A DNA stretch of 64,000 bases from a virus: IMG/VR virus record IMGVR_UViG_3300008267_000054, positions 52,440-116,439 of that record. One strand, given 5' to 3'. The notes under the pieces were generated by a model that worked only from the letters and a program-made list of their open reading frames with translations, ran no database searches and was not told the origin of the DNA. This document shows, piece by piece, positions 1-64,000 of this stretch. How positions within the stretch are numbered: position 1 is the stretch's first letter; every line of letters starts with the position of its first letter. The position numbers were made by a program, and so were the translations under genes.

Positions 1-1608
1 GAATCACCATTAACAGCTGCATACAAGTATATTGAAACAGCACCTAAGGGAGCGTATGCACTAGCATCAAGTAATAAAGGTGATGATTATATAAGAGTTA
101 AAAAGTTTGTTGAAGATCATGGAGAAAATGGTAAGTATGCAAGACCAGGGATATCTGTTCAAGAGCTTCCAATGGATCCAAAACCTTTACTATATAAAAA
201 TCGTAATGATGAGTTTAAAGGAAAGGGTATAAGTGCATCTGTTTTAAGAAATGATATTAAGCAGAAAAATCTCAAAAACTTCCAAACAAACTATCCAGGA
301 GTTCCAAGCGAAACTGTTTCCAATATCTTTAATATGCTTGTTAAGACTGTAAAAGAATCGGTTATGTTGACTGAGGGTGGAGGTGCCGGTCATCTAGCTC
401 ATCCATACGAAGACATGGATCTAACTTTCGCGGATATTGAAAGTATGATAGATGCAGCATTAGCTGGCAAACTTAATTTAGCACAAGAGAAGTTAGATGG
501 CCAAAATTTAATGGTATCCTATAAAAATGGTGGATTAGTAGCTGCAAGAAACAAAGGACAGCTTAAAAACTATGGTGAAAACTCTTTAAGCATCGAACAG
601 ATGAAAAAGCAGTTTAGTAATAGAGGGCAAATACAAGTTGCTTTTGTTGAAGCAATGAGAGATCTTGATAGTGCAATTAAAAATCTAAGTCCTCAAGAAA
701 AAGAAGAAATCTTTCAAAACGGAAAAAACTTTATATCGTTAGAAGTACTTTACCCTGGCACTGCAAATGTAATACCATATGGAGCAGCTCAGTTGAGATT
801 ACATCATGTTAAAACATACGATGAAAATGGTAATGTAGTTGATGAAACACAAGAGCCGGTAAAAAGATTGCAAGCAGCTTTAGAACAACAAAAGGCACAG
901 AACCAAAAAACCTACCAAATTAGAGCAACAGATCCAGCAACAATCAAACCAGACCAAGATTATGAAAGCAAGCGAAGTGAGTTTGTGCAGGAACTTGAGA
1001 AGCTAAGATCTAAGTATAACTTAAAGAGAGATGATAAAATGTCACTCTATTTTTACAATTGGTGGAAAGATTACATTACACAGAATGCTAAAGGATACAG
1101 GTACAAGATACCAGATCAAGTATTACAACTGCTAATCAATAGATGGGCATTTACTGATAAGACAACATCTATCAAGCAAATATACAATTTAATTAAAAAC
1201 GAAGACTTTAAAAATTGGGTTGTAAACTTTGATCGCACACAAGTTAATGATCAAAAGAAAATAGCTGGTCGACCGGTAGAAATGTTATTTTTAAAACTCG
1301 GAGCTCGTATATTAAAAAATCTTGAGAACCTTGTAACTCTAAATCCTGATCAGTCAGTTAGACAAATAAAAAAAGACCTCAATACATCAGTAGCTCAAAT
1401 TAAACAAGCAGCTTCATCACCAGATTATGCAGATGGCGAAGCAGCTCTGAGATTTTTAAAGAGAGAACTTGAGCGTATAAAAGATATAGGTGGTATGAGC
1501 ACAATTGTGCCAACTGAAGGTTTAGTGTTTACTTATAACGGAAAATTGTATAAGTTAACTGGTGCCTTTGCACCAATTAACCAAATACTAGGATACTTAA
1601 AATTCTAA
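1..1608 (+). CDS. Cytidylyltransferase-like / ATP-dependent ligase-like fusion protein, 5' end outside window
   Basis: The frame is open from base 1 and ends at TAA 1606-1608, so the true start lies upstream; the first internal ATG is at 172. Two nucleotidyltransferase signatures are visible. The part up to about base 300 looks like the end of a HIGH-type cytidylyl/adenylyltransferase, with the 'GISASVLRNDI' helix that resembles the family's ISxTxxR motif. Downstream are covalent nucleotidyltransferase (RNA/DNA ligase) motifs: motif I 'EKLDGQN' with the candidate adenylated Lys codon at 490, 'ARNKGQ', motif III-like 'LEVLYPGTANVIPYG', and motif IV/V-like 'EGLVFTYNGKLYKLTG' near the C-terminus. 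The gene is followed directly by the small-gene cluster, whose first ATG overlaps its stop. The role is inferred as nucleic-acid end repair or nucleotide transfer; the substrate is unknown. The two domain calls rest on short motifs. Confidence 0.65.
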   Translation, partial: ESPLTAAYKYIETAPKGAYALASSNKGDDYIRVKKFVEDHGENGKYARPGISVQELPMDPKPLLYKNRNDEFKGKGISASVLRNDIKQKNLKNFQTNYPGVPSETVSNIFNMLVKTVKESVMLTEGGGAGHLAHPYEDMDLTFADIESMIDAALAGKLNLAQEKLDGQNLMVSYKNGGLVAARNKGQLKNYGENSLSIEQMKKQFSNRGQIQVAFVEAMRDLDSAIKNLSPQEKEEIFQNGKNFISLEVLYPGTANVIPYGAAQLRLHHVKTYDENGNVVDETQEPVKRLQAALEQQKAQNQKTYQIRATDPATIKPDQDYESKRSEFVQELEKLRSKYNLKRDDKMSLYFYNWWKDYITQNAKGYRYKIPDQVLQLLINRWAFTDKTTSIKQIYNLIKNEDFKNWVVNFDRTQVNDQKKIAGRPVEMLFLKLGARILKNLENLVTLNPDQSVRQIKKDLNTSVAQIKQAASSPDYADGEAALRFLKRELERIKDIGGMSTIVPTEGLVFTYNGKLYKLTGAFAPINQILGYLKF

Positions 1609-1610
1609 TG

Positions 1611-1955
1611 ATGAAATTAAAAAGCATATTACAAAAGGAAATACTCAAAGAAGAGGAAATTCCATTGGCTGAGAAAAAAGAGGTAATTGGTGCATCACCA
1701 TTACTAAATCTCACCTTCCACCTAGACCACAAGTTCTCTAATGTTGGAGAAACTGGTAAACCCGAATTAACTTTTACAATAAGTGTTAGTTCTACTGGAG
1801 GAAAGGAGTATTACAAGATTGTGTCTGATCAGGCTGAAAAAGAAAAGTTTGAACTAGCAGTAAGAAAGGAAATTAATAAAGCTGCAAAAAGACTCAATAA
1901 GAATATGGAGTATATTGTTGAGAAGTATCAATTAAAACCAAGAGCAGAAGAATAA
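1611..1955 (+). CDS. Small protein with capsid-targeting-like N-terminal leader
   Basis: Unrecognised protein of 114 residues, lysine- and glutamate-rich. Two adjacent ATGs are available (1608 and 1611). I chose 1611 because it gives 'MKLKSILQKEILKEEE', which matches the leader on several other small proteins here (starts at 3754, 4049, 4284, 5063, 11208, 11751). The leader contains L-K-E, a possible site for a gp21-type prohead protease. The body has a beta-rich middle ('PELTFTISVSSTGGKEYYKI') and a helical lysine-rich end. It overlaps or abuts the upstream ligase stop and sits 5 nt before the next gene, so it is probably co-transcribed. No function is assigned; packaging into the head is an inference from the leader only. 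Confidence 0.7.
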   Translation: MKLKSILQKEILKEEEIPLAEKKEVIGASPLLNLTFHLDHKFSNVGETGKPELTFTISVSSTGGKEYYKIVSDQAEKEKFELAVRKEINKAAKRLNKNMEYIVEKYQLKPRAEE

Positions 1956-1960
1956 ACTAT

Positions 1961-2413
1961 ATGTTACGACAAGAAGGAGATATCTGGACAGAAAAAGGAA
2001 AAACTTGGACCATTAAGAATGGTATCAAGAGAACTGTTAGTAAATTTTCACAAGTACGAAAAGACTTGCAAACACCACTTTGCTGCCCAAATTGCAGTAA
2101 GACAATTAACCGTGTAGACGAAAAGTTTTACAAATTTAATAAGATGTGTTTGGACTGTACCATTGAATTTGAGCATGAGTTGCTTAAACAAGATAAGTAC
2201 CAAGATTATGAGCGTGCACGAGTGTTAGCAAATGTTAAAGGATGTGTAGATGATTTAGATGTGTATTTTAATGAGTATTTTCAAAACGCATCAAACAAAT
2301 CGTATGTTACAGAAGATGGAGAGGTTGAAACATGGACTGGTAACTCTGTAAAAAGAGTTGAAGAAATTGTTAAACCCGAACTAGATAAACTGAAACAGCA
2401 ATTTGAAAAATAG
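1961..2413 (+). CDS. Zinc-ribbon-like hypothetical protein
   Basis: A 150-residue protein with a CPxC...CxxC arrangement: 'CCPNCSKTINRVDEKF' followed about 20 residues later by 'MCLDC'. This is the usual layout of a small zinc ribbon. The N-terminus ('GDIWTEKGKTWTIKNGIKRT') is compact and basic, and the C-terminal half is helical and charged. Spacing to neighbours is 5 nt upstream and 3 nt downstream, indicating an operon. It lacks the MKLK leader of its neighbours. A nucleic-acid- or protein-binding role is possible but unproven. Confidence 0.7.
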   Translation: MLRQEGDIWTEKGKTWTIKNGIKRTVSKFSQVRKDLQTPLCCPNCSKTINRVDEKFYKFNKMCLDCTIEFEHELLKQDKYQDYERARVLANVKGCVDDLDVYFNEYFQNASNKSYVTEDGEVETWTGNSVKRVEEIVKPELDKLKQQFEK

Positions 2414-2416
2414 CAT

Positions 2417-3025
2417 ATGAAAATACCAGTTGAATGGATTCCAATTTTAGCAGCATTTATAACCGGAATATTCGGACCGATTATAGTACGCTTTGCAGCA
2501 AAGAAGTTTGAGTCAACAAAAGATCCCTTAAATGATGCTTTTGTGTTTGGTGAAAAGGTAGAGGAGAAATTATATAGTATGCTTGAAGAATATCAAGCTG
2601 ATAGAATTTACATTCTACAATTTCACAATGGTGGTCATTATTACCCTACAGGCAAAAGCATACAAAAATTCAGTATGTTTTATGAGGTAACTAAAGACAC
2701 AAAATACTCAATAAGAAACAATTTTCAGAACATACCAGTACATCTTTTTTCAAAAAGCTTGAAACAACTATCCGAACACAACTTTATAGCAATAGACGAT
2801 TATAAGGATCCAACTGTAGCAACATTTGGATTAAAGTATATTGCTGAGGAGAGTGGTACAAAATCATCATATTTATTTACAGTAAGGAATATTGAAGATA
2901 GATTAATAGCTGTTATGGGTTTTGATTTCTATAAAAAGAATGCATTAGCACATGATAAAACAACTGAACTACAGATAGAAGCAGCTGCTATCGGTGGTGA
3001 ACTTGCAAAATACTTAAAGAAATGA
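2417..3025 (+). CDS. Membrane-anchored GAF-like protein
   Basis: A 202-residue protein. Residues about 5-27 ('WIPILAAFITGIFGPIIVRF') form one hydrophobic segment that should anchor it in the membrane, followed by a basic stretch. The remainder has the look of a GAF/PAS-type sensor fold: 'RIYILQFHNGGHYYPTG' early, 'SSYLFTVRNIEDRLIAVMGF' later and a closing helix. The GAF assignment is from overall pattern, not from diagnostic catalytic residues. Its stop overlaps the next start (ATGA at 3022). An inner-membrane protein with a ligand-sensing domain could act during infection or superinfection exclusion; that is speculation. Confidence 0.6.
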   Translation: MKIPVEWIPILAAFITGIFGPIIVRFAAKKFESTKDPLNDAFVFGEKVEEKLYSMLEEYQADRIYILQFHNGGHYYPTGKSIQKFSMFYEVTKDTKYSIRNNFQNIPVHLFSKSLKQLSEHNFIAIDDYKDPTVATFGLKYIAEESGTKSSYLFTVRNIEDRLIAVMGFDFYKKNALAHDKTTELQIEAAAIGGELAKYLKK

Positions 3026-3456
3026 CATCAGAAGAATCAAAAGGACTTTGGCACAACATAAGAGCAAAAAGAGCTCGTGGTGAAAAGCCTGCTCCAAAAG
3101 GATCAGAGGAGTACAATAAAGCAGTGGCAGCAGCTAAAAAAATAAATGCCGATGAAGAAGTGACCATCTGTGAAAAATGTGCAGTGGCTCTTTTAGAAGA
3201 TATCAAGGCTGGTTTATTTGAAGCTGAGTACCAAGGTCGAGATGTCGCGCTTAATAAACCTATGAGAGGTGATGTTAAGAAGTTTAAGGTGTATGTTAAA
3301 AAGGGTGACAAGGTTGTGAAAGTTAACTTTGGTGATCCTAACATGAGAATAAAAAAGTCTAATCCTGAACGTAGAAAATCATTTAGAGCTAGGCACAATT
3401 GTGATAACCCTGGACCAAAAACTAAAGCTAGATACTGGTCCTGCAGAAAATGGTAA
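3022..3456 (+). CDS. Conserved phage protein with C-terminal 'RARHNCDNPGPKTKARYW' module
   Basis: A 144-residue basic protein that starts inside the upstream stop (ATGA). It seems to be composite. Residues 1-45 contain 'GLWHNIRAKRARGEKPAP', a lysine/arginine-rich module. After a 'CEKC' pair, the C-terminal half carries 'LNKPMRGDVKKFKVYV', 'VNFGDPNMRIKK' and the distinctive 'RARHNCDNPGPKTKARYW' ending in a Cys. I recognise this C-terminal module as recurring in T4-like environmental phages, without an assigned function. The cysteines (CEKC, HNC, SC) could bind a metal. Confidence 0.7.
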   Translation: MTSEESKGLWHNIRAKRARGEKPAPKGSEEYNKAVAAAKKINADEEVTICEKCAVALLEDIKAGLFEAEYQGRDVALNKPMRGDVKKFKVYVKKGDKVVKVNFGDPNMRIKKSNPERRKSFRARHNCDNPGPKTKARYWSCRKW

Positions 3457-3457
3457 C

Positions 3458-3754
3458 ATGCCGTACAAATATAAAAAAGTAGGAGACGAGTATGTCGTAT
3501 ACAAAAAATCAGGTGAGAGAGTTGGTGCAACTGCTGGTAATAAAGAAGCATTGCGTAAGTATCTTGCCGCATTACATATAAACGCTAAAGAAAATACAAC
3601 TATGACAAAAGAACAACAACTTCGTGAATACATCCGCAAAGAAATTAAAAAGGCTTTGAAAGAGGAAGAAGCAAAGCCGGATTACTTGGATGCTGATAAG
3701 GATGGTGATAAAAAAGAGCCAATGAAAAAAGCTTTTAAAGATAAAGAAAAATAA
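3458..3754 (+). CDS. Small lysine-rich protein with internal leader-like helix
   Basis: I chose ATG 3458, one base past the upstream stop, over an in-frame start at 3401 that would overlap deeply. The 98-residue product begins 'MPYKYKKVGDEYVVYKKSG', a compact beta-hairpin followed by a helix. From residue 49 (a second ATG at 3602) it reads 'MTKEQQLREYIRKEIKKALK' followed by EEE, which is nearly the same as the N-termini of the proteins starting at 11563 and 61404. The gene may therefore be a fusion of two units or carry an internal start. The C-terminus is acidic and lysine-rich ('YLDADKDGDKKEP'). Confidence 0.65.
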   Translation: MPYKYKKVGDEYVVYKKSGERVGATAGNKEALRKYLAALHINAKENTTMTKEQQLREYIRKEIKKALKEEEAKPDYLDADKDGDKKEPMKKAFKDKEK

Positions 3755-4062
3755 TGATAAAGCTCAAATCTTTATTAAAAGAAGAGATGACTAATTTGGG
3801 TGGAATGAAAATTCCAATCCAACTTGTAGATCTTTATTTTGCATTGGAAAAATGTCCAAAGGGCAACATATACGCATCTGCTCAAGATCAAACTAGATTA
3901 TTTAAAGCTTTGAGTAAATTTGGAGAAACCGCGGTTGTACAACCACTACTAAACAAAATTAATAATGTTTATGGTGAAAAGGGTTTTTATCTACTTAACC
4001 AGCAGGAAATTGATCCAACTAAACCAATAATGTTTCACTACATACCAAATGATCAAGCTTAA
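3754..4062 (+). CDS. Small protein with MIKLKSLLKEE leader
   Basis: Unrecognised 102-residue protein whose ATG shares the final A of the upstream TAA. The first ten residues, MIKLKSLLKE, match the recurring leader, and L-K-E fits a gp21-type cleavage site. After the leader the sequence reads as a helical domain ('IPIQLVDLYFALEKCPKG', 'TRLFKALSKFGETAVVQPLL'). Its 3' end overlaps the next gene by 14 nt. Possible head-internal protein; nothing in the body reveals a function. Confidence 0.7.
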   Translation: MIKLKSLLKEEMTNLGGMKIPIQLVDLYFALEKCPKGNIYASAQDQTRLFKALSKFGETAVVQPLLNKINNVYGEKGFYLLNQQEIDPTKPIMFHYIPNDQA

Positions 4063-4291
4063 AGAAATTTTAGACGAAAAGAAGGAAGTTTATGTTCCTT
4101 ATATGTACTCCAAGGATGGATTTGGATGTCATGTATGTAAGTTCTATTACAAAGAGGGTAATACCCATATGTGTAATAACGTTGATTACGTTAAGTATAA
4201 TAAGGGTAGTGAGGTGTTGGTAGATAATAATGGTAAACCTATAACGGATCCATCTAAGTGGTGTTCTAACTGGTTTAAACCAAATGATTAA
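4049..4291 (+). CDS. Cysteine-rich small protein with MIKLKEILDE leader
   Basis: An 80-residue protein overlapping both neighbours (14 nt upstream, 8 nt downstream). After the leader MIKLKEILDE, which ends in L-D-E, there are four spaced cysteines: 'GCHVCKFYY', 'HMCNN' and 'DPSKWCSNWF'. The C-x2-C...C...C pattern with terminal W-C-S-N-W suggests a small metal-binding or Fe-S-like fold. If the leader is removed by the prohead protease, the mature product would be an approximately 70-residue metal-binding domain. Function unknown. Confidence 0.7.
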   Translation: MIKLKEILDEKKEVYVPYMYSKDGFGCHVCKFYYKEGNTHMCNNVDYVKYNKGSEVLVDNNGKPITDPSKWCSNWFKPND

Positions 4292-4790
4292 GTTAAGCAA
4301 TATACTAGAGACTACTAATAAGGGATACACAATCTATTGTGATATGGATGGTGTACTTTGTGATTTCAACGCCGCTTACAGGGATCTATCGGGAGGATAC
4401 ACATTTGATGAGTATATTCAAGAGTATGACGTTCGAGCAGCATGGAAATTAATAAATGATGAAGGTGCTGAATGGTGGGCAAATCTACCATGGATGCCGG
4501 GAGGAGAGCAGTTATGGAAAACAATAAAGAAATACAAACCAACTCTACTATCAGCTCCATCTGCAGACCCATCAAGTATTGAAGGTAAAAAGCAGTGGAT
4601 AAATAAACACTTAGGTTATCAAAAAGCAATATTTGTACCAGCAAAGATGAAACAAAAATACGCTGATCAGTATAGCATACTAATTGATGATTATATTAGA
4701 AACGTTGAACAGTGGGGAGCAAAAGGTGGTATTGCAATTATGCATGTTGATTTAAACACAACATTAAATGAATTACGACCATATTTATAA
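4284..4790 (+). CDS. HAD-superfamily 5'-nucleotidase-like phosphatase with leader
   Basis: A 168-residue protein with the HAD motifs in order: motif I 'YCDMDGVLCDF' (nucleophile D20, D22), motif II 'LLSAPS' (S90), a lysine in the 'KMKQKYADQY' stretch, and motif IV 'ILIDDYIRN' (D135, D136). The short cap and motif context are typical of phage 5'(3')-deoxyribonucleotidase-like HAD enzymes, which hydrolyse nucleoside monophosphates. Oddly, the catalytic domain is preceded by MIKLSNILET, a version of the leader shared with non-enzymatic neighbours. The start overlaps the previous stop by 8 nt. Phosphatase call is firm; the substrate is inferred. Confidence 0.8.
   Translation: MIKLSNILETTNKGYTIYCDMDGVLCDFNAAYRDLSGGYTFDEYIQEYDVRAAWKLINDEGAEWWANLPWMPGGEQLWKTIKKYKPTLLSAPSADPSSIEGKKQWINKHLGYQKAIFVPAKMKQKYADQYSILIDDYIRNVEQWGAKGGIAIMHVDLNTTLNELRPYL
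4782..4789 (+). promoter_or_regulatory. TATTTATA element before 4803 gene
   Basis: Exact motif overlapping the HAD gene stop codon, 13 nt before ATG 4803. Confidence 0.45.
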
Positions 4791-4802
4791 AAAACATATA
4801 AG

Positions 4803-5066
4803 ATGAATAAAAATCCCAAACTATATAATGCAGTGATGAAAAAGGACTTGCAGCTAAGTCCAGAATTACTTAATCTCATTGACGATCAAACACAAGACAT
4901 GGATCTACAAGTAATCTCTAAAGGATGGGTTGCAGATACAATTGAGATGTTAAAAGATACAGAATTAATACGCACCGATGACGAGTATGATGAAAACCTT
5001 GTTACTGAGTTGGCTGAATTAGCGAGACTAATGATTGAAAAAAGAATTCAAGTAATCGTATTATGA
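4803..5066 (+). CDS. Hypothetical acidic helical protein
   Basis: Unrecognised 87-residue acidic protein, largely helical by composition ('ELLNLIDDQTQDMDL', 'LVTELAELARLMIEKRI'). It has no leader motif and no cysteines. An exact TATTTATA lies at 4782-4789, 13 nt before the ATG and overlapping the previous stop codon, so it may begin a new transcript. Its TGA stop overlaps the ATG of the next small gene (ATGA at 5063). Confidence 0.6.
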   Translation: MNKNPKLYNAVMKKDLQLSPELLNLIDDQTQDMDLQVISKGWVADTIEMLKDTELIRTDDEYDENLVTELAELARLMIEKRIQVIVL

Positions 5067-5242
5067 AATTAAAAAACCTACTACCGATCCGAGAGGCAAA
5101 AGAGGAAATGACAGACGCAACGGTTTGTAAGATGAAACTAAAGGATGGCAGAGTTGAACATATTATGTTTGATGACAAGGATAAGAAGAACTTTGATGCT
5201 AAGACAACTAAATTTTTAGAAATTTATAAAGATGCGAAATAA
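5063..5242 (+). CDS. 59-residue protein with MKLKNLLP leader
   Basis: A short gene between two recognised frames. The ATG at 5063 overlaps the upstream TGA and the TAA at 5240-5242 overlaps the next ATG (5232). The product begins 'MKLKNLLPIREAKEEMTD', closely matching the start of the protein at 11751 ('MKLVSLLPLNLREAEKE'), including LLP and REA. The rest is a small domain ('CKMKLKDGRVEHIMFDDKDK'). The tight overlaps on both sides and the conserved leader argue that it is real. I-R-E is a possible prohead-protease site. Confidence 0.7.
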   Translation: MKLKNLLPIREAKEEMTDATVCKMKLKDGRVEHIMFDDKDKKNFDAKTTKFLEIYKDAK

Positions 5243-5567
5243 ATCCAAAATACAAGAAAACCAATTTCGTGCGTTAGTTCGTAATGAAATTGCTAAAATA
5301 ATGAAAGAACAAGAAGATGAGCAAATTCCAAGCAAGGAGAAAGGAGCTGATCAAAAGGCTCCTGAAGAGGAAAAGCCTAAAAAAGATCGTGGTGAGGCAC
5401 TTGAAAAAATCACCTACTCATACACAAGAGCTTTAAAAAACAATTTACAACAGCTATCCTCAGAAGAGCTAGCAGAAGTAATGGATTCAATATTAGACCA
5501 TTTTGGATTTGGTAAAGATGGTAAGATGGATGTTCTTAGAACATTAAAGAACAAGATCCAATATTAA
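5232..5567 (+). CDS. Small charged protein upstream of terminase
   Basis: A 111-residue protein ending 23 nt before terL. The N-terminus carries the second leader type ('QFRALVRNEIAKIMKEQEDE'), similar to starts at 3602, 11563 and 61404. A lysine/glutamate/proline-rich linker follows, then a helical domain ('SSEELAEVMDSILDHFGFG', 'MDVLRTLKNKIQY'). Its place just before the large terminase is where a small terminase might sit, but no helix-turn-helix or gp16-like signature is visible, so I do not assign that role. Confidence 0.65.
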   Translation: MRNKSKIQENQFRALVRNEIAKIMKEQEDEQIPSKEKGADQKAPEEEKPKKDRGEALEKITYSYTRALKNNLQQLSSEELAEVMDSILDHFGFGKDGKMDVLRTLKNKIQY

Positions 5568-5590
5568 TTTAGATAGGTTACAGTAGGACT

Positions 5591-7171
5591 ATGAGCGAAC
5601 AGCAAAAGTCTATAAAAGAAATTATACGGGAAGAGTATAAGAAGTGTGCAACAGACCCAGCATACTTTATGAAAAAGTACTGTGTAATTCAGCACCCAAC
5701 AAAAGGTAAAATTCCATTTCAACTATTTCCATACCAGGAAGATGCTATTAGCAAATTTAATGAGTATGATAGAAATATTATTTTAAAATCTAGACAGCTT
5801 GGTATATCAACGCTAATTGCTGGATACTCACTGTGGATGATTCTTTTCAACAATGATAAGAATATACTTGTTGTTGCAATAGATCAACAAACATCCAAAA
5901 ACCTTGTAACAAAGGTTAGAGTGATGTATGAAAATTTACCTTCCTGGCTAAGATTAAAATCAGCAGAGGATAATAAACTATCATTACGTTTAGTCAATGG
6001 TTCACAAATTAAGGCAGTTGCATCAACCGGAACATCTGGTCGTTCAGAAGCTTTATCACTTGTAATTATTGATGAAGCTGCTTTCGTAGACAATGCAGAG
6101 GAGTTGTGGGCATCACTACAACAAACACTTTCAACCGGTGGTAGAGGTATTATTTTATCAACACCAAATGGAACAGGAAACTTTTTTCACAAACTTTGGA
6201 CTGCAGCTGAATCAGGTCAAAACAAATTCAACACACTTAGACTACCTTGGCAAGTACATCCTGAAAGGGACATAAATTGGAGAAAGCGACAAGATGAGGA
6301 GTTAGGAATAAGATTAGCTGCACAGGAATGTGACTGTGACTTCTCTACATCCGGTAATACTGTTATTGATCCAGTGATACTTGGAGAAATACTGAAATCA
6401 TCTGTCAAGGATCCACTATACACAAGAGGGTTTGATAATAATTTGTGGGTATGGCAACAACCAGACTACTCAAAGGATTATATTGTAACAGCTGACGTAG
6501 CAAGAGGTGATGGTAGTGACTACTCAGGATTCCACGTAATAGAGGTGGAGTCTATGGAACAAGTAGCAGAATACAAAGGCCAACTATCAACTAAGGACTA
6601 CGGTAATATGCTTGTATCGATTGCAACTGAATACAATGATGCATTACTTGTGGTAGAAAATGCTAACGTAGGTTGGGCAACAATAGATCAAATTATTACA
6701 AGAGGTTACAAAAATCTATACTATAGTTACAAAGATAATCTATTTGATTCAGATGCTTTTTTAACAAGAGGATACGATATTGCTAATAAATCTGACATGG
6801 TCGCTGGATTTACTATGAGTCATAAGATCAGACCGCTTGCAATATCGAAAATGGATTTGTATATTAGAGAAAGAGTTTGCACAATTCGTAGCAGGAGATT
6901 GATTGATGAGTTACTTGTGTTTGTATGGAAAAACGATAAGGCACAAGCTCAAAGTGGATATAATGATGACTTAGTGTTGTCATATGCACAAGGCATGTGG
7001 GTTCGTGACACGGCTTTAAAATTAAGACAAGCTGGTATCGAGTTGAATAAGATGGCAGTCTCAAATATTCAAAAAACAATGGCGATCAGAACGACCAATA
7101 ACCTTAATACTAACCCCTGGAAAGTTGAAACAAAAAATGGTAACCAGGAAGATATTACTTGGTTATTATAG
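5591..7171 (+). CDS. terL: Terminase large subunit (gp17-like)
   Basis: The ATP-driven DNA-packaging motor and headful nuclease, 526 residues. N-terminal ATPase: upstream 'PFQLFPYQEDAI' adenine-binding region, a deviant Walker A 'LKSRQLGIST' (about 66-74, where K66 must serve as the P-loop lysine because GKT is GIS), Walker B 'LSLVIIDEA' (D161, E162), and coupling motif 'LSTPNGTGNFFHKLW'. C-terminal RNase H-like nuclease: 'VTADVARGDGSDYSGF' (D302), 'LVVEN' (E356) and 'GYNDDLVLSYA' (D459/D460). The order and length match T4 gp17 closely. It is followed by a 29-nt gap with a TATTTATA element and then the portal, the usual T4-like neighbour. Confidence 0.96.
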   Translation: MSEQQKSIKEIIREEYKKCATDPAYFMKKYCVIQHPTKGKIPFQLFPYQEDAISKFNEYDRNIILKSRQLGISTLIAGYSLWMILFNNDKNILVVAIDQQTSKNLVTKVRVMYENLPSWLRLKSAEDNKLSLRLVNGSQIKAVASTGTSGRSEALSLVIIDEAAFVDNAEELWASLQQTLSTGGRGIILSTPNGTGNFFHKLWTAAESGQNKFNTLRLPWQVHPERDINWRKRQDEELGIRLAAQECDCDFSTSGNTVIDPVILGEILKSSVKDPLYTRGFDNNLWVWQQPDYSKDYIVTADVARGDGSDYSGFHVIEVESMEQVAEYKGQLSTKDYGNMLVSIATEYNDALLVVENANVGWATIDQIITRGYKNLYYSYKDNLFDSDAFLTRGYDIANKSDMVAGFTMSHKIRPLAISKMDLYIRERVCTIRSRRLIDELLVFVWKNDKAQAQSGYNDDLVLSYAQGMWVRDTALKLRQAGIELNKMAVSNIQKTMAIRTTNNLNTNPWKVETKNGNQEDITWLL

Positions 7172-7180
7172 TTCGTGCCA

Positions 7181-7188
7181 TATTTATA
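7181..7188 (+). promoter_or_regulatory. TATTTATA element before portal gene
   Basis: Exact motif in the 29-nt gap after terL, 12 nt before the portal ATG; leader is A-rich without Shine-Dalgarno. Confidence 0.55.
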
Positions 7189-7200
7189 AAAAAAGTATAG

Positions 7201-9021
7201 ATGGCCGAAAACAATTTATTTAACAGGCTTAAAAAATTATTTAGCACTGACGTAATCATTAGAAACGTTGGTGGTAATCAGTTAAAGGTTATTGATACCG
7301 ATAGAATTCAATCGGCGGGTAATATTGAAACTAATAGACGTGTCGATAGATGGTCTAGAGTATATCAACATACCCCAGGATTAAGTTACTATCAAGGACA
7401 GTTACTACACAGTTCACGTATAGAATTGTTTCGTGATTACGAAGCCATGGATACGGACAGTATTATAGCCAGCGCATTAGATATATACGCAGATGAATGT
7501 ACATCGAGAGATGAGTTTGGAGACGTATTAACAATCAGAACGCAAAACGAAAGAGTTTACAAAGTTTTGCGTAATCTATTTTATGATGTGCTTAACATTG
7601 AGTTCAATATGTGGCCGTGGACTCGCAATATGCTAAAGTATGGTGATTTTTATCTACACCTAAATATAGCAGATAAGTTTGGGGTAATTGGTGTTGATCC
7701 AATATCAGCTTACGAGATTATTAGAGATGAAATGTTTGATCCTGAGAATCCACACAGAGTGAGATTTAAAAGAGACGTTTCAGCTATTAGTGGCTATGCT
7801 ACTATCAACCAAAATGGTGAAGAGTATGATAACTATGAAATAGCACACTTTCGTTTATTAACTGATACCAATTTCTTACCATATGGTCGATCTATAATTG
7901 AACCTTCTAGAAAAGTTTGGAAACAGATTGTACTGATGGAAGATGCGATGTTGATTCATCGTATTATGAGAGCTCCAGATAAGAGAGTTTTTAAAATTGA
8001 TATTGGTAATATCCCACCAAATGAAGTAGATGCGTTTATGGAACTTACCATAAACAAAATGAAAAAGGTTCCATACATGGATCCCGAAACTGGTCAATAC
8101 AATTTGAAGTTTAACATGCAGAACATGATGGAAGACTTTTACTTACCGGTTCGTGGTGGTGAAAGCGGTACAACTATCGACAATCTGACCGGTTTAAATT
8201 TTGATAGCATTCAAGATATTGAATACCTAAAGAATAGGTTGTTAGGTTCCTTAAAAATACCAAAAGCATATTTGGGATATGAAGAGGATACAAGTGGTAA
8301 AGCAACGTTAGCATCTCAAGATTTTAGATTTGCTAGAACTATCGAGAGAGTGCAGCGTATTATGGTGTCTGAACTATATAAGATAGCTGTAATTCACTTA
8401 TACGCACAAGGATTTAAGGATGATGAGGTTGTAGATTTTGAGTTGAGCTTTACGGCACCATCTACAGTATATGAAAAGGAGAAGGTTGAATTGTGGACCA
8501 GTAAAATGACATTGGCTGGTGACATGATGGACAAAAAGCTCTTTAGCAAAGAGTGGATATATGAAAACCTATTTAATCTATCACCTGAGCAGTATGCTAA
8601 GGAAATGGAAAAGATGGTTGTGGATAGTAAAGAATTCTTCCGTCTCGAGCAAATTAAAAACGAAGGTAATGACCCAGTAAAAACAGGTCAATCCTTTGGA
8701 ACAGCACATGATCTTGCATCCTTATATAAGGGTAATGGAGGTATACCAAAAGGCTATGATGAAAGAGAGCCTGCACCTGATGGTGGATGGCCAGGAGCTG
8801 GTCGACCAGAAGAACCCGGATCATATGGTACACACCAACATCCACTTGGATGGGATCCACTTGGCTCAAAAGCAATAAGAAAAGTTTATGAGAGAGCAGA
8901 TGCTATGACAGCTGCTGGCAGACTAAAAGACTTCAAAAGTAAGGCTGTAAAGCAAACTATATTGGAGCAAAAAAGTACGCAAGAAGGTATGTTGGACGAA
9001 TCTGGACTATTAGATGAATAA
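7201..9021 (+). CDS. gp20: Portal vertex protein (gp20-like)
   Basis: The dodecameric head-tail connector through which DNA is packaged, 606 residues, close to T4 gp20 (524) plus a C-terminal extension. Characteristic stretches include 'ELFRDYEAMDTDSIIASAL' followed by DIYADE, the 'GDFYLHLNI' strand, the 'EIAHFRLLTDTNFLPYGRS' region and 'RLLGSLKIPKAYLGYEED' before the C-terminal barrel. The Gly/Pro-rich segment at about residues 520-560 and the charged tail look like the species-variable end. The ATG has no Shine-Dalgarno but a TATTTATA 12 nt upstream. Gene order terL-portal-...-protease-scaffold-capsid is T4-like. Confidence 0.95.
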   Translation: MAENNLFNRLKKLFSTDVIIRNVGGNQLKVIDTDRIQSAGNIETNRRVDRWSRVYQHTPGLSYYQGQLLHSSRIELFRDYEAMDTDSIIASALDIYADECTSRDEFGDVLTIRTQNERVYKVLRNLFYDVLNIEFNMWPWTRNMLKYGDFYLHLNIADKFGVIGVDPISAYEIIRDEMFDPENPHRVRFKRDVSAISGYATINQNGEEYDNYEIAHFRLLTDTNFLPYGRSIIEPSRKVWKQIVLMEDAMLIHRIMRAPDKRVFKIDIGNIPPNEVDAFMELTINKMKKVPYMDPETGQYNLKFNMQNMMEDFYLPVRGGESGTTIDNLTGLNFDSIQDIEYLKNRLLGSLKIPKAYLGYEEDTSGKATLASQDFRFARTIERVQRIMVSELYKIAVIHLYAQGFKDDEVVDFELSFTAPSTVYEKEKVELWTSKMTLAGDMMDKKLFSKEWIYENLFNLSPEQYAKEMEKMVVDSKEFFRLEQIKNEGNDPVKTGQSFGTAHDLASLYKGNGGIPKGYDEREPAPDGGWPGAGRPEEPGSYGTHQHPLGWDPLGSKAIRKVYERADAMTAAGRLKDFKSKAVKQTILEQKSTQEGMLDESGLLDE

Positions 9022-9025
9022 ACGA

Positions 9026-9033
9026 TATTTATA
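9026..9033 (+). promoter_or_regulatory. TATTTATA element before 9037 gene
   Basis: Exact motif ending 3 nt before ATG 9037. A T4-like +1 would fall inside the first codons, so either the transcript is leaderless or the motif works in another way. Confidence 0.45.
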
Positions 9034-9036
9034 TAC

Positions 9037-9900
9037 ATGAAAAAATCAACTCATTCCAAAATAAAAAACACCGTAATTCTCTTTGAATTATTATCTAGGC
9101 AAATAGCAGCAGATACAATACAAGGAAAAGAAAATTCTCCTGCTATCAAGCTAATCAAGGAGTACTTCAATAGTACTACTTGCCTAGCAAAAGAGTTGAC
9201 GCTATACCAATCCCTTATAAGTGAAAGCTACAAGTCAAAGGACAAGGCAAACTATCTAATCAACGCAGTTGTAAAAGCTAGAAAGGCTATTGACATTGAA
9301 AAGCTTAGAAGTGAGAAGTACAATCTAGTAAAGGAGATCAAAAAGCATTATGATCTAGAAGCTTTTTTCAAAACATCTCTAACAGACTATAAACTATATG
9401 CATCAATATACAGAATCTTTGAAGGAGCTGTTGCAGTTAATCCAAATGAGTTAGTTAATAGTCGATTCACTATCATAGAACACATTGTTGATAAAAAGAA
9501 GCTGAAAAGTGATGGTGACAAAACACAAAAGTTAATCAACGAATATACAAAGCAAGATGAAAGTGTTAGATTATTAGCATATCGTTTGCTTGTAGACAAG
9601 TTTAACGAGAAGTATAAAAACTTATCAGACAAACAAAAAAATGTACTGAAAGAGTATATTAATAACGTGTCTAATACAGCTACATTAAAGACCTTTGTTG
9701 TTGAAGAAGCTGGCAACCTAAAAAAGACTTTATCAAAGCAAGCTACAGAGGTAAAGGATCAAGTAATAAGGATCAAATTAAAGGAAGTTGTTAGTTTGCT
9801 TGGAAAATATGAGAAGATGAAAGTGGTTAATGAAAACCACGTATTATCTTTGTTACTTTATTATGAACTACATAAGGAATTGAAAAATGCTCACAAATAA
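9037..9900 (+). CDS. Conserved head-module protein of unknown function
   Basis: A 287-residue lysine-rich, mostly helical protein between portal and prohead protease. No catalytic motif or transmembrane segment is visible; repeated Lys/Glu helices ('RLLAYRLLVDKFNEKYKN', 'KQATEVKDQVIRIKLKEV') suggest coiled-coil or core-forming character. In T4 this interval holds small prohead-core genes 67 and 68, so a prohead core role is plausible by position only. TATTTATA ends just 3 nt before the ATG, leaving no room for a normal leader. Its end overlaps the next gene by 14 nt. Confidence 0.65.
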   Translation: MKKSTHSKIKNTVILFELLSRQIAADTIQGKENSPAIKLIKEYFNSTTCLAKELTLYQSLISESYKSKDKANYLINAVVKARKAIDIEKLRSEKYNLVKEIKKHYDLEAFFKTSLTDYKLYASIYRIFEGAVAVNPNELVNSRFTIIEHIVDKKKLKSDGDKTQKLINEYTKQDESVRLLAYRLLVDKFNEKYKNLSDKQKNVLKEYINNVSNTATLKTFVVEEAGNLKKTLSKQATEVKDQVIRIKLKEVVSLLGKYEKMKVVNENHVLSLLLYYELHKELKNAHK

Positions 9901-10585
9901 AGACCTACAAGAAGTTAAAAGCTTTATCAAAAAGGTTAAGAAGATGAAGCGAGAAGGCAGCACAACCGCAGGTGCTCCTGGCTACCTAACACCAAAAGCT
10001 TTTAGTGGAGAAGAGGGTGGAGAAGGTGCTAGCAATATAGATAAGATATCCCACGCAACAGGGTATGATATAAAAGCCAAAAAGACTAGAGTACATTCTA
10101 TAGATTTGCATGAAGTCAGCTACAATGATTTCAAGAAAGATGAATCACGCAGTACAGTCAAGAAAGTTAATGAGTCTATAATTGAAATCAACAGAAAACT
10201 TAGAGAAATACAGAGACTACTAACACACTCTAGTAAACTAAAAACTGAAGCTAGCTTAGATGACTCTAAATTGTGGAAACGTACAAATGAAGCACTTTTA
10301 AAGATATCAGATAGAATGTCTGAAATTGCTGATAAAACTAGACGTTTTGCAAATCTCAAAGAAATACAAACAAATGTTGGTTTAGAAAACATATTTAAAG
10401 CAGCAGGCCTAGATGCAGAAATTTTCAAAGATGCAGATGGATTGCATGTTGATGTTACTCATTTTGGTGAACCGGTAGGCTTTGATGTTGAAGGAACTAA
10501 AATTATAGATGACAGAGGTAAAGTGTTGGGAGATATATCAGATACGGACATTGTAGACAAATTGAAGCGTTATTTTAATGCATAA
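9887..10585 (+). CDS. Conserved head-module protein of unknown function
   Basis: A 232-residue protein overlapping the upstream gene by 14 nt. Near the N-terminus it has 'STTAGAPGYLTPKAFSGEEG', a Gly/Pro-rich segment of a kind I associate with prohead or internal proteins of T4-like environmental phages. The middle is a long helix likely to form a coiled coil ('VNESIIEINRKLREIQRLL'), and the C-terminus is a small alpha/beta domain ('GLHVDVTHFGEPVGFDVEG'). The location immediately before the prohead protease suggests a role in the head; it is not otherwise recognised. Confidence 0.65.
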   Translation: MLTNKDLQEVKSFIKKVKKMKREGSTTAGAPGYLTPKAFSGEEGGEGASNIDKISHATGYDIKAKKTRVHSIDLHEVSYNDFKKDESRSTVKKVNESIIEINRKLREIQRLLTHSSKLKTEASLDDSKLWKRTNEALLKISDRMSEIADKTRRFANLKEIQTNVGLENIFKAAGLDAEIFKDADGLHVDVTHFGEPVGFDVEGTKIIDDRGKVLGDISDTDIVDKLKRYFNA

Positions 10586-10588
10586 CAA

Positions 10589-10596
10589 TATTTATA
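10589..10596 (+). promoter_or_regulatory. TATTTATA element before prohead protease
   Basis: Exact motif, 6 nt before ATG 10603. Confidence 0.5.
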
Positions 10597-10602
10597 AGAA
10601 AA

Positions 10603-11205
10603 ATGGAAAATAAAAGACTACTAGTTGATTTTGTTGGGTCTTTTGAGTTAACACCTCAACAGATCAACGAGTCTATGATGCAAAATGATGGTAAACTGAT
10701 ACTAAGTGGTATCATGCAGCGTTGTGATGCAATTAACCAAAACGGTAGAAAGTACCCAGTAGAAATTTTAAGAAGAGAGGCTGACAAATACAAAAATGTG
10801 TTTATTAAGGAGCGCAGAGCATTAGGTGAGTTAGATCATCCAGAAAGTCCTGTTGTTAACCTTAGCAACGTATCACATAACGTGTTAGACTTGTGGTGGG
10901 ATGGTAACAACTTGATGGGTAAAATTGAGGTACTAGGAACACCATCTGGCAACATTGCTAGAGAATTATTAAAAGCTGGTATTCGTTTAGGAATATCATC
11001 TAGAGGTATGGGATCTGTTAAAGCAATTGGTGAGGGTAAAGTAGAGGTTCAAGATGATTTTGAAATCGTTTGTTGGGATCTTGTATCAAATCCAAGTACA
11101 CAAGGAGCGTTTATGAACCAGTTAAATGAAGGTAAAGGTAGTTCATTACCAAACAAATATGGTAAGGTAAATGAGCTTATAAATGACATTATAACATTGA
11201 TATAA
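10603..11205 (+). CDS. gp21: Prohead core protease (gp21-like)
   Basis: The serine protease that matures the prohead by cutting scaffold, internal proteins and the capsid N-terminus. The 200-residue product shows the herpesvirus-assemblin-like catalytic set: His in 'ALGELDHP' (H79), Ser in 'RLGISSRGMGS' (S132/S133) and an acidic residue in 'VCWDLVSNPS' (D159). Length and motif spacing match T4 gp21 (about 212). A TATTTATA lies 6 nt before the ATG. It is followed at 2 nt by three small genes whose N-termini end in L/I-x-E, the expected cleavage pattern for this protease. Confidence 0.93.
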   Translation: MENKRLLVDFVGSFELTPQQINESMMQNDGKLILSGIMQRCDAINQNGRKYPVEILRREADKYKNVFIKERRALGELDHPESPVVNLSNVSHNVLDLWWDGNNLMGKIEVLGTPSGNIARELLKAGIRLGISSRGMGSVKAIGEGKVEVQDDFEIVCWDLVSNPSTQGAFMNQLNEGKGSSLPNKYGKVNELINDIITLI

Positions 11206-11207
11206 CA

Positions 11208-11573
11208 ATGAAATTAAAAAACATACTCGACGAAAACTTTGGCAATCCTAAAAAGACGTCTGTAAACGAAAAAACAGCTTTCCTTGAGGAAGTGAAAAAA
11301 TTTAATGAGTACGGATCTGTTATTTACAGAACGGAAGATTTAAAAAAAGTTGCAGAAGCAATCACACAATTAGCAGAGAGAGCTGAAATGATTACGCTTC
11401 AGGAGACTGAAGATTGGTTTGATGAGGTGACGGTAAAAAAGAACATGCGTGGCATGAAACAGAATGTTAAGGAGTTTAACAGATCTGTAGCCGAAATTTC
11501 CAAACTACAACAGAGACTAGAATCTATTTACGAAGAAATTGGACACACACTTGGAAGATATTATGAACTCTAA
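11208..11573 (+). CDS. Small coiled-coil protein with MKLKNILDE leader
   Basis: A 121-residue, mostly helical protein directly after the protease. It starts MKLKNILDEN, the recurring leader with L-D-E. The rest is charged helix ('LKKVAEAITQLAERAEM', 'SVAEISKLQQRLESIYEEIG'), suggesting a coiled coil. It lies in the position of T4 prohead core or internal proteins, between protease and scaffold, which makes a head-internal role more credible than for the same leader elsewhere. Its 3' end overlaps the next gene by 11 nt. Confidence 0.7.
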   Translation: MKLKNILDENFGNPKKTSVNEKTAFLEEVKKFNEYGSVIYRTEDLKKVAEAITQLAERAEMITLQETEDWFDEVTVKKNMRGMKQNVKEFNRSVAEISKLQQRLESIYEEIGHTLGRYYEL

Positions 11574-11751
11574 GATCAACGAACTAAGAAATTTAATTCG
11601 CAAAGAGATTAAAAAAGCTCTTAGTGAAGATCTTGGCACAGATATTAAAAAGGCTAAAGATGTCAAAATGCAAGCGATAAAGAAGCTAGCTGATCTAGAA
11701 AAGAAGAAGGCAGACATCGATGTTAAAAACGCACAAAAAGGTATATCATAA
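11563..11751 (+). CDS. Short lysine-rich helical protein with LIRKEIKKALSE leader
   Basis: I chose ATG 11563 over an upstream in-frame start at 11539, which would overlap the previous gene more deeply. The 62-residue product begins 'MNSKINELRNLIRKEIKK' and continues ALSED; L-S-E is a potential gp21 site. The rest is almost purely Lys/Ala/Asp helix ('MQAIKKLADLEKKKADID'). Small basic helical proteins made beside the scaffold are typical of phage head-internal or core proteins. The stop shares a base with the next ATG (TAATG). Confidence 0.65.
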   Translation: MNSKINELRNLIRKEIKKALSEDLGTDIKKAKDVKMQAIKKLADLEKKKADIDVKNAQKGIS

Positions 11752-12131
11752 TGAAACTAGTATCACTACTACCTCTAAATCTTAGAGAAGCTGAAAAAGA
11801 AGCAAAAGACGAAAAACCGGCAGATGATGCAGAAGGTGGTGATGAAAATCCATTTGCTGCTGCGGATGATTCAAATAAAGATGCTGGAGAGGAAAGTGAA
11901 AAAGATGCAGCTGCGGATACTGGAGAAGAGGCTGAAGAGGGTGGTGATGCAAAATCAAGCGAAGAAGCAAAACCATTAGACATTGTGTTTAATCCAACAA
12001 GAGTGAGAAAGTACAATGATGTTAAGTTCAAAGACAATAAAGGTAGTGTTGTATCCATATCACGATTCGGTTTAACTGTTAAATTACCAGACGAAACTAC
12101 TGTTTTTGTTAATTTTGAAGATATTTTATAA
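11751..12131 (+). CDS. Acidic prohead-core-like protein with MKLVSLLP leader
   Basis: A 126-residue protein. It begins 'MKLVSLLPLNLREAEKEAK', near-identical in pattern to the gene at 5063. Residues 15-75 are extremely acidic and alanine-rich ('EGGDENPFAAADDSNKDAGE'), and the C-terminus is a small beta domain ending 'TTVFVNFEDIL'. Acidic low-complexity composition plus position before the scaffold resemble T4 gp67/gp68 prohead core proteins. L-R-E before Ala is a plausible processing site. It is followed by an AT-rich gap with regulatory-looking hairpins. Confidence 0.65.
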   Translation: MKLVSLLPLNLREAEKEAKDEKPADDAEGGDENPFAAADDSNKDAGEESEKDAAADTGEEAEEGGDAKSSEEAKPLDIVFNPTRVRKYNDVKFKDNKGSVVSISRFGLTVKLPDETTVFVNFEDIL

Positions 12132-12165
12132 TTTTTTCTTGTAAAAAAACTTATTTTTATTTTTT

Positions 12166-12240
12166 GTCTATATTTATAGACGAATACGCTATTTCCTAAT
12201 ATAGCGTTTTTTATATCAAAGCTATTGTGGCTCAAATAGC
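12166..12240 (+). promoter_or_regulatory. Three stacked inverted repeats upstream of the scaffold gene
   Basis: Three hairpins follow one another. An imperfect palindrome, arms GTCTATA 12166-12172 and TATAGAC 12175-12181, encloses the TATTTATA at 12171. A terminator-like stem, ACGCTAT 12186-12192 with ATAGCGT 12201-12207, is followed by a T run to 12212. A third, GCTATT 12221-12226 with AATAGC 12235-12240, places a GTG (12227) in its loop. If TATTTATA is a promoter, the scaffold/capsid mRNA would start with a hairpin and a U run. The terminator-like stem could instead end the upstream unit. Confidence 0.5.
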
Positions 12241-12262
12241 CATAGAAATCACAAAAAGTATT

Positions 12263-13306
12263 ATGAACAAATTATTAAAAGACGCTATTGCGGACGCAAA
12301 AGCTGTGCGTGAAACAGCATTGGCTCAAGCTAAGTTAGCTCTTGAAGAAGCATTTGCTCCTAAACTTCAATCAATGCTTTCCAACAAAATTAAGGAAGAG
12401 ATGGAAGAAGAAGAGCCTAAAATGGATGCTTCAACAGAAGACGAAGCTATGAGAATGAAAGAACTTGCTGGTCTAGCAGAAAAGGGTGATGAAGACATGA
12501 CTGGAGACGACGAAATGTCCATGGATATGGATATGGGCGGCGAAGAAGGTGGTGAAGAATCCTTTGATGACATGGGCGGTGAAGACGAAATGGGTGGAGA
12601 TGAATTTTCTGGTGGTGACGAAGAAATGGGCGGAGAGGAAGAGTTTTCTGATGAAGACGATGACCTTGAAGAAATTTTACGTCAGCTTGAAGAAGAAGAG
12701 ACTTCATCTGATGAGGAAGATTCCTCAATGATGGAAATGTCCGATGATTCTGAAAAGAAGGATGAAATGGATGAAGAAATTAATCTTGACGAACTTATCC
12801 AAGCTCTTAAAGAGGGTGAAGATGAGGAAGAAAAAGAGGAAATGGACGAAGTTGCTGGTGACGAAGAGTACAAAAAATCTTCTGATCAAGCGATGGATGC
12901 CAACAAAGGTAGTCATGGTGATGTTGTAGAGATGAAGAAGAAAATGAAAAAGATGGAAGGAGAAATTAACGAAGCTTATGGAGCTGTTAAGTTTCTTCGT
13001 GAAAAGCTGTCTGAAGTAAATCTTCTTAATGCTAAATTGTTATACGTTAACAAGCTGTTTAGAAAGAATGGACTTTCTGAGTCACAAAAAGTTAAGATTA
13101 TCGAAACTTTTGATCGTGCTAAGAATGTGCGTGAAGCTAAACTTATCTACGCAACATTGTCTGAGTCCTTCGTAGCTCCGACAAAAACAAAAAAACCTGT
13201 AGTTGAAAACTTCGCTTCCGCTCCTGTTAAGAAGACTGAAGTTATTGCTGAAGGTAACGAACAAATGAACAGATTCAAAACATTAGCAGGAATCATTAAA
13301 TCTTAA
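12263..13306 (+). CDS. gp22: Prohead scaffold protein (gp22-like)
   Basis: The main prohead core protein, placed directly before the capsid gene as in T4. I prefer ATG 12263 (347 residues, starting 'MNKLLKDAIADAKAVRET') over GTG 12227, which would add 12 residues and lies in a hairpin loop. The N-terminal helix is alanine-rich; the centre (about residues 50-230) is extremely Asp/Glu/Met/Gly-rich low complexity; the C-terminal domain is a conserved helical scaffold end ('VKFLREKLSEVNLLNAKLLY', 'SESQKVKIIETFDRA'). It would be degraded by the gp21-like protease during maturation. Five nt separate it from gp23. Confidence 0.88.
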   Translation: MNKLLKDAIADAKAVRETALAQAKLALEEAFAPKLQSMLSNKIKEEMEEEEPKMDASTEDEAMRMKELAGLAEKGDEDMTGDDEMSMDMDMGGEEGGEESFDDMGGEDEMGGDEFSGGDEEMGGEEEFSDEDDDLEEILRQLEEEETSSDEEDSSMMEMSDDSEKKDEMDEEINLDELIQALKEGEDEEEKEEMDEVAGDEEYKKSSDQAMDANKGSHGDVVEMKKKMKKMEGEINEAYGAVKFLREKLSEVNLLNAKLLYVNKLFRKNGLSESQKVKIIETFDRAKNVREAKLIYATLSESFVAPTKTKKPVVENFASAPVKKTEVIAEGNEQMNRFKTLAGIIKS

Positions 13307-13311
13307 TAAAC

Positions 13312-14916
13312 ATGAACTTATTCGAAAACGTAGAAGGCTATAATAGAGCCGATGAAATCAAACCACTTATTAACAAGTGGTCGAAGACTGGCCTTCTTGA
13401 GGGTTTGAGCACTCAGTACAAAGCTACTGTTGCTTCAATGCTTGAGAACCAGGCAAAACAATTAATTAAAGAAGGTTCAGCTACAACAGCTGGAACATCC
13501 GGAACTGGATACGAACAGTGGACTGGTGTAGCATTACCGTTAGTACGACGTGTATTTGCTCAGATCGCTGCTAAAGAATTCGTTTCTGTACAGCCGATGA
13601 ACTTACCTTCAGGTCTTGTATTCTATCTTGATTACAAGTATGCTACTGACAAGAATCCATTTGGATTTGCTCCAACTGAGAAAAACCAAACTGGTACACT
13701 TCAAGGTATCACTTCAACTATTGGTGTTGATGCATCTGATGGTTTGTATGGTGCTGGTGCTTTTGGTTACTCTGTAAACACTAAGAGTGGTAGTGCAGCT
13801 GTGTCAGCAACAACTGCTTCTGCAGCTGCTTCTGATGTTAATTATGATGGTGCTTACACAGCATCGGTTGATACACGTTGGAAAACAGTAGCAATTCCAA
13901 CATCATCTGCAACTGATCTTGATACTTTAGCTGTACGTTCATTCGTACCTAAGTCAGGTTCAACCATTCTTGAGCCAGGTCAATATGTACCAGCATTTAC
14001 TCGTATTTCTGGTGGTAATGTGTTATTCGTTGTAACAGCATCTGTAACCTTGAACATGACTGCAGGTTACAACTTCTTGTACTCAGTACAACCTACAAAC
14101 GATGCTCGTGGAGATTTCGAAGCTAAGCCAGTTAGTTCTACTAACCGTAACGTTGATACAGACCTTAGCATTCCAGAAATTGAATTGCAAATGCGCTCTA
14201 TCGCGTTAACTGCTAAGACACGTAAGTTGAAAGCAAGCTGGACTCCAGAATTTGCTCAAGACTTGAACGCATATCACTCAATCGACGCTGAAGCTGAATT
14301 GACTTCAATGTTGTCTGAGTATGTGTCAATGGAAATTGATCTTGAAATTCTTGATATGCTTATTAGCCAAGCTGCAACAACTGCATATTGGTCTGCTAAA
14401 GTTGGTCAAGAGTGGAATGGTTCAAGCTTCGCTACTAGCCAATTCACTGGTACAGCTTACGTACAAGGTACTTGGTTCAGCACACTTGGCACTCAACTGC
14501 AAAAGGTATCTAACGAGATTCACCGTAAGACCTTACGTGGTGGTGCTAACTTCTTAGTATGTTCTCCAACTGTAGCTACAATCCTTGAGTCAATCCCAGG
14601 ATATGCTGCTGATGGTGATGGTACTAAGATGACTTATAACATGGGTGTACAAAAAGTTGGTTCATTAACTGGCCGCTACACTGTGTATAAGAACCCTTAC
14701 ATGACTGAGAACACAATCTTGATGGGATTCCGTGGTAACCAGTTCCTTGAAACAGGTGCTGTGTACGCTCCGTACATTCCGTTAATGTTGACTCCGCTTG
14801 TATACGATCCGAATAACTTCACGCCAAGACGTGGTGTGATGACTCGCTATGCGAAGATCGTTACTCGTCCTGAGTTCTACGGTAAGGTTCTTGTTGCTGA
14901 CCTAAACACTATCTAA
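13312..14916 (+). CDS. gp23: Major capsid protein (gp23-like)
   Basis: The HK97-fold hexamer-forming shell protein, 534 residues (T4 gp23 is 521). The N-terminus has the T4-type prodomain ('IKPLINKWSKTGLLEGL', 'VASMLENQAKQLIKE'); a processing site is likely after E54 in LIKE|GSATTA, equivalent to T4 FLTE|A. Then come 'ALPLVRRVFAQIAAKEFVS' and 'VQPMNLPSGLVFYLDYKY', a diagnostic gp23 stretch, and near the end 'VLVADLNTI'. Codon usage is richer in C- and G-ending codons than its neighbours, as expected for a very highly expressed gene. A strong terminator follows. Confidence 0.97.
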   Translation: MNLFENVEGYNRADEIKPLINKWSKTGLLEGLSTQYKATVASMLENQAKQLIKEGSATTAGTSGTGYEQWTGVALPLVRRVFAQIAAKEFVSVQPMNLPSGLVFYLDYKYATDKNPFGFAPTEKNQTGTLQGITSTIGVDASDGLYGAGAFGYSVNTKSGSAAVSATTASAAASDVNYDGAYTASVDTRWKTVAIPTSSATDLDTLAVRSFVPKSGSTILEPGQYVPAFTRISGGNVLFVVTASVTLNMTAGYNFLYSVQPTNDARGDFEAKPVSSTNRNVDTDLSIPEIELQMRSIALTAKTRKLKASWTPEFAQDLNAYHSIDAEAELTSMLSEYVSMEIDLEILDMLISQAATTAYWSAKVGQEWNGSSFATSQFTGTAYVQGTWFSTLGTQLQKVSNEIHRKTLRGGANFLVCSPTVATILESIPGYAADGDGTKMTYNMGVQKVGSLTGRYTVYKNPYMTENTILMGFRGNQFLETGAVYAPYIPLMLTPLVYDPNNFTPRRGVMTRYAKIVTRPEFYGKVLVADLNTI

Positions 14917-14939
14917 TCAATAGTTAAGCAATAAAAGGA

Positions 14940-14970
14940 AAGCCCCTCTTTGGAGGGGCTTTTCTGTTTT
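14940..14970 (+). terminator. Rho-independent terminator after capsid gene
   Basis: Perfect 9-bp stem AAGCCCCTC (14940-14948) with GAGGGGCTT (14953-14961), 4-nt loop, then TTCTGTTTT. It is GC-rich against an AT-rich background and lies 24 nt after the gp23 stop. The minus-strand gene ends at 14985, so the element could also serve transcription from the other side. Confidence 0.92.
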
Positions 14971-14984
14971 GACAGGGTAGGGGT

Positions 14985-15164
14985 TTATTTTAATTTAGTA
15001 CGTACATTAACCTGGTTAACAACATTACTAGATGGACTTTGGACTCCTTGAAATCCATTTTGTTTAATACCATTAAACTGTGTGTGATGATTGAATGGTT
15101 TTTGTGTCAAACTAGGTCTATTGACTAGGTTGGCAAGTTTTGAGTGATGTGAGTGTGATTCCAT
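14985..15164 (-). CDS. Small minus-strand protein of unknown function
   Basis: In the only sizeable gap of the window, the minus strand encodes a 59-residue protein from ATG (complement of 15162-15164) to TAA (14985-14987). It begins 'MESHSHHSKLANLVNRPSL' and ends with VRTKLK; it is rich in His, Asn and Gln and has no Cys or Asp. Support: it fills the gap between the gp23 terminator and the phoH leader, and a TATTTATT on its own strand (complement of 15174-15181) lies 9 nt before its ATG, the same arrangement as for + strand genes. It would be the only minus-strand gene here. Function unknown. Confidence 0.6.
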   Translation of the reverse strand: MESHSHHSKLANLVNRPSLTQKPFNHHTQFNGIKQNGFQGVQSPSSNVVNQVNVRTKLK

Positions 15165-15173
15165 GATTTTTCT

Positions 15174-15181
15174 AATAAATA
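15174..15181 (-). promoter_or_regulatory. TATTTATT element, minus strand
   Basis: On the minus strand this reads TATTTATT and ends 9 nt before the ATG of the small minus-strand gene. Together with TATTTATA at 15195-15202 on the + strand it forms a divergent pair, showing that the motif follows gene orientation. Confidence 0.5.
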
Positions 15182-15194
15182 GTAACTGTCGAAC

Positions 15195-15202
15195 TATTTA
15201 TA
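15195..15202 (+). promoter_or_regulatory. TATTTATA element before phoH
   Basis: Exact motif, 16 nt before the phoH ATG. It is divergent from the minus-strand copy at 15174-15181. The leader TATAAAAAACATTGTTCT has no Shine-Dalgarno. Confidence 0.55.
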
Positions 15203-15218
15203 TAAAAAACATTGTTCT

Positions 15219-15896
15219 ATGGAAGAGTTGCAAAATGAGTTTCCCAAGAAGAAACCAAAAAATCCGATCAAGTTCTTAATTTCTTTAAACGAGGAACAAA
15301 AACAAGCAAAAGCAATAATCCTAGCAAGTACAATTACAGTCCTGCGTGGTTCTGCTGGAAGTGGTAAGAGTATGGTTGCTGCTAATGTCGCGTTAGATAT
15401 GTTGTTTAGAAAAGAGGTGGAGAGAATTATTTTAACAAGACCAGCAGTAACATCCGGTGAAGAGATTGGTTTCTTACCTGGAGACAAAGATGCAAAGTTA
15501 GCACCGTATACTGCAGCAATCTATGACAATATGTATCGTCTATACAAGAAGGAGTTAATCGACAAACATATACAAGAAGGTTCGATAGAAGTTATACCAC
15601 TTGGTTTTATGAGAGGTAGAAATTTATCAAACTGCTGTGTAGTTGTAGATGAAGCTCAAAATATAACAGATAGACAGATGGAGTTGGTTCTTGGTCGTTT
15701 GTGTAAAGGTAGTAAGATGTTGTTGTGTGGAGATGCAGCACAGATTGACTTAAAAGACAGAAAGATGTCAGGATTTGACTTCATATGTAAACATTTAAAA
15801 GATGTACCAGGTTTTAGTGTTGTTACGTTGAAAACTAATCATAGACATGAAATCGTAGAACCAATTATTAAAATCTACGATGAATATAGAACGTAA
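15219..15896 (+). CDS. phoH: PhoH-like ATPase
   Basis: A 225-residue PhoH-family P-loop NTPase. Walker A is 'RGSAGSGKSMVAANVAL' (44-51), Walker B 'CCVVVDEAQN' (D144, E145), and the downstream conserved stretch 'MLLCGDAAQIDLKDRK' and 'LKTNHRHEIVEPI' completes the family core. The family is common in T4-like environmental phages and is related to the helicase domain of bacterial PhoH; the biochemical role in infection is not settled. It has its own TATTTATA 16 nt upstream. Confidence 0.92.
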   Translation: MEELQNEFPKKKPKNPIKFLISLNEEQKQAKAIILASTITVLRGSAGSGKSMVAANVALDMLFRKEVERIILTRPAVTSGEEIGFLPGDKDAKLAPYTAAIYDNMYRLYKKELIDKHIQEGSIEVIPLGFMRGRNLSNCCVVVDEAQNITDRQMELVLGRLCKGSKMLLCGDAAQIDLKDRKMSGFDFICKHLKDVPGFSVVTLKTNHRHEIVEPIIKIYDEYRT

Positions 15897-15904
15897 TATT
15901 TATA
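15897..15904 (+). promoter_or_regulatory. TATTTATA element before 15911 gene
   Basis: Exact motif overlapping the phoH stop region, 6 nt before the next ATG. A T4-type start point about 6 nt downstream would coincide with the ATG, giving a leaderless mRNA. Confidence 0.5.
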
Positions 15905-15910
15905 CAAAAA

Positions 15911-16297
15911 ATGGCAGCAGGTAAATACTCTTTTGTTATTGAACAAGGGTCAACATTAAACTTTGAAATTCAGTATAAGGATTCAACTGGAACACCCATC
16001 GATTTATCAGGGTATTCCGGTAAAATGCAAATACGTTCAGATTACGCAGACAATAGTCCAACAACATATGCTACATTATCTAGTTCACTAGCTGCCGATG
16101 GTACTGGTTTAAATTTTAGTGGATCTAATGGAAGTACACCTTTATCATCAGGATCAATAGGAATTATTATATCAGCAGCGTCTAGTTCAGCATTTACTTT
16201 TAACGAAGCTAAATACGATTTAGAACTAACTAATGGTGCTGTAGTTACCAGAATACTTGAAGGTAATGTTAAACTTAGCAAGGAGGTAACAAGATGA
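15911..16297 (+). CDS. Virion-associated beta-sandwich protein (BppU-like N-terminal type)
   Basis: A 128-residue protein starting 'MAAGKYSFVIEQGSTLNF' and 'YKDSTGTPIDLSGYSGKMQI', a pattern typical of small beta-sandwich phage proteins that attach to fibres or baseplates. The Ser/Thr/Gly-rich body contains no cysteines. Its stop overlaps the next start (ATGA), and that next gene is fibre-like, so the two probably act together on the virion surface. The exact role is not known. Confidence 0.6.
   Translation: MAAGKYSFVIEQGSTLNFEIQYKDSTGTPIDLSGYSGKMQIRSDYADNSPTTYATLSSSLAADGTGLNFSGSNGSTPLSSGSIGIIISAASSSAFTFNEAKYDLELTNGAVVTRILEGNVKLSKEVTR
16281..16286 (+). promoter_or_regulatory. Consensus Shine-Dalgarno AGGAGG
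   Basis: AGGAGG with 7-nt spacing to ATG 16294, inside the end of the upstream gene. It contrasts with the motif-preceded genes, which lack any Shine-Dalgarno, and fixes this start. Confidence 0.75.
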
Positions 16298-17049
16298 GCA
16301 ACACAGTAACTGTAAACCAAAATACTACCACCGTAGTTACTATAGCAGCTCAAGGACCACAAGGTATACAAGGACCATCAGGCTCACAAGGAACTGGATT
16401 TAATTCAGGTTCGTATACTACAACGTCCTCGTTTAATTCCTTTACTAGTTCATATCAAACAGATAGCTCATCTTTCAATACTAAAATCACAAGCCTAACT
16501 TCTGCTACAAGCTCATATGTTCAAAATTCTCAAACATCAAGCTTTGTAACTAATTCAAGTACCGGATCCTTTGCTGTAACTGGTTCAAATACATTTATAG
16601 GAAATCAAACCATATCAGGTAGTCTAGCCATATCAGGAAGCGTAACAGCAGATAATTTATGGTATAGATATACATTAATAAATCTTCCATTAAATACAGC
16701 GGGTACCTATACAATTGTGCCTGTAACACCTGGATATAAATTTGTACAAGCATATTATGTATTATCATCAGTTCATATCCCAATTAATACCTCAATTGAA
16801 AATAATAGTAACTCATCAGTTACTATTTCAAATCCTATAAAGTTAGGTACACCAAGTGTTGATTCTGCAATTTGGAAATTTGATGGTGGTACTTTAGGAG
16901 CAAATGAAGTATATAGTAAATGGAGTACAATAGGAAGCAATGTAATGATTGATATTAGTACAGATCCTATTATAGTTACTATAGATGGATTTGGTAGTGA
17001 TACAGGTGTAATAGATGTAACAGTAACTGGATATCTTAAAAAGATCTAA
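16294..17049 (+). CDS. Collagen-like / TGS-repeat tail fibre protein
   Basis: A 251-residue fibre-like protein. The N-terminus has a short collagen-like run ('GPQGIQGPSGSQGTG'), then a Ser/Thr-rich coiled segment ('SFNSFTSSYQTDSSSFN'), then one copy of the repeat that recurs in the big fibres ('TGSNTFIGNQTISGSLAISG'), and a beta-rich C-terminal domain with a 'GYKFVQAYYVLS' strand. The sequence style indicates a trimeric, head- or tail-attached fibre. Position between PhoH and the neck proteins suggests a neck/whisker-like or head-decoration fibre, but this is not certain. Confidence 0.65.
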   Translation: MSNTVTVNQNTTTVVTIAAQGPQGIQGPSGSQGTGFNSGSYTTTSSFNSFTSSYQTDSSSFNTKITSLTSATSSYVQNSQTSSFVTNSSTGSFAVTGSNTFIGNQTISGSLAISGSVTADNLWYRYTLINLPLNTAGTYTIVPVTPGYKFVQAYYVLSSVHIPINTSIENNSNSSVTISNPIKLGTPSVDSAIWKFDGGTLGANEVYSKWSTIGSNVMIDISTDPIIVTIDGFGSDTGVIDVTVTGYLKKI

Positions 17050-17057
17050 TATTTATA
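17050..17057 (+). promoter_or_regulatory. TATTTATA element before gp13-like gene
   Basis: Exact motif starting at the second-to-last base region of the upstream stop, 15 nt before ATG 17073; no Shine-Dalgarno in the leader. Confidence 0.5.
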
Positions 17058-17072
17058 ACAAATACACAACCC

Positions 17073-18212
17073 ATGAACATACCAATTTGGCCAGGATCTA
17101 GTTCATTTTACCCAGGCAAAACACCATTTGGTTTCTATGATGATGACTACTACTTTCAGCTAGATGCTGATAAAGTAGCAGATTGGTGTGCTAATAAATT
17201 AGGCTATCCTATCATGGAAGTTGAAATGCAAGACAAAAATTTCTATGCATGTTTTGAAGAAGCAGTTACAGAGTTTAGTAATCAAGTAAATATGTACAAT
17301 GCAAGAGATTATATGCTTGCATTGCAAGGTGCATCAACTAGTTCAAATTTAAGTGGTAGAGTTGTATCTACAAATTTAGGTAGAACTATTGATCTTGCAA
17401 AGAATTATGGAGCAGAGGCAGGTAGTGGAGGAAATGTAACATGGAAAACAGGTTCCATACAATTACAAGCAGGCGTACAAGATTATGATTTAGATGTATT
17501 GTGGACTAATGTTCACGAAAATGGAAATCATATTGAAATTAAAACGATATACCACGAATTTAGTCCAGCAATCGTACGATACTTTGATCCATATGTTGGA
17601 ACTGGTGCAGGTACACAACAGCTTTTAGATTCTTTTGGATGGGGATCTTATTCACCATCAGTTAGTTTTTTGGTAATGCCACTTTATGCTGACTTGCTCA
17701 GAATTCAAGCTATTGAAATGAATGACCAGATTAGGAAGTCTGCTTATACGTTTGAAATCAGAAACAATAAATTAAGAATATTTCCAATACCTGGAAATGA
17801 TGTGACATTACATTTTAGGTACATTGTAACAGAAGAGCGTTCCAATCCACTAAAAGGAGATGCTGGAGTAATATCAGATATATCAAATATACCATACAAT
17901 AGATTGGAATATAGATATGTATCGCCTTTGGGTAAAGGGTGGATCTACAAATACACACTTGCACTAACAAAAGAGCTTCTTGGCTTAATTAGAAACAAAT
18001 ATAGTGCAGTACCAATACCAGGTGCAGAAGTAACACTTAATGGTTCAGATCTTGTATCACAGGGTCGTGAGGACAGAACCAACTTGATAACAGAACTAAA
18101 AGAAACACTCGAAGTTTTAACAAGAAAAGGACAAATGGAGCAAGAGCAGGCAATTGCAACGGCTATGAATTACCAACTGTCAAAAGTTCCATTAACTATA
18201 TACATTAAATAA
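17073..18212 (+). CDS. gp13: Neck protein (gp13-like)
   Basis: A 379-residue protein (T4 gp13 is 309) that seals the portal after packaging and forms part of the neck. Family-like features are 'KVADWCANKLGYPIMEVEMQ' followed by a 'FYACFEEAVTEFSNQVNMYN' helix, a beta middle containing 'YFDPYVGTGAGTQQL', and a C-terminal helical segment ('YKYTLALTKELLGLIRNKYS') ending in a long helix. It is followed at 1 nt by a gp14-like gene, the T4 order. Confidence 0.82.
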   Translation: MNIPIWPGSSSFYPGKTPFGFYDDDYYFQLDADKVADWCANKLGYPIMEVEMQDKNFYACFEEAVTEFSNQVNMYNARDYMLALQGASTSSNLSGRVVSTNLGRTIDLAKNYGAEAGSGGNVTWKTGSIQLQAGVQDYDLDVLWTNVHENGNHIEIKTIYHEFSPAIVRYFDPYVGTGAGTQQLLDSFGWGSYSPSVSFLVMPLYADLLRIQAIEMNDQIRKSAYTFEIRNNKLRIFPIPGNDVTLHFRYIVTEERSNPLKGDAGVISDISNIPYNRLEYRYVSPLGKGWIYKYTLALTKELLGLIRNKYSAVPIPGAEVTLNGSDLVSQGREDRTNLITELKETLEVLTRKGQMEQEQAIATAMNYQLSKVPLTIYIK

Positions 18213-18213
18213 T

Positions 18214-18720
18214 ATGGCACTGTTTGGAAGTTCTCGAGACATTAGTATGTTTGTTAAAGTGAACAACGAGCTGTTAGATAACATAATACAGCAAGAGGTA
18301 GACTATTATCAAATAAATTTAGAACATACTAAGGAAAATTTATATGGTGAAGCTTCTCAAAATAAAGTGTACAATTCACCACTAAGGCTAACATGCCTTA
18401 TTGAGAGAAATGATCAAACTTTTAATGTGGATGATCAGATTGGTGTAGATGCAACACAAACTTATACATTTAGATTTTTTCATAGAAAGCTTGTTGAACT
18501 AGCACTTTGGCCGGAAGTTGGTGATTTAATAGAGAATAGAGGCAATTATTATGAAATTGATAATGTTAACGAGAATCAATATGTTGTTGGTAAAGACGCA
18601 GATTATCCAAAAAATGTTGGAGCAGAGTTTGGAGAAAGTTGGTCAATCATATGTGTAACTCATTACACTAGAATTAGTAAGTTGCAGATTGTAGAATCTA
18701 GAGGAGGTCAAAATGTATAA
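18214..18720 (+). CDS. gp14: Neck protein (gp14-like)
   Basis: A 168-residue protein, shorter than T4 gp14 (256), in the correct place after gp13. Recognisable stretches are 'YQINLEHTKENLYGEASQ' near the N-terminus and 'GDLIENRGNYYEIDNVNENQ' followed by a 'YVVGKD' element, typical of the T4-like neck/head-closure protein. The Gln-Val C-terminus overlaps the next gene by 8 nt. Assignment rests on motif resemblance plus gene order. Confidence 0.7.
   Translation: MALFGSSRDISMFVKVNNELLDNIIQQEVDYYQINLEHTKENLYGEASQNKVYNSPLRLTCLIERNDQTFNVDDQIGVDATQTYTFRFFHRKLVELALWPEVGDLIENRGNYYEIDNVNENQYVVGKDADYPKNVGAEFGESWSIICVTHYTRISKLQIVESRGGQNV
18702..18707 (+). promoter_or_regulatory. Consensus Shine-Dalgarno AGGAGG
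   Basis: AGGAGG with 5-nt spacing to ATG 18713, within the coding end of the gp14-like gene. It supports the 18713 start and translational coupling. Confidence 0.75.
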
Positions 18721-19555
18721 CAGAAAAAGACAACCAGCAACGCAGGTGGAGATTATAAACTCCAAACCAATACAACCTGAAGTACGTACTAATGAAGTTA
18801 GACGTGACAACGATGATAATCCAGAACTTAAAATAGGATTATATGACATTGATTTTGCTATCAAATACTATTTTGATAATGTAATAAGACCCTCGGTAAA
18901 TGATAATGGATCACTTATACCGGTACCGGTTATGTACGGTGCACCGGAAAAGTGGAAGAATGTTAGAACTGATGGTTTTATGCGTGATAAGAATGGTAAG
19001 GTCCAATGCCCATTAATAGCTTATAGAAGAAGTTCGATTGAAAAAAATAGAAATCTCGGATCTAAAGTTGATGCAAATGCACCAGCAGCTTATTATACAA
19101 CCCACACCACATACACAAAAGAAAATCGATACGATCAGTTTAGTGTACTAACAAATCAAAAGCCACAGCAAACAACATATAGAGTCATAGTACCAGAATA
19201 TCTGAACCTAACCTACGACTTGATAGTTTGGACCGATTACATTGAGCATATGAATGGTCTACTAGAAGCTGTGTTGTATAGTGAAGGAAGTTTTTGGGGA
19301 GATAAGGATAGGTTTAAATTTAGAACAAAGGTAGACAATATAACAACCATCACAGATCTACAAAACGATAATGATAGGTTGGTTAGAAGTACTTTTAGCA
19401 TGACAGTATTTGGATACATTGTTCCTGATGCATTAGTTAAGAAACTAAGCAATACTGGTCCGGAAAAGAATATTGGTGTAGACTCAAGAACAACAATCTA
19501 TAGTACACCTACTTATGAGACTGAACAAGAGTCAATAATTAGCGGAAGTCTATAA
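18713..19555 (+). CDS. gp15: Tail completion / sheath stabilizer (gp15-like)
   Basis: A 280-residue protein in the neck cluster. The core resembles T4 gp15: 'IPVPVMYGAPEKWKNVRT' near the start (T4 'VRVPITYAS'), a central 'YRVIVPEYLNLTYDLIVWTD' with 'YIEHMNGLLEAV', and a late 'DRLVRSTFSMTVFGYIVPD' strand. Gp15 forms the hexameric ring capping the contracted or extended tail and interfaces with neck proteins. The disordered charged N-terminus and C-terminus are extra relative to T4. Assignment is by pattern and position. Confidence 0.65.
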   Translation: MYNRKRQPATQVEIINSKPIQPEVRTNEVRRDNDDNPELKIGLYDIDFAIKYYFDNVIRPSVNDNGSLIPVPVMYGAPEKWKNVRTDGFMRDKNGKVQCPLIAYRRSSIEKNRNLGSKVDANAPAAYYTTHTTYTKENRYDQFSVLTNQKPQQTTYRVIVPEYLNLTYDLIVWTDYIEHMNGLLEAVLYSEGSFWGDKDRFKFRTKVDNITTITDLQNDNDRLVRSTFSMTVFGYIVPDALVKKLSNTGPEKNIGVDSRTTIYSTPTYETEQESIISGSL

Positions 19556-19562
19556 ACCTGCA

Positions 19563-19570
19563 TATTTATA
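19563..19570 (+). promoter_or_regulatory. TATTTATA element before 19576 gene
   Basis: Exact motif 5 nt before ATG 19576; a start point 6 nt downstream would fall on the A of the ATG. Confidence 0.5.
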
Positions 19571-19575
19571 GGTAA

Positions 19576-19893
19576 ATGGCTCAAGTAAAAAAATATCTTA
19601 CTTGGGATCAAACTGAATACCCAATTCAATGGGATAACAACCCATACACTTGGGAAGAGGTTTTTGTCCTAATAGAAGTTGCTGAGGCAATAGGTGGTGG
19701 TCATACACCACATGATGCCTACAAACATCTAGAAGAGAGAAAAAAGAAGGTATTAATTAAAGTTATTGCTAAAGTAAAAGGTGAAGAGTTCAGCGAAGAA
19801 AAATACAAACAGGAAAATATAAAAGTTACTACAGAGGATATTGAGTTGGTATTAAAAGAAGTGCTACACATACAAGTAAATAAAGTAGAATAA
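19576..19893 (+). CDS. Conserved small tail-region protein
   Basis: Unrecognised 105-residue protein. The first 45 residues are aromatic-rich ('YLTWDQTEYPIQWDNNPYTW'), then lysine/glutamate-rich helices. No metal ligands or membrane segments. It is preceded by TATTTATA and followed at 1 nt by another unknown gene, forming a two-gene unit ahead of the fibres. I regard it as structural by context only. Confidence 0.6.
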   Translation: MAQVKKYLTWDQTEYPIQWDNNPYTWEEVFVLIEVAEAIGGGHTPHDAYKHLEERKKKVLIKVIAKVKGEEFSEEKYKQENIKVTTEDIELVLKEVLHIQVNKVE

Positions 19894-19894
19894 T

Positions 19895-20446
19895 ATGTAT
19901 ACATTTTATACGGATAAGCAAGAGATGTTTGAATGTAAGTTGGACCTCGAAGGAGCAAAACTAACAGATTCAAAAGTAAGATTAGTATTAGAATCAGACA
20001 ACTATAACTTGCTATTTTATGGTACTATTAACGAAAATGGTAAATGCCAAATACCAGTAAAGAGGTTAAAAAGCCTCCTTCAAGAATCAGATACGGGCAA
20101 AGTTAAGTTGGAAGTCATTGCAGAGGATACATACTTTGAACCTTGGAAAGATACATACAGTGTTGAAACTAGCAAAAAAGTTACTGTTGAAATTGTATCA
20201 AAAGAAACTGCTAAACCAATCACAGAGAAAAAAGTAACAGCTGTTGTTGAAAAGATTGAACCAAAAGAAGATCCTAGAACAACTCAATTTTTAAAGATAC
20301 TTGAAAAGAAGAACATAACATTAGCAAACATTAAACAACACATTAAAACCATACAAACCCTAAGCGAAATCTTTACAAAAAAGTATAACTTGTCAGATTC
20401 AGAAAAAAGGAGTATAGTTGAAGGTGTAGTTAATAAATTAAAATGA
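19895..20446 (+). CDS. Conserved tail-region protein of unknown function
   Basis: A 183-residue protein. The N-terminal half is a beta-rich domain ('VRLVLESDNYNLLFYGTINE', 'KVKLEVIAEDTYFEPWKD'), followed by a Lys/Glu/Val linker and a C-terminal helical bundle ('TLANIKQHIKTIQTLSEIF'). The layout suggests a structural adaptor. It sits between the neck cluster and the first long fibre. No enzymatic motif is seen. Confidence 0.6.
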   Translation: MYTFYTDKQEMFECKLDLEGAKLTDSKVRLVLESDNYNLLFYGTINENGKCQIPVKRLKSLLQESDTGKVKLEVIAEDTYFEPWKDTYSVETSKKVTVEIVSKETAKPITEKKVTAVVEKIEPKEDPRTTQFLKILEKKNITLANIKQHIKTIQTLSEIFTKKYNLSDSEKRSIVEGVVNKLK

Positions 20447-20458
20447 TAAAATGTTACA

Positions 20459-22792
20459 ATGTCAGCTGATAACTTTACAGGACAAAATATTAGTGGCACA
20501 TACCAAAGGCTACTTCAGCTGTCAGATAATGATGGTTTCGTAATCAACGGTACCGGTTCTAGGGTAGACCTTTTACGAACTACATCATCATATGCTTTAA
20601 CAGCATCTTACGTACCAGGAGTTACAGTCACTACTCCAGGTGGAGACTTGTGGTCTATACAATTTAATTCAGCTAGTACTTTTCAAGGTTCCAACAAACT
20701 ACTATTTAACAGTGTATCCTCAGTACTAACATTAACCGGTAGTTTATTTACAACCGGCTCAAACACATTTATTGGTACACAAACAGTAACCGGTAGTTTG
20801 TTTACAACCGGATCCAATACATTAATAGGTAATACCACATTAACCGGTTCATTAAGTATAACTGGTTCAACTCTACAAGTAGGAAGCAATACATTATACG
20901 GTGATACTCTGTTATCGGGTAGTATAACCATATCCGGATCACATTTAGCAAATACACCAACAATTAGGGTGTATGGTGATATGGAAACTGATGGTGTAAT
21001 TAAATTCCTACCAGTATCCTATGACATAGATCCAACAATATCCGGTTCCTACATTTTCGTATCAGGTTCAACTGATGACTTATATTTTTCTCAAAATGGG
21101 GCTGGGTTTTCCAATACAACTCGATTACGTTGGTTAGAAGGTAATTTGTATACTGGGTTATTAAACGGTGGTTTATTATCAATCGTAAATACCAACACAT
21201 ACAGGATTAGTAGTGGTAGTGGTATTATTGTTAATTTGAACGGATCGTATAGTGATAATCCATACCCAATAATAGAATATCTTAATTGGGGAAATATAAC
21301 TAATACAATTGATGCTTTAAGTGGATCATTTGGTGATTATAATGAATTTATACCCATTGGTATTGTACTCCATCAAAACAGATCTACAATCAACGGAGTT
21401 CAAACATTCCCTGGCACAGCTTATGGTTGGAAACAGAGATCCTATGATTTTATTAAAGCGTTCGGAGCATTAAAAGTCTCAGGCTATACATTAGCACAGA
21501 GTGGCTCTTCAGCAAGAGGTTTAGCGTTAAGTGGAGGTGTCGCTTGGGTAGAGGGAAGAAATTACACAAATGATCCTAATAGTCCAAGTTACATTGTAGA
21601 AGCAACGGGCATAACTACATCTAAAATATTTAGATACTATCAATCAGGATCTAATTGGCAATCTAATTGGGGCTATAATACAAATGGAGGAGCAGGATTT
21701 ACAGATATTGATCCAACTCAGTATTCAAATGCCGGTACACTAACTTCGGTAGGATCTAATAAATGGACCATACAACGAGTATATTATTTCCCTAATAGTG
21801 CAACAAAGGCATTATTTGTTTATTATGGAAACGCTGAATACGCCAATGAAGCAGATGCATTAGCAGCAGTAACCACTGAACCATTTACCGAAGCTCCTAA
21901 TACAGCAGCCAGCGCTATCTATGTTGGTTATATGTTATTAAGAAATGATGCAATTTTTACATTACCAGTATCATATACTTTTTATCAAGCAGGATTATTT
22001 AGAGGGTCCGGTACTGGTGGTGCAGGTGGAGGTGGAGCATCTACATTAGCAGGATTAACAGACGTATCCATATCATCAGTAACCAATGGTGATTTATTAA
22101 AGTATAATTCAACCACAGGATTATGGAACAATACAAAAACGCTATCAGGTAGTTATACTTTATCAGGATCTCTAGTTACCAATGATGGTGTATGGGTTCA
22201 GAGTTTAACAGCTTCCTTTATCAGTGCATCCTCAGGCATAACCGGTAGTTTATTTGGAACAGCATCATATGCTGACAGATCTTTTAGAGCTACAGAGATT
22301 GGTGATGATAGTTACCAAATAGATGTTTTTGAAATTGGATATGGCATTTCTCAACCAACATCCGACTCAGTTCAATTATATAATATACAAAACACTCCGA
22401 TAGCAACAGTTACAATCGATAATGTAGCTAACGCGGCCAATGCAGGGTTTGCAATAACGGCGACAAATGCCGATTCAGCATCATACGTAAATACTCTAAG
22501 CCAAACTGTTGTAGTGTCGGGATCGGTTGATATATCTGGTTCCCTATTTTTAAATGGTGTAGCAGTAGGTTCAAGTGGTACTGAAACTGACCCAGTTTAC
22601 ACAGCAGAAAAATCAACGTTAGCAAGAACGGGATCAAACCAGTTTAATGGTAATCAAACAATAACCGGTAGCTTGGATGTAAGTGGCTCTTTTGGTCTCT
22701 ATAGCTTTGGAACAGCTGCACCAATATCTAGTCCTACAAGACCGGGATTACTTTACTTCACAAATACTGATCTGTATATCTCACTAGATTGA
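20459..22792 (+). CDS. Long tail fibre protein with TGSL repeats
   Basis: A 777-residue receptor-binding or fibre protein. The N-terminus has 'TYQRLLQLSDNDGFVING', then 'SSYALTASYVPG'-type Ser/Ala/Tyr motifs, then four copies of an approximately 18-residue unit like 'TGSLFTTGSNTFIGTQTV' (residues about 92-160). A large beta-rich domain follows, with 'GGAGGGGASTLAGLTDVSIS' as a flexible hinge and more TGSL units near the end. The repeat style, Gly-rich hinge and lack of catalytic motifs fit a trimeric fibre. Similar units occur in the genes at 16294 and 22821. Confidence 0.8.
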   Translation: MSADNFTGQNISGTYQRLLQLSDNDGFVINGTGSRVDLLRTTSSYALTASYVPGVTVTTPGGDLWSIQFNSASTFQGSNKLLFNSVSSVLTLTGSLFTTGSNTFIGTQTVTGSLFTTGSNTLIGNTTLTGSLSITGSTLQVGSNTLYGDTLLSGSITISGSHLANTPTIRVYGDMETDGVIKFLPVSYDIDPTISGSYIFVSGSTDDLYFSQNGAGFSNTTRLRWLEGNLYTGLLNGGLLSIVNTNTYRISSGSGIIVNLNGSYSDNPYPIIEYLNWGNITNTIDALSGSFGDYNEFIPIGIVLHQNRSTINGVQTFPGTAYGWKQRSYDFIKAFGALKVSGYTLAQSGSSARGLALSGGVAWVEGRNYTNDPNSPSYIVEATGITTSKIFRYYQSGSNWQSNWGYNTNGGAGFTDIDPTQYSNAGTLTSVGSNKWTIQRVYYFPNSATKALFVYYGNAEYANEADALAAVTTEPFTEAPNTAASAIYVGYMLLRNDAIFTLPVSYTFYQAGLFRGSGTGGAGGGGASTLAGLTDVSISSVTNGDLLKYNSTTGLWNNTKTLSGSYTLSGSLVTNDGVWVQSLTASFISASSGITGSLFGTASYADRSFRATEIGDDSYQIDVFEIGYGISQPTSDSVQLYNIQNTPIATVTIDNVANAANAGFAITATNADSASYVNTLSQTVVVSGSVDISGSLFLNGVAVGSSGTETDPVYTAEKSTLARTGSNQFNGNQTITGSLDVSGSFGLYSFGTAAPISSPTRPGLLYFTNTDLYISLD
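20733..20940 (+). repeat. Tandem 54-bp-type repeats coding TGSL units
   Basis: Consecutive coding repeats of about 18 codons with the core T-G-S-L and S-N-T-x-x-G. DNA copies share blocks such as TAACCGGTAGTTT and ACAACCGG, so some identity exists at the DNA level and slippage or recombination is possible. Confidence 0.75.
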
Positions 22793-22800
22793 TATTTATA
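22793..22800 (+). promoter_or_regulatory. TATTTATA element before the largest TGSL fibre
   Basis: Exact motif adjoining the upstream stop, 20 nt before ATG 22821. The following GGTAAA matches the copy at 19563. Confidence 0.5.
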
Positions 22801-22820
22801 GGTAAAGTCAATTACAATAT

Positions 22821-25800
22821 ATGGGATATAGTTTTAAATGGATTTTAGAGCATCTTTCGCAATCCTTTGTTGTAGCATCAGCATCATATGCCGCTAATGC
22901 TGGAACTGCATCCTACGCAATTTACGCCGCCAATGCAGGAACTGCTTCATACGTAACTGCTTCTAATGTCTATGGTCTATATGGTAGTAACTCCATCTTA
23001 TCTGCAAGCTGGGCTTTAACAGCAGCTTATGCAATGAATGGTGGCTCTGGAGGAGGTGGAACTCCAGGAGGTGCTAATACAACCATACAATTCAATTCAG
23101 GTGGATACTTTAGTGGTAGCACTAACTTCACCTTCATATCACAAAGTAATGCGGTTAGATTAACCGGAAGTTTGTATATTACAGCAAGCGGTACTACACC
23201 GGCTGTAACAATAACACAAAAAAACAGTGGTACTACTGGAGTGTTTTTTGTGCACGGACCAAGTGGTAATACCAAGTTTGCATATGACCTACCTTTTAGC
23301 TCAACTGGTATTTATGTAATACCATACGAGTCTGCAACCGGTAGAATTAGTGGTACGAATTATGGATCAGCAGGATTTCAAATTCTTGGTGCAGCATCCC
23401 ACTTAATACTGCAAACAGATAGCGTTACAGCACCTATCAGACTATTACCTGGTACAACGGGAGGTGGTAATGTATTACTATCAGGCTCACTATATGTAAC
23501 TAACTCAGTTTATTTTAGTGGTTTAACAACTACAGCACAAACAAATGTATTAACAATTAACCCAACAACTGGTCAGATATTTTATACAGCATCAAATGCT
23601 TTTGCAACAACACCTGGTATAAATGGTATAGATCAATATATTTCTAGGTTTAGTGGATCTAATCAGTTAGAGACATCTTCAGTGTTCAATGATAGGTCCT
23701 TACTATCATTAAAGTCTGGTCATTTACCATCCCTATTCACCGACGCAGATATATCAGTAGTTTTTGGATCAGGAAGTTGGATTTACAACAATGCTCAGGC
23801 AATATCCGCTGCACAACCTCGAATAACTGCAGCACATAGTTTTGGTAAATATAATACTAATCATGGATCTAATATAGGGTTCAGTGCAAATTATGCAACA
23901 AGTAATGTTGGTGCATATGACTTTGTACAAAACTTATTAGCATCCTCAGCACCAAGGATACATTTTTCTAGTTATTATTCTGGTGGACAGATATTATATG
24001 CTCCATTCGCAGGAGATTTACATTATTTAGGTCAATCGCAACGTACAAACTATGCAATAGTTGCAGATCTAAATAATGGAGACATAATGCGTGTAATAGG
24101 TATCTATTATCCAATTACAGATTCAGATATATTAATAAACACTGTAGCTGATGCAAACTTTGTAGATTCAAGTGGCGGTGCCAATTATACTGGACTAACT
24201 ATAAATTTTAGCTCCATTGACGAGTATATACAAGGTGGTGGCGTAAATACACAAACAAATGGTAATATAGTGTGTTTTTTCTTGGATGGTGGTCCTGATG
24301 GTTTTTTTGATACAAACGCTAACACTGCAAAAAATATTGCAACATCAGCACATGGATACGGAACACATGCTGAAGGGTATTATACACAAACAAGAGGCCA
24401 TTACACACATGCAGAAAATAACAACACAGTAGCAGTTGGATCTGGGTCAAGAGCTTCAGGGTATAAAACAGTTGGAGCGGGAAGATATGGTAATGCAAAC
24501 AATATCTTCACCGCTGCAGGTCCAACGTATTATGTAAAAAATGCAATAATTAGAAGATCTAATTATAATCAAAATTCCTATGATTACTATTATAGTGTTG
24601 GTATTGAACAAGTTGGTTCACCTAATCCAACTGATTATGTTAGTAATATAACGTGGATAGCTGACAATGAACTTGGAACTAGGTTTAATAATGCAGGTTT
24701 CTCTTCACATACTCAAGCAATAAAATGTGTAATACAAATACCATCCCTAGATTATATTGGCATAGTAGAGCTGTTTGCAGGAGAGTATGATAGTGATCGC
24801 TATGTAACAACACTGCTTGATATATTACCTGATGGTATATCATCATCAATAGCAAACACTTATATAACACCAATTGATACCAACACTTTTTTTGAAACAT
24901 ATGATAGTCAATATGGTGGTGGTTCTGGATATGGTGCTTTTTCAATTGGCGTTGAAACTATATCAACTAATTCGGGTTCATTTGCCGGTGGTATATCAAC
25001 AAAAACATATGGGTCAGGATCTTTTACCTATGGTCAAGACTTAAACAATACACACAATAATAGCTTCTTATTTGGCCGGGATGCCGACTCTGCAGCTGAC
25101 GATTCCTTTTTGTTTAGTGTTAACGGCAGCAGTAATTTATATGCTAATGATTATTTTGTTGGGATCAATACGTTAGCACTACCTAACTCTGGATATAGAG
25201 GAATTAGTATAATTGGTACAGCTAGTGTGAGTAATGATTTGTTTGTTAATGCAAACAGTTACTTGGGCAATGGTATATCTGATGTAACAACTATTACCGG
25301 TTCATTGATAGTATCTAACAGCTATCAGTTAATTGGTACAGGTAACGTAACTGGTTCGTTAATAGTATCCAATTCCCTAAGAACAATTGGTACATCACAA
25401 GTCACTGGTTCATTAATTGTTTCCAACTCGCTAAACGTAATTGGTACATCTCGTGTTACCGGTTCATTAATAGTATCAACTAGCTTAAATACTATTGGAA
25501 CAAATACAACAACCGGTTCTCTTTTTATAACCGGATCATCAAGATTAATCGGCGACAGTACAATTACCGGTTCAATTTTAATGACTGGGTCTGCGGCAAT
25601 CTCCAAAGTAAATTATATTGATTTTGTAACTAGTAGTGTCCATCCACATTTAGTCGGTAGAATACATTGGGATAATGACTATGGTACACTTAATATAGAT
25701 TTAGATAGTACTTCTGGTAATGAAGTTATGACCAAAGTTGGTCAAGACAACTTTTACTACATCAAAAATCAAACCGGTGTTACTTTAACAAAGGGTAAAG

Positions 25801-26687
25801 TTATACGAGCATCAGGTACATTAGGAGCATCTGGAAGATTGCTAGGTAATTATATGATTGCTGATGGTACTATACCATATTATTACACTATTGGTATAGC
25901 GGCAGAGGACATAGGTAATGGTGAAGATGGATATGTGTATGAGTTTGGATTACTAAGAGGTATTCAAACTGATGGAGGTAATTACGGTGAGACGTGGACA
26001 GATGGAACTATTTTATATGTTTCCACTACTAATTTAGGAGGACTAACTTCAGTAGAACCAACTGCTCCAAATCCTAAAATGCAAATGGCTATTGTCATTG
26101 ATGCTGATGCATCTAATGGTAGTATTTTTATTAGGCCAGATTTGCGTGGCAATATTAACGACTTACATAATGTAAAATTATCTGCTCCATCTTCTAGTGG
26201 AGATCTATTGGTATATAGTGGATCAGTTTGGATCAATTCAAAACAATTAACTGGGTCTTATGGTTTAACTGGTAGCCTAACAGCAATAAATGGAGGATTT
26301 ACAGGATCATTAAGTGGGTCAGCTACATCTGTAGTAAGTTCATTGGCTAGTAGTACTGGTATTGTTTCATTTAACTATAATGGTTCAACAGCACAGACAG
26401 TAGCAGTATCAGGAGCATCTAGCTTAACTACTAATAAAGTTATTAAGTGGGATGGAAGTGCTTTTGCAAATACAAACATCTCAGATGATGGTAACCTAGT
26501 AAACATTAATAGTAATACCGGTATAACTGGGTCATTCTTTATTAAGTCTGGATTTGGTACACAAACACAACCGGCAATGCAAGTTAACACAGATGGTGTG
26601 TTAGTTTTAGGAGAGTATTCAACAACACCAACAGCAATAGTAGGAGCAATCATATACAGTGGTAGTGATTATTATTTAGGATTTTAA
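22821..26687 (+). CDS. Large tail fibre / adhesin
   Basis: A 1288-residue fibre protein. N-terminal 'SASYAANAGTASYAIYAANA' repeats lead to a Gly hinge ('GGSGGGGTPGGANT'). A head-like segment around residue 508 ('HGYGTHAEGYYTQTRG', then 'HYTHAEN') resembles YadA/trimeric-adhesin repeats. Residues about 815-930 hold six TGSLIVSNSL units. A C-terminal domain begins 'YYIKNQTGVTLTKGKVIRAS' and includes 'DGYVYEFGLLRGIQTDGG', a module I associate with phage fibres that carry an intramolecular-chaperone or carbohydrate-binding end. Similar repeats link it to the gene at 20459. Confidence 0.8.
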   Translation: MGYSFKWILEHLSQSFVVASASYAANAGTASYAIYAANAGTASYVTASNVYGLYGSNSILSASWALTAAYAMNGGSGGGGTPGGANTTIQFNSGGYFSGSTNFTFISQSNAVRLTGSLYITASGTTPAVTITQKNSGTTGVFFVHGPSGNTKFAYDLPFSSTGIYVIPYESATGRISGTNYGSAGFQILGAASHLILQTDSVTAPIRLLPGTTGGGNVLLSGSLYVTNSVYFSGLTTTAQTNVLTINPTTGQIFYTASNAFATTPGINGIDQYISRFSGSNQLETSSVFNDRSLLSLKSGHLPSLFTDADISVVFGSGSWIYNNAQAISAAQPRITAAHSFGKYNTNHGSNIGFSANYATSNVGAYDFVQNLLASSAPRIHFSSYYSGGQILYAPFAGDLHYLGQSQRTNYAIVADLNNGDIMRVIGIYYPITDSDILINTVADANFVDSSGGANYTGLTINFSSIDEYIQGGGVNTQTNGNIVCFFLDGGPDGFFDTNANTAKNIATSAHGYGTHAEGYYTQTRGHYTHAENNNTVAVGSGSRASGYKTVGAGRYGNANNIFTAAGPTYYVKNAIIRRSNYNQNSYDYYYSVGIEQVGSPNPTDYVSNITWIADNELGTRFNNAGFSSHTQAIKCVIQIPSLDYIGIVELFAGEYDSDRYVTTLLDILPDGISSSIANTYITPIDTNTFFETYDSQYGGGSGYGAFSIGVETISTNSGSFAGGISTKTYGSGSFTYGQDLNNTHNNSFLFGRDADSAADDSFLFSVNGSSNLYANDYFVGINTLALPNSGYRGISIIGTASVSNDLFVNANSYLGNGISDVTTITGSLIVSNSYQLIGTGNVTGSLIVSNSLRTIGTSQVTGSLIVSNSLNVIGTSRVTGSLIVSTSLNTIGTNTTTGSLFITGSSRLIGDSTITGSILMTGSAAISKVNYIDFVTSSVHPHLVGRIHWDNDYGTLNIDLDSTSGNEVMTKVGQDNFYYIKNQTGVTLTKGKVIRASGTLGASGRLLGNYMIADGTIPYYYTIGIAAEDIGNGEDGYVYEFGLLRGIQTDGGNYGETWTDGTILYVSTTNLGGLTSVEPTAPNPKMQMAIVIDADASNGSIFIRPDLRGNINDLHNVKLSAPSSSGDLLVYSGSVWINSKQLTGSYGLTGSLTAINGGFTGSLSGSATSVVSSLASSTGIVSFNYNGSTAQTVAVSGASSLTTNKVIKWDGSAFANTNISDDGNLVNINSNTGITGSFFIKSGFGTQTQPAMQVNTDGVLVLGEYSTTPTAIVGAIIYSGSDYYLGF
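25286..25600 (+). repeat. Tandem TGSLIVSNSL repeats
   Basis: Six in-frame units of about 17 codons, for example 'VTGSLIVSNSLRTIGTSQ' and 'VTGSLIVSNSLNVIGTSR'. DNA copies are clearly related (GGTTCATTAATAGTATC-type blocks) but not identical. Confidence 0.8.
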
Positions 26688-26690
26688 GTA

Positions 26691-26698
26691 TATTTATT
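26691..26698 (+). promoter_or_regulatory. TATTTATT element before 26724 fibre
   Basis: One-base variant of the motif, 25 nt before ATG 26724, with an A-rich leader and no Shine-Dalgarno. Confidence 0.4.
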
Positions 26699-26723
26699 AT
26701 AAAGAAAACATAAAACAAACTAA

Positions 26724-27617
26724 ATGGCAACGTGGAAAAAGATTGTAGTATCAGGTAGTAACATCTCCCAACTAAATAACGATTCAAATTATATAACAGC
26801 TGGGGGCGTTGCAGCAAACTCACCAAATTCATTTGCAACGATGTCCATCAACGGAACATTAGTTTTAGCAGATAATCCTACTGGATCATTAGTGTTTGCA
26901 TCGTCATCTGGCGCAGGTTTAAATATTGTAGGAAGTAGCGCACCGGACACTATTACTTTTAATTTAATCAGTATACCAAATGCAAGTTTAGCGAATTCTA
27001 GTGTTACGGTTGGATCAACAGCAATATCGTTAGGAGCCACCTCCACAACCTTAGCTGGTTTAACATCTGTAACATCGACTACTTTTGTTGGTGATTTAAC
27101 TGGAACAGCTACCACTGCATCCAACATTACACCAGCTATAACAAATGGAGCTGATAACAGAGTTCTTACTGCAAATACAAATGGCACTATTAATGGTGAA
27201 GCTAATTTAACATTTGACGGCTCAACATTAACTGTAGCTGGTAACTTAACAGTTAATGGTACAACTACAACTGTCAACACAACAAATCTTATTGTAACAG
27301 ATCAATTTGTTTTACTAGGATCAGGTTCAGTTGCAAACAAAGATGGTGGTATTATTATTCAAAGCTCTGCTGGAGACAATACAGGATTTGCATATTTCCT
27401 AGACAATACTACTAATCCACGTTGGGCATTCTCATCTAGTGTTGCGGCAAACTCGACAACCGTTTCACCGGATGAATACGTTGTATCAGCTAAGTCAGTA
27501 GCCGGTACATGGACAGCAGCAAGTGCAGCGCCAACATATGGTGGAACAACAGCAGGCTATGGTAACATAGTTATTGATGCTAATGGTGGGGGAGATATTT
27601 GGATTTATACAATATAA
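26724..27617 (+). CDS. Tail fibre protein with MATWKKIVVSGS anchor
   Basis: A 297-residue fibre protein. Its start 'MATWKKIVVSGSNISQLNND' is paralogous to the start of the gene at 28133 ('MPSWKKLIVSGGS'), suggesting a shared virion-attachment segment. The body is Ser/Thr/Ala/Asn-rich beta structure with 'VNGTTTTVNTTNLIVTDQFV', followed by the 'GGIIIQSSAGDNTGFAYFLD' module commonly seen at fibre C-termini. No catalytic residues are recognised. Confidence 0.72.
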   Translation: MATWKKIVVSGSNISQLNNDSNYITAGGVAANSPNSFATMSINGTLVLADNPTGSLVFASSSGAGLNIVGSSAPDTITFNLISIPNASLANSSVTVGSTAISLGATSTTLAGLTSVTSTTFVGDLTGTATTASNITPAITNGADNRVLTANTNGTINGEANLTFDGSTLTVAGNLTVNGTTTTVNTTNLIVTDQFVLLGSGSVANKDGGIIIQSSAGDNTGFAYFLDNTTNPRWAFSSSVAANSTTVSPDEYVVSAKSVAGTWTAASAAPTYGGTTAGYGNIVIDANGGGDIWIYTI

Positions 27618-27634
27618 TTCCTATATTATAGGTT

Positions 27635-27844
27635 ATGGGTATATTAGATAGAATAACTGCAAGCAAGCAGCAAATGGAGGTTGTTAGTCAAGAGCAACAA
27701 CCAGATCCAAACAAACTAACACAACAAGAAATTCAGATGGCATTGTTGTTGTTAAAGCAATCGACAATAAAAGGTGAGCAAGTTGAAGTTTTTTATAACT
27801 TGGTTCTGAAACTACAAAATCAATTTATACAACAAGGTAGTTAA
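27635..27844 (+). CDS. Small helical hypothetical protein
   Basis: A 69-residue protein, Gln-rich, with helix 'QEIQMALLLLKQSTIKGEQV' and 'VFYNLVLKLQNQF'. It lies between two fibre genes and 3 nt ahead of another small gene. A pair of small helical proteins among fibre genes is reminiscent of fibre-assembly chaperones, but nothing in the sequence proves it. Confidence 0.6.
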   Translation: MGILDRITASKQQMEVVSQEQQPDPNKLTQQEIQMALLLLKQSTIKGEQVEVFYNLVLKLQNQFIQQGS

Positions 27845-27847
27845 GTT

Positions 27848-28051
27848 ATGGATATTTTTTCAATAGATTTGACATTGCCGGAGCTAGTAATACTAAGACA
27901 ATCTTTAGATTTTGTTACAATACCAGGCAAAGATGCTAAACAATTTGCAGCTTTACAAGTAAAGTTGGAGACTGAGATAGCTGAAATACAAAGATTACTT
28001 ACACCAGTAACAGAAGGGCCAAGTTCAAAAAAGAAATTAGTAAAAGAATAA
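27848..28051 (+). CDS. Small helical hypothetical protein
   Basis: A 67-residue protein ('LTLPELVILRQSLDFVTIPG', then a helix 'VKLETEIAEIQRLL') with a lysine-rich tail. It is coupled to the preceding small gene (3-nt gap). No recognised family; possibly works with its neighbour. Confidence 0.58.
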   Translation: MDIFSIDLTLPELVILRQSLDFVTIPGKDAKQFAALQVKLETEIAEIQRLLTPVTEGPSSKKKLVKE

Positions 28052-28058
28052 ATTGTTA

Positions 28059-28066
28059 TATTTATA
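28059..28066 (+). promoter_or_regulatory. TATTTATA element with long leader
   Basis: Exact motif, but 66 nt from ATG 28133, the longest spacing seen. The intervening leader holds a weak inverted repeat, CTAGA 28096-28100 with TCTAG 28105-28109. Confidence 0.45.
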
Positions 28067-28132
28067 ATAAATTATTGGCCCGTAAGGGAAGTGGACTAGA
28101 CATATCTAGCAACCAACCATAATTAAGTTAAT

Positions 28133-28939
28133 ATGCCGAGTTGGAAAAAATTAATTGTATCCGGTGGAAGTGCTGCATTAAGTAGCGTAACAGCTAGCGT
28201 TGGATTTCTTGGTAATTTACAAGGAACAGCAACGAGTGCCTCATACGTAACGGGATCAATATTTACAGGATCAAATTTAGCAACATCATCATCGTATGCT
28301 ATAACAGCATCGTATGCTTTATCATCACCAGGTGGTGGTGCCTCACCAGGAGGTACTCAGTGGCAAGTTCAAGTTAATAGTGGATCAGGTCAGTTTTATG
28401 CTGACAGTGGCTTCGTTTACATACCGGCTACCAGAAAAATACAATACACAGCAAATAGAGATTTCGATTCAAATAACTACGATCAAAATGCTGCTAGTAG
28501 CTTTCAATTATTAAATAACAATGATTCGGTTTTTAGTAAAGGACATTATTCAAATCTACTACAGCGTACTAAACTCATTACAAAAAACGTAACAACATCC
28601 ATAATAACTTTTGATGTAGCAGCTGCAGTCTCGACTGCATTAACAGTCACTGGATTCAAATGTGATTATTCAATAGGGTATGGTAATTTGACAAATGGAT
28701 CACCAGCACAAATCAGTGATAGTAGAATTGGAACAATTCATGGAGTATGGTCTTGGGATTACACTAGTACTAACATATCAGACAATCATGTAATATCAGA
28801 TGCATATGGTGTCTTAAAAGATGGTGTATTCCAATTAACATGGGGAGCAGGTACAGTGACATTAGAATACTCAACCGGTCCAAACATATCTGAAGATTGT
28901 GTATTTAATGGTCTATTTACAGTATTCGTAAACAAATAA
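28133..28939 (+). CDS. Tail fibre protein with MPSWKKLIVSGG anchor
   Basis: A 268-residue fibre protein sharing its N-terminal 'WKK(I/L)(V/I)VSG' anchor with the gene at 26724. Next come Ser/Ala/Tyr fibre motifs ('SSSYAITASYALSSPGGG') and a Gly hinge. The C-terminal about 150 residues form a distinct beta domain ('CDYSIGYGNLTNGSPAQISD', 'GVWSWDYTSTN') that is probably the tip. The different tip on a common anchor suggests modular or alternative adhesins. Confidence 0.7.
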   Translation: MPSWKKLIVSGGSAALSSVTASVGFLGNLQGTATSASYVTGSIFTGSNLATSSSYAITASYALSSPGGGASPGGTQWQVQVNSGSGQFYADSGFVYIPATRKIQYTANRDFDSNNYDQNAASSFQLLNNNDSVFSKGHYSNLLQRTKLITKNVTTSIITFDVAAAVSTALTVTGFKCDYSIGYGNLTNGSPAQISDSRIGTIHGVWSWDYTSTNISDNHVISDAYGVLKDGVFQLTWGAGTVTLEYSTGPNISEDCVFNGLFTVFVNK

Positions 28940-28947
28940 TATAAATA
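28940..28947 (+). promoter_or_regulatory. TATAAATA element (T4 late-promoter sequence)
   Basis: Here the + strand reads TATAAATA, identical to the T4 late -10 and the reverse complement of the motif used elsewhere. It ends 7 nt before ATG 28955. A single copy, so possibly chance. Confidence 0.35.
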
Positions 28948-28954
28948 AGGTAAT

Positions 28955-29542
28955 ATGCCAGTAACTAAAACACCAGCAATAATAAAAGCAAAGGATGGAG
29001 TAGAGATCAGAGGTCTCTGCTTACCTGGTGTTGTTCAAGATGGTACCACCGATCCATATCAAGTTGATAGTGAAGTGGTAGTGCTTGTTGACACAACGTC
29101 ATTAACCTTCACGGTCGATTTGAGTAATGTTGAAGTAGATGGACGAATTGTGATGATCTATGATGTTGGTGGCAATTGCTTTGCAAACAATGTTACAATA
29201 ACATCAGCCGCAACAATAACTGGTAAACAAAAACTAAATCAAGATTATGGAGTTATTGGTTACATCTATAGAGAGTCAACTGGTAGATGGTATTCTATAA
29301 TCAATGAAACAACAAAAACGGGTTATATAGGTCCTGGGGATTTTACAGGATCGCCCTTATCAGCAACTGTAACCTTTGATACAACCTACGTATCAACAAA
29401 TTACTCAATAGCAATAACCGGTGAAGATGCTAGATCATGGTCCATTAGCTCAAAAGCTGCTGGTGGTTTTACTGTAGATAGTAATTCCTCTACAGCCTTA
29501 ACTGGTAATGTTTATTGGACAACAATTGCATACACATCATAA
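28955..29542 (+). CDS. Fibre-associated protein with H-type-lectin-like C-terminus
   Basis: A 195-residue protein. The first part contains 'KDGVEIRGLCLPGVVQDG' and a beta domain with 'GYIYRESTGRWYSIINETTK'. The last about 65 residues ('ATVTFDTTYVSTNYSIAITG', 'GGFTVDSNSS') follow the pattern of the short beta-sandwich found at the end of many phage fibres, related to H-type lectins. It probably binds surface glycans or attaches to the neighbouring fibre. The lectin comparison is from pattern only. Confidence 0.62.
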   Translation: MPVTKTPAIIKAKDGVEIRGLCLPGVVQDGTTDPYQVDSEVVVLVDTTSLTFTVDLSNVEVDGRIVMIYDVGGNCFANNVTITSAATITGKQKLNQDYGVIGYIYRESTGRWYSIINETTKTGYIGPGDFTGSPLSATVTFDTTYVSTNYSIAITGEDARSWSISSKAAGGFTVDSNSSTALTGNVYWTTIAYTS

Positions 29543-29559
29543 TAATTATATAAAAACGT

Positions 29560-32500
29560 ATGGCTACATTTCAAGTAGATAGTGCAAGTTTAAAAAATGT
29601 TACCGCTACGGGTAGTTTCACAGGATCCTTCATTGGTAGTGGAGCAGGTTTGACTGGAGTAACAGCTGGGCCGTCTTTTATTGATAACTACTTAACAGTA
29701 GGTTTACCTGGATCAGATACAGACTACAATTCTATTAGTGCATCTATAAACAGCATTACGGACGCATCCGCAAACAACACTTATACAGTGTATGTTGCTC
29801 CAGGTGTGTATATTGAAAATCCAATGGTTGTACCATCCTATGTTGCAATCCGTGGTGATAGTTCAATATCTACAATCGTATCAGCATCGAGTATAAACAA
29901 TACTATATTCACACTCAGTGATCAGTCCATGATTCTTGATATGCAAATTCAAGGATCAACCGGTACAAGTGCAAGTGCAGTTGTATACTCATCAGCAACA
30001 ACACCACAAACAAACGCAATATCTTATGTTGAGAATGTTAGATTTGGATCTAATTACACAAATGCAAAGGTTGTAGGAGTAGCTGGTGGAAACTGTATTA
30101 TGCAGTGTTCTAATGTGAAGTATGGTGGATTTACAGCAAATAATAAATCATTTGATGTTGGATTCCATGTAACTGGATCAGGTGGTGGTATTGGTAGAAT
30201 GCAATTGCGTAACGTAACATCAACTAATGGTGGTGTAACGGGATCATCAGATCAAATATTTGCATTGGCTGACGCTGCAGGATGTACATTTATTGTAAAT
30301 GGTTGCTTATTAACTAGAGCAGTTGGCACAGCAGCTGGTACGGGATTCAAAGTTTATAATGGAGGTCAATTAAGATTAACTGGAGTTAACTTTCAAAGAT
30401 GGGCCAAAGGTATTTGGGCACCACAAACTGGATCAGCACCATCAGTGGATGCAATAGCACTCAACTTTGAAAACTGTACGCTTGATGTAGCTATTGAACA
30501 TTCCGGATCAACTGGTAAGGTTCAAGGAACAGATACATTTTTAAAAACACAAATAAACCTTAGTTCATCTTTATATGAAGTTGGACAAGATCCAAGAAGA
30601 ATTACCGTTGGTACAAAAGGTGCCGACTTCACATCTATTAGCGCATCAGTAGCTTATATTACAGATTCTAGTGTTAATAACAGATATGTGATTGAAGTTG
30701 GACCAGGTCAATTCACCGAAAAGATGATTGACCTTACCGGCAAACCATATGTTAGTATTGTTGGTAGTAGTATACAAACCACACAAATATTCCCAAGCTC
30801 ATCTACTCAACATTTGATTAAGATGGGTATTAATAATGAAGTATCCTTCTTATCATTAACAAATGCACCTGCAGGATACTCAGCTTTATATATAGATGAT
30901 GTTGGTGATTATGCTCAAGCACATAAGTTATCCTTCTATGATTGTGATACTTGTGTAACAGTTATTTCAAGAACACAAGACACTAAGTTTTATGGTGAGT
31001 ATCTTGATTTTAATGGTGTATATAGAACTGGTAGCTTTATCAGCTCCTCCAATGGATTTGTAGCACTAGCAAGTTTAGAAAACTACTACCAATTTCCAGC
31101 TGGTGCAACAGGCCTAATAGCAAACTATGGAACTGGTGCTACTACCGAGTTAGACCTTTATAGTGGGGCAATGATTGGTGAAAACGATGCAACTTCAGTA
31201 GCCATTAGATTAGAAAACGGAGCAGATTTACAAGCAGCAGGGTTTGATTTTCCAAGATGGGGTACGGCAGTTTATATACCAAATTTAATTAACTCAGCTA
31301 GCTTCAATATAGTTGGATCAATGATTCACGATTCTGTGAATTATGATTTTGAAATACTACATCCAAGCTCATCTTGTCGATTCCAAGGTACAGCAGATCA
31401 TACTAAGATTTATGCTCCTAATGGTGCATCTAACTTCTTTTGGACATTTTTGGATGAAACAGATGGTGAACTTGATATTACAAGAAATTTAGCTGTAACT
31501 TTTGCAGATGGAACTCACACAGATGCCTCAACTCTAATCTTTCGTGGTAGTCCAATGGGTGTAATGGAAGGTGGTGTGATAACAACATCATCAGCAAATC
31601 CATCAGCACTTGAGGTTGATATAACTGAAGGATTTGGTTATTTAGAAACGCCAACTACGGGAATTTATAAAAGAGTTGATTTTGGCGGAAATTCAGGATA
31701 CACAAACATAACAGATGATGCAAATAATTACTTGTATGTTGATAAGGATGGTCAAGTGCAATCTGACACCGTAGAACCAAGTAACATAACGAGTATTATA
31801 TTAGGTAGAGTGTATGCTGCTAATGGCAGTATACAGTTTGTTGATCAGAGTCCACGCAACGCATCACATACCACAAATTTACTATCTACATTCAATAGAA
31901 CAGCACTTGGACCAGTGTATGCTCAGGGTAGTATTGTTACAGCAAATGGAACATATAAGTTAGATGTATCAAGTGGTAATTATTACTTTGGAGAAAATTC
32001 ATTTAGTCCAGCAGGCGGAATTCAAGTTACATTTGACAGATATTATAGAAATACAGGAGCATCTGATAACTGGAATAGACAATCAGGTACTGATGTACCA
32101 ATTGATGTATGGGATTCAGGTTCAAATGCATTAGTTGCATTATCAGCTTCCTACTATACAAAACACACTCTATACGCAGTTGGTGATGGAGCCGAAGAGA
32201 AATATTTTTTAGTAACTGGTCAGCAACAGTTTTCATCTCTAGTATCTGCAGAAGCGGCAGATCTACCCACCTCACCTAACTTCTTTACAGATGGTGTTGT
32301 TCAGTTAGCAGCAGTCTATGTACAATCCGGCTCAGGAATTACTCAGATTGAAGATATAAGACCAGTTATTGGTTTTAGAGCAGGTGGAGTAAATGCAGCG
32401 TCAGATCACGGTAATCTACTAGGATTAGCAGATGATGATCATACACAATATTTGTTAGTGAGTGGTACTAGAGCAATGTCTGGACCACTAACAGCATCAC

Positions 32501-33615
32501 TAGTTAGCGCATCTTCAGGATTTGTAGGCAATTTAACTGGTACTGCATCTTTTGTATCAGGCAACATTTTCACATCAACAAATCCTGCACTATCAGCATC
32601 ATATGCTTTGACAGCATCGTATGCGTTAGCATCACCAGGAGGAGGTGGAAATATAGCCGTATCAGCAGGCACAACGTCAACTAATCTATCCTCTGTAGTA
32701 TTTGCAAATGCAAATAACGTAAGCTTTGGATTAAATGGAAGTACTATCACAGCAAATGCTCCTATAGTATTATCTGCCGGTACTCTATCCTCTAATGTAT
32801 CATCGCTAGTGTTTTCGAATGCTAATGGAGTGTCTTTTGGATTAAATGGTAATACGCTAACTGCAACAGCAAATGGTAGTGGTATTAAAGCAGAAGCAGG
32901 TGCATCAACAAACACAGTATCACATCTTGTATTCTCTAATGCAAATAACGTAAGCTTTGGATTAAATGGAAGTACAATTACTGCTACTGCCGGAGGAGGA
33001 GGTGGTGGAGTAACATTGAATTATTTTAATCCACGTGATGGTTATCTTCAAGTAACAAATCAGTTAGGGCAAGCCTCCCTTCATTTCCAACCAGCCCAAT
33101 TACCAAATGTACAGTTTGATAGGGTAGCTATACCAATAAACTATACAAATACAAACAACTCATCCAACTCCATAACAATTTCCATGTACTGGGGTATATA
33201 CTCTAGAAATGCATCTTCATTATCACTAATACAGAGTGTATCCACAAGTTTCAATGTATCTAACAGTGGCACTATTGGTAGTTATTCATTGTATGGTGGT
33301 GTTAGGTTGTTAACCCTAGGTTTAACTAACACATACTTAGAAGACCAGTATTATGTTGGTATAATGAGTAGATCAACAACATCCGGTGGATTGGGTATGA
33401 CGGCAGCTAACATGGCAGTATCACAATTAAACTCAAACTTCTCAGGTATAGTGGGTATAGGATCAACGCTATCGGCACAATATACAAGAGGTTTAGGATA
33501 TTACTCAGCAGCTACAACTGCATTACCTAGTGTTGTTCCATTTACGGATATAAGAGGTACTAACTCCCAGGCATTGAGACCACCTTTATTTTATTTAGTA
33601 AATGGTACTTTTTAA
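29560..33615 (+). CDS. Giant beta-helix tail spike/fibre
   Basis: The second-largest adhesin, 1351 residues. Two related beta-helix (pectin-lyase-like) segments start near residues 45 ('LTVGLPGSDTDYNSISASIN') and 347 ('ITVGTKGADFTSISASVAYI'), each with a 'YxVxVxPGxYxE' strand, indicating an internal duplication. No clear catalytic site is seen. Around residue 948 is 'HGNLLGLADDDHTQYL', a widespread fibre motif. Residues about 1047-1140 hold three copies of a NANxVSFGLNG unit, then a Gly hinge and a C-terminal tip of about 200 residues. A receptor-binding or capsule-contacting role is inferred. Confidence 0.8.
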   Translation: MATFQVDSASLKNVTATGSFTGSFIGSGAGLTGVTAGPSFIDNYLTVGLPGSDTDYNSISASINSITDASANNTYTVYVAPGVYIENPMVVPSYVAIRGDSSISTIVSASSINNTIFTLSDQSMILDMQIQGSTGTSASAVVYSSATTPQTNAISYVENVRFGSNYTNAKVVGVAGGNCIMQCSNVKYGGFTANNKSFDVGFHVTGSGGGIGRMQLRNVTSTNGGVTGSSDQIFALADAAGCTFIVNGCLLTRAVGTAAGTGFKVYNGGQLRLTGVNFQRWAKGIWAPQTGSAPSVDAIALNFENCTLDVAIEHSGSTGKVQGTDTFLKTQINLSSSLYEVGQDPRRITVGTKGADFTSISASVAYITDSSVNNRYVIEVGPGQFTEKMIDLTGKPYVSIVGSSIQTTQIFPSSSTQHLIKMGINNEVSFLSLTNAPAGYSALYIDDVGDYAQAHKLSFYDCDTCVTVISRTQDTKFYGEYLDFNGVYRTGSFISSSNGFVALASLENYYQFPAGATGLIANYGTGATTELDLYSGAMIGENDATSVAIRLENGADLQAAGFDFPRWGTAVYIPNLINSASFNIVGSMIHDSVNYDFEILHPSSSCRFQGTADHTKIYAPNGASNFFWTFLDETDGELDITRNLAVTFADGTHTDASTLIFRGSPMGVMEGGVITTSSANPSALEVDITEGFGYLETPTTGIYKRVDFGGNSGYTNITDDANNYLYVDKDGQVQSDTVEPSNITSIILGRVYAANGSIQFVDQSPRNASHTTNLLSTFNRTALGPVYAQGSIVTANGTYKLDVSSGNYYFGENSFSPAGGIQVTFDRYYRNTGASDNWNRQSGTDVPIDVWDSGSNALVALSASYYTKHTLYAVGDGAEEKYFLVTGQQQFSSLVSAEAADLPTSPNFFTDGVVQLAAVYVQSGSGITQIEDIRPVIGFRAGGVNAASDHGNLLGLADDDHTQYLLVSGTRAMSGPLTASLVSASSGFVGNLTGTASFVSGNIFTSTNPALSASYALTASYALASPGGGGNIAVSAGTTSTNLSSVVFANANNVSFGLNGSTITANAPIVLSAGTLSSNVSSLVFSNANGVSFGLNGNTLTATANGSGIKAEAGASTNTVSHLVFSNANNVSFGLNGSTITATAGGGGGGVTLNYFNPRDGYLQVTNQLGQASLHFQPAQLPNVQFDRVAIPINYTNTNNSSNSITISMYWGIYSRNASSLSLIQSVSTSFNVSNSGTIGSYSLYGGVRLLTLGLTNTYLEDQYYVGIMSRSTTSGGLGMTAANMAVSQLNSNFSGIVGIGSTLSAQYTRGLGYYSAATTALPSVVPFTDIRGTNSQALRPPLFYLVNGTF
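32707..32975 (+). repeat. Near-identical 38-bp direct repeats in the spike gene
   Basis: Identical 38-bp blocks at 32707-32744 and 32938-32975, 231 bp apart, encoding NANNVSFGLNGST. A diverged third copy lies between them (about 32818-32860). The DNA identity is far above that of other repeats in this gene, suggesting recent duplication or gene conversion. Confidence 0.85.
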
Positions 33616-33675
33616 TTTTGTTTTTTAAAAAGAATTTATTATATTATCATAAGTTATAAAAATAGTTACAAATTT

Positions 33676-34398
33676 ATGTCTCAAATAAAACCACAGATTA
33701 TTATACCTTCATATGAAGGAAGGCACAATACTACTGAGTATAAAGAAAATTTAGAAAAAAATGCATATAAAGATTTATCTACTATATGCATCGTCCCATC
33801 AAGAGGAGTAGTACCAGCTAAAATTGTACAATCCTGGATGAGTATTATGTCTCCTATGAATCAAAAATTCACAAGAATCTTTGCTTTAGGAATGGAAGTA
33901 GGAGCGGCTTATTCATCAACTATTGAGCAGATATTACAAAGCCCCGAACTAAGTACATGGAAGTATATACTAACATTAGAAGAAGATAATGCACCTCCTC
34001 CAGATGGTCTACTAAAACTATATGAACATATGGATAAGTACGATGTCATTGGAGGATTGTATTGGACTAAAGGTATAGAAGGAAAACCAATGTGTTATGG
34101 TCAACCAAACATATTTCCTGTTAATTTTGCTCCATTTATGCCTGATGCAGATACTATTACTCCATGTAATGGGCTTGGAATGGGTTTCACATTGTTTAAG
34201 TTGGATATATTTAAAAATCCATCTTTGCCAAAACCGTTTTTTCAAACCGTACAGAGAGTAGTTCCCGGTCAAGGAATTGAAGCATATACACAAGATTTGA
34301 AATTTTTTGAAAATGCTAGTAAGTTGGGTTATAAATTTGCATGCGATTCAAGAATAAAAGTTGGACATTATGATTATCAAAACGATGAAATGTGGTAA
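33676..34398 (+). CDS. GT-A-like glycosyltransferase
   Basis: A 240-residue protein with a Rossmann-type start ('DLSTICIVPSRGVVPAKIVQ'), an acidic D/E-x-D equivalent in 'YILTLEEDNAPPPDGLLKL' and a 'CNGLGMGFTLFKLDIF' acceptor-side motif. This is the layout of GT-A transferases that use a metal-bound nucleotide sugar. It follows the fibre module and precedes a methyltransferase, so decoration of virion fibres or host glycans is plausible. Substrate unknown. Confidence 0.75.
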   Translation: MSQIKPQIIIPSYEGRHNTTEYKENLEKNAYKDLSTICIVPSRGVVPAKIVQSWMSIMSPMNQKFTRIFALGMEVGAAYSSTIEQILQSPELSTWKYILTLEEDNAPPPDGLLKLYEHMDKYDVIGGLYWTKGIEGKPMCYGQPNIFPVNFAPFMPDADTITPCNGLGMGFTLFKLDIFKNPSLPKPFFQTVQRVVPGQGIEAYTQDLKFFENASKLGYKFACDSRIKVGHYDYQNDEMW

Positions 34399-34415
34399 TA
34401 AAATAAAGTTATAAT

Positions 34416-35018
34416 ATGATAAACAAACAAATGCAAGAAGTAGTAGACATAACAGAAGAAGTTATTGCTGTTGATTTAGGATGTGGACAAGTTAAAGCAA
34501 CGGTCGACTTTTTTAAAGATAATTTACAAATAACGCCAACAAAGGTTGTGGGCGTAGATATTGTTAAATGTGATGATGGAGTTGACATTGTACATAATTT
34601 AACTGTATTCCCATATCCATTTGAAGACAATTCCGTAGATGCAATTCACGCATCCCACTTTGTTGAACATCTAGATGGATTTGAACGAATGAAGTTCATG
34701 GACGAATGTCATCGTATCCTAAAACCAGGTGGGAAGATGCGATTAGTACATCCATATTATAAATCCGTTAGAGCAGTTCAAGATCCAACTCACAAATGGC
34801 CTCCCATTGCAGAAAATAGTTATTTTTATTGGGACAAGAGTTGGAGGGAAATGAACAAGCTAGACCACTATCCCATTAATTGTGATTTTGAATTCAACAT
34901 TTATTATGTTTGGCAAGATGGAACAGTTGTGAATAGAAGTGAAGAGACTAGAACATTTTGGGTAGACAAATATTGGAATGTTGTTGCTGATATGGTAGTA
35001 GATTTGATTAAAAGATAA
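34416..35018 (+). CDS. Class I SAM-dependent methyltransferase
   Basis: A 200-residue protein with motif I 'IAVDLGCGQVKATVDFF', an acidic motif II ('VVGVDIVKCDDG'), 'NSVDAIHASHFVEHL' and 'RILKPGGKMRLVHPYY'. These are the standard small-molecule/sugar methyltransferase features of the methyltransf_11/12 type. Pairing with the preceding glycosyltransferase suggests a shared glycan pathway. No DNA-methylase target-recognition domain is present. Confidence 0.85.
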   Translation: MINKQMQEVVDITEEVIAVDLGCGQVKATVDFFKDNLQITPTKVVGVDIVKCDDGVDIVHNLTVFPYPFEDNSVDAIHASHFVEHLDGFERMKFMDECHRILKPGGKMRLVHPYYKSVRAVQDPTHKWPPIAENSYFYWDKSWREMNKLDHYPINCDFEFNIYYVWQDGTVVNRSEETRTFWVDKYWNVVADMVVDLIKR

Positions 35019-35041
35019 TATATTTTTGCATAATGTTTACA

Positions 35042-35049
35042 TATTTATA
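35042..35049 (+). promoter_or_regulatory. TATTTATA element before 35063 gene
   Basis: Exact motif, 13 nt before ATG 35063, A-rich leader, no Shine-Dalgarno. Confidence 0.5.
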
Positions 35050-35062
35050 AACAAAATTAGTT

Positions 35063-35341
35063 ATGTCACAAGAAGTAAAGTTTACACAAGAGGAATTAGA
35101 GCACATCAAATCACTACAAGCAAAATACAATGAGATTGGTATCCAACTTGTTCAATTAAAACTGGCAAAGAAAAATGCCATTGAGTATTTAGACAAGCTC
35201 GAAGAACAAGAGGAACAGCTTACTGCAGAAGTAGTTGAAGCCAACCAATCGGAAAAATTACTAGCGCAAGAACTAAGTAGTAAGTACGGTGCCGGTTCCC
35301 TTGATATGGAAACTGGACTTTTTGTGTCTAATACAGAGTAA
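35063..35341 (+). CDS. Small coiled-coil protein before tail sheath
   Basis: A 92-residue protein that is one long charged helix ('LEHIKSLQAKYNEIGIQLVQ', 'YLDKLEEQEEQLTAEVVE') with a short Gly-containing end. It lies just upstream of the sheath. T4-like environmental phages often have such a small coiled-coil gene at this spot. Function unknown, probably structural or assembly-related. Confidence 0.65.
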   Translation: MSQEVKFTQEELEHIKSLQAKYNEIGIQLVQLKLAKKNAIEYLDKLEEQEEQLTAEVVEANQSEKLLAQELSSKYGAGSLDMETGLFVSNTE

Positions 35342-35369
35342 AACAAAAAGGTTTGAGGTTACGATAGAA

Positions 35370-35377
35370 TATTTATT
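35370..35377 (+). promoter_or_regulatory. TATTTATT element before tail sheath
   Basis: One-base variant of the motif, 25 nt before the gp18 ATG. Confidence 0.4.
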
Positions 35378-35402
35378 AATAAACTTATAAAAACTACGTA
35401 AC

Positions 35403-37790
35403 ATGGCCGAAAAAATTGTCAGTCCTGGCGTCTTTACAAACGAGAAAGATCTCTCGTTTTTACCGTCAGGGGTTGCTCAAATAGGAGCAGCAATCGTGGG
35501 TCCAACTCCAAAAGGACCTGCCTTTGTACCAACTATCATCAGAAACTTTGAAGAATTCAAAGCGTATTTTGGAGACATTAATGAAAACTACTATGTACCA
35601 TATGCAGTTAGAACTTACTTAAAAAGTGCTGCATCTGTTACTATTGTACGTGTTGTATCAGAGGGTGGATATACTACTTCCGGTATTACCTTGTTTTCTG
35701 CATCAGTTGTTTATGGTTTGTTATTACCAACTATTCAAGTTGGAGCAAGCACAGGCAGTGATTTCAGCAAAACAACTTTAGGTACTGGTACTGGTGTAAT
35801 ATCAGCATCTTTTACAATCTCAGGTAGTAATGTAACTGCCGAAGCTAATGAAGTAGCTTGGGCTAAAACATCATCAAACACTGTTGAAAAGGTATTTGGA
35901 TTATCACCATCTGGTCCTAAGAAAGCTTACGCTTACTTGTGGTTCCAGAATGCTGCATCAGCATCTAACCTTATAACAATGTCATTTGCATCAGGTGCAT
36001 ATGCTGTAGGTGGTGGATCTACTATTGACTTATCAGGAGACACATTTGGCGCTTACAGTCCAGCATCAACTCCATGGGTAACATCACAGAGAATTGGTGC
36101 ATCAGGAGCAACTACAAGATTGTTCAAAGTTTACACTTTGGGTGATGGTATTGCAATGAACACCTCAGTTAAAGTATCGCTTGTTAACAACTCACTTGCT
36201 GGTACATTACCTGGTACAGATTATGGTACTTTCACTATGCTTGTTCGTGACTACACTGATACTGATCAACGTCCGATTGTATTGGAAACTTATTCTAATT
36301 TGAATTTAGATCCAGATTCTCCAAACTATATAGCAAGAAGAATTGGTGACAGATCTTATACTGTAGCCGCAAGTGGTGAAGTAACAGCTACTGGAGATTA
36401 TGCTAACGTAAGTAAGTACATCCGTGTATCTGTAACAGATGCAGTTAGAACAAAAGCACTTAGCCCATCATTGAATCCATTTGGTCACGAAGCTTATCTT
36501 GAACCATGGAGCACAGGAAGTAAGTTTCTACCAGCTGCTGTATTAACTACAAGCAATCCAACTATTAACGGTGTATACAATGCAAAAGCATACTACGCTG
36601 TTAGCTATGTTGAAACGGATAACACAAACTACTGGAAGCCATTAGCTTCAGGTTCAGTATCAGGTGCCAACGCTGCATTCAACTTAGATGCTTGCTTAAT
36701 TTCTACTGACTACGGTACACCGCTTGATGGTAATAGTTCAACTACATTAGCTGGTATTGCAGTATCTGCAAGTACACTAAGAGGTCAAGATGTTCCAAAC
36801 ATTGCTAAGTTTACCATGGGTCTACAAGGTGGATTTGATGGAATGGATCCAGCAGTACCACTTAACATTGGAGCAAACATTACCGGCACTAACACTGTAG
36901 GTTTGAATTGTAACGGTGCAACAACTGGCGGTACAAATGGCTACAAGAAAGCTCTAAATGTATTGTCAAATGCTGAAACGTACGACATCAACATGATTGC
37001 AATCCCAGGTGTTACTGTGTTTGATCACACTTTCGTAACAACTAAAGCAATTGAAGTTGCTGAAGATAGAGGTGACTGCTTCGTACTACTTGATCCAGTT
37101 AAGCAAGGTGAAACTGTAGCTGATGCAGTATCTGCAATCGCAAACAGTGGAATCAACACTAGCTACGCAGCTACTTACTGGCCTTGGGTTAAGATTGTAG
37201 ATGCTAATCGTTTGAAGCCAATTTGGGTACCACCTTCTGTAGTACTTCCTCGTGTAATTGCTCAGTCTGACACAGCAGCATTCGAATGGTTTGCTCCTGC
37301 AGGTCTGAACCGTGGTGGTATACAAGATGCAGTTGATGTTGAAGCTAAACTTAGCTTTGCACAACGCGATACCTTATATGAAGCTCGCATCAACCCACTT
37401 GCAACATTCCCAGCTCAGGGAGTATGTGTATGGGGTCAGAAAACTCTACAAACAAAAGCTTCTGCACTTGATCGTATCAACGTTCGTCGTCTGATGATTA
37501 CTCTGAAGAAGTTTATCGCAAGCTCAAGCCGCTACTTAGTATTCGAGAACAATACAAACGAAACTCGTCAGAGATTCATTAACATTGTTACTCCTTACCT
37601 AGAGAACGTAAAAGCTCGTCAGGGTCTGTATGCCTTCCGTGTAGTAATGGATGAAACTAACAACACTCCAGATGTAATTGATCGTAACGAACTTTATGGT
37701 CAGATCTTCTTACAACCTGCGAAGACAGCTGAATTCATTATCTTGGACTTCAATATTCTGCCAACTGGTGCAACTTTTGATAACGCTTAA
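35403..37790 (+). CDS. gp18: Tail sheath protein (gp18-like)
   Basis: The contractile sheath subunit, 795 residues (T4 gp18 is 659; the excess lies in Ser/Thr/Gly-rich surface domains). The N-terminus 'VSPGVFTNEKDLSFLPSG' and 'GAAIVGPTPKGPAFVPTIIR' is diagnostic. The C-terminal core 'RINVRRLMITLKKFIASSSR' and 'YAFRVVMDETNNTPDVIDRN' with 'GQIFLQPAKTAEFIILDFNI' is the inner sheath domain that contacts the tube. Codon use shifts toward C-ending codons as in gp23, consistent with high expression. The tube gene follows. Confidence 0.96.
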   Translation: MAEKIVSPGVFTNEKDLSFLPSGVAQIGAAIVGPTPKGPAFVPTIIRNFEEFKAYFGDINENYYVPYAVRTYLKSAASVTIVRVVSEGGYTTSGITLFSASVVYGLLLPTIQVGASTGSDFSKTTLGTGTGVISASFTISGSNVTAEANEVAWAKTSSNTVEKVFGLSPSGPKKAYAYLWFQNAASASNLITMSFASGAYAVGGGSTIDLSGDTFGAYSPASTPWVTSQRIGASGATTRLFKVYTLGDGIAMNTSVKVSLVNNSLAGTLPGTDYGTFTMLVRDYTDTDQRPIVLETYSNLNLDPDSPNYIARRIGDRSYTVAASGEVTATGDYANVSKYIRVSVTDAVRTKALSPSLNPFGHEAYLEPWSTGSKFLPAAVLTTSNPTINGVYNAKAYYAVSYVETDNTNYWKPLASGSVSGANAAFNLDACLISTDYGTPLDGNSSTTLAGIAVSASTLRGQDVPNIAKFTMGLQGGFDGMDPAVPLNIGANITGTNTVGLNCNGATTGGTNGYKKALNVLSNAETYDINMIAIPGVTVFDHTFVTTKAIEVAEDRGDCFVLLDPVKQGETVADAVSAIANSGINTSYAATYWPWVKIVDANRLKPIWVPPSVVLPRVIAQSDTAAFEWFAPAGLNRGGIQDAVDVEAKLSFAQRDTLYEARINPLATFPAQGVCVWGQKTLQTKASALDRINVRRLMITLKKFIASSSRYLVFENNTNETRQRFINIVTPYLENVKARQGLYAFRVVMDETNNTPDVIDRNELYGQIFLQPAKTAEFIILDFNILPTGATFDNA

Positions 37791-37814
37791 TACTTATAAT
37801 AAAATAATCATAAC

Positions 37815-38312
37815 ATGGCACAATTAATTCCAGATAACGGCCCTCAAGGTATTTATTATACCAATTACGAGCCAAAAACACAGAATAGATTTATATTGTC
37901 GGTTAGTGGGATACCTTCTTTCATCATGAAGAAGGTAACCCGCCCGAATATTGACTGCGGTGAGGTTATCATTGACCACATCAACCTAGTAAGAAAACTG
38001 AAAGGTAAATGTAAATGGCAAGATATCTCCATGACCCTCTATGATCCGATTGTACCTTCTGGTGCTCAAACGGTAATGGAGTGGGTAAGAACTGCTCACG
38101 AATCAGCAACAGGACGTGATGGATATGCAGACTTCTATAAGAAGGACTTCCAAATCCAAACACTTGGTCCGGTAGGTGATATCGTTGAACAGTGGACTGT
38201 AAAAGGTGCTTACATCAAGACTGCAAACTTTGGTCAATTAGACTGGTCTACTGAGACTCAAGTTGAAATTGAACTTACAATCGGTTTAGATAACTGCTTC
38301 CTAGAGTTCTAA
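37815..38312 (+). CDS. gp19: Tail tube protein (gp19-like)
   Basis: The inner tube subunit, 165 residues, the same size as T4 gp19 (163). Characteristic are the N-terminal 'RFILSVSGIPSFIMKKVTRP', the 'KGKCKWQDISMTLYDPIVPS' stretch, 'GPVGDIVEQWTVKGAYIKTA' and the final 'TEVQ/EIELTIGLDNCFLEF'-type strand. A variant TACTTATA (37791-37798) precedes the ATG by 16 nt, and a strong terminator follows. Confidence 0.95.
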   Translation: MAQLIPDNGPQGIYYTNYEPKTQNRFILSVSGIPSFIMKKVTRPNIDCGEVIIDHINLVRKLKGKCKWQDISMTLYDPIVPSGAQTVMEWVRTAHESATGRDGYADFYKKDFQIQTLGPVGDIVEQWTVKGAYIKTANFGQLDWSTETQVEIELTIGLDNCFLEF

Positions 38313-38333
38313 TTTTCTGAACTATTTTAATTT

Positions 38334-38363
38334 AAGAGCTGATCTTTGGGTCAGCTCTTTTTT
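38334..38363 (+). terminator. Rho-independent terminator after tail tube gene
   Basis: 9-bp stem AAGAGCTGA (38334-38342) with TCAGCTCTT (38351-38359), 8-nt loop, followed by a T run. It lies 21 nt past the gp19 stop and just before a TATTTATA element. Confidence 0.92.
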
Positions 38364-38373
38364 ATTTTCCGTA

Positions 38374-38381
38374 TATTTATA
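38374..38381 (+). promoter_or_regulatory. TATTTATA element after the gp19 terminator
   Basis: Exact motif 10 nt past the terminator T run and 29 nt before ATG 38411, a clean terminator-then-promoter layout. Confidence 0.6.
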
Positions 38382-38410
38382 TGAAAGGTTATTAACATAA
38401 GTTATAAAAC

Positions 38411-39280
38411 ATGGCTAACGTAGTTGACGAGAATTACCCTAAGAAGGGTCCGATTTCAAACGAGGAAATCAAACAAATGTTTGCAGCAGAAGCAGCTGCC
38501 GTTGCTGGACAAGCAACACCAATCAAACACGACTTTGCAACAGAGATGATCGACTTACCATCTCAAGGTTATTTCTACCCAGAAGGACATCCACTACAAA
38601 GTGGCAAACTGGAGATGAAGTATATGACTGCAAAGGAAGAAGATATCTTATCATCAGCAACACTTATTAAACAAGGTGTTGTTATTGATAGATTGATTCA
38701 AGCATTGATTGTAGACAAGATTAATTATAATGATCTACTTGTAGCAGATAAGAACGGACTACTCATTGCAGCAAGAATTTTGGCATACGGTCCACAGTAC
38801 GATGTAGAAGTTACTTGTCCTAATTGTGGAGCTAAGAACAATCTCAACATTGATCTATATCAATTTGAGTCTAAGGATTTAGACTTCAGTAAGTTCCAAA
38901 AAGGTCAAACTGAGTTTGAATACAAGTTTCCAAATGGTAAAACTATTACCTACAAATTCTTAACTCACGGTGACGAAAAGAATATTGAAGCAGAGCTTAA
39001 AGGATACAACAAACTTCGCAGCATTAGTGGAGTAGATACTCAGCTGTCTACAAGATTAAAGCACATTATTGCTTCAGTTGAAGGAGATAATACACAAGCT
39101 ACTATTAATAAGTTTGTTGATAACATGCTATCAAGAGATTCCTTACAGTTTAGAAAACACTTAAAAGAAGTGACACCTGACATCGATTTAACATTCCAGT
39201 TTGCTTGCAACAGCTGTGATCATGTTGATGACAAGATGCAGTTGCCACTTGGGGTATCCTTTTTTTGGCCTGGGGCCTAG
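38411..39280 (+). CDS. Baseplate hub / tail-assembly protein (gp26-like), zero-frame product
   Basis: A 289-residue protein between tube and tape measure. It has a 'MKYMTAKEEDILSSATLIKQ' and 'GVVIDRLIQALIVDKI' segment typical of the T4 gp26-type baseplate family. Two CxxC pairs ('CPNCGAKNN' and 'CNSCDHV') should bind one zinc. The frame ends 'GVSFFWPGA' then TAG at 39278, immediately after T7 and GGGG runs; the conserved-looking continuation is in the +1 frame (next entry). Gene position and probable frameshift match phage tail-assembly chaperones that build the tail around the tape measure. Confidence 0.72.
   Translation: MANVVDENYPKKGPISNEEIKQMFAAEAAAVAGQATPIKHDFATEMIDLPSQGYFYPEGHPLQSGKLEMKYMTAKEEDILSSATLIKQGVVIDRLIQALIVDKINYNDLLVADKNGLLIAARILAYGPQYDVEVTCPNCGAKNNLNIDLYQFESKDLDFSKFQKGQTEFEYKFPNGKTITYKFLTHGDEKNIEAELKGYNKLRSISGVDTQLSTRLKHIIASVEGDNTQATINKFVDNMLSRDSLQFRKHLKEVTPDIDLTFQFACNSCDHVDDKMQLPLGVSFFWPGA
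39260..39280 (+). other. Probable +1 frameshift site
   Basis: Seven T (39260-39266) and four G (39272-39275) directly precede the in-frame TAG at 39278. A +1 slip of the glycine codon GGG onto the overlapping GGG, or of TTT onto TTT, joins the 38411 frame to the open +1 frame. The T or G runs could also hide a sequencing indel, which cannot be excluded here. Confidence 0.55.
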
Positions 39281-39464
39281 TTACCGGCCCCTACTCTACG
39301 GACAACTCTTTGATCTAATGTATCATGGTAAGATGGGATTTACTCATACAGAACTCTACAATTTACCAATATATCTTCGCAATTTTTACTATAAGAAATT
39401 GGTAGAGATTCGAAAGCAGGAAAACGAAGAGCATCAGAAAGCAGCGAGTAAAAGTAAAAGATAA
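39276..39464 (+). CDS. C-terminal extension reached by +1 frameshift (gp51-like part)
   Basis: The +1 frame continues without interruption: 'SYRPLLYGQLFDLMYHGKMG', 'FTHTELYNLPIYLRNFYYKK' and a Lys/Glu tail, ending at TAA 39462-39464. The stretch before the first ATG (39318) already reads as conserved protein, so an independent start at 39318 would discard half the domain; the only earlier start is a TTG at 39201 giving an unlikely peptide. A fused product of about 350 residues is the better reading. The helix-rich domain resembles hub-assembly parts of T4-like phages. Confidence 0.6.
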   Translation, partial: PSYRPLLYGQLFDLMYHGKMGFTHTELYNLPIYLRNFYYKKLVEIRKQENEEHQKAASKSKR

Positions 39465-39468
39465 AAGA

Positions 39469-39491
39469 GGCCAGCATAACGCTGGCCTTTT
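39469..39491 (+). terminator. Rho-independent terminator
   Basis: Perfect 7-bp GC stem GGCCAGC (39469-39475) with GCTGGCC (39481-39487), 5-nt loop, then TTTT. It lies 5 nt after the stop of the frameshift product. Confidence 0.9.
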
Positions 39492-39503
39492 CCATTCACA
39501 AAC

Positions 39504-39511
39504 TATTTATA
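39504..39511 (+). promoter_or_regulatory. TATTTATA element before 39522 gene
   Basis: Exact motif 12 nt past the terminator and 10 nt before ATG 39522. It would drive the tape measure unit. Confidence 0.6.
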
Positions 39512-39521
39512 AAGAAAAAGG

Positions 39522-39815
39522 ATGACTAGGAAAGAACTTCAGGAAATCATTCAAGAAGAGTATGTTAATGTTAGACTCGAAGAAGGTCTACTTTCTTGGG
39601 CAAGTGGTGCAGCAGACAATCTTGTTTATGGTATCCTAAATAGAAGAGCGGATATTATGAATAGTAAGATTTTTGATGATCCAAAACTATTACAACTTGC
39701 CAAAGACCTTAAAATGAGTAAGAGTGATTTTGAAAAAAGGGTAACATCAATGTTATCAAAAGATAATAGATTTCTAAAAGCACTGGCAACAGTTAGAGCT
39801 AAGTACGTTAGATAA
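39522..39815 (+). CDS. Small protein coupled to tape measure
   Basis: A 97-residue protein whose stop shares a base with the tape measure ATG. It starts 'MTRKELQEIIQEEYVNVRLE', the second type of leader with I-Q-E and L-E-E. The rest is helical ('PKLLQLAKDLKMSKSDFEKR', 'RFLKALATVRAKYVR'). Position suggests an assembly factor for the tail or hub. Function not recognised. Confidence 0.65.
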   Translation: MTRKELQEIIQEEYVNVRLEEGLLSWASGAADNLVYGILNRRADIMNSKIFDDPKLLQLAKDLKMSKSDFEKRVTSMLSKDNRFLKALATVRAKYVR

Positions 39816-42800
39816 TGGCATTAGACGCAGAAGAGTTTGACTTTGAGGGGTTAGGTAGTAAACTAACTAACACAATACTTGGGAGCTTTAATGAAGCTCT
39901 CGGGAAAATCAAATTTTCTACGATAGGCACCAGCTTAACGGCAGCTTTCAAAGAGGTTAAAATGTCCAAAGTAATTGAAGACAGTTTAACAAAGAGTAGC
40001 GAAGTTAAAGGTGCAATGAAAGACATTCAGAAAAAATTAGAGGATGGCTTTAATAAAATAAAATTTAAGGTAGGTGATATTACGGTACCTGAGTTACCAG
40101 AGCAAGTTGTCAAAGTAACTGCAGATACGTCCGAATTCAAATTACAAGATCAAAAACCAGTAGTAGTACCAGTACAGTATAAGTACGATAAATTCGAGCA
40201 ACAGAAGTTTGATCCAATAACTGTATCTGTTAAATATGAATATCCAAAACCTGAGTTACCAAAAACAGATCTTTTACAGGTAGGTGTTGAACCTGTTTAT
40301 GAAAAACTTGTACCACCAAAAGCACAAGATCTCCCAATAACATTAGTACCAGATACAACAAAGTTAGACGCAGTAAAGCCAACGATTGATACTGGACCAT
40401 TTGAAAAAGTTGGTGATTTGGTAAGAGAGTTCGTTAACCTAACTCAAGAAGCAAATAAGAAAACTAAAGTTACCTCAGAACTCTATTCTAAAATTGTTGG
40501 TATTGCTGAAAAGCTTGTAGCAACAAAAAGAATGGAAAAAGATGCTATTGATCAGATATTAGCTTCTTACCAACAAAAAATGGACATACCACAAGCTGAA
40601 ATTATGGCTGAGGTTGTTGATGTTGATACAAGCAAAGTTGCAGAAGCATCTACCGGTCCAATTGAAGTCGAAGCAAATGTTGGTAAAGTTGGAGGTGGAG
40701 ATTTTAGTAGCATTGAAAAGGCAATGACTGTGCTTATAGGTAAATTAGGTAAGCAACTACAATCCTTATTTAAAACATTTGACAATAAGAAGCTCAATAT
40801 AGCTATACCACCAACAGATCGATTAGATGATTACAAGATAAGCTACGATACTATATCTTCTGCTGTAGATGAATTAAAAACTGAGGTTGGAGAACTATCT
40901 AATCTTGAACTATTCCTATCAGTTTATAGCAAAGATACATACGACATTGTACAAAAGAGAATAGCTGTTGAGAATTTATTAGTAGGTAAAAAAAGGGAGG
41001 AGCTTGATATTGCTGCACAAGTGATTGGCTTAACTAACACGGCATCATTATCAGAATCACAGCTAAAAGCATTAATAGAGAGTAAGCTTGTTTCACTCCA
41101 CAAAGAAGTTGAGTTGAGAGGTTTAATAGTTAACGCTACAGAATCCTATAATACAGCAATACAACAATCTGATTTAGGTAAACTAACAGCGGAGCTTTCA
41201 AGTCAATTTGGTTTGATTGAGGATGAAGTTGCAGCAAAAGCAACTGTACTAGCTTTAGAGAATGAAAGAGTGACTGGCGTTAGAGCACTAACAGCAGAAC
41301 AGATAACTTTACTACAATCGGAGGATGGTGTATTAAATAAAAAGAAAGAGATCTTAAATGCTGATCAGGCATTATTGAATCTTAATAAAACAATAGTAGA
41401 GTCAAACAAAAAGATTGATCTTACTACACAAACACAACAACTAGCAAATCAATTATCTCTGTTATCAGAAGAAGCAAAGTTAAAAGCTGAATTGTTGTTA
41501 CAACAGAAACTTGTAAATGGTGAGGTAGCTGAGCTAACAAACTCAGAAAAATTATCAGTTGTGTTTCTTGACCAACAAGTAGCATCAAGTAAAAAGTTTG
41601 CAGATGCCTTAGCAAAAGTTGGACAAGGGCAAACTGAAATAAGCAATTTGGTTGAGGATCTCGGCTATGATAAAATAGTAGCCGAACTATCAATACAAAA
41701 GAGTTTAACAGAAGCAACAGTTGTTGCACAAGCAAAGAGCCTAATAGCTGCTAAAGTTGCCGCTGGTGAAGCTGCAAAACTGACTGATGAAGAGCTTTCA
41801 CAACTACAAGCACTAAATAATCAAATTAAGAGTAATCAGGAAATACTTGGATTAAAGCAGAGAATTGTTGAGGCAACAAACTCACTATTTAAAACAATGC
41901 AAGACGCAACTGCAGAAGCACTTGCTCTTGAGGGTCCAATGTATACACAGTTAGGCCTAACTCAGGATTTAACGAGAGAAAAAGCATTAGCAATTATACT
42001 CGATGGTCAAAGACGTGGTCTAACCACTGACGAGATTAATATGCAACTTCAATTATTAAAAAATGAAGATGATATATTACAGAAGACAAGAGAGCGAGTA
42101 AATGCATCAAAAGACCTAGAAGCGGCAGCAGACGCATATGCACAAGCAGTTAGACAAGCTGATGCAGACATACAAATAAAGAGTTTAATTGTAGCACTTC
42201 ATTTAACAGAAGATGAGGTAGCACAGGAAGCTAGATTACTTGCGTTAAAGAATCAGCAGGCAGCAGCCGCCGGCAAATTAACTAAACAGGAGTTAGAGCA
42301 AATAAAAGCCAACAACGGTTTACTTAATAGTCAAGTACAGCAGTTAAAGTTAAACAATCAAACATTAAGGCACAGAAGAGAAGAGGTAGAATTAGTTGAA
42401 CACGTTGCAGAGTATCAAAGAGAGGTAAATGAGGAATTAGAAAAATACTCAATGGGTTGGAAAAAGACAAAGGCAACGATGTCAGCAATCATTAAGGATC
42501 CAGCCTTTGCAAAAGGAGTGTTTTTAGCAGGTGCAATAACAAGTGTTGAGAAATTACACCACTCTATGCACGAGTTTATGGATGTTGGGATGACTGCTGG
42601 TGAGGGTGTAGCAGCAACATTCAAAACACTCTCCGTCGAATCTGTTATGGGTTTGAGTAAGAGCAAAGACGTACTTACCAGTATGGTTCAAGAAACTGGT
42701 AATATGAATACCTTAAATAAGGACCAACTAAACTCAGTTGGTAAAATAGCTGCAAGTTATGGTCTTGCCGGTGATGAAGCTTTTGGTTTGTCAATGGCAA

Positions 42801-44653
42801 TATCAAGAATGCCAGGTGAAACAAAAGATACAGCTGCTAATTTTGATAAAACTGTAGCAAGTGTAGCAAAAATGAAAGGTGTGATGCCGTCTCAGGTAAT
42901 GAAAGAGATGGCAAAAAACACAGGCAATATGGCATTATTCAGCAAGGGTGGTGCAGAAGGTTTTGCCAAAGCCGCAGCAACAGCTAAAAAAATGGGTATT
43001 GAGGTTTCTTCAATGGCAAAAGCTGCTGAAGGATTATTGGATTTTGAAAATAGTATCAATAAGCAGATGGAGGCGTCTGTCTTACTAGGTAGAGAAATAA
43101 ATCTTGATAAAGCAAGAGAACTAGCTCTGTCAGGTGATTTGGAAGGTGCAACCCAAGAAATAGTTAGAAATGCTGGAGGTGCAGCTGCATTCGATAAAAT
43201 GAATGTACTACAAAAGAAAGCATTGGCTGAGGCAGCAGGTTTAACTGTTGAAGAACTACAAAAAGCAGCAAAAGCACAACAAGATGGTACCGCTGCAACA
43301 CAAGATCAAGCAAACTCAGCCGAAGAGGGACTTGGAAAAGTATTAAAGCTGGGTGGTGGTCTTGTAACCGGCTTTGGAGCAATTGCACCAATGCTTATGA
43401 CTATTACAAGTTTAATGAGTATAATGAACTCCGGTACTGCCTTAGGTGGTATGATTAAAGGTATGTCTAACTTTGCTGGCTCAACTTTTGAAGCAATAAA
43501 AGGTCTAACTAAAATGGTAGCCTTAAATGTTGGTAAAGCACTTGGATTTGGTGAAGGTTCAAAAGAAAAAGCTGGTGGTATACTTAGTAAGGCCTTTGGT
43601 AAGAAAACACCTGAATTACCAAAACCTGAAGCACCAGCAGCCGGAGGTGGAGCAGGTCCAGCAGACAAGGCAGATAAATTGAGTAAAATAAACGCAGGCT
43701 CATTACTAAAAGGTGCAGCAGCAATGTTAGTTGCAGCAGCAGCAATTTATGTTTTCGCAAAGGCAGTACAGGAATTAGATAAAGTAAAAGACTGGAAAAA
43801 TGTTGCGATAGGACTAGGTCTATTTGCAGCATCAATGGCAATAACAGCAGGAATATTATCACTAGCAGGACCAGGAATTGCAATAGCAAGCTTGGCATTA
43901 ATACCTTTTGGTTTAGCTTTAATGATGTTTGCTAAAGCCATCGATATAGCAGCACCAGCAATAACAATGTTGGGAGCAGCATTTGGATCCTTTGTAGAGA
44001 TTGTTAGTAAAAATATAGGTGGATTTATTGCGGTTGCTTTAGGTTTACCATTACTAGCAGCAGGTATTACAACACTAGGAATAGCATCTATATTTGCATT
44101 ACCAGCAGCAGGAGCACTTACCATACTTGGAATTGGTATAGCAGCTTTTGGTAAGTTGGCTGGAGCAGCTGCTCCAGGTATCGTTGCAGTCGCGACTTCG
44201 TTAGCAGGTATATCGAAAGTTGATCCAGTTAATTTTAAGAGTATTGGTGACGGCCTACTACATATAGCAAAGGGATTAGGAGCAATAGGATTGTCAGGCT
44301 TATTAGCATTGCCTGTACTTAGCATGCTTGGCAGTATGTCGGCATTTGGTGGAGCACCTACTACACCTACCACACCGGCAACAACTACACCAAAGGCAGA
44401 AGCAAAAGCAGTTGCACCTGCACCAACTACGCCAATAGCAGCTCCGGCAGCAGCCGCAGCAGCCCCAGCAACAACAACAGCAACACCTGCAGCTGCACCA
44501 AAAGCAGAGGCTGGTGGAGATATGAAAGCGTTGATGGGTAAAATGGATCAGCTAATAGCAGTATTGCAAGCAGGTGGAACGATACAAATGGATGGTAAGA
44601 AGGTTGCAGACATAGTACAACGTAATATACGAACAGTAAAATTCGCTGATTAA
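39815..44653 (+). CDS. Tape measure protein
   Basis: The longest protein in the window, 1612 residues; it should set tail length and later be ejected. The N-terminal about 900 residues are helical with coiled-coil-like Gln/Glu/Leu repeats (for example 'LLQQKLVNGEVAELTNSEKL'). Gly/Ala/Met-rich membrane-like segments occur near residues 900, 1182 and 1297-1470 ('AAMLVAAAAIYVFAKAVQEL', 'LGLPLLAAGITTLGIASIFA'), a hallmark of tape measures. A Pro/Ala/Thr linker (about 1512-1570) precedes the C-terminal 'QMDGKKVADIVQRN' motif. T4 uses gp29 for this role; the present protein is much longer, implying a longer tail. Confidence 0.9.
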   Translation: MALDAEEFDFEGLGSKLTNTILGSFNEALGKIKFSTIGTSLTAAFKEVKMSKVIEDSLTKSSEVKGAMKDIQKKLEDGFNKIKFKVGDITVPELPEQVVKVTADTSEFKLQDQKPVVVPVQYKYDKFEQQKFDPITVSVKYEYPKPELPKTDLLQVGVEPVYEKLVPPKAQDLPITLVPDTTKLDAVKPTIDTGPFEKVGDLVREFVNLTQEANKKTKVTSELYSKIVGIAEKLVATKRMEKDAIDQILASYQQKMDIPQAEIMAEVVDVDTSKVAEASTGPIEVEANVGKVGGGDFSSIEKAMTVLIGKLGKQLQSLFKTFDNKKLNIAIPPTDRLDDYKISYDTISSAVDELKTEVGELSNLELFLSVYSKDTYDIVQKRIAVENLLVGKKREELDIAAQVIGLTNTASLSESQLKALIESKLVSLHKEVELRGLIVNATESYNTAIQQSDLGKLTAELSSQFGLIEDEVAAKATVLALENERVTGVRALTAEQITLLQSEDGVLNKKKEILNADQALLNLNKTIVESNKKIDLTTQTQQLANQLSLLSEEAKLKAELLLQQKLVNGEVAELTNSEKLSVVFLDQQVASSKKFADALAKVGQGQTEISNLVEDLGYDKIVAELSIQKSLTEATVVAQAKSLIAAKVAAGEAAKLTDEELSQLQALNNQIKSNQEILGLKQRIVEATNSLFKTMQDATAEALALEGPMYTQLGLTQDLTREKALAIILDGQRRGLTTDEINMQLQLLKNEDDILQKTRERVNASKDLEAAADAYAQAVRQADADIQIKSLIVALHLTEDEVAQEARLLALKNQQAAAAGKLTKQELEQIKANNGLLNSQVQQLKLNNQTLRHRREEVELVEHVAEYQREVNEELEKYSMGWKKTKATMSAIIKDPAFAKGVFLAGAITSVEKLHHSMHEFMDVGMTAGEGVAATFKTLSVESVMGLSKSKDVLTSMVQETGNMNTLNKDQLNSVGKIAASYGLAGDEAFGLSMAISRMPGETKDTAANFDKTVASVAKMKGVMPSQVMKEMAKNTGNMALFSKGGAEGFAKAAATAKKMGIEVSSMAKAAEGLLDFENSINKQMEASVLLGREINLDKARELALSGDLEGATQEIVRNAGGAAAFDKMNVLQKKALAEAAGLTVEELQKAAKAQQDGTAATQDQANSAEEGLGKVLKLGGGLVTGFGAIAPMLMTITSLMSIMNSGTALGGMIKGMSNFAGSTFEAIKGLTKMVALNVGKALGFGEGSKEKAGGILSKAFGKKTPELPKPEAPAAGGGAGPADKADKLSKINAGSLLKGAAAMLVAAAAIYVFAKAVQELDKVKDWKNVAIGLGLFAASMAITAGILSLAGPGIAIASLALIPFGLALMMFAKAIDIAAPAITMLGAAFGSFVEIVSKNIGGFIAVALGLPLLAAGITTLGIASIFALPAAGALTILGIGIAAFGKLAGAAAPGIVAVATSLAGISKVDPVNFKSIGDGLLHIAKGLGAIGLSGLLALPVLSMLGSMSAFGGAPTTPTTPATTTPKAEAKAVAPAPTTPIAAPAAAAAAPATTTATPAAAPKAEAGGDMKALMGKMDQLIAVLQAGGTIQMDGKKVADIVQRNIRTVKFAD

Positions 44654-47600
44654 TGGCTAAACTATTTGCAAATAAATTCGATTTAGATAGACTACCGGAA
44701 CCAAAGAAACCTAGTGGTGACATTAATCAGGGAAGTGTGGTTATTAATAGAACTACGTCTGAAAATAAAATAACAGACCCTAATATACAAACACAGTTAG
44801 TTGATCAAGGCAGTAAGATTACTGATCCTAAACTTGACATAAAACCAATTGATCAGGGAAGCAAGATAACTAATCCCGAAACTAAAGTTGATTTAGTAGA
44901 TCAAGGTGATAAGATAACTAATCCAAATATAGAAGTACAAAAAGTTATATCTGGTGAATTAATTACTAATCCTAATATTCGCATTGAACCGGTTGAACCA
45001 ACTCAATTAGAAACACAAGCACTGAACAGTAGATTGAGAGAGGTTGATAATGAGAAGCAGGGTATATTGACTAGTGATCAGATACTTGAAAGACAGGGTG
45101 TTAGAAAAAGTTCAGCTGGTGAATATGTGAGCTCTGTGAAAGTGGAGCCGTTTGGAACTAACCCAGTTAACCAAGGTGGCATTAGCGTTGTAAGAGCAAC
45201 AGAACCACAAGACAAGATTAGCAATGTTGAAGTGAGTAAGGTTGATCAGGGTAGTAAAATTGTAGATCCAAAGATTGAAACTAAACTAGTTGATCAAGGT
45301 GAACAAATAGTTAATCCAAATACTCAAGTTCAAAAAGTAATTGCTAATGAGCTTATAACTAATCCAAACTTAGAGATCAAACCTATTGAACAAGGAGATC
45401 GAACAGTAAATCCAAACACAACTGTACAGAAAATACAGCCTGGAGATAGGATTGTAAATCCTAATATAGAGGTTAGTCCGGTTAATGCTAATGAATTAAT
45501 TATAAATCCAAATACAATTATACAAAGAGTTGTAGCGGATGAGCTTATAACTAATCCTAACATACAACCAATATTAACAAAACCAGTTGATCCAAATGTA
45601 CAAGTACCAAACAATGTAGTCGGAGTTGGTACAACAATTCTATTTCCACGAAGCATATCGTTAAAGAATAGATTAGAGCAGTCTGATTTAGGTACAACAA
45701 GACACTTACCGGAGTATCTTTTATCAGACTTAAACACCGGCATAATTGATATAACAAGTCAAAATTTAATACCAAAAACATCACAAGTAGATGTACAAAA
45801 AATCAGCTACCAGGACACTGTCTTAAAACAAGGAGGTATCGAAACAATATTAAATGATGTTGTTAGTATTGTTAATCCTTTTAAATTTGGACAAACTGAG
45901 GTTGAGCAAGGTAGCGTTACTATTAAGAATTTACAAACCGTAATAAAAAAGACTAGTCCGGTTGAGATTAAGAAAGTTGCAGTTGGTGAACGTACGATTG
46001 ACCCAAAAACCGAAATAGTAAAAGTAAAATCAGGGGAGCGTACAGTTGATCCAAAAACAAAAATAAAACCAATAGTAGCAGGAGAAAGAACAACTGATCC
46101 AAATACAAAAGTTGTAGCTATTAAACCAGGTGAACGCACCATAGATCCAAAAACAAAAATAAATCCTATCATACCAGGAGAAAGAACAACCGATCCTGAT
46201 ATCAAGATACCATTAGTACAACCTGGAGAAAGGACTATTGATCCCAAGATTGAGATTAAACCCATTGCAGTAGGAGAAAGAACTATTGATCCTAAAATAG
46301 TAATACAACCAATCACACCGGGTGAAAGAACAACTGATCCACAATTAGAAATTAAACCAATTGTAGCTGGGGAAAGAACGTTTGATCCAATGTTGGAGAT
46401 ACCATTGATTGAACCAGGTGATAGAACTATTGATCCAAAAACAGTAGTAAGACCGGTAGAACCAGGTGAAAGGACAACGATTGTAGAAAATAGACTTTAC
46501 CTATTCCCACAATCAGATGATAAAATATTTTACACTCAAGAACCTGAGGTATTTGTAAACACATATGATATATTTCCAAGTGATGGATATATCCCATTAA
46601 CAAGTGATGGAAGATTCAATGAGTATAGTACAGACCTAGCGTATGTCTCTGCACTTAATAGTCTACAATTAACGGAGAATGGTCAAACAAAATTAAAAAG
46701 TGCAATACAACCCAATGACTTACCTGGACAGGGAACATATCAGGAAGTTGTATTGGGTGGGGCAGCTGATAGTTCGGGTGTAATATTTTGGTCACACAAT
46801 ACTGATCCAATAAAAATACTTAAACCAAATGGTGGTGCAAGTAGGTACAATCAAGTTGATGCTTATGTACAACGTGGTACTGGTGTACTATCCAATGAAA
46901 GTAAATTAAAAACAGCTGGATCTGAGGATGCACCAGCATATGTTGAAGAAATAGCTATAGAAGGTGGATTTACTGATTTAGTAAAACCACTAAACTTCCC
47001 ACCAGCACAGCATGGTGATCCAACACTACCTGGTGGTTATAGGTTGTTAAACTATGGTGAGATACAAAGACGTAGAGAGAGTGGTGAAGGTAGAAATCTT
47101 GACTTTACATACAATTTAGGTGACATTAAATTGGATCCATATCCACAACGAATTGGAATGCCTGACCGTGGTGCTGATACATTAAATACAGCATACAATA
47201 AAACAGGAAATGATTTTGTTGCAATGAAGTTTGAATCTGTTAGAGATAGTGTAACAATACAGTTTAGATCTTTCTTAAAAGGATTTACAGACAACTACAC
47301 AGCCAACTATACCGATGTAAACTATGTAGGTAGACCTGATACACTCAAAGTATTTAAAGGTACTACAAGACAGTTAAGCATATCTTTTACAGTGCCAGTA
47401 TTTAGTGAGGATGAGATTAAGGTTGTCTATGAAAAGTTAGAAGAGTTAATAAAAATATCATCAATTGGTAAACGAGATGGTATATATATGCAAGGACCAT
47501 TTTTAAGAATGACTGTTGGTGGATGGTGTAAAAGGACACCTATAATTGTTAGCTCACTTAAATTTGAAACAAATCCAACAGAATATACGTGGGATATCGA

Positions 47601-47712
47601 AAGAGAAATACCACAAATAGTTGAAGTTAGTATGGATTGTACAGCTCTATCCGACAACACTGGAAAAGGATTCTTACAAGAAGGAACATTTATACAATAC
47701 GGTAATAGATAA
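44653..47712 (+). CDS. Baseplate/tail protein with 16-residue DP-GERT repeats
   Basis: A 1019-residue protein directly after the tape measure. Most of residues 40-608 is built from three arrays of 16-residue units; the last is ten units in exact register, such as 'IDPKTKINPIIPGERT' and 'TDPQLEIKPIVAGERT'. The pattern is D/N-P at positions 2-3, alternating hydrophobics in the middle and G-E/D-R-T at the end, which suggests a regular beta-solenoid or fibrous shaft. The last about 155 residues ('VRDSVTIQFRSFLKGFTDNY' onward) form a globular domain reminiscent of tube-initiator/baseplate proteins. Call by position and C-terminal pattern; repeat function unknown. Confidence 0.65.
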   Translation: MAKLFANKFDLDRLPEPKKPSGDINQGSVVINRTTSENKITDPNIQTQLVDQGSKITDPKLDIKPIDQGSKITNPETKVDLVDQGDKITNPNIEVQKVISGELITNPNIRIEPVEPTQLETQALNSRLREVDNEKQGILTSDQILERQGVRKSSAGEYVSSVKVEPFGTNPVNQGGISVVRATEPQDKISNVEVSKVDQGSKIVDPKIETKLVDQGEQIVNPNTQVQKVIANELITNPNLEIKPIEQGDRTVNPNTTVQKIQPGDRIVNPNIEVSPVNANELIINPNTIIQRVVADELITNPNIQPILTKPVDPNVQVPNNVVGVGTTILFPRSISLKNRLEQSDLGTTRHLPEYLLSDLNTGIIDITSQNLIPKTSQVDVQKISYQDTVLKQGGIETILNDVVSIVNPFKFGQTEVEQGSVTIKNLQTVIKKTSPVEIKKVAVGERTIDPKTEIVKVKSGERTVDPKTKIKPIVAGERTTDPNTKVVAIKPGERTIDPKTKINPIIPGERTTDPDIKIPLVQPGERTIDPKIEIKPIAVGERTIDPKIVIQPITPGERTTDPQLEIKPIVAGERTFDPMLEIPLIEPGDRTIDPKTVVRPVEPGERTTIVENRLYLFPQSDDKIFYTQEPEVFVNTYDIFPSDGYIPLTSDGRFNEYSTDLAYVSALNSLQLTENGQTKLKSAIQPNDLPGQGTYQEVVLGGAADSSGVIFWSHNTDPIKILKPNGGASRYNQVDAYVQRGTGVLSNESKLKTAGSEDAPAYVEEIAIEGGFTDLVKPLNFPPAQHGDPTLPGGYRLLNYGEIQRRRESGEGRNLDFTYNLGDIKLDPYPQRIGMPDRGADTLNTAYNKTGNDFVAMKFESVRDSVTIQFRSFLKGFTDNYTANYTDVNYVGRPDTLKVFKGTTRQLSISFTVPVFSEDEIKVVYEKLEELIKISSIGKRDGIYMQGPFLRMTVGGWCKRTPIIVSSLKFETNPTEYTWDIEREIPQIVEVSMDCTALSDNTGKGFLQEGTFIQYGNR
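44773..45012 (+). repeat. Array 1 of 16-codon repeats (5 units)
   Basis: Five consecutive 48-bp units coding for example 'TDPNIQTQLVDQGSKI', 'TDPKLDIKPIDQGSKI', 'TNPNIEVQKVISGELI'. Confidence 0.9.
45262..45597 (+). repeat. Array 2 of 16-codon repeats (7 units)
   Basis: Seven 48-bp units, for example 'VNPNTQVQKVIANELI' and 'TNPNLEIKPIEQGDRT'. The last unit is degenerate. Confidence 0.88.
45997..46476 (+). repeat. Array 3 of 16-codon repeats (10 units, perfect register)
   Basis: Ten uninterrupted 48-bp units coding [I/T/V/F]-D-P...G-[E/D]-R-T. Third codon positions vary between units, so the protein pattern rather than the DNA is conserved. Confidence 0.95.
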
Positions 47713-47715
47713 GCA

Positions 47716-48015
47716 ATGATAAGTAGATATTCATTTAGCAAGCTAAATAAGAACACAGCTGGTAAACAAGTTTATACTAGTTTAAGCTTTCCAATAATTG
47801 AAGAGCAAGAAACAGACACATACATTATAACAAATAGTGCTGATAGGCTTGATAGTCTGGCTTATAAGTTCTATGGTGATGCAAAGTACTGGTGGGTATT
47901 AGCAATGGTAAATAATTTAGGTAAAGGAACTTTGGTTGTTGAAGGTGGTATACAATTAAGAATACCAGCTAATCCGTCAGATATAGTTAATTTACTAAAA
48001 GAAGAAAATCAGTAA
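47716..48015 (+). CDS. gp53: Baseplate wedge/LysM-like protein (gp53-like)
   Basis: A 99-residue protein with 'DRLDSLAYKFYGDAKYWWVL' and 'NNLGKGTLVVEGGIQLRIPA', the LysM-like pattern shared by T4 gp53 N-terminus and phage P2 gpX-type tail proteins. T4 gp53 is 196 residues, so only the LysM-like part is present here. It should clamp baseplate hub and wedge. It is spaced 3 nt after the repeat protein and 1 nt before the hub-like gene. Confidence 0.75.
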   Translation: MISRYSFSKLNKNTAGKQVYTSLSFPIIEEQETDTYIITNSADRLDSLAYKFYGDAKYWWVLAMVNNLGKGTLVVEGGIQLRIPANPSDIVNLLKEENQ

Positions 48016-48016
48016 T

Positions 48017-49903
48017 ATGGGTGTGTTTTCGTCAAAAGCCGTTCCAAGCAGTGTGCAAAGTGAACTAAATGCAAGAGCTTCAATACAAGCTAGTGACGCT
48101 TGGTTTGCATCAAGAGTTAATTGGGTTCACATTATGAGTTTTTGTGATGGTTGTAGTTCTACTAATGTAGAGCAATTATATTCCCTGAAGTCTTTAAATA
48201 TATACCAAGATGGTGGTACTTTTAGCGGACAGAGGCCTACACCTATTGTTGAATCTATTCAAGTTAAAGCACAGGGAAATCTTGGAACAACAAGATCCTG
48301 TACCATAAAGATAATTGCATTCACACAAGCACAGCTAGATGAGTTAACAGCTTGTTATGGTATACCAAGTATGAGTGTGAGAGTTCAATTTGGTTGGAAT
48401 AAAGGAGCCAATGATACTAGTGCACCAAGTCCATTAATTGGTGTTATGACAGATAATGAAGCTATTGGTGCAATAAATGATCGCAGATCAACATTTGCTA
48501 ATTACGATGGTCTTCAGGGTCTTGTGGGTAAGTGGAGTATTAATTTTGTAAAGGAGTCTATGTGGTGGGAATTTACTTTAGATCTCATGGCAGCATCATC
48601 ACCAGTATTATCAAGACCGTTAGAAGATTTTACAAGCCAATGTTATTGTGATAGAGTAGCGCAAGGTAGTGAGGATACTGAAAAAGTTAGTCAAGGAACA
48701 TCCGCTCTCAGAGCAAAGCTAATTCAATACATAGAAAAGCCAGATACTAAAGAGGAGGGTGTTTACAAGATACAACTAAACCACAGCGAGAGAGATCAAC
48801 TTGGAGCCTACGCAGGTGGGTTGATGGGCAAATTAGCTTCAAAGATTGGTGTTACCTTAGATACAAAAGAAGCATACATATCGTTTGGAAAATTGCAAAA
48901 GATAGTAAACGATTACTCTTTTTCACAAGCAGCAGGTAAATCATTAATGGCTATTATAGACTCAACTACTTATGGCACAATATCATATAAATCACCGGGA
49001 TACACATCAGATCCTGATATATGCATATATCCAGGTATTGATCAACCTAATGATGGAGGACTAGATGGTATTAAGAATGTACCAACTTGCAAAGTAACCG
49101 ATGGAGTGGATATTAATAAAGTACTATTAAATTGCATATTTCTTAATAAATGTATTGAGGACATTGGTAAACAAGGTACACTGCAAGATTTCTTTGAAAA
49201 AGTGTTTAATGGAATGAATCAAGCAGCTGGAGGTATATACGAGCTTAGTCTTGTTGATAATGGTGGTGAAACAAAATCTAAAGTACCAATCTTAACAGCC
49301 ATTGATCTTCAGAAGTTTAAAAAGGAAGTTGCTGTATATGAACTAAAGGCTGGTCCAACAAGTGCTGTTATAAGAGATATTAAATTGGATCTCAAACTAA
49401 CAGATGCAATGAAAGCACAGGCATTGTACGCTGGAGTGAGAAAGAATTCAAATAGTAGTCCATGTGATGAGGCTCGTTTTAGAAATGAACTAAAGGGATC
49501 AATTAATAAGACACTACCAAGCCCAGTAACACCACCCAAATCAGATTGTGGAACGGAGTGCAAAACTAAAGAAGAACACGAAGCTGAAAAGTCATTGGCA
49601 GACGATTATAAGGATATGTTGTCAGATACAAATGATGTATCTAAAGAAACAATTAGATCGAGGTTAGTTGAAGAATATAATAAGAACGCTGAAAAGGATT
49701 TATGTAAGGATGTGATAGTACCTTATGAGTTTTCCTTTACTGTTGATGGTATTGGTGGCTTTGCATTTGGTCAACTAGTTACTTGCAACCTCCTTCCGGA
49801 AAAAGTTAAAACAACTTACGTATATCAAATAACTGCTGTTGAGCACAGTATAACCTATGGCGACTGGACAACAACTGTAAACACAGTAGCAAGATACAAA
49901 TAA
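48017..49903 (+). CDS. Baseplate hub-like protein (gp27/gpD-type)
   Basis: A 628-residue protein. The N-terminal part has a beta domain ('VESIQVKAQGNLGTTRSCTI', 'MSVRVQFGWNKG') and the C-terminal strand set 'VPYEFSFTVDGIGGFAFGQL', 'YVYQITAVEHSITYGDWTT', a signature of hub proteins that form the pseudo-hexameric ring at the tail tip. A large charged insertion ('CKTKEEHEAEKSLADDYKDM') lies between. Several Cys may pair or bind metal. No lysozyme domain is visible. Identity as the gp27-like hub is probable rather than certain. Confidence 0.6.
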   Translation: MGVFSSKAVPSSVQSELNARASIQASDAWFASRVNWVHIMSFCDGCSSTNVEQLYSLKSLNIYQDGGTFSGQRPTPIVESIQVKAQGNLGTTRSCTIKIIAFTQAQLDELTACYGIPSMSVRVQFGWNKGANDTSAPSPLIGVMTDNEAIGAINDRRSTFANYDGLQGLVGKWSINFVKESMWWEFTLDLMAASSPVLSRPLEDFTSQCYCDRVAQGSEDTEKVSQGTSALRAKLIQYIEKPDTKEEGVYKIQLNHSERDQLGAYAGGLMGKLASKIGVTLDTKEAYISFGKLQKIVNDYSFSQAAGKSLMAIIDSTTYGTISYKSPGYTSDPDICIYPGIDQPNDGGLDGIKNVPTCKVTDGVDINKVLLNCIFLNKCIEDIGKQGTLQDFFEKVFNGMNQAAGGIYELSLVDNGGETKSKVPILTAIDLQKFKKEVAVYELKAGPTSAVIRDIKLDLKLTDAMKAQALYAGVRKNSNSSPCDEARFRNELKGSINKTLPSPVTPPKSDCGTECKTKEEHEAEKSLADDYKDMLSDTNDVSKETIRSRLVEEYNKNAEKDLCKDVIVPYEFSFTVDGIGGFAFGQLVTCNLLPEKVKTTYVYQITAVEHSITYGDWTTTVNTVARYK

Positions 49904-49904
49904 T

Positions 49905-50510
49905 ATGGCAAAGGACTTAAAACCAAGCCAGTATGGCCTAAACACTAGAAACAAGAGAACCTATTTATATACAAAAGGTTTTGAGTATTCTTTGGATGGC
50001 AACAATTACATTGGGGAATATCACATACAAGGTTCCTCTGTCAAAACCGGTCCAGTTCCTTCACCGGAAAGCATTGTTTTAAGAAAGTATTATTCAGATC
50101 CACTTGTTTATCAATATGACAAGGCAAGAGGTTTTCCAAAAAGACCAAGAATAGAACCCAATCAGATAGTTTGGTCACCAATAGAAACTAACTATAAAAC
50201 TGGATTTGCAACTAGATACTTTGTTGAGAGAATAGCGAAGTTTGAGAGCTATCCAATAGAAATAGATGATGAACAAGCATCGGCATATGGTAAAGATGAT
50301 GGAATAGATGAAGGACTATATAGTTTGCTAAAGTTAACATGGAAGCTTACTGGATCAGAAAGAAATATTTACAGAAATAATGAATTATATGCTGAAGGTA
50401 TTTTTGAATACAACCAACGGCAGGTAATATTGGGAACTAGAGTTATACCCAACATAGAATCAGCTATAAAAAATTATACAGAGTATGCTCGCATAACTCT
50501 ACGTAGTTGA
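49905..50510 (+). CDS. Baseplate-region structural protein, unknown
   Basis: A 201-residue protein, Tyr- and Arg-rich ('NTRNKRTYLYTKGFEYSLDG', 'NNYIGEYHIQGSSVKTG'). It is coupled (1-nt gap) to the hub-like gene and is the last of the tail block. A beta-rich structural protein is likely; no motif allows a T4 equivalent. Confidence 0.62.
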   Translation: MAKDLKPSQYGLNTRNKRTYLYTKGFEYSLDGNNYIGEYHIQGSSVKTGPVPSPESIVLRKYYSDPLVYQYDKARGFPKRPRIEPNQIVWSPIETNYKTGFATRYFVERIAKFESYPIEIDDEQASAYGKDDGIDEGLYSLLKLTWKLTGSERNIYRNNELYAEGIFEYNQRQVILGTRVIPNIESAIKNYTEYARITLRS

Positions 50511-50541
50511 TTTATAAGAAAAAATAACCTATATTGTAGTT

Positions 50542-51885
50542 ATGTTTGTGGATACACGAGAGGATCTAATTGCGTACAAGCAGTACGTTGCTGGTAAAGT
50601 TGTGAAGGTAATACCTTTATTGGCTAGTAATAAACAACATTACAAATTTAGTGACATAATATCCTATTACGTTAGTTGTGACCAAAACGAGTATGTTTTT
50701 CCATTCAAGCATCCAGAGTCGGTTTTTAGTGAGTATACCTTAGAAGATATTCTAGATAACACAATATGTTACTTTTATGGTAGGTCCATATTGCTTTACA
50801 AAGATATTAATCTTAGTAATGTGTACGATCTTGAATTAGCACACTATCTAAATAAAATAGAGCCTATTGAGAGTAGCACTATATTGACAGAACACTTCTA
50901 TGCTAGAATGCATACTAAATATGCAAAAACAAACACACTTGTTAGCATATCAAACTTTATAGCATATGCTAGAGATGTAGTGAACAATTCAATAAACCAA
51001 GATGCTTGTGGTTTACCATTCTATACAAAAATGCAAACCATACTACATAGCATTGAAAGGAGTGGATTGAAAATTGATCAAAAACATTTTACACCAATAT
51101 ACGGCAGCTCAGGAAATACTATCGATGGTTTTGTCTACACAAAGTACAACCTATTTACGTCAACTGGACGACCAAGTAATAGGTTTGGAGGTATCAACTT
51201 TGCAGCATTAAATAAAAATGATGATACAAGAAGATGCTTTGTATCCAGGTATGATGATGGTACATTAGTGGAAATGGATTTTAAGGCTTATCATCCTCAC
51301 ATTATAGCATCATTAATAGACTATGATTTTGGTGATGAAAATGTTTATGAGCATTTAGCAAAGTATTATTTTGAAACAAATAAACCATCAAAGGATCAGG
51401 TATCAAAAGCAAAAGAATATACCTTTAACCAAGTCTATGGTGGTATCAATAAAAAGTATTTGAGTATTGAGTTTTTTGCTAAGGCACAACAATTTGCTAC
51501 AAATATGTGGACTACTTTTCAAAATCAAGGTTGGGTTGAATCCGGAGTGTCGGGTAGAAGATTTTATGCAGATTGTATGGAAGATATGACGGAGGCAAAG
51601 CTCTTTAACTACTACATACAAATGACTGAAACAGAGTTAAATAGTATTTTCTTAAAAAACCTACTCTCTAGTATAGACAGCACAAAAGCATTACCAGTAC
51701 TTTATATTTATGATGCTGTTGTTTTTGATTGTAAAAAGGAGTATGTTAATAAACTAATAGAAAAAATACTGGGTACAACAACACAAAAATACCCTATTTC
51801 GGTGAAGATTGGTGATAATTATAAGGAGATGATCGACTATAATTATGAAGCCACAACTATTATGCACATTCACGGACAACAGTAA
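50542..51885 (+). CDS. Compact family A-like DNA polymerase
   Basis: A 447-residue protein carrying polymerase palm motifs in order: 'STGRPSNRFGGINFAALNK' (like PolA TGRLSS..PNLQN), motif A 'LVEMDFKAYHPHIIA' (D246), motif B 'KAKEYTFNQVYGGI' (K291, Y299, G300) and motif C 'LYIYDAVVFDC' (D391, with HDE changed to YDA). The first about 160 residues could be a degenerate 3'-5' exonuclease domain; no clear DxE is seen. It is followed by gp32, UvsX, FEN nuclease and helicase, a replication block. T4 uses a family B enzyme, so this is a replacement or an auxiliary polymerase. Confidence 0.72.
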   Translation: MFVDTREDLIAYKQYVAGKVVKVIPLLASNKQHYKFSDIISYYVSCDQNEYVFPFKHPESVFSEYTLEDILDNTICYFYGRSILLYKDINLSNVYDLELAHYLNKIEPIESSTILTEHFYARMHTKYAKTNTLVSISNFIAYARDVVNNSINQDACGLPFYTKMQTILHSIERSGLKIDQKHFTPIYGSSGNTIDGFVYTKYNLFTSTGRPSNRFGGINFAALNKNDDTRRCFVSRYDDGTLVEMDFKAYHPHIIASLIDYDFGDENVYEHLAKYYFETNKPSKDQVSKAKEYTFNQVYGGINKKYLSIEFFAKAQQFATNMWTTFQNQGWVESGVSGRRFYADCMEDMTEAKLFNYYIQMTETELNSIFLKNLLSSIDSTKALPVLYIYDAVVFDCKKEYVNKLIEKILGTTTQKYPISVKIGDNYKEMIDYNYEATTIMHIHGQQ

Positions 51886-52216
51886 CGTTTTTACCTGCAT
51901 AAGGACTATAAGAAAGAGTTATAATGATGATGGCATTCATGTTGATGTATACACAACACCAAACAGTATCGTTTGCATTTACAACGTAATAGACAGAACA
52001 AAGAGAATACCAGACACGATTAGTATTAACAAGAAAAAAGAAACAAACACGTATTACAGCATTAACGCACTTAACGCTCTAATAATGGCTCTAAACAACG
52101 GCGTACTAGACAAGACCTTTGCCATAGACTGGCACCAATATGTCAACACAATGCTACTCTCAGCCAACAATGGAGGATATAAGTGTATGAAGCTAGAAAA
52201 GATAAATTCACTCTAA
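51845..52216 (+). CDS. Conserved hypothetical protein in replication block
   Basis: A 123-residue protein that starts 41 nt before the polymerase stop. It reads as a small alpha/beta domain: 'MKPQLLCTFTDNSNVFTCIR', 'SIVCIYNVIDRTKRIPDTIS', then 'TNTYYSINALNALIMALNNG'. I recognise the 'INALN.LI..LNNGVLDK' pattern as recurring beside this polymerase in environmental phages, without a known function. The overlap indicates coupled translation. Confidence 0.65.
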   Translation: MKPQLLCTFTDNSNVFTCIRTIRKSYNDDGIHVDVYTTPNSIVCIYNVIDRTKRIPDTISINKKKETNTYYSINALNALIMALNNGVLDKTFAIDWHQYVNTMLLSANNGGYKCMKLEKINSL

Positions 52217-52266
52217 CTGTTGTTAGAAACAATCAATTTAGGTATATTAATAAAAAAACAAAACGT

Positions 52267-53043
52267 ATGAGTATTAACATCGACCAGCTGAAAAATCGGC
52301 TAAAGCAAATTCAATCAACAAGTAATTCGGGCGGTAGTGGAGGCAATGACCTCATTTGGAAAGCCCCAGTAGGTAAAAGTCAAGTTCGCATTGTTCCGTA
52401 TGCACATGACAAATCAAATCCTTTCATTGAACTCTATTTCCATTATGAGATTGGAAAGAAAGTGATGGTATCACCTTCTTCTTTCGGTCGTCCTGACCCA
52501 ATCATTGAGTTCTCTGACAAGTTAAAAAAATCTGGTAGTAAAGATGATTGGAAACTTGGTAAGAAAATCGAACCAAAATTCCGTGTCTATGTTCCAGTTA
52601 TCGTTCGTGGTGAAGAAGAGAAGGGTGTTCGCTTTTGGAGCTTTGGTAAACAAATCTTCCAAGAACTTTTAGGATACATCGCTGATCCAGACTACGGTGA
52701 TATTACAGACCTTATGAATGGTCGTGACGTAACAATCGAGCATATTGCCGCTGAAGAAGGTGGTAAGTCTTTCCCAAGCTACACTGTTCGCATTAAGCCT
52801 AATGCTACTCCTGCAACTCAAGATAAGGCAATTGCAGAGATGATTGTTAACGGTCAGAAAAACATTACAGAAATCGTAAAAGAACCTTCGTACGAAGACA
52901 TGACAGCAGCTCTTGAAGAGTGGTTAAATCCTGATGCTAAATCATCTGCACCAGCAGCTAAAGGTGCTCCTATTAAAGGTGCAACAACTGCAACTAAAGT
53001 AGACGATATTTCAAACGCATTCAGCGAACTCTTTAATAGCTAA
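52267..53043 (+). CDS. gp32: Single-stranded DNA-binding protein (gp32-like)
   Basis: A 258-residue ssDNA-binding protein. I chose ATG 52267 rather than an in-frame upstream start at 52183 because it gives 'MSINIDQLKNRLKQIQSTSN', the LAST-like basic N-terminus, and follows an A-rich leader. The core has 'SQVRIVPYAHDKSNPFIELY' and 'RFWSFGKQIFQELLGYI', as in T4-like gp32. The T4 zinc ligands (three Cys) are absent, which is common in environmental T4-like gp32. The C-terminus is Ala-rich with an acidic-aromatic tail ('ISNAFSELFNS') for partner binding. Confidence 0.88.
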   Translation: MSINIDQLKNRLKQIQSTSNSGGSGGNDLIWKAPVGKSQVRIVPYAHDKSNPFIELYFHYEIGKKVMVSPSSFGRPDPIIEFSDKLKKSGSKDDWKLGKKIEPKFRVYVPVIVRGEEEKGVRFWSFGKQIFQELLGYIADPDYGDITDLMNGRDVTIEHIAAEEGGKSFPSYTVRIKPNATPATQDKAIAEMIVNGQKNITEIVKEPSYEDMTAALEEWLNPDAKSSAPAAKGAPIKGATTATKVDDISNAFSELFNS

Positions 53044-53049
53044 TAAGTT

Positions 53050-53163
53050 ATGGCAAAAAAATCAAAACCAATCGAAGGAGGTGATCCTTTGAGTGGAAGG
53101 GACGAACTTGCTTCAGTGTTGGCAGACAACCTGAACAAGAAGTTCAAGGACATGAAAGCATAG
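53050..53163 (+). pseudogene. uvsX: UvsX N-terminal fragment (37 codons, then TAG)
   Basis: Starts ATG 53050 and stops at TAG 53161-53163. The peptide 'GDPLSGRDELASVLADNLNK' followed by KFKDMKA is the expected start of a T4-like UvsX/RecA recombinase. The next segment of the family (the strand before the P-loop, with a 'STG..LLDLAISN..NGG.P.GR' pattern, about 40 residues) is missing, and the frame breaks. Treat together with the next entry as one disrupted gene. Confidence 0.7.
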
Positions 53164-54074
53164 TTGAAGTAACTGGATTAGAAGCATCCGGTAAGAGTCT
53201 GATTATGGCTCACGTACTTGCTAACACCCAAAAGAAAGGTGGCTTAGCAGTGTACATTGACACAGAGAATGCTTTGTCAGAAGAATTCTTGAGAGCTGTT
53301 GGTGTAAATGTAAATGATATGTTGTACTTGCCAATGGATACCATTGAGGATATCTTTGAAGCAATGGAGAACATTATCGAAACAGTTCGTAAGTCAAGTA
53401 AAGACAGATTAGTAACAATCGTAGTGGATTCAGTTGCAGCAGCAACAACTAAGATTGAACAGGAAGCTGATTATGATAAGGATGGTTGGGCAACTGCTAA
53501 AGCCATTATTATGTCAAAAGCTTTGCGCAAGATTACTGGTATGATCGGTAAGGAGCGTATCCTTGTTTGTTTTACTAATCAGTTACGTGAGAAGCTTGGT
53601 GTAATGTTTGGAGACAAGTATACTACATCAGGTGGTAAAGCTCTACCTTTCCACGCTAGTTGCAGAATTAGGTTGAAAGGCTTAGAGAAGCTAAAAAGTA
53701 AGAGTGGTACCGTCGAACAAATCATCGGAGTTAGAACTGAGGCACAAATAGTTAAAAATAGGATGGGTCCTCCATTTAAGAAGGCCAACTTTGATATCTA
53801 CTTTGACTCAGGTATTGATGATGTTAACAGCTGGTTAACTTTGTTGAAGGATTATGAGGTAATCAGACAATCAGGATCTTGGTACATGATGACCGGACCT
53901 GATGGTCAGGAACTCAAGTTCCAAGCAAAGGATTGGAGAGCAATGGTGAGTGAAGATGATGATCTCAAAGAATATTGCTACAACAAGATCTGCGAAGTAG
54001 TCATTATGAAGTACAGAGCAGAAGACATTAACCCAGATGAAATTTTAACAGACGACGAGTTACCAAATGACTAA
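53160..54074 (+). pseudogene. uvsX: UvsX recombinase, remainder (frame-broken)
   Basis: In a different frame the family continues 'IVEVTGLEASGKSLIMAHV' (Walker A at 53175-53198), 'GGLAVYIDTENALSEEFL', 'LVTIVVDSVAAATTKIEQE' (Walker B) and 'ERILVCFTNQLREKLGVMFG', to TAA 54072-54074. The first ATG in this frame (53205) is after the P-loop, so an ATG-started product would lack it. Length without the gap (about 304) plus the 36-residue fragment and about 40 missing equals a normal UvsX (about 380). Either a real deletion or an assembly artefact. Overlaps the next gene by 8 nt. Confidence 0.8.
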
Positions 54075-55098
54075 TAGATACTTAGCAATACTAAATGAAT
54101 TAAAAAGCCGTCCAATTGATGATTCAACAAATAAAAATAGCAGAGTTCTTGTTATCGATGGTTTGAATACATTCATTAGATGTTACGCTGCTAGTCCAGT
54201 ATTAAATGACGATGGAGAGCATGTAGGAGGAATCTCAGGGTTCCTCCTCTCCATTGGACATGCTATCAAAGCAATCAATCCAACTAGGGTTATAATTGTA
54301 TTTGATGGTAAGAATGGAACAGCACGAAGAAAACAAATTTATCCGGAATACAAGGCACATAGAAACTTTAAGGTAAGACTTAACAGAGCTGAAACAGTTG
54401 ACAAGCAAGACAATCAACTTAGACAGCTTATCAGGCTTACAGAGTATCTAACTCAAATGCCTTTCACACTCGTTATCCAGGATAACACAGAGGCAGATGA
54501 TGTAATAGCTTACATTGTTAATGACCATTTTCAGCAGTCACACTGCTTTATTATGTCCTCAGATAAAGACTTCCTACAGCTGGTTTCAGACAGAGTACAT
54601 ATATGGAGTCCAACAAAGAAAAAGCTTTACTACAATGAGGATGTTATTGAGGAGTTTGGAGTACATCCACACAACTTTGCTTTATACAAAGCTATTATAG
54701 GTGACCCATCTGATAACATACCTGGTGTAGATGGAGTTGGAGCAAAAACTTTATTGAATAGGTTTGAGTTTATACAGCAACAAGATAAACTATCGGTTGA
54801 TGGTTTTATGCAGTTTGTAGATAATATGAATGATAAGACAAAGACACTGCAAACAATGAAGGAATCAAAAGAGATCATAGCTCGTAACATGGAGCTTGTA
54901 CAACTTGGAGAGTCCAATATGTCTGTTACAAACAAACTAAAGACACAACATCTTTTAGAACAACCAATACCAAGATTCATCAAGCCGTCTTTTCACAAAA
55001 TGCTGATCGAAGATAAAATGACGACAGCTATTAAGAACGTAGACTTTTGGTTAAGAGAAGTAGTACAAAAATTAGATATGTACGCTTTGAAAGATTAA
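54067..55098 (+). CDS. rnh: 5'-3' exonuclease / RNase H (FEN family)
   Basis: A 343-residue FEN-type nuclease, comparable to T4 RNase H (305), which removes RNA primers and trims flaps. Metal-site motifs are present: 'VLVIDGLNTFIR', 'VIIVFDGKNGTARR', 'TEADDVIAYIV', 'MSSDKDFLQL' and the helix-hairpin 'GDPSDNIPGVDGVGAKTLL'. It lies between uvsX and the helicase and overlaps uvsX by 8 nt, fitting a replication operon. Confidence 0.9.
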   Translation: MTNRYLAILNELKSRPIDDSTNKNSRVLVIDGLNTFIRCYAASPVLNDDGEHVGGISGFLLSIGHAIKAINPTRVIIVFDGKNGTARRKQIYPEYKAHRNFKVRLNRAETVDKQDNQLRQLIRLTEYLTQMPFTLVIQDNTEADDVIAYIVNDHFQQSHCFIMSSDKDFLQLVSDRVHIWSPTKKKLYYNEDVIEEFGVHPHNFALYKAIIGDPSDNIPGVDGVGAKTLLNRFEFIQQQDKLSVDGFMQFVDNMNDKTKTLQTMKESKEIIARNMELVQLGESNMSVTNKLKTQHLLEQPIPRFIKPSFHKMLIEDKMTTAIKNVDFWLREVVQKLDMYALKD

Positions 55099-55120
55099 AA
55101 ATTATTAGTACATTTATAAA

Positions 55121-56488
55121 ATGATTCAAGATACACTGCAATACTATGGAAATACCTTTCAACAAAAGGTAGTGGCGGCCTTAATGAGTGACCGCCTTTT
55201 TCTGCAGCAGATTCACGATATCATTGATCCCAAATACTTTGGTACAGACGCCACACAATGGATAGTTAAACAGATTATTGATTACTTCAATGAATACAAA
55301 TCAGCACCTACTTTAGAGGTGATGAGAGTACACTTAGAGACAGTATCAGTTGATTTGTTAAAGACATCCATTGTGGAAAGTCTAAAGGAATGCCTCAAAT
55401 ACACAGATGCACAAGATCTACAGTTTGTTAAGGATAAAACTATAGATTTTTGTAAGAACCAAAAATTAAAGAACGCTATATTAGGCTCAGTTGATCTATT
55501 AAAAAATGGTCAATATGATGACATTAAGCGATTAGTAGATAATGCTATGAAGGCTGGTACTGATCGTAATGTTGGTCACGACTATGTTGAACATTATGCA
55601 GATCGTTTTAGAGAGAATCTAAGAGACACAATACCAACTCCTTGGGATGTTGTTAATGACATTATGGATGGTGGTTTAGGTAAAGGTGAGTTAGGTGTGT
55701 TTGTTGCTCCGGCCGGTATTGGTAAATCAATGGCATTGGTTAATGTAGCTGCAGACGCTGTTAAGAAAGGTAAAAATGTAATTTACTATTCTTGTGAGTT
55801 GAGTGAAACATATGTAGGTGCTCGATTTGATAGTTTCTACACTGGTATACCATCACAAGATCTAAAGTTTCACCAAGATGAGGTTGAAGCTAAGTTAAAG
55901 AACATTAAAGGTCGTTTGATTGTTAAATACTTTCCAACCAAGACTGCTACAGTACCAATGCTTAATGCACACATTGAAAAGTGTATAATGCAAGGTATGA
56001 ATCCAGATCTTATTATCATTGACTATGCTGATTTGCTTAGGGATGTTGGTGGTAAAGGATCAAACGTTCGTCACGATATTATGCTTGGTAACATTTATGA
56101 GGATATTAGAGGTCTTGCTGGTGTATATCAAATACCAATCTACACTGCATCACAGGCAAACAGATCAGCATTAGAGGAAGATGTTATTGAAGCAGATAAG
56201 ATTGCTGAGTCCTATTCCAAAGTAATGGTTGCAGATTTTGTTGTATCATTATCACGTAAAATAACTGATAAGATATCAGGTACTGGTAGATGGCACATTA
56301 TTAAAAACCGTTTTGGTCCTGATGGAATTACATTCCCAAGTAAAATGAATATGTCTATCTGTCAAATACAGATCTATGGAGAGAATACTATAGATGGTCA
56401 AGAGGCTAAAAAGACTATGATGAGTGGTGATGAAGTTTTAAGAGCAACTTTAGCATCAAAGTTTGCCGAATTAACCGGGAAAACTTAA
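55121..56488 (+). CDS. gp41: Replicative DnaB-like helicase (gp41-like)
   Basis: A 455-residue hexameric helicase (T4 gp41 is 475). The N-terminal helical domain (about 1-150) precedes the RecA-like motor: Walker A 'VFVAPAGIGKSMAL' (196-203), 'VIYYSCELSETYVGARFDSF', Walker B 'LIIIDYADLL' and the later 'YTASQANRSALEED' and 'WHIIKNRFGPDG' arginine-finger region. A weak CATTTATA (55111-55118) lies only 2 nt before the ATG. Confidence 0.93.
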   Translation: MIQDTLQYYGNTFQQKVVAALMSDRLFLQQIHDIIDPKYFGTDATQWIVKQIIDYFNEYKSAPTLEVMRVHLETVSVDLLKTSIVESLKECLKYTDAQDLQFVKDKTIDFCKNQKLKNAILGSVDLLKNGQYDDIKRLVDNAMKAGTDRNVGHDYVEHYADRFRENLRDTIPTPWDVVNDIMDGGLGKGELGVFVAPAGIGKSMALVNVAADAVKKGKNVIYYSCELSETYVGARFDSFYTGIPSQDLKFHQDEVEAKLKNIKGRLIVKYFPTKTATVPMLNAHIEKCIMQGMNPDLIIIDYADLLRDVGGKGSNVRHDIMLGNIYEDIRGLAGVYQIPIYTASQANRSALEEDVIEADKIAESYSKVMVADFVVSLSRKITDKISGTGRWHIIKNRFGPDGITFPSKMNMSICQIQIYGENTIDGQEAKKTMMSGDEVLRATLASKFAELTGKT

Positions 56489-56497
56489 TTCAAATAC

Positions 56498-56505
56498 TAT
56501 TTATA
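56498..56505 (+). promoter_or_regulatory. TATTTATA element before nrdJ
   Basis: Exact motif 43 nt before ATG 56549 in the 60-bp gap after the helicase gene. Confidence 0.5.
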
Positions 56506-56548
56506 ACTACAAACAAGGTAGTTTTACACAATAAAAACATCGATTTCT

Positions 56549-58405
56549 ATGACAAAATCAAACGAAATTTTGAGCGAGATTACTATCTTCCTCAAATACG
56601 CAAAATTCATTCCCGAGCTCGAAAGACGTGAGACTTGGAAGGAGTTGGTTACTCGTAACATGGAGATGCACATCAAGAAGTATCCACAACTTGAAAGTGA
56701 GATCCGTGAGACATACAAACTGGTATACGACAAGAAGGTCTTACCGTCAATGAGAAGCTTGCAATTTGCTGGAAAGCCAATTGAGATCTCTCCAAACCGC
56801 ATCTACAACTGTGCATATCTACCAATCGATGATTGGAGAGCCTTTGGTGAGACTATGTTCTTGCTGTTAGGTGGAACCGGTGTTGGTTTCTCTGTGCAAA
56901 AACACCACGTTGAAAAGTTACCGGTTATCAGAAAGCCAAATAGAGATAAAGGTCGTCGCTTCTTGGTAGCTGATAGTATTGAAGGTTGGGCTGATGCAAT
57001 TAAGATGATTATGAAGAGTTACTTTGTTGGTGGCTCACACTTACAATTTGATTTCTCTGACATCAGACCAAAGGGAGCAAGATTAGTTACTTCTGGAGGT
57101 AAGGCACCAGGTCCACAACCTTTAAAAGAGTGTATTGTTAAGATTGAAGGAATTTTAGATAACAAACAAGATGGTGAACAACTTAAACCAATTGAGGTGC
57201 ACGATATTATCTGTCATATTGCAGACGCAGTCTTGGCAGGCGGTATTCGTAGAGCAGCTCTTATTAGTCTATTTAATGCTGACGATGAAGAAATGATTTC
57301 TTGTAAAGCAGGTGCTTGGTGGGAACAGAATCCACAAAGAGGTCGTGCTAACAACTCAGCAGTATTACTAAGACACAAGATTACTAAAGAGTTCTTTATG
57401 TCTCTTTGGAAAAAGATTGAAGCATCTGGAGCAGGTGAACCAGGTTTCGTATTTAGTAATGATAAGGATTGGGGAACTAATCCATGTGCAGAAATTGCTC
57501 TACGACCATTCCAATTTTGTAACTTATGTGAAGTAAATGTATCTGATGTTGAGTCACAAGAGGATTACAATAATCGAGTAAAGGCAGCTGCTTTTATTGG
57601 TACATTACAAGCAGGTTACACAGACTTTCACTATCTACGCCCAGTATGGAAACGTACAACTGAAAAAGATGCACTTATTGGAGTATCGATGACTGGTATT
57701 GGATCTGGTACAGTCTTGAAGTATGATATGAAGGAAGCAGCAAAGGTTGTGAAAGATGAAAATGAAAGAATTGCTGATTTAATTGGTATCAATAAGGCTG
57801 CAAGAGCAACTACAGTTAAACCAGCTGGTACAACATCTCTTGTATTAGGATGCTCTTCAGGTATTCACGCTTGGCACAATGATTACTACATTCGTAGAAT
57901 GAGGGTTGGTAAGAATGAAGCAATCTACACTTACCTATCAGTATATCATCCTGAGTTAATTGAAGATGAGTATTTCCGTCCTCACGATACAGCAGTTATT
58001 GGAGTACCACAAAAAGCTCCAGAAGGAGCTATCTTGAGATCAGAGTCACCAATCCAATTATTGGAAAGGGTGAAGAGAGTTGCTCAAGAGTGGATCAAAC
58101 CTGGACACAGATCAGGTGTTAATATGCACAATGTATCGGCTACAGTTAGTATTCGTGAGCATGAATGGCCTGCTGTAGGTGAGTGGATGTGGGAAAACCA
58201 AGACTATTACAATGGCTTGTCAGTTCTACCATACGCAGATCATACATACAAGCAAGCACCTTTTGAAGATTGTACATTGGAAGTGTATAACAAACTATTC
58301 GAAAGTTTATCTGAAGTAAATCTTGAAAACGTTGTTGAATTGGCAGATTTTACTGATCTTAAAGGAGAAGCCGCCTGCGCTGGTGGTGCTTGTGAAATCG
58401 TATAA
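56549..58405 (+). CDS. nrdJ: Class II (adenosylcobalamin-dependent) ribonucleotide reductase
   Basis: Makes deoxyribonucleotides from ribonucleotides using B12, independent of oxygen. The 618-residue length fits a monomeric class II enzyme. Active-site features: 'RIYNCAYLP' (C88), 'NPCAEIAL' (N311, C313, E315) with 'FQFCNLCEVNV', 'VKPAGTTSLVLGCSSGIH' and C-terminal redox pair C610/C615 ('CAGGACEIV'). There is no N-terminal ATP-cone. No small R2 subunit gene is present nearby, consistent with class II. A dUTPase follows. Confidence 0.92.
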   Translation: MTKSNEILSEITIFLKYAKFIPELERRETWKELVTRNMEMHIKKYPQLESEIRETYKLVYDKKVLPSMRSLQFAGKPIEISPNRIYNCAYLPIDDWRAFGETMFLLLGGTGVGFSVQKHHVEKLPVIRKPNRDKGRRFLVADSIEGWADAIKMIMKSYFVGGSHLQFDFSDIRPKGARLVTSGGKAPGPQPLKECIVKIEGILDNKQDGEQLKPIEVHDIICHIADAVLAGGIRRAALISLFNADDEEMISCKAGAWWEQNPQRGRANNSAVLLRHKITKEFFMSLWKKIEASGAGEPGFVFSNDKDWGTNPCAEIALRPFQFCNLCEVNVSDVESQEDYNNRVKAAAFIGTLQAGYTDFHYLRPVWKRTTEKDALIGVSMTGIGSGTVLKYDMKEAAKVVKDENERIADLIGINKAARATTVKPAGTTSLVLGCSSGIHAWHNDYYIRRMRVGKNEAIYTYLSVYHPELIEDEYFRPHDTAVIGVPQKAPEGAILRSESPIQLLERVKRVAQEWIKPGHRSGVNMHNVSATVSIREHEWPAVGEWMWENQDYYNGLSVLPYADHTYKQAPFEDCTLEVYNKLFESLSEVNLENVVELADFTDLKGEAACAGGACEIV

Positions 58406-58419
58406 GATACAAAAAGGTT

Positions 58420-58692
58420 ATGGAAGTTTGGATGACTCGGCAAAGAAATGGTCAATATATGCTAACAAAGTATAAACCAATAATGGCAATGGTAGAAGGT
58501 AGAGATTATATGGATGCCTACGTAGTTCCAGGTGAGCCAATTGGTGTTAGAAATCTATGTGATGCCATTTTAAGAGTGCTTAATAAATCCATTAGTCTTA
58601 AAAGAGGTGAGTCAGTATTAATTGAGCTTAGTGGTAAGATTATTGACATTTATGAACTAGTAACAGATATGAATAATGTTAGTGAAGATTAA
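58420..58692 (+). CDS. Hypothetical protein between RNR and dUTPase
   Basis: A 90-residue protein ('VVPGEPIGVRNLCDAILRVL', 'RGESVLIELSGKIIDIYELV'). No family recognised. It sits 14 nt after nrdJ and overlaps dut by 17 nt, so it is probably part of the nucleotide-metabolism operon. Confidence 0.6.
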   Translation: MEVWMTRQRNGQYMLTKYKPIMAMVEGRDYMDAYVVPGEPIGVRNLCDAILRVLNKSISLKRGESVLIELSGKIIDIYELVTDMNNVSED

Positions 58693-59101
58693 AAAATTAC
58701 ATAAGAATGCAGTTGTTCCAACCTACGCAAAGCCTGGCGATGCGGGGTTGGATCTAACCGCATCAGAAACAATTAAAGTTACAGAAACACATATTACTTA
58801 TGGTACCGGATTAGCATTTGAGATACCAGAAGGTTATGTTGGATTAGTTTATCCTAGATCATCAATTAAAAATTATGATTTAAGATTAACCAATTCAGTT
58901 GGAGTTATAGATAGTGGTTATAGAGGTGAAGTACAAGCAGTTTTTGAACGTATTGGTCGGAAATTACAAAACTACGGACCTGGTGATAGAATAGCACAAA
59001 TTATTATTATGCCACATCCACATATAAGCTTAGTAGAAGCAGAGGAATTATCTGAAACTGTGAGAGGTGAAGGTGGATTCGGCTCCTCAGGAATATGGTA
59101 A
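58676..59101 (+). CDS. dut: dUTPase
   Basis: Hydrolyses dUTP to dUMP and keeps uracil out of DNA. The 141-residue product shows all five trimeric dUTPase motifs: 'KPGDAGLDL', 'YPRSSI', 'GVIDSGYRGE', 'RIAQIII' and C-terminal 'GEGGFGSSG'. ATG 58676 lies inside the upstream gene; the first residues MLVKIKKL form the expected N-terminal strand. It follows the RNR and probably supplies dUMP for thymidylate synthesis. Confidence 0.95.
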   Translation: MLVKIKKLHKNAVVPTYAKPGDAGLDLTASETIKVTETHITYGTGLAFEIPEGYVGLVYPRSSIKNYDLRLTNSVGVIDSGYRGEVQAVFERIGRKLQNYGPGDRIAQIIIMPHPHISLVEAEELSETVRGEGGFGSSGIW

Positions 59102-59313
59102 AAAGAGATTGGGTATTCGAACAATACGTTAGAGACCTTTACACAACAAAAATGGAAAGGGAATATTATTTAGAGAGTGGTAGCTTTGTGTTTACAGAGC
59201 ACTATCTAAAGAAGAGAAGTGATTGTTGTGGTAATGGATGTAGACATTGTCCATTTGTACCACGACATATTAAAGGAAATACTGAACTGCAAGATATTTA
59301 TAGAAAAGTCTAA
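59095..59313 (+). CDS. DUF5522-like CCGxGCRHCP protein
   Basis: A 72-residue protein with 'YYLESGSFVFTEHYLKKR' followed by 'CCGNGCRHCPF' (C44, C45, C49, C52). This pattern is that of the small bacterial/phage DUF5522 family, which likely binds a metal. It overlaps dut by 7 nt. No biochemical role is known to me. Confidence 0.78.
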   Translation: MVKRDWVFEQYVRDLYTTKMEREYYLESGSFVFTEHYLKKRSDCCGNGCRHCPFVPRHIKGNTELQDIYRKV

Positions 59314-59329
59314 CTTAAAAATTAAAAAC

Positions 59330-59512
59330 ATGGCAGATTTAAAATCATGGCTCCAATCACGTACCATTTGGTCCGTATTGGTATCAGTTGCTCCATTTCT
59401 TAGCAAGTTAGTAGGATTCGATATCGATGCTACTCTTGCTGATGTTCTAACAATTGCAGGTGCGGTAGGTGCAATCTACTTCCGAGTAACTGCTTCAACT
59501 AAATTGAAGTAA
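59330..59512 (+). CDS. Small membrane protein, holin-like
   Basis: I chose ATG 59330 (60 residues, 'MADLKSWLQSRTIWSVLVSV') over an upstream in-frame start at 59219 that overlaps the previous gene. Two hydrophobic segments are visible, 'IWSVLVSVAPFLSKLVGF' and 'LADVLTIAGAVGAIYFRV', separated by a short acidic loop, ending in a Lys-rich tail. This is the size and topology of small phage holins, but other phage membrane proteins look alike and no endolysin is adjacent. Confidence 0.6.
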   Translation: MADLKSWLQSRTIWSVLVSVAPFLSKLVGFDIDATLADVLTIAGAVGAIYFRVTASTKLK

Positions 59513-59516
59513 AAGT

Positions 59517-61388
59517 ATGACATTAGACGATTTGTTATCGGAGGTATCCTACCGATTACCGAAAGGGTATCCAACAATCGTAAATGGAAAGTTTGTTGAT
59601 AGGGAGGAAGTTCTCCTTATCAACAAATTTTTATTGGAATATGGTTTTAGTGAATTACCAGTGCCGGAAGCAGCAAAAGTTAAAAGTACACCATCCAAAT
59701 TTGAAGAATGGTATAGTAAGCAAAATGAAACATTCATAACTCCATTTATGGAAACTGTACCTTTGGTTGAAGCAATGGTACCAGGAACAGTTACGTTGGA
59801 TGTTATAATTAAAACTGTTGAGGGTAATAAGAACATGGATTGGAAGCCTGAAGCATTAAAAGCTATCAGCGCAGTTAAAAGATTTCAAAATGACCCAGCA
59901 AGTGTTGACTTCATAAACAATAAATACCTAAAGGGCAAGTCTAATATTGGTTCACCTATAGTACAAGAAGGTGTCAACATGAAACAGTTAAATGGCAACA
60001 AGCCAATTGATTCTTTTATACATGGTAAAATAAACGAATTTTATAACTACATTGAAACCGGTGAGGTTAATAAAGTATTTACTGCAGATGTTATCCTTTT
60101 TTGGGGTGTAGATGATCCGTTTGATACGGAAGTACTTGGTGCAGTTGCAGAGAACCTTACAAATCCAAAAATTGTTAAAGATGTGCTTGTAGATCTTGGC
60201 AAAGGTAGACTGATGGCCTGTGTTAGTTTAAAGGCAAGTAGAGGTAGAATTGGTAAAATGACCCAGTACCTATCACGCTACGGTAATGTTGGTGATGATG
60301 TGCAAACTGAGGGTATTGGTGATAGTGTAAAAGCATTGCTCAGCAAATTAGCGCAAACAAAGATTGGACAAACTGTTATAAAGGCTTATAATAAACTTAA
60401 GCAGATGTTTTCATCACTATATGATTCAGTAAAAAATGCTGTATCACCGAGTAGTAAGTCGGTATCAGATTACAATAGTGTGTCAACATCGTTAAAAGAA
60501 CTAAATAAACTTGTAGATGAAGCACCAATTGACGAAGTTGATGGTGATGCTGTTGTGTGTTCTACTTGTATGCAGGCTAGGTTATTAGAAATAAAGCCTT
60601 ATGTTGACAAAGTATTAGAAGGTAACTCATTAGCAACTCTTGAATCAAACCTCAAGACCATAGCAAAAGATGGTTTATTTGTAACAAAATTTACTAATTT
60701 AGAGCCAACTGCTAATGAAATGAAGCAAGGTCATGCTAAATTGAAAAATATTTATACAGCAATAGCGAAAGCAAAACCTGCGCAGGCTGCCGGTAAGGGT
60801 AAATGTGCACCATTAGTTGTTAACGGTAAACCGTTAAAAGTAGCAAGAACTGATCTTAAAAATGTTATTTTTACAAATGGCAATGCAATAGCCTTTGAGT
60901 TGATAACAAACATTATTAATGATGCGTTCAAAGACATAGACATTAATAATCTAAAGGAGAAGAGAGACGCCTTAATAAAATTAGCAGTAACGTTTTCTGC
61001 AGAAATGGTGTTTGGCAAATCGGGAGCGTTACCTTTGGCCAAGTACACTGGTAAAAAGCTTGAAAAGCTAGGCACAAAGCAACAGTACATTGATAAAAAA
61101 TCAAAAAGTGCAAATAATCTCGTTAAAGGTAATACTGATTTACCTGTACTAGCATTAAAAATATACCCATCAGGAGGTAAAAAAGGTGAAACCCCTTACT
61201 ACTTTAATGTGTATTTTTACACTTTATACACAATCGAGGAGCCCAAGCGTAATGAGTACACACCTGAGGATGTTTCATATGCTGTTATTGCATTCAAATG
61301 TAATAGTGGTAGCAAACTAGCATTTGCAGTTGAGGCTGATAAAGAAGTTAATGGTGTAGGCTTGAAAAAGGATTTACAATCAACTTAA
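59517..61388 (+). CDS. Large unknown protein
   Basis: A 623-residue protein not assigned to a family. It begins 'MTLDDLLSEVSYRLPKGYPT' and has a long N-terminal segment resembling a phage-specific 'SYRLPKGYPT' module I have seen without a function. L-S-E at residues 7-9 resembles the leader cleavage motif. A 'CSTCM' pair and basic C-terminal half are visible. No transmembrane segments. Downstream is another leader-bearing unknown gene, so both may be head- or virion-associated. Confidence 0.6.
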   Translation: MTLDDLLSEVSYRLPKGYPTIVNGKFVDREEVLLINKFLLEYGFSELPVPEAAKVKSTPSKFEEWYSKQNETFITPFMETVPLVEAMVPGTVTLDVIIKTVEGNKNMDWKPEALKAISAVKRFQNDPASVDFINNKYLKGKSNIGSPIVQEGVNMKQLNGNKPIDSFIHGKINEFYNYIETGEVNKVFTADVILFWGVDDPFDTEVLGAVAENLTNPKIVKDVLVDLGKGRLMACVSLKASRGRIGKMTQYLSRYGNVGDDVQTEGIGDSVKALLSKLAQTKIGQTVIKAYNKLKQMFSSLYDSVKNAVSPSSKSVSDYNSVSTSLKELNKLVDEAPIDEVDGDAVVCSTCMQARLLEIKPYVDKVLEGNSLATLESNLKTIAKDGLFVTKFTNLEPTANEMKQGHAKLKNIYTAIAKAKPAQAAGKGKCAPLVVNGKPLKVARTDLKNVIFTNGNAIAFELITNIINDAFKDIDINNLKEKRDALIKLAVTFSAEMVFGKSGALPLAKYTGKKLEKLGTKQQYIDKKSKSANNLVKGNTDLPVLALKIYPSGGKKGETPYYFNVYFYTLYTIEEPKRNEYTPEDVSYAVIAFKCNSGSKLAFAVEADKEVNGVGLKKDLQST

Positions 61389-61403
61389 AAAAACATAAAC
61401 AAA

Positions 61404-62183
61404 ATGAACAAACAAGAATTTCGCAAACTAATACGTGAAGAGATTAGAAAAGTGATATCAGAAGTAGGCGGTGCAACAAATACCAATGCTACATACAAAG
61501 TTGATATCATTACATCAGATTTTACACCTGAGGAAGTGAAGGCAGTATCGGGAGATCCTATGATGATTGCAAAAGCTCTGAAAAAAAGGGCTCTTAAAGG
61601 ACTTGAACCTGATGATTTTGATGCAGAGTTTATTAAAGCACACAAGCTTGATAATGACACCTACATTGTTTCAACTGGTGAGGAAACTGCTACTGTTGTT
61701 GGAAAGCCATCATCTAAACTATATGGACAGTTTTGGTCATTGTTACAAAGTGGTGATATGGCTAGAGCAGAGAAGATGTGGTATCAGATGGATAAGGCAT
61801 CTTTGAAAGCACAGGAGATAGATGAGACTACGAGGATGATGAGTGAAGTGGATGTAAATCCAGATCCCAATGATGAGTTTTCAGGCTCTGCTAATTTTGA
61901 CAAATACAAAAACAAAGCTGTCGCTGTACTCTATTCCGAGTATGAAGGTGAATGGATGGATGTAAACCCTGATTGGGACCAAGATTTTGTACCATTTCAA
62001 AACTATCTATATTCAAAATACACAGATGGTAAAGACTTTGTTTTGGGTATTGGTATGGGTGATGATATTTTCAATGCATTAGCAATTCTAAACCCTGCAG
62101 TCGCAAAGGATCCAACTGTAAAAAAGTACATCAAAAAGATAATGTCTTATGGTGGCCTTGAGATAGGTAGGGGTAATCTGTAA
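61404..62183 (+). CDS. Unknown protein with LIREEIRKVISE leader
   Basis: A 259-residue protein starting 'MNKQEFRKLIREEIRKVISE', the second leader type, ending in I-S-E before VGG. The mature-looking region starts with a beta segment ('YKVDIITSDFTPEEVKAVSG') and is acidic overall ('DVNPDPNDEFSGSANFDKY'). No recognised fold. A terminator follows, so this is the last gene of its unit. Confidence 0.62.
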   Translation: MNKQEFRKLIREEIRKVISEVGGATNTNATYKVDIITSDFTPEEVKAVSGDPMMIAKALKKRALKGLEPDDFDAEFIKAHKLDNDTYIVSTGEETATVVGKPSSKLYGQFWSLLQSGDMARAEKMWYQMDKASLKAQEIDETTRMMSEVDVNPDPNDEFSGSANFDKYKNKAVAVLYSEYEGEWMDVNPDWDQDFVPFQNYLYSKYTDGKDFVLGIGMGDDIFNALAILNPAVAKDPTVKKYIKKIMSYGGLEIGRGNL

Positions 62184-62205
62184 TAAAAACAAAAAATAAA
62201 TTTTC

Positions 62206-62234
62206 AAAAAGGCTTGCTTATGTAAGCCTTTTTT
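62206..62234 (+). terminator. Rho-independent terminator
   Basis: Stem AAAAAGGCTT (62206-62215) with AAGCCTTTTT (62224-62233), 8-nt loop and a T run. Confidence 0.9.
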
Positions 62235-62248
62235 AGTATATTTAGGTT

Positions 62249-62719
62249 ATGGGAAAATTTAATTGGTGGAGACGCCATAAGACTAGGACTTTACTTAAAA
62301 GAAAGGATGCCTTCAAAGGACAATCATTTCTATTACAACAAATCCTACACGGAGATTATGAACACTCTGACTACTTGAAACAAGCTAGACAAGAGCTGAA
62401 GTATGCTGATCGTGATAAAATGCAAACAGCAAGTACTTGGATTGCAAGTGAAGACTCCCTAAGACACAAACTAGATGAGATTGATCGCAAATACATAAAG
62501 CGACACAACAAGTTAATGGAAGATTATGATCGAGAAGAGTTCAACATGCTCTTTGGATTGAAATCTAGTCTATTAAAAGAATTCGCTGTTGATGTTTGGG
62601 AAGAATCTTTAGAAAAGGTTGGTGAAGGTGATATAAAAGCCTTATATTATACCTACGCAGAGTTAGCAATTAAAAAAATACGTGAATATGAACAAATATC
62701 AGTCAACGAAACTGTTTGA
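62249..62719 (+). CDS. Conserved hypothetical protein upstream of queD
   Basis: A 156-residue, highly charged helical protein ('QSFLLQQILHGDYEHSDYLK', 'IDRKYIKRHNKLMEDYDREE'). It starts 8 nt after a TATTTAGG (62239-62246) that follows a terminator. Its end overlaps queD by about 32 nt. It may be an accessory of the 7-deazaguanine genes or unrelated; no domain recognised. Confidence 0.62.
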   Translation: MGKFNWWRRHKTRTLLKRKDAFKGQSFLLQQILHGDYEHSDYLKQARQELKYADRDKMQTASTWIASEDSLRHKLDEIDRKYIKRHNKLMEDYDREEFNMLFGLKSSLLKEFAVDVWEESLEKVGEGDIKALYYTYAELAIKKIREYEQISVNETV

Positions 62720-63152
62720 CGGTTACTCTACTTGTTTCCGTCAATGGAAGGCGACAGGCACACACTGTCAGTACTTACATGGCTATGCTATATCCTTTAG
62801 AGTGTGGTTCGAAGGTGAACTAGATCACCGTAATTGGGTATGGGACTTCGGTGGAATGAAGAGAGCCAAAACACAAATTAACGATATGCAACCAAAACAA
62901 TTCTTTGATTGGTTGCTGGATCACACTACGATTATAGCAGAAGATGATCCATATCTAGAACGATTTAGAGAAATGAATGAAGTAGGTATCATTCAATTAA
63001 GAGTGTTACCAGCAACTGGATGTGAACAATTTGCAAAATACTTATATACTATTATAAATGATTTTACCATTACAGAAACTAACGGACGAGTTAAAGTCGT
63101 TAAGGTGGAGGTATACGAACATGAACGTAACGCAGCAAACTATGGAGAATAA
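62688..63152 (+). CDS. queD: QueD-like 6-carboxytetrahydropterin synthase
   Basis: I chose ATG 62688 over GTG 62682. The 154-residue product matches the QueD/PTPS family: 'HCQYLHGYAISF' with the active-site Cys (C27), 'WDFGGMK' (D53), 'LDHT' (H79) and a terminal 'PATGCEQFAKY' with E113. Compared with E. coli QueD, the zinc histidine of the AAH motif is Cys (C16) and the second His of HGH is Tyr (Y33), leaving H31 as the only canonical ligand. Family membership is clear; whether the activity is QueD or another PTPS reaction is less so. QueE follows downstream. Confidence 0.85.
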   Translation: MNKYQSTKLFDGYSTCFRQWKATGTHCQYLHGYAISFRVWFEGELDHRNWVWDFGGMKRAKTQINDMQPKQFFDWLLDHTTIIAEDDPYLERFREMNEVGIIQLRVLPATGCEQFAKYLYTIINDFTITETNGRVKVVKVEVYEHERNAANYGE

Positions 63153-63366
63153 AGAAACAATGTTATCCCTTTATGATTATTTAGGGAAAGCAGCCGGACC
63201 TGAATTAGGTAAAGCAGTATGGAATACTGCAAAAGCACAAAAGATTAAACCTGAAGAAAGAGAAGTATCTACACCAAAATACTCAGGTAAGATTTTAATG
63301 TATCCAAAATCGTTTTTGGATCAGTATTTTGGTAGAAAGAAACAAACTAACGACTTACCATTTTAA
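63121..63366 (+). CDS. Small conserved protein between queD and queE
   Basis: Overlaps the end of queD by 32 nt. I chose ATG 63121 because GGTGGAGG (63104-63111) lies 9 nt upstream; ATG 63142 is the alternative, giving a product that starts closer to the recognisable 'LSLYDYLGKAAGPELGKAVW' stretch. The rest is 'GKILMYPKSFLDQYF', then a basic end. This small domain recurs in phages and Bacteroidetes-like genomes as far as I recall, with no known function. It may assist the pathway. Confidence 0.6.
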   Translation: MNVTQQTMENKETMLSLYDYLGKAAGPELGKAVWNTAKAQKIKPEEREVSTPKYSGKILMYPKSFLDQYFGRKKQTNDLPF

Positions 63367-63368
63367 TT

Positions 63369-64000
63369 ATGAGCGTAATAGACCCAAACAAATTATTAAT
63401 TAGTTCGGACTTCTACTCAGTACAAGGGGAAGGCATCTCATCAGGTGTTCCTTCCTACTTTGTACGTTTAGCAATCTGTAACTTGGCTTGTGGAATGTCC
63501 ACAAAGTTTCTTAACAAGATTAAGAAAGACAATAACCTAGAAGATGGAGAAATCTTTGTAGGTGACCTTCATGCAGAAGGTAAAGCTACTTGGACTTGTG
63601 ATTCTACATCACAATGGGCCATTAGAGGTGAAAACAAAGACTTCCAATACCTAATGGATAGGTGGAATGAGGAGGGTGTGTATGATGACATTCGTACCGG
63701 TCTAGTTCACGTAATTTGGACCGGTGGTGAACCAACTATTGCAGGACATCAGAAAGCAATTGTTGGATTTCACAATTACTTCTCAAACACTGAGCACTAT
63801 AGTAATCGTTGGCATGAATTCTCACCTTACTATGAGATTGAAACCAATGGAACAAATTATATTGAGGATGATTTAATGTCAATTCTTGATCAGATTAACT
63901 GTTCACCTAAACTAGCCAACTCTGGTATGACAATCAAGCAGAGAATTGTACCACATGCTATTGAGCGTATTATGGAACACGACAACTATCAATTCAAGTT
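63369..64000 (+). CDS. queE: QueE-like 7-carboxy-7-deazaguanine synthase, 3' end outside window
   Basis: The radical-SAM enzyme that makes the deazaguanine ring. Starts ATG 63369, 2 nt after the previous stop; 210 codons are in the window. Key features: 'FYSVQGEGISSGVPSYFVRL', the cluster cysteines C37 and C41 ('ICNLACGM'), a long insertion, then 'TWTCDSTSQW' (C77), and 'WTGGEPT' for SAM binding. Canonical QueE has CX3CX2C; here the third cysteine is 36 residues after the second (CX3CX35C), and the residue where it should be is Ser (S44). Activity is therefore plausible with an unusual cluster loop. Paired with queD. Confidence 0.82.
   Translation, partial: MSVIDPNKLLISSDFYSVQGEGISSGVPSYFVRLAICNLACGMSTKFLNKIKKDNNLEDGEIFVGDLHAEGKATWTCDSTSQWAIRGENKDFQYLMDRWNEEGVYDDIRTGLVHVIWTGGEPTIAGHQKAIVGFHNYFSNTEHYSNRWHEFSPYYEIETNGTNYIEDDLMSILDQINCSPKLANSGMTIKQRIVPHAIERIMEHDNYQFK

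Follow-up and report, generated by a model that had tools for sequence, protein, structure and literature searches.

Seven otherwise unrelated proteins of an environmental T4-like phage, all encoded on the + strand of the 64-kb stretch analysed here (the window), share the N-terminal pattern M(I)KLxx[LI][LI]…E. Judged from its sequence, this leader is very probably a divergent capsid-targeting sequence of the T4 kind, carried by head-core proteins as well as by cargo that would be packaged, cleaved and injected.

A leader shared by unrelated proteins

A first-pass annotation had described a leader common to at least seven genes, and all seven ORFs were found at the starts given there (Table 1). 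Searching the 64 kb with a regular expression for the leader returned the seven together with two spurious ORFs, while the remainder of the 116-kb contig contributed only one extra match, at an internal Met. Upon shuffling of residues 2–16 in the phage's own genome, a mean of 0.21 leader genes was expected versus 5 called, two further real leader genes having been missed by the gene caller, and 0 of 5000 shuffles reached the observed number, which confirms the shared leader. Internal Met residues, used as a control, gave no leader match in 538 cases. As described before, the leaders end in or near [L/I]-x-E: the motif ends at residue 9–14 in 7/7 leader genes, and between residues 8 and 15 in 18 of 105 other genes (17 %). 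Two positions had to be corrected, as the Glu of the gene at 4284 is residue 9 (I-L-E) and the L-x-E of the gene at 1611 lies at residue 14.

The bodies behind the leaders are indeed unrelated, with the best mutual BLASTP match among the seven at E = 0.29. Codon usage is not alike between the seven leader copies and synonymous sites have diverged, with a leader pS of 0.56–0.71 within two families, while pN/pS at leader positions 4, 7, 8 and 10 of these families is only 0.19–0.24. It is therefore the peptide that is conserved and not the DNA, in agreement with the earlier view of conservation without recent DNA duplication, and selection acts at positions 4, 7, 8 and 10.

Table 1. Leader genes, head genes and further candidates in the window.
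Feature	Position	Strand	Description
623-aa protein, C-terminal part	1..1608	+	upstream start at contig 52176, MNSLARYLIESLIKE, then cytidylyltransferase-like motif; probable further leader protein
Leader protein 1	1608..1955	+	MKLKSILQKEILKE, then 100-aa body; 4 relatives
Gene without leader	3022..3456	+	homologous bodies in relatives bear MNRLEKIVQEVLKE
Leader protein 2	3754..4062	+	MIKLKSLLKE, then body
Leader protein 3	4049..4291	+	MIKLKEILDE, then highly conserved Cys-rich body (CHVC..C..C)
Leader protein 4	4284..4790	+	MIKLSNILE, then 5'(3')-deoxyribonucleotidase (HAD, NT5C) body
Leader protein 5	5063..5242	+	MKLKNLLPIRE, then small body
gp21-type prohead protease	10603..11205	+	phrog_207, 4.7e-57
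Leader protein 6	11208..11573	+	MKLKNILDE, then prohead-core-like protein, immediately after gp21
Leader protein 7	11751..12131	+	MKLVSLLPLNLRE, then strongly acidic body; lies between the gp21 and scaffold genes
gp22-like scaffold	12227..13306	+	start in relatives M..DLLKEAIADAK; probable true start ATG 12263 (MNKLLKDAIADAK)
gp23 major capsid protein	13312..14916	+	maturation site LIKE↓GSA at E54
623-aa protein	59517..61388	+	start MTLDDLLSEV; possible, weak candidate for a further leader protein

The start of leader protein 1 may be placed at 1608 (MMKL) or at 1611, one codon apart.

The leader recurs in the fetched relatives, where about 300 distinct proteins bear it, their bodies forming 69 clusters, and with a single exception they are encoded on the gene strand. 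The tag occurs on dozens of protein families including many enzymes; loci retrieved by means of two leader proteins are over-represented in this family tally. In a cultured relative, Flavobacterium phage immuto, the leader proteins include the HAD protein gp087, gp082, the kinase-like gp093 and gp069. The leader is far more frequent than expected by chance in the phage's own genome and in relatives, with the enrichment of the strict pattern failing significance in relatives G001 and G005. Its presence on cytoplasmic replication proteins, which the first-pass annotation had named as evidence against a role in packaging, was not observed, since none of 75 replication or metabolism proteins carries the leader; it was likewise found in none of 74 tail or packaging proteins, and two non-T4 Bacteroidota phages gave 0 matches. 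Leader protein 3 has 65 relatives, in which the leader pattern is retained while the linker varies.

Register, Glu specificity and head-gene context

In the T4 capsid-targeting sequence, as studied on IPIII, residues 4 and 7 serve targeting and residues 8 and 10 processing, and Asp at position 10 stops processing while targeting is still permitted (PMC9026906). The leader carries its hydrophobic residues at positions 4, 7 and 8 and its Glu at position 10, as in the T4 register, which, when applied to T4 itself, returns IPII, IPIII, Alt, gp24 (MAKINELLRE), gp2 and 61.1 with a single evident false match, RNase H. When Glu was left out of the search pattern, 54 of 130 families (42 %) still had it at +2 from the hydrophobic pair, compared to 2–12 % at other positions and to Asp at +2 in 5 of 130 (4 %). 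This preference for Glu and not Asp matches the L/I-x-E rule of T4 gp21. The residue following the leader Glu, at which a T4-type site would be expected to have a small one (A/G/S), is most commonly S, V or I and often V/I/L, unlike the G/S/A/N of major capsid protein (MCP) sites, so that the exact leader cut is uncertain and for many leaders doubtful.

The same genome encodes a gp21-family prohead protease, which is presumed to be the leader peptidase. Relatives bear the leader on a prohead core protein adjoining gp21, and the N-termini of their MCP precursor and gp22 scaffold resemble it. Leader protein 6 is conserved in 37 loci with a leader-like N-terminus in 22 of them, leader protein 7 is similar to T4 gp67 in position and acidic composition, and both are probably prohead core proteins. 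The MCP site LIKE↓GSA, to which an L/I-x-E signature had already been ascribed, holds up, with L/I/V-x-E retained in every relative examined.

Bodies and comparison with known systems

Leader-bearing bodies in the window and in relatives include a nucleotidase, a Zeta-type kinase, an ADP-ribosyltransferase, a Fe/Mn superoxide dismutase and an alpha/beta hydrolase. The body described earlier as a HAD phosphatase, that of leader protein 4, is more exactly a 5'(3')-deoxyribonucleotidase homologue: Foldseek matched its model to the deoxyribonucleotidase-like fold of 3bwv (TM 0.65), and a PDB profile search came back empty. In the AF2 model residues 1–11 form a disordered, detached tail with a pLDDT of 41 versus ~97 for the body. 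This body occurs both with and without leader among relatives, and some homologues lack it although their genomes encode gp21; distance to gp21 was rejected as a cause, as leaderless and leader-bearing copies alike lie roughly 17–27 kb from it.

The Cys-rich domain reported earlier is that of the gene at 4049, for which we claim no HiPIP- or zinc-like identity given a poor AF2 model (pLDDT 63) and empty PDB profile searches. PHROGs and Pfam gave nothing useful for the bodies at 1611, 3754, 5063 and 11751; most bodies lack a PHROGs match, and none matched the T4 IPI–III families. An hhalign comparison of the phage's own ligase-like domain with DUF6267 was not significant. The ADP-ribosyltransferase of relative G002 is recognised by PF03496 (4.5e-8) and by phrog_832, RNA polymerase ADP-ribosylase (7.2e-5), while similar-looking tandem genes of LR756508 were not counted, as Pfam found nothing in them.

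The closest parallel is offered by T4 IPI–III (MKTYQEFIAE) and the T-even internal proteins, in which a ten-residue N-terminal leader is the sole shared part of unrelated proteins, with the same hydrophobic positions, Glu 10, gp21-type protease and L/I-x-E motif. Here, in contrast, the leader reads MIKLxxLLxE, the bodies are unrelated to internal proteins and largely enzymatic, a core protein bears the leader too, and packaging is predicted. The propeptide of the T4 vertex protein gp24, a processed stretch of 10–20 residues (PMC5694885), is near-identical to the window leader in residues and register, although gp24 is a shell protein. T4 Alt, a packaged ADP-ribosyltransferase (MELITELFDE), has its counterpart in the same-register leader on the G002 enzyme, whereas none was recognised in the window itself. 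The cytidyltransferase of cyanophage S-SM1 (T4-GC190) was detected in virions by mass spectrometry (PMC3037559). Its N-terminus, MKKFSAFLNE↓A, is a T4-register leader, and the gene at contig 52176 shares a cytidylyltransferase-like motif with it, but direct comparison of the two proteins gave no significant similarity. Inner-body propeptides of phiKZ and SPN3US are cut after x-x-E by gp21 relatives and likely have a targeting role (PMC5694885), yet are mostly >100 residues long with an A/S-x-E motif. Polyvalent proteins are enzymes predicted to be injected, with comparable classes of domains (PMC5512222), but are multidomain giants without a short common leader. Our search of an open-access library turned up no publication that describes the leader in such phages.

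Proposed mechanism and significance

We propose that nascent proteins attach to the scaffold and core (gp22 and core proteins) through the hydrophobic residues 4 and 7 of M-I-K-L-x-x-L-L-x-E while the shell is still open. Next, [L/I]-x-E would be recognised by the gp21-type protease of the same gene cluster, which could free the body within the head, and the body would be packed there with the DNA and injected. The tag would thus probably be a general cargo label for head loading and delivery. Apart from those at 11208 and 11751, the leader proteins, the deoxyribonucleotidase among them, probably enter the host as cargo during infection.

A leader that only docks on the core and stays on the mature proteins, its Glu used in binding or as a helix cap, is unlikely but has to be weighed, as the P1' residue is so frequently V/I/L and the T4 Asp variant uncouples targeting from processing; the 54:5 excess of Glu over Asp, however, is better accounted for by a Glu-specific protease than by helix capping, and the MCP sites of these phages are themselves L/I/V-x-E. 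We regard it as improbable that every leader protein is a morphogenetic core component, destroyed or retained for assembly, with no injected effector among them: two of the seven do lie in a gp67/68-like position, but a plausible assembly role is lacking for the nucleotidase, Zeta-toxin kinase, ADP-ribosyltransferase, superoxide dismutase and alpha/beta hydrolase. Docking on a non-head target such as a membrane, host factor or polymerase would suit a short amphipathic helix known from sequence alone, and appears more remote still in light of the gp21/core gene context, the likeness to MCP and gp22 N-termini and the register shared with T4 gp24 and internal proteins. MK-rich starts are common, but a translation-initiation or composition effect of the AT-rich genome, or recent 5'-end duplication, has a negligible chance of being correct and is already refuted by shuffles expecting only 0.2 genes, by the high pS with low pN/pS, and by the AT-rich non-T4 phages without matches. 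The capsid-targeting reading put forward in the first-pass annotation withstood every check able to overturn it and is supported by the T4 register, the preference for Glu over Asp, the gp21/core linkage, the similar MCP and scaffold N-termini, the virion-detected S-SM1 enzyme and the absence of the leader from replication and tail proteins.

On balance we lean slightly towards a broader reading, by which a single open encapsidation code would be common to distant T4-like phages whose hosts are aquatic and probably Bacteroidota: any M(I)KLxx[LI]LxE protein would be loaded, trimmed by gp21 and injected, with dozens of families taking part and the injected effectors of each genome readable from its N-termini alone. 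Kinases, ADP-ribosyltransferases, the nucleotidase, superoxide dismutase and putative peptidases would be among the users of this open code.

In T4 a ten-residue tag routes proteins into the head, and about a dozen T-even internal proteins have been identified by it, few of them with known function (PMC12373910). If the tag described here works as in T4, sequence alone would foretell which proteins are injected by a large group of phages, most of them uncultured, enzyme classes would be newly linked to head delivery, and foreign proteins could be loaded into phage heads by a second tag that diverges from the T4 one. Which cargo is delivered with the DNA thereby becomes a question for proteomics of the cultured phage immuto.

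A leader peptide common to unrelated proteins

Seven plus-strand genes of the window (at 1611, 3754, 4049, 4284, 5063, 11208 and 11751) encode proteins starting M(I)KLxx[LI][LI] followed by Glu, and comparison of their bodies with one another gave no match. Shuffling residues 2–16 of every gene produced 0.21 leaders on average versus five among the called genes (the gene caller missed two further leader genes), a count equalled in 0/5000 shuffles, which bears out the common leader on unrelated proteins described in the first-pass annotation. Its [L/I]-x-E at or near the leader end is likewise confirmed, ending at residue 9–14 in 7/7 leader genes versus 17 % of other genes. Leader codons differ from copy to copy, and within the Cys-rich (4049) and nucleotidase (4284) families leader pS is 0.56–0.71, with pN/pS of 0.19–0.24 at positions 4, 7, 8 and 10 versus 0.49–0.84 at 2, 5, 6 and 9; as had been proposed, the peptide is conserved, not its DNA. 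The Cys-rich protein (4049–4291, CHVC...C...C) is highly conserved in 65 viral contigs and found no family match.

The leader shares the register of T4 IPIII, with hydrophobic residues at 4, 7 and 8 and Glu at 10. Packaging of IPIII needs no more than its first ten residues, positions 4 and 7 serving targeting and 8 and 10 processing, which Asp at 10 blocks, and gp21 cleaves after L/I-x-E (PMC9026906); in T-even internal proteins the leader is described as the sole common feature (PMC12373910; PMC3012670). A generic same-register pattern, applied to T4 proteins read from first-ATG starts, found IPII, IPIII, Alt, gp24, gp2 and 61.1, with RNase H as an evident false match. The gp24 propeptide (MAKINELLRE) is nearly identical to the window leader.

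Head genes, relatives and specificity

The window, a section of a 116-kb IMG/VR virus record (the contig), holds a head module in T4 order (Table), its closest cultured relatives by gp23 being Flavobacterium phage immuto (56 %) and Microcystis phage Mel-JY01 (53 %). The conserved, prohead-core-like protein at 11208 is encoded directly or shortly downstream of gp21 in the relatives inspected; it occurs in 37 loci, with the leader in 22 (relaxed pattern), and the remainder often have longer N-termini, these too ending near L-x-E. The acidic 11751 lies between 11208 and gp22, a placement that might suit a T4 gp67-like component. Major capsid protein precursors of relatives have L/I/V-x-E|G/A/S/N as their maturation site, several with leader-like starts (MNIKSILNES, MKVNNILAES, MDTNSLLKES), and gp22 homologues have the N-terminus M..DLLKEAIADAK.

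Two other N-terminal elements recur. The helix LIR-x-EI-x-x-x-L-x-E (window 5232, 11563, 39522, 61404, 5591; contig 26701) recurs in the large terminase and among tail-region genes too, and is thus not head-specific. NFDLKKFLVENKLTxNSxxLKE is a further leader, shared by four immuto proteins (gp069, gp076, gp077, gp092; loci L001/L091), one of them encoded directly after gp21.

Head genes and leader-bearing bodies
Feature	Location	Support
gp17	window 5591	
gp20	window 7201	
gp21 protease	window 10603	phrog_207, 4.7e-57
gp22-like	window 12227	
gp23	window 13312	
Zeta_toxin-type kinase body		Pfam 1.6e-13
ADP-ribosyltransferase body		PF03496 4.5e-8; also phrog_832
Fe/Mn superoxide dismutase body	phage locus L127, 6125-6802 (leader MIRLRDIITE)	Pfam 1.1e-33
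Cytidylyltransferase-like body		Pfam
Alpha/beta hydrolase body		Pfam, below cutoff
Kinase-PolyVal body		Pfam, weak match
NT5C body (5'(3')-deoxyribonucleotidase)		Pfam

The motif search in relatives, proposed at first pass, returned 305 distinct leader proteins (a few being evident internal Met starts) in 69 body clusters over all loci and contigs, with one singleton on the minus strand; the tally is skewed towards families used as queries, which does not account for the number of clusters. In 80 gp23-fetched loci, 52 ORFs matched on the gene strand versus 2 on the opposite one, and under the strict pattern enrichment was without significance in two relatives. Glu, which lay outside the search pattern, stands at +2 from the hydrophobic pair in 54/130 families versus 2–12 % at other positions, and Asp in 5/130, as expected if a Glu-specific protease recognising L/I-x-E were the selecting agent. 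The residue after Glu is most commonly S, V or I, so that some leaders may be cut at another position or not at all; cleavage at this Glu is probable.

The leader occurs in 40/1085 genes overall, in 0/74 proteins homologous to 12 components of the tail, terminase or portal, and nowhere in two Bacteroidota phages that are AT-rich and lack a T4-type head. Its presence on cytoplasmic replication proteins, named beforehand as evidence against targeting, was looked for and found in 0/75 homologues, which represent 24 immuto proteins of replication, nucleotide metabolism, DNA modification and chaperone function, so the targeting reading stands: the leader probably directs proteins into the capsid.

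Modular bodies and putative cargo

The nucleotidase body carries various leaders (e.g. MIKLTDILKE, MISMKELFKE), and leaderless versions start at the domain boundary (MYTIYCDMDG); its AF2 model has a pLDDT of ~97 in the body and <50 in residues 1–11. The body encoded at window 3022 lacks a leader there and bears MNRLEKIVQEVLKE in relatives. Melnitz and HTVC008M also encode kinase, nucleotidase, cytidyltransferase and 3022-type bodies, and starts found there (e.g. MKTFAELQE, MKKFSEIIEA) look nearer to the T4 tag. By our own reading only, two further leader-bearing bodies may contain HExxH-like motifs. Locus L003 (23733-29612, huge phage LR756508) has five leader-bearing genes in tandem from two body families, whose YRGT-like motifs recall ADP-ribosyltransferases, with no confirmation by Pfam; at locus L086 (6719-14080) a series of secreted or lipoprotein-like genes lies within one phage contig.

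The cytidyltransferase T4-GC190 of S-SM1 was detected in purified virions (PMC3037559), and its N-terminus, MKKFSAFLNEAERSF, is in T4 register. The contig protein at 52176-54047 reaches into the window with its C-terminal part (1-1608). It starts MNSLARYLIESLIKEAKG, followed by a cytidylyltransferase-like motif; comparison with S-SM1 GC190 did not establish orthology. It also has a KLDG ligase-like region, and its relation to DUF6267 is not significant. An enzyme subset of the leader proteins may well be injected.

Follow-up and report, generated by a model that had tools for sequence, protein, structure and literature searches.

A candidate late-promoter element of Far-T4 phages and a putative gp55-related sigma factor

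The 8-mer TATTTATA, which recurs at transcription-unit starts of a 'Far-T4' (distant T4-superfamily) myophage, is very probably the −10-type element of the Far-T4 late promoter, with a leaderless class among the genes it would serve. The element was analysed in a window of 64,000 nucleotides (the whole stretch of DNA under study), on the complete 116-kb contig and in related phages. Transcription would follow the orientation in which the element is read as TATTTATA, starting at a purine, usually A, 5–6 nt past the 7-mer TATTTAT. The resulting leader would be about 8 nt or longer at most sites; in about one of nine sites the start codon itself would coincide with the start site, giving a leaderless mRNA or a 0–2 nt leader. 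Leaders of about 2–8 nt would be avoided, presumably because they are poorly translated. That these genes are late is suggested by gene content. A search of the open literature on the motif and on Far-T4 promoters found no published account of Far-T4 promoters.

The motif on the contig and across the clade

All 15 exact copies of TATTTATA listed by the first-pass annotation are present in the window (Table 1), as are its near-matches TATTTATT at 26691 and 35370, TACTTATA at 37791, GATTTATA at 50509, CATTTATA at 55111 and TATTTAGG at 62239. Four additional exact copies were found, at 28940 on the minus strand and at 49962, 59295 and 60749, the last three inside genes. The minus-strand copy ahead of a minus-strand gene, the terminators before two sites and the AGGAGG-type sites at 16294 and 18713 were likewise recovered.

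On the whole contig the motif occurs in 33 coding-strand (forward) and 3 reverse copies, and 24 of the forward copies fall within the 4.2% of sequence that is noncoding or at gene junctions, at transcription-unit starts. The 8-mer is about 60-fold denser in this sequence than in coding sequence (binomial p ∼3e-26). Of 44 genes preceded by an intergenic gap of at least 20 nt, 25 have the 7-mer core upstream, and of 55 genes whose gap is below 10 nt, one does (Fisher p 1.5e-10); about 19 of the 44 lack the exact word, some of them carrying variants. Because the contig DNA is ∼64% AT, the word is not rare by chance, and shuffles of the window contained 8.7 ± 3.0 copies against the 19 observed. 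A composition artefact of AT-rich intergenic DNA could account for that background, but it is already refuted, with next to no probability left, by the strand asymmetry (33:3), the roughly 90-fold upstream enrichment over coding sequence, the failure of most of 14 control AT words to show such a pattern and the conservation of the word across the clade.

Table 1. Putative promoter elements and associated features (window coordinates unless stated)
Feature	Position	Strand	Context
TATTTATA putative promoter element	4782..4789	+	13 nt before gene at 4803; overlaps end of upstream gene
TATTTATA	7181..7188	+	12 nt before portal (gp20-like) gene at 7201
TATTTATA	9026..9033	+	3 nt before ATG 9037; predicted leaderless class; same gene predicted leadered in 45/49 homologs
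TATTTATA	10589..10596	+	6 nt before ATG 10603 (immuto prohead protease ortholog); predicted leaderless/near-leaderless class
TATTTATA	12171..12178	+	before gene starting at 12227 (GTG) or 12263 (ATG), itself preceding major capsid gene
TATTTATT	15174..15181	-	upstream of 59-aa minus-strand ORF 15164-14985
TATTTATA	15195..15202	+	16 nt before PhoH-like gene at 15219
TATTTATA	15897..15904	+	6 nt before ATG 15911; predicted leaderless/near-leaderless class
TATTTATA	17050..17057	+	15 nt before head-tail adaptor gene at 17073
TATTTATA	19563..19570	+	5 nt before ATG 19576; predicted leaderless/near-leaderless class, likewise in L012 and L013
TATTTATA	22793..22800	+	20 nt before gene at 22821
TATTTATT variant	26691..26698	+	before gene at 26724
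TATTTATA	28059..28066	+	66 nt before gene at 28133
TATTTATA	35042..35049	+	13 nt before gene at 35063
TATTTATT variant	35370..35377	+	before tail sheath gene at 35403
TACTTATA variant	37791..37798	+	before tail tube ortholog at 37815
Intrinsic terminator hairpin, then T run	38334..38359	+	directly upstream of site 38374
TATTTATA	38374..38381	+	29 nt before gene at 38411
Terminator-like hairpin	39468..39488	.	directly upstream of site 39504; scan scored minus strand
TATTTATA	39504..39511	+	10 nt before gene at 39522
TATTTATA	56498..56505	+	43 nt before gene at 56549
Candidate sigma factor, 240 aa	contig 18168-18890		outside the window; annotated 'hypothetical'

Among 7-mers upstream of genes in 80 related IMG/VR contigs, TATTTAT ranks first, with 369 occurrences against 4.3 expected from coding sequence (86×); in the same 80-locus set the enrichment of the T4 word ATAAATA is mild (31 upstream, 5×). 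Enrichment of TATTTAT extends to immuto, Mel-JY01, G001 and G002. The deep relative RM378 carries TATTTAA in the sense orientation upstream of 40 of 146 genes, with a spacing peak at 6 nt. LR756508 gave a weak TATTTAA signal (5 versus 0.08 expected) and the huge phage LR756511 no TATTTA-type enrichment; applied to T4, the same pipeline recovered TATAAATA. The extended element is [A/C]TATTTAT[A/T], with a weakly conserved T-rich sequence 15–19 nt upstream, and 31.5% of sites have a T run in the 40 nt preceding the motif, compared with 6.4% of controls. Clade-wide enrichment, orientation, terminator U-tracts and the locked purine described below argue for a promoter at transcription-unit starts, as first proposed from the window.

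Bacteroidota sigma-A promoters (−33 TTG, −7 TAnnTTTG) share with the Far-T4 late word a T-rich −10 region and a likely Bacteroidota host, and the early region of immuto clearly contains promoters of this type. It is nevertheless quite unlikely that TATTTATA serves the unmodified host sigma-A. TATTTAT is only 1.7× enriched in upstream DNA of the host group, the Flavobacteriales, and is not enriched in the crAss-like phages phi14:2 and phi38:1, two unrelated Bacteroidota phages. The late word has another core, and the TTG box and TAnnTTTG are absent from its profile. They are present instead in the early region of immuto, where a different word, TATATTTAGG with a TTG box, clusters at 60–77 kb. 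Early genes, at least in immuto, would be read from host-type promoters (TTG, about 20 nt, TATATTTAGG), and late genes from the Far-T4 element.

Start-site signal and spacing classes

A purine, chiefly A, is position-locked 5–6 nt downstream of the 7-mer. Where 13 nt or more separate site and ATG (n = 342), position +5 is A in 75%, G in 12% and C in 0%, and position +6 is A in 66%; the signal persists in a non-redundant set. Found in A-rich DNA, this preference for A is a statistical signal; its position would agree with the T4 start about 5–6 nt downstream of the −10 word.

The spacing between motif and ATG is bimodal, with a close class at 4–6 nt, a trough at 7–12 nt and a farther class from 13 nt onwards. 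Among 463 non-redundant genes, 50 lie at 4–6 nt, 19 at 7–12 nt and 120 at 13–18 nt; most of 14 control AT words give no comparable spacing pattern, and the overlapping control words ATTTATT and ATAAATA show some 4–6 nt excess too. Start codons match those of homologs in 39 of 49 close-class genes. Orthologous genes switch between the two classes: in one family the query and 3 homologs belong to the close class and 45 homologs to the far class, with no member in the trough. Because the word is so close to the start codon, the predicted message start falls at, or within 0–2 nt of, the AUG at many genes, and the close-class mRNAs would be leaderless or carry a 0–2 nt leader. The trough and the switching of orthologs are consistent with the earlier suggestion that some mRNAs begin at or near the ATG. 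The accompanying claim that these genes lack a Shine–Dalgarno sequence held strictly for the close class alone (0 of 61 genes); of the farther class 28% have one, the control-window rate being 4%.

Host translation in Bacteroidota favours A/U-rich leaders, and the motif lies just upstream of start codons. Both points would suit an element acting at the RNA level, an AU-rich 5′-leader sequence that serves as a nuclease cleavage site or brings in the ribosome, S1 or a phage regulator. Such an element is unlikely, however, given that the motif all but vanishes from genes with short gaps (1/55 versus 25/44), comes after terminator T runs, has conserved flanks that reach upstream and shows spacings that span 3 to more than 60 nt yet leave an intermediate band empty.

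The first-pass annotation also described the word as the reverse complement of the T4 late promoter. As letters this is exact, and opposite-strand T4-type promoters (TATAAATA) driving antisense transcription might be read from it. Both the locked purine and the spacing relation, however, occur to the right of the word, on the side facing the gene, and in RM378, which has genes on both strands, the motif is in the sense orientation at 40 genes and in the opposite one at 17, several of the latter being divergent pairs. T4's own upstream TATTTAT copies include divergent promoters of the other strand (e.g., genes 4/53), which is inapplicable to the co-directional Far-T4 genes. Antisense transcription is thus very unlikely; TATTTATA is not the T4 promoter turned round and would act in a direction of its own, the start site lying to its right.

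A candidate gp55-like sigma factor

The reader of the Far-T4 late promoter would be host RNA polymerase together with a phage sigma factor, most likely a diverged T4 gp55 relative encoded elsewhere on the contig (Table 1). Each of the six large Far-T4 genomes examined, among them the complete immuto and RM378, encodes a member of this conserved 240-aa family; in immuto, a phage of Flavobacterium sp. LMO8, it is KNV73_gp118. Profile–profile comparison with T4 gp55 returned it as the only match of 75 families (E 3e-5; score 39.9, next 19.9), and thus the late sigma that the first-pass annotation had proposed looking for has a candidate. VIA-align searches with its AlphaFold model ranked the T4 gp55–RNAP complex first (7d7c_F; Z 10.1, 124 residues, rmsd 5.8). 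Every one of the 50 matches listed was a sigma factor, with sigma-2 domains at 2.1–2.9 Å. All-helical folds yield middling Z scores, and Foldseek gave weak E-values (best 0.56). Homology and model together indicate a predicted sigma region-2 fold related to gp55.

Direct HMMER searches with gp55 (phrog_234), Sigma70_r2 (PF04542) and phrog_1740 found nothing in G000, nine long IMG/VR relatives and immuto; among the HMMER-searched genomes, a conventional ECF-like sigma was found in RM378 only. Pfam and PHROG scans of the candidate were uninformative, and a PDB sequence search gave a single, unrelated match (E 0.013). The protein has an extra C-terminal domain that is confidently predicted (pLDDT 92.6). 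Searched alone, this domain gave a best PDB Z of 4.0 to unrelated folds and 3.6 to sigma-28, with no significant fold match; its sigma-4-like and homeodomain-like matches lie below a trustworthy level.

The C-termini of six homologs lack a clamp-binding hydrophobic tail (SLDFLYE-like), and a single T4 gp33 query sequence found no match to this co-activator. A T4-like clamp (gp45) was not detected in the complete immuto and RM378 genomes; G000 is incomplete. G001, G002 and Mel-JY01 encode a clamp-like protein whose best PDB match is the sliding clamp 1b77 (E 0.049).

Comparison with known systems and significance

Like the T4 late promoter (TATAAATA; gp55 sigma, gp33 co-activator, gp45 sliding clamp), the Far-T4 element is a short, AT-only, −10-like word a few nucleotides before the predicted start site, upstream of virion genes in a T4-superfamily phage, and Far-T4 phages too encode a predicted gp55-like sigma-2 protein. 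They differ from T4 in the word itself (TATTTATA or TATTTAA rather than TATAAATA; the cyanophage late-promoter word is NATAAATA (PMC2984593)), in having a close class where T4 has none (its spacing to the start codon is 14–28 nt), and in a longer sigma that has an ordered C-terminal domain and no T4-like clamp-binding tail. Mycobacterial leaderless transcription (PMC4633059) likewise places the start codon on or beside the start site with no Shine–Dalgarno, whereas Far-T4 phages would use a single phage-specific promoter family for genes with and without a leader, and very short leaders seem to fall in a forbidden band. Late-regulated jumbo phages with their own RNA polymerases, such as AR9 (PMC5312081), also have distinct early and late promoter words; AR9 leaders span 26–491 nt, and the Far-T4 clade encodes a putative sigma.

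There is an even chance that the Far-T4 system is built on a sigma descended from gp55 that carries an additional domain and needs no T4 clamp/gp33 apparatus, and that its promoter puts the start codon of a defined virion-gene class exactly at +1. Promoter position would therefore select leaderless or leadered translation, with leaders of about 2–8 nt excluded clade-wide.

Far-T4 phages, which infect Flavobacteriales, abound in aquatic environments (PMC13037479, PMC7198788). This whole group of distant T4 cousins appears to use a late-gene promoter word unlike T4's, which could be used to annotate hundreds of genomes, and a candidate sigma role can be named for a protein now annotated 'hypothetical'. 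The system would contrast naturally with T4 late transcription as textbooks describe it, having the same sigma family, a different word and a clamp that is apparently dispensable, and would supply hundreds of natural leaderless/leadered gene pairs for studying Shine–Dalgarno-free translation in Bacteroidota.

The TATTTAT element of a Far-T4 phage

The window takes in bases 52440–116439 of the 116,439-base IMG/VR contig, the remainder of which was also read stretch by stretch. Its portal, sheath and major head protein all have matches among T4-superfamily PHROGs. Judged by the major capsid protein, the phage is closest to three isolates: Flavobacterium phage immuto (56%), Mel-JY01 (53%) and Rhodothermus phage RM378 (38%). 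The last of these serves as the reference for the 'Far-T4' clade, which is tied to Flavobacteriales hosts (PMC13037479, PMC7198788). The host of the contig is presumably a member of the Bacteroidota. Mel-JY01 (fetched as L104) is recorded on Microcystis, yet its virion genes are of the Far-T4 type and it carries TATTTAT, a motif known otherwise from phages of Bacteroidota; the Mel-JY01 host assignment may deserve a check.

The element (TATTTATT), an 8-mer with the core TATTTAT, is present at every exact site listed in the first-pass annotation, and the whole contig holds 33 forward versus 3 reverse copies. Noncoding and junction DNA, 4.2% of the contig, contains 24 of the 33 forward copies. 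The 7-mer occurs 31 times in gene-upstream DNA of the contig versus 0.34 predicted from its coding frequency, preceding 25 of 44 genes with an upstream gap of at least 20 nt versus 1 of 55 with a gap below 10 nt. The 59-aa minus-strand ORF listed in the table is possibly a real small gene.

Among 80 relatives, fetched by anchoring on the capsid gene, TATTTAT is the top intergenic 7-mer (369 upstream versus 4.3 expected); ATAAATA, the T4 orientation, occurs upstream 31 times versus 6.1 expected. Enrichment is 34–45-fold in immuto and two further large Far-T4 genomes, G001 and G002, and 9-fold in Mel-JY01, while TATTTAA lies upstream of 40 of 146 annotated RM378 genes, typically as TATTTAAAATAAA-ATG. 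The identical method recovered ATAAATA/TATAAAT in T4 as a positive control, where the TATTTAT copies include divergent opposite-strand promoters. Comparable TATTTAT enrichment was not found in Flavobacteriales host DNA (1.7-fold), crAss-like phi14:2 or phi38:1. The element is best read as a Far-T4 late promoter. Its word differs from that of the T4 late system: by promoter sequence it is not a member of that system but rather a new variant.

Putative start site and putative leaderless class

The consensus with flanks over 400 sites is [A/C]TATTTAT[A/T], and 15–19 nt upstream there is a weak G/T-T-T-T enrichment. Where the ATG is 13 nt or more away (342 sites), the fifth position past the 7-mer holds A in 75%, G in 12% and C in 0%, and the sixth holds A in 66%; the signal has weakened by the seventh. 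A non-redundant set of 325 sites, with a minimum distance of 16 nt, gives A 70%, G 18% and C 1% at the fifth position. This purine, locked after the 7-mer, has the appearance of a start site. At 31.5% of sites a T run is found no more than 40 nt upstream of the motif, versus 6.4% at control genes, suggesting that transcription is restarted past a terminator at many sites.

Across 463 non-redundant genes, the 7-mer lies 4–6 nt from the ATG in 50 (the close class), 7–12 nt in 19 (the trough), 13–18 nt in 120 and 19–24 nt in 67. The 4–6 nt spacing would put the A of a close-class ATG on the putative start or at most two bases off. The majority of 14 control words lacked this pattern; ATTTATT, which overlaps TATTTATT, and ATAAATA showed a smaller 4–6 nt excess. 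The start residue is the same as in homologs in 39 of 49 testable close-class genes. For the gene that follows the portal, the spacing is close in the contig and three relatives and far (at least 13 nt) in 45, with no case in the trough. The first-pass annotation held that genes behind the element lack a Shine–Dalgarno sequence; this stands for the close class (SD-like tetramer in 0 of 61) but not for the far class, in which 28% have one versus 4% in the control window.

A gp55-like sigma factor

Searching directly for gp55 or for sigma domains gave no match. Proteins of six large genomes (the contig, immuto, RM378, Mel-JY01, G001 and G002) were grouped, and a gp55 profile was compared with the 75 families found in at least three of them. 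A gp55-like sigma, sought elsewhere in the genome as initially suggested, was found by this comparison: a 240-aa protein whose family is present in all six genomes (score 39.9, E 3e-5; second-best family 19.9). A separate run returned the identical region (E 0.0013).

An AlphaFold model (built from L127, with 25 homologs; pLDDT 78) has four helices in the N-terminal part and four in the C-terminal part. Foldseek matches were each weak (best E 0.56), but the top ten were sigma factors only. All 50 VIA-align rows were sigma factors. T4 gp55 from the late open complex 7d7c ranked first (124 residues, 5.8 Å) with a Z of 10.1, a score to be read with caution for helical folds; level with it were sigma-B, sigma-E and further sigma factors, in which region 2 superposes at 2.1–2.9 Å. 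Sequence and predicted structure agree on the sigma assignment. The C-terminal domain (~98 aa) is predicted, when modelled alone, to be ordered and all-helical (pLDDT 92.6); no secure structural relative of it was found in the PDB, and the T4 clamp-binding motif is absent from the C-terminal tails of the sigma homologs.

Two small proteins of unknown function are encoded on either side of the sigma gene; conserved across five of the six large genomes, they are candidate partners of sigma. RM378 has a second, ECF-like sigma beside its gp55-like Rm378p020.

Coordinates of the features discussed (L-numbers denote fetched stretches)
Feature	Sequence	Position	Strand	Remarks
59-aa ORF	window	14985-15164	minus	between capsid and PhoH-like genes; own TATTTATT upstream; 90% identity in the relative L012
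TATATTTAGGTT	window	62237-62246		directly 5' of ATG at 62249, downstream of hairpin with T run
gp55-like sigma	contig	18168-18890		outside the window
Sigma-flanking small protein	L009	17918-18220		
Sigma-flanking small protein	L009	19170-19511		
Sigma gene	immuto	78150-78872		
ECF-like sigma, Rm378p144	RM378 (L098)	128329-128928		
Clamp-block locus	L109	3197-3889		
Clamp-block locus	L121	12081-12797		
Clamp-block locus	L124	15755-16504		

Replication modules, early promoters and proposed late transcription

A T4-like clamp was detected in G001, G002 and Mel-JY01, where PolB, clamp, gp44-like and gp62-like genes form one block; none was detected in complete immuto or RM378. In immuto, which has annotated family A polymerases, the entire block went undetected, and RM378 has PolB fragments only. 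This looks like a replication-module difference inside a single clade.

The small-gene block at 60–77 kb of immuto (L092–L093) carries AGTTG, ~20 nt and then TATATTTAGGTAT, promoters of the Bacteroidota host type, and ~20 such promoters (AGTTG, ~20 nt, TATATTTAGGTATCAATAATTAAAA) lead its array of small early-type genes. The immuto sigma gene comes directly after this block, a position that would fit an early-then-late order. In the window, TATATTTAGGTT is nearer to this host-type early promoter word than to the late word.

The putative late promoter is probably served by the gp55-like sigma, which would direct late transcription from the element. Some mRNAs would be leaderless by promoter placement, and a leaderless class would be built into the Far-T4 late promoter.

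What the first reader, a model, noticed from the sequence alone, without database searches (positions are those of the whole stretch)
39240..39464. Probable +1 programmed frameshift before the tape measure gene
The gp26-like frame ends GVSFFWPGA-TAG just after T7 and G4. The +1 frame is open over the junction and continues into a domain that reads as real protein (SYRPLLYGQLFDLMYHGKMG...) before any ATG. A slip of GGG to the overlapping GGG gives WPG-PSYRPLLYG. Tail-assembly chaperone genes of many long-tailed phages use frameshifts at exactly this map position (lambda G/GT, P2 E/E'), but typically -1; a +1 case in a T4-like myovirus would be notable.
Basis: partly seen in the sequence, partly recalled or inferred. 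Interest (0 to 1): 0.7.

Follow-up and report, generated by a model that had tools for sequence, protein, structure and literature searches.

The report
Forward ribosomal slip in tail-chaperone gene
In this virus of bacteria, ribosomes reading a tail-building gene appear to skip one base at a run of seven Ts, so that one gene gives a short and a long protein; relatives share the site almost letter for letter, although related phages with the same kind of gene slip backward or carry two genes instead.

Summary
The gp26-like gene (38411-39280) stops just after C-TTT-TTT-TGG-CCT; the +1 frame continues into a conserved three-helix domain (39267-39461) with no usable start. Of 80 IMG/VR relatives, 79 have a readable site, all with a +1-open homologous extension. 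In a wider set of 97 sites the presumed P-site codon is UUU_U in 93; the run is T7 in 78, never preceded by T. The extension evolves as protein (median dN/dS 0.12, 25 pairs). Two relatives that lost the slip codon gained their own ATG. Conclusion: programmed +1 frameshifting makes short and long tail assembly chaperones. T4 gp26/gp51 as chaperones, and frameshifting in T4-like phages, are already published (Vladimirov 2022, not readable here). The +1 form with this motif looks like a new variant, but I could not check that paper. There is no protein evidence here.

The parts
38411..39280 (+). TAC-N: gp26-like short tail assembly chaperone (289 aa), 0 frame, stop TAG 39278-39280
   Evidence: PF12322 T4_baseplate E 2.2e-16 over its cut-off; phrog_150 baseplate hub E 8.8e-19
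39259..39271 (+). slip site C-TTT-TTT-TGG-CCT; presumed P-site UUU 39263-39265 re-pairs one base downstream (39264-39266)
   Evidence: codons TTT, TTT and CCT are the only codon in 55/55, 52/52 and 56/56 rows that have that amino acid, of 56; UUU_U in 93 of 97 sites
39267..39464 (+). TAC-C: C-terminal domain read in the +1 frame (65 aa), stop TAA 39462-39464; fused to TAC-N it gives a protein of about 350 aa starting at 38411
   Evidence: homologous extension in relatives; dN/dS median 0.12 over 25 pairs; AlphaFold2 pLDDT 90.7, three helices; fusion read
39272..39291 (+). hairpin GGGGCC-TAGTTACC-GGCCCC with the 0-frame stop in its loop; possible stimulator, present in a subclade only
   Evidence: 20 selected sequences: 92% of cells paired, two pairs with changes on both sides; sequence read
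35403..37790 (+). tail sheath (context)
   Evidence: phrog_23 E 4.8e-78
37815..38312 (+). tail tube (context)
   Evidence: phrog_4542 E 4.9e-24
39815..44653 (+). tape-measure-like protein, 1612 aa (context)
   Evidence: BLASTP to the annotated tape measure of Flavobacterium phage immuto, E 5e-23; no PHROG or Pfam hit

Best explanation
The locus is a tail assembly chaperone gene that uses programmed +1 ribosomal frameshifting. Most ribosomes would stop at TAG 39278 and make the short chaperone (TAC-N). A fraction, with peptidyl-tRNA-Phe on the second UUU and UGG waiting in the A site, would slip one base forward, UUU to UUU within the U7 run, continue with GGC-CUG, and make the long form (TAC-NC) with a three-helix C domain. 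By analogy with lambda gpG/gpGT the short form would coat the tape measure protein and the rarer long form recruit tube subunits. Shown here: the frames, their conservation and coding selection, the conserved site, the co-loss of the site with gain of a start codon. Inferred: that slipping happens, at which tRNA and rate, and the assembly role.
For: 79 of 80 IMG/VR relatives have a readable site, all with a +1-open homologous extension (L016 seen after an upstream frame break; L068 ends before the site). P-site UUU_U in 93 of 97. Only the site's F, F and P columns are single-codon among the listed conserved columns. Base before T7: 0 T of 78; 26.5 T-ending codons expected among 56 non-redundant rows. 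-1 frame closed within 2 codons in 54 of 81. dN/dS median 0.12 over 25 pairs. No conserved start near the extension; no ATG at all in 11 of 81. L205 and L210 lost the UUU_U codon and have a separate ATG-started ORF for the domain, nested inside the +1 group.
Against: No protein or ribosome data. The direct profile match of this domain to the T4 gp51 C-terminus is weak (4.3% probability, E 0.009; 100 column shuffles reach 3.0%). No universal stimulatory structure: the hairpin is in a subclade only, folding z-scores are modest, and an SD-like element is not universal. Four of 97 sites lack UUU_U; three of these can still re-pair (CUU_U, CUU_U, CUU_C) and one (L083, CUA_U) fits poorly. Foldseek gave no hit at E 0.001 or better.
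Confidence: 0.87

Rival explanations
1. The +1 frame is reached by a -2 slip at the T run, adding one residue.
For: Both shifts reach the same frame; a -2 slip would land on UUU in 79 of 97 sites. -2 is known in phage Mu (Atkins review, passages).
Against: In 14 of 97 sites (TTC-TTT-TGG group, L195-L204 and L206-L209) the -2 landing codon is UCU, a middle-base mismatch, while +1 still lands on UUU.
Confidence: 0.07
2. RNA polymerase slips on the T7 run, so the shift is transcriptional.
For: A homopolymer of seven lies at the site in 78 of 97.
Against: 19 of 97 lack T7 but keep a +1 frame; where the run is T7 its codon phase is TTT-TTT-T and the base before it is never T.
Confidence: 0.04
3. 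The C domain is made separately by re-initiation or an internal start, without frameshifting.
For: L205 and L210 do have an ATG-started separate ORF, as does Pseudomonas phage Cygsa01 (TAATG).
Against: In the +1 set the first ATG in the extension lies at codon 8-66, at no common position, and 11 of 81 have none; in the window it lies inside helix 1. Separate starts go with loss of the slip codon.
Confidence: 0.03
4. Slip at GGG_G.
For: GGGG lies 5 bases after the T run in the window.
Against: Present in 14 of 97 sites.
Confidence: 0.02
5. Sequencing error or decayed gene.
For: Homopolymers are error-prone in general.
Against: Same frame break at the same place in 79 of 79 readable relatives, with purifying selection on the extension.
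Confidence: 0.01

Closest known systems
Lambda gpG/gpGT type tail assembly chaperone frameshift
   Same: short and long product from one locus between tube and tape measure genes; C domain in another frame without its own start
   Different: lambda and most known cases use -1 (Atkins review, passages; SPP1 17.5 a putative -1 at UUUUUUC); here +1 at UUU_UUU_U with UGG next
T4 gp26 and gp51 (PF12322), hub assembly chaperones
   Same: both are PF12322; gp51 has a C-terminal extension with the same predicted helix order (H206-221, H226-230, H234-248, against H6-20, H27-32, H35-64)
   Different: T4 encodes short and long forms by two separate genes; here one gene and a frame change. That some T4-like phages carry a short gene plus a fused long gene is published (Vladimirov et al. 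2022; seen only as a reference and as one sentence in PMC10885494)
Cyanophage gp26 plus 'gp51' (S-SSM7 and relatives)
   Same: same gene family, conserved Phe-Phe at the end of the short form, related C domain (profile probability 91%)
   Different: C domain in the -1 frame at U_UUU_UUC in 80 of 80 readable loci; 73 of 80 also have an ATG within 12 codons of the junction
prfB and Listeria PSA / SPP1 gp17.1 +1 frameshifts
   Same: forward slip by re-pairing of the P-site tRNA (UUU and CCC were the next most slippery codons in prfB tests, as told in PMC10885494)
   Different: those mostly have a stop codon in the A site (CUU_UGA, CCC_UGA, CCC_UAA; PSA cps has CCC_UCC); here a sense codon, UGG in 92 of 97
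HSTV-2 (haloarchaeal myovirus) chaperone
   Same: described as very likely +1 (Atkins review, passage)
   Different: source papers not held; sequence not compared here

Membership tests
Tail assembly chaperone pair (gpG/gpGT type) | lies between the tail tube gene and the tape measure gene | tested here: met
   sheath 35403, tube 37815, this gene 38411, tape-measure-like 39815; a 97-aa ORF lies between
Tail assembly chaperone pair (gpG/gpGT type) | C domain in an alternative frame open across the junction, without its own start | tested here: met
[quoted passage not shown]
Tail assembly chaperone pair (gpG/gpGT type) | both products made, long form in minority, needed for tail assembly | not testable with these tools
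   needs proteomics or genetics
PF12322 / T4 gp26-gp51 family | PF12322 domain over the curated cut-off | tested here: met
   60.6 bits against 24.5
PF12322 / T4 gp26-gp51 family | C domain homologous to the T4 gp51 C-terminus | tested here: inconclusive
   direct profile match 4.3%; linked through the cyanophage domain (91% and 97%); same helix order
-1 frameshift of the X_XXY_YYZ type | slippery heptamer in phase and -1 frame carrying the C domain | tested here: not met
   base before T7 never T, 0 of 78; C domain is in +1; -1 frame closed within 2 codons in 54 of 81, though it runs 17 codons in the window itself
prfB-type +1 frameshift | stop codon in the A site and a Shine-Dalgarno element 3 bases upstream of the slip codon (spacing recalled) | tested here: not met
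   A site is UGG in 92 of 97; SD-like 4-mers upstream are not universal

The most novel reading that the evidence does not exclude
V_UUU_UUU_U (V = not U) is a natural forward-slipping heptamer, the mirror of the backward X_XXY_YYZ heptamer: two Phe tRNAs can re-pair perfectly one base ahead, and excluding U just before the run removes the -1 option. In PF12322 chaperones the Phe-Phe at the domain border would serve either direction, set by the neighbouring bases: U before and C at the end gives -1 (cyanophages), non-U before and U after gives +1 (this clade), while T4 uses two genes.
Probability: 0.4. Interest if true: 0.75.

Novelty: new variant of a known kind. Interest (0 to 1): 0.56.

Why it matters
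Known natural +1 frameshift sites in bacteria and their phages are few (as far as I know), and most have a stop codon in the A site. This one has a sense codon there and is conserved at 97 phage sites (81 distinct junction sequences). It sits on the same Phe-Phe border that related phages use for -1 shifting, so direction could be tested by changing one or two bases in a reporter. It also implies that the C domain of many gp26-like genes is missed or filed as a separate hypothetical protein, as in phages immuto and Mel-JY01.

Tried and rejected
Slip at GGG_G (14 of 97). -1 frameshift in this clade. A universal downstream or upstream RNA structure: only a subclade hairpin and modest z-scores. 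A universal Shine-Dalgarno stimulator: GGGG occurs in 13 of 56 upstream stretches against 0.2 in control positions, but not in the rest. Direct homology of the C domain to the T4 gp51 end by profile: weak. Pfam on the C domain: DUF6760 (PF20546) in 23 of 56 members, best E 3.4e-5, but no match in four cultivated phage records; not pursued. PHROGs on the C domain: two of 56 members each, at E about 0.02, to 'baseplate hub assembly catalyst' and 'tail assembly chaperone'. Structure look-ups: BFVD no hit at E 0.001 or better, two 'tape measure chaperone' entries at E 3.6 and 4.1; PDB best Z 2.8, not meaningful; PDB by sequence, nothing relevant. tRNA scan of the window: none. My first idea that the link of gp26/gp51 to chaperones was new was dropped when the reference to Vladimirov et al. 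2022 appeared. Paper searches; none listed a report of +1 frameshifting in gp26-like genes (titles and abstract starts seen, and passages of the papers named in the report), but the most relevant paper is not held.

Rows left out of counts: L068 (contig ends before the site) and L213, L214 (truncated); L016 is not in the 97 because an upstream frame break upset the anchor, though it has the T7 site. L159 left out of the cyanophage count (no stop). dN/dS pairs: those with too few codons or saturated dS were skipped by the script.

Full report
WHAT IS THERE. The window is part of a 116,439-base IMG/VR virus record. The gp26-like ORF 38411-39280 (289 aa) matches PF12322 T4_baseplate (60.6 bits, cut-off 24.5) and phrog_150. 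It ends ...GTA TCC TTT TTT TGG CCT GGG GCC TAG. The +1 frame runs open across this stop to TAA 39462-39464 and encodes GLGPSYRPLLYGQLFDLMYHGKMGFTHTELYNLPIYLRNFYYKKLVEI.... Upstream lie sheath and tube; downstream a 97-aa ORF and a 1612-aa protein that aligns to the annotated tape measure of Flavobacterium phage immuto.

CONSERVATION. All 80 were examined: one contig (L068) ends before the site, and one (L016) has a frame break further upstream but shows the same T7 site. In all 79 readable loci the extension is open in +1 and recognisably homologous. Cultivated phages immuto (L081) and Mel-JY01 (L082) and an uncultured jumbo phage (L083) behave the same way. Of 20 further relatives of L083, 18 were long enough; 16 are +1 and two are split. 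In the set of 97 sites the second codon of the site and the next base are TTT_T in 93, CTT_T in 2, CTT_C in 1 and CTA_T in 1; the next codon is TGG in 92, though the 81 genes checked carry on average only 0.28 Trp upstream of the site. The 97 comprise 81 distinct junction sequences.

THE SITE IS HELD AT THE BASE LEVEL. In 56 non-redundant genes, among the listed columns where one amino acid reaches 80%, only the Phe, Phe and Pro of the site use a single codon throughout (TTT 55/55, TTT 52/52, CCT 56/56); the next best columns reach 91%. The base before T7 is C, G or A in 78 of 78, while same-gene codon usage predicts 26.5 T-ending codons in 56 (not corrected for phylogeny). A T there would make a U_UUU_UUU backward heptamer; I infer that its absence disfavours -1. 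The -1 frame is also closed within two codons in 54 of 81, although in the window itself it stays open for 17 codons.

THE EXTENSION IS PROTEIN. Pairwise dN/dS beyond the overlap has a median of 0.12 over 25 pairs, each locus used at most twice. AlphaFold2 gives three helices at mean pLDDT 90.7. The first ATG in the frame is residue 18, inside helix 1. Over 81 loci the first ATG falls anywhere from codon 8 to 66, and 11 have none.

DIRECTION AND MECHANISM. +1 and -2 reach the same frame. In 14 of 97 sites (TTC-TTT-TGG) a -2 slip would need the Phe tRNA to pair with UCU, while +1 re-pairs it on UUU; this favours +1. These sites, and five others without T7, also argue against slippage of RNA polymerase on a homopolymer. 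L205 and L210 form a natural control: their slip codons read TTC-TTG-TAT and TTC-CTT-TGG, their +1 frames close after 10-11 codons, and the C domain follows as a separate ORF with its own ATG; on the tree they nest within the +1 group as sisters of immuto. A hairpin around the stop is supported in 20 selected sequences (92% of cells paired), chosen because they show it; it is not a feature of the whole set, so it can be at most a local modulator.

WIDER FAMILY. Distant PF12322 phages also have an open alternative frame at the same border: by eye +1 in SP-15, LIS04, GXN1, RM378, BRock and LuckySocke, and -1 in PA5oct, XacN1 and, less clearly, LR756511. These rest on one or two sequences each. 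RM378, far from the window in sequence, also has C-TTTTTTT-GG. In cyanophage-type gp26, 80 of 80 readable loci end U_UUU_UUC with the C domain in -1 (81 examined, one without stop). T4 has two PF12322 genes, 26 and 51. Profiles link the cyanophage C domain to the T4 gp51 C-terminus (97.3%) and to this C domain (91.1%), while the direct link to gp51 is weak (4.3%); the predicted helix order of the gp51 end agrees (blocks of pLDDT 64-72 there). The tree separates the T4 plus cyanophage group from the +1 group with strong support, but several long branches make deep placements unsure.

WHAT IS KNOWN. The Atkins review (passages) says that phages use -1, -2 or +1 at the tail chaperone, that the frameshift is widely conserved except in T4, and that HSTV-2 is very likely +1. 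[quoted passage not shown] Vladimirov et al. 2022 identified the T4-like chaperone genes; I saw only its title in reference lists and a sentence in PMC10885494 that some T4-like phages carry a short gene plus a fused long gene. From recall, its abstract names genes 26 and 51 and says frameshifting is kept in several T4-like groups. PMC12846349 (passages) cites it for poly-T -1 signals. Hence the kind is known; what I found no report of is the +1 form with this motif.

VERDICT. A programmed +1 frameshift that makes the long tail assembly chaperone, very likely real, with the slip at UUU_U and not at GGG_G. New variant of a known kind.

Noticed in passing
L095 3660-3884 and L109-L188: Cyanophage-type gp26 genes end in U_UUU_UUC in 80 of 80 readable loci with the 'gp51' domain in the -1 frame; the S-SSM7 record lists it as a separate 63-aa gene. 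Possibly covered by Vladimirov 2022, not readable here.
   Followed up: yes
L205 2150-2540; L210 2150-2540: Two relatives lost the slip codon and encode the C domain as a separate ATG-started ORF with a new N-terminal stretch.
   Followed up: partly
L081 4713-4955; L082 4746-4982: In immuto only the end of the C domain is annotated, as a 36-aa hypothetical gene (4845-4955); in Mel-JY01 the domain is a separate hypothetical protein.
   Followed up: yes
A2 (C domain alignment): 23 of 56 C domains match Pfam DUF6760 (PF20546), best E 3.4e-5; this family of unknown function may be a relative of the chaperone C domain.
   Followed up: partly
window 39522-39815: A 97-aa ORF of unknown function lies between the chaperone and the tape-measure-like gene; no PHROG or Pfam hit.
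   Followed up: no
window 50542-51885: A 447-aa protein matches only part of a DNA polymerase profile (phrog_17, positions 954-1242 of 1445), perhaps a split or partial polymerase.
   Followed up: no
window 39240-39262 and relatives: GGGG is over-represented just upstream of the slip site (13 of 56 against 0.2 in control positions); possible SD-like helper in part of the clade.
   Followed up: partly
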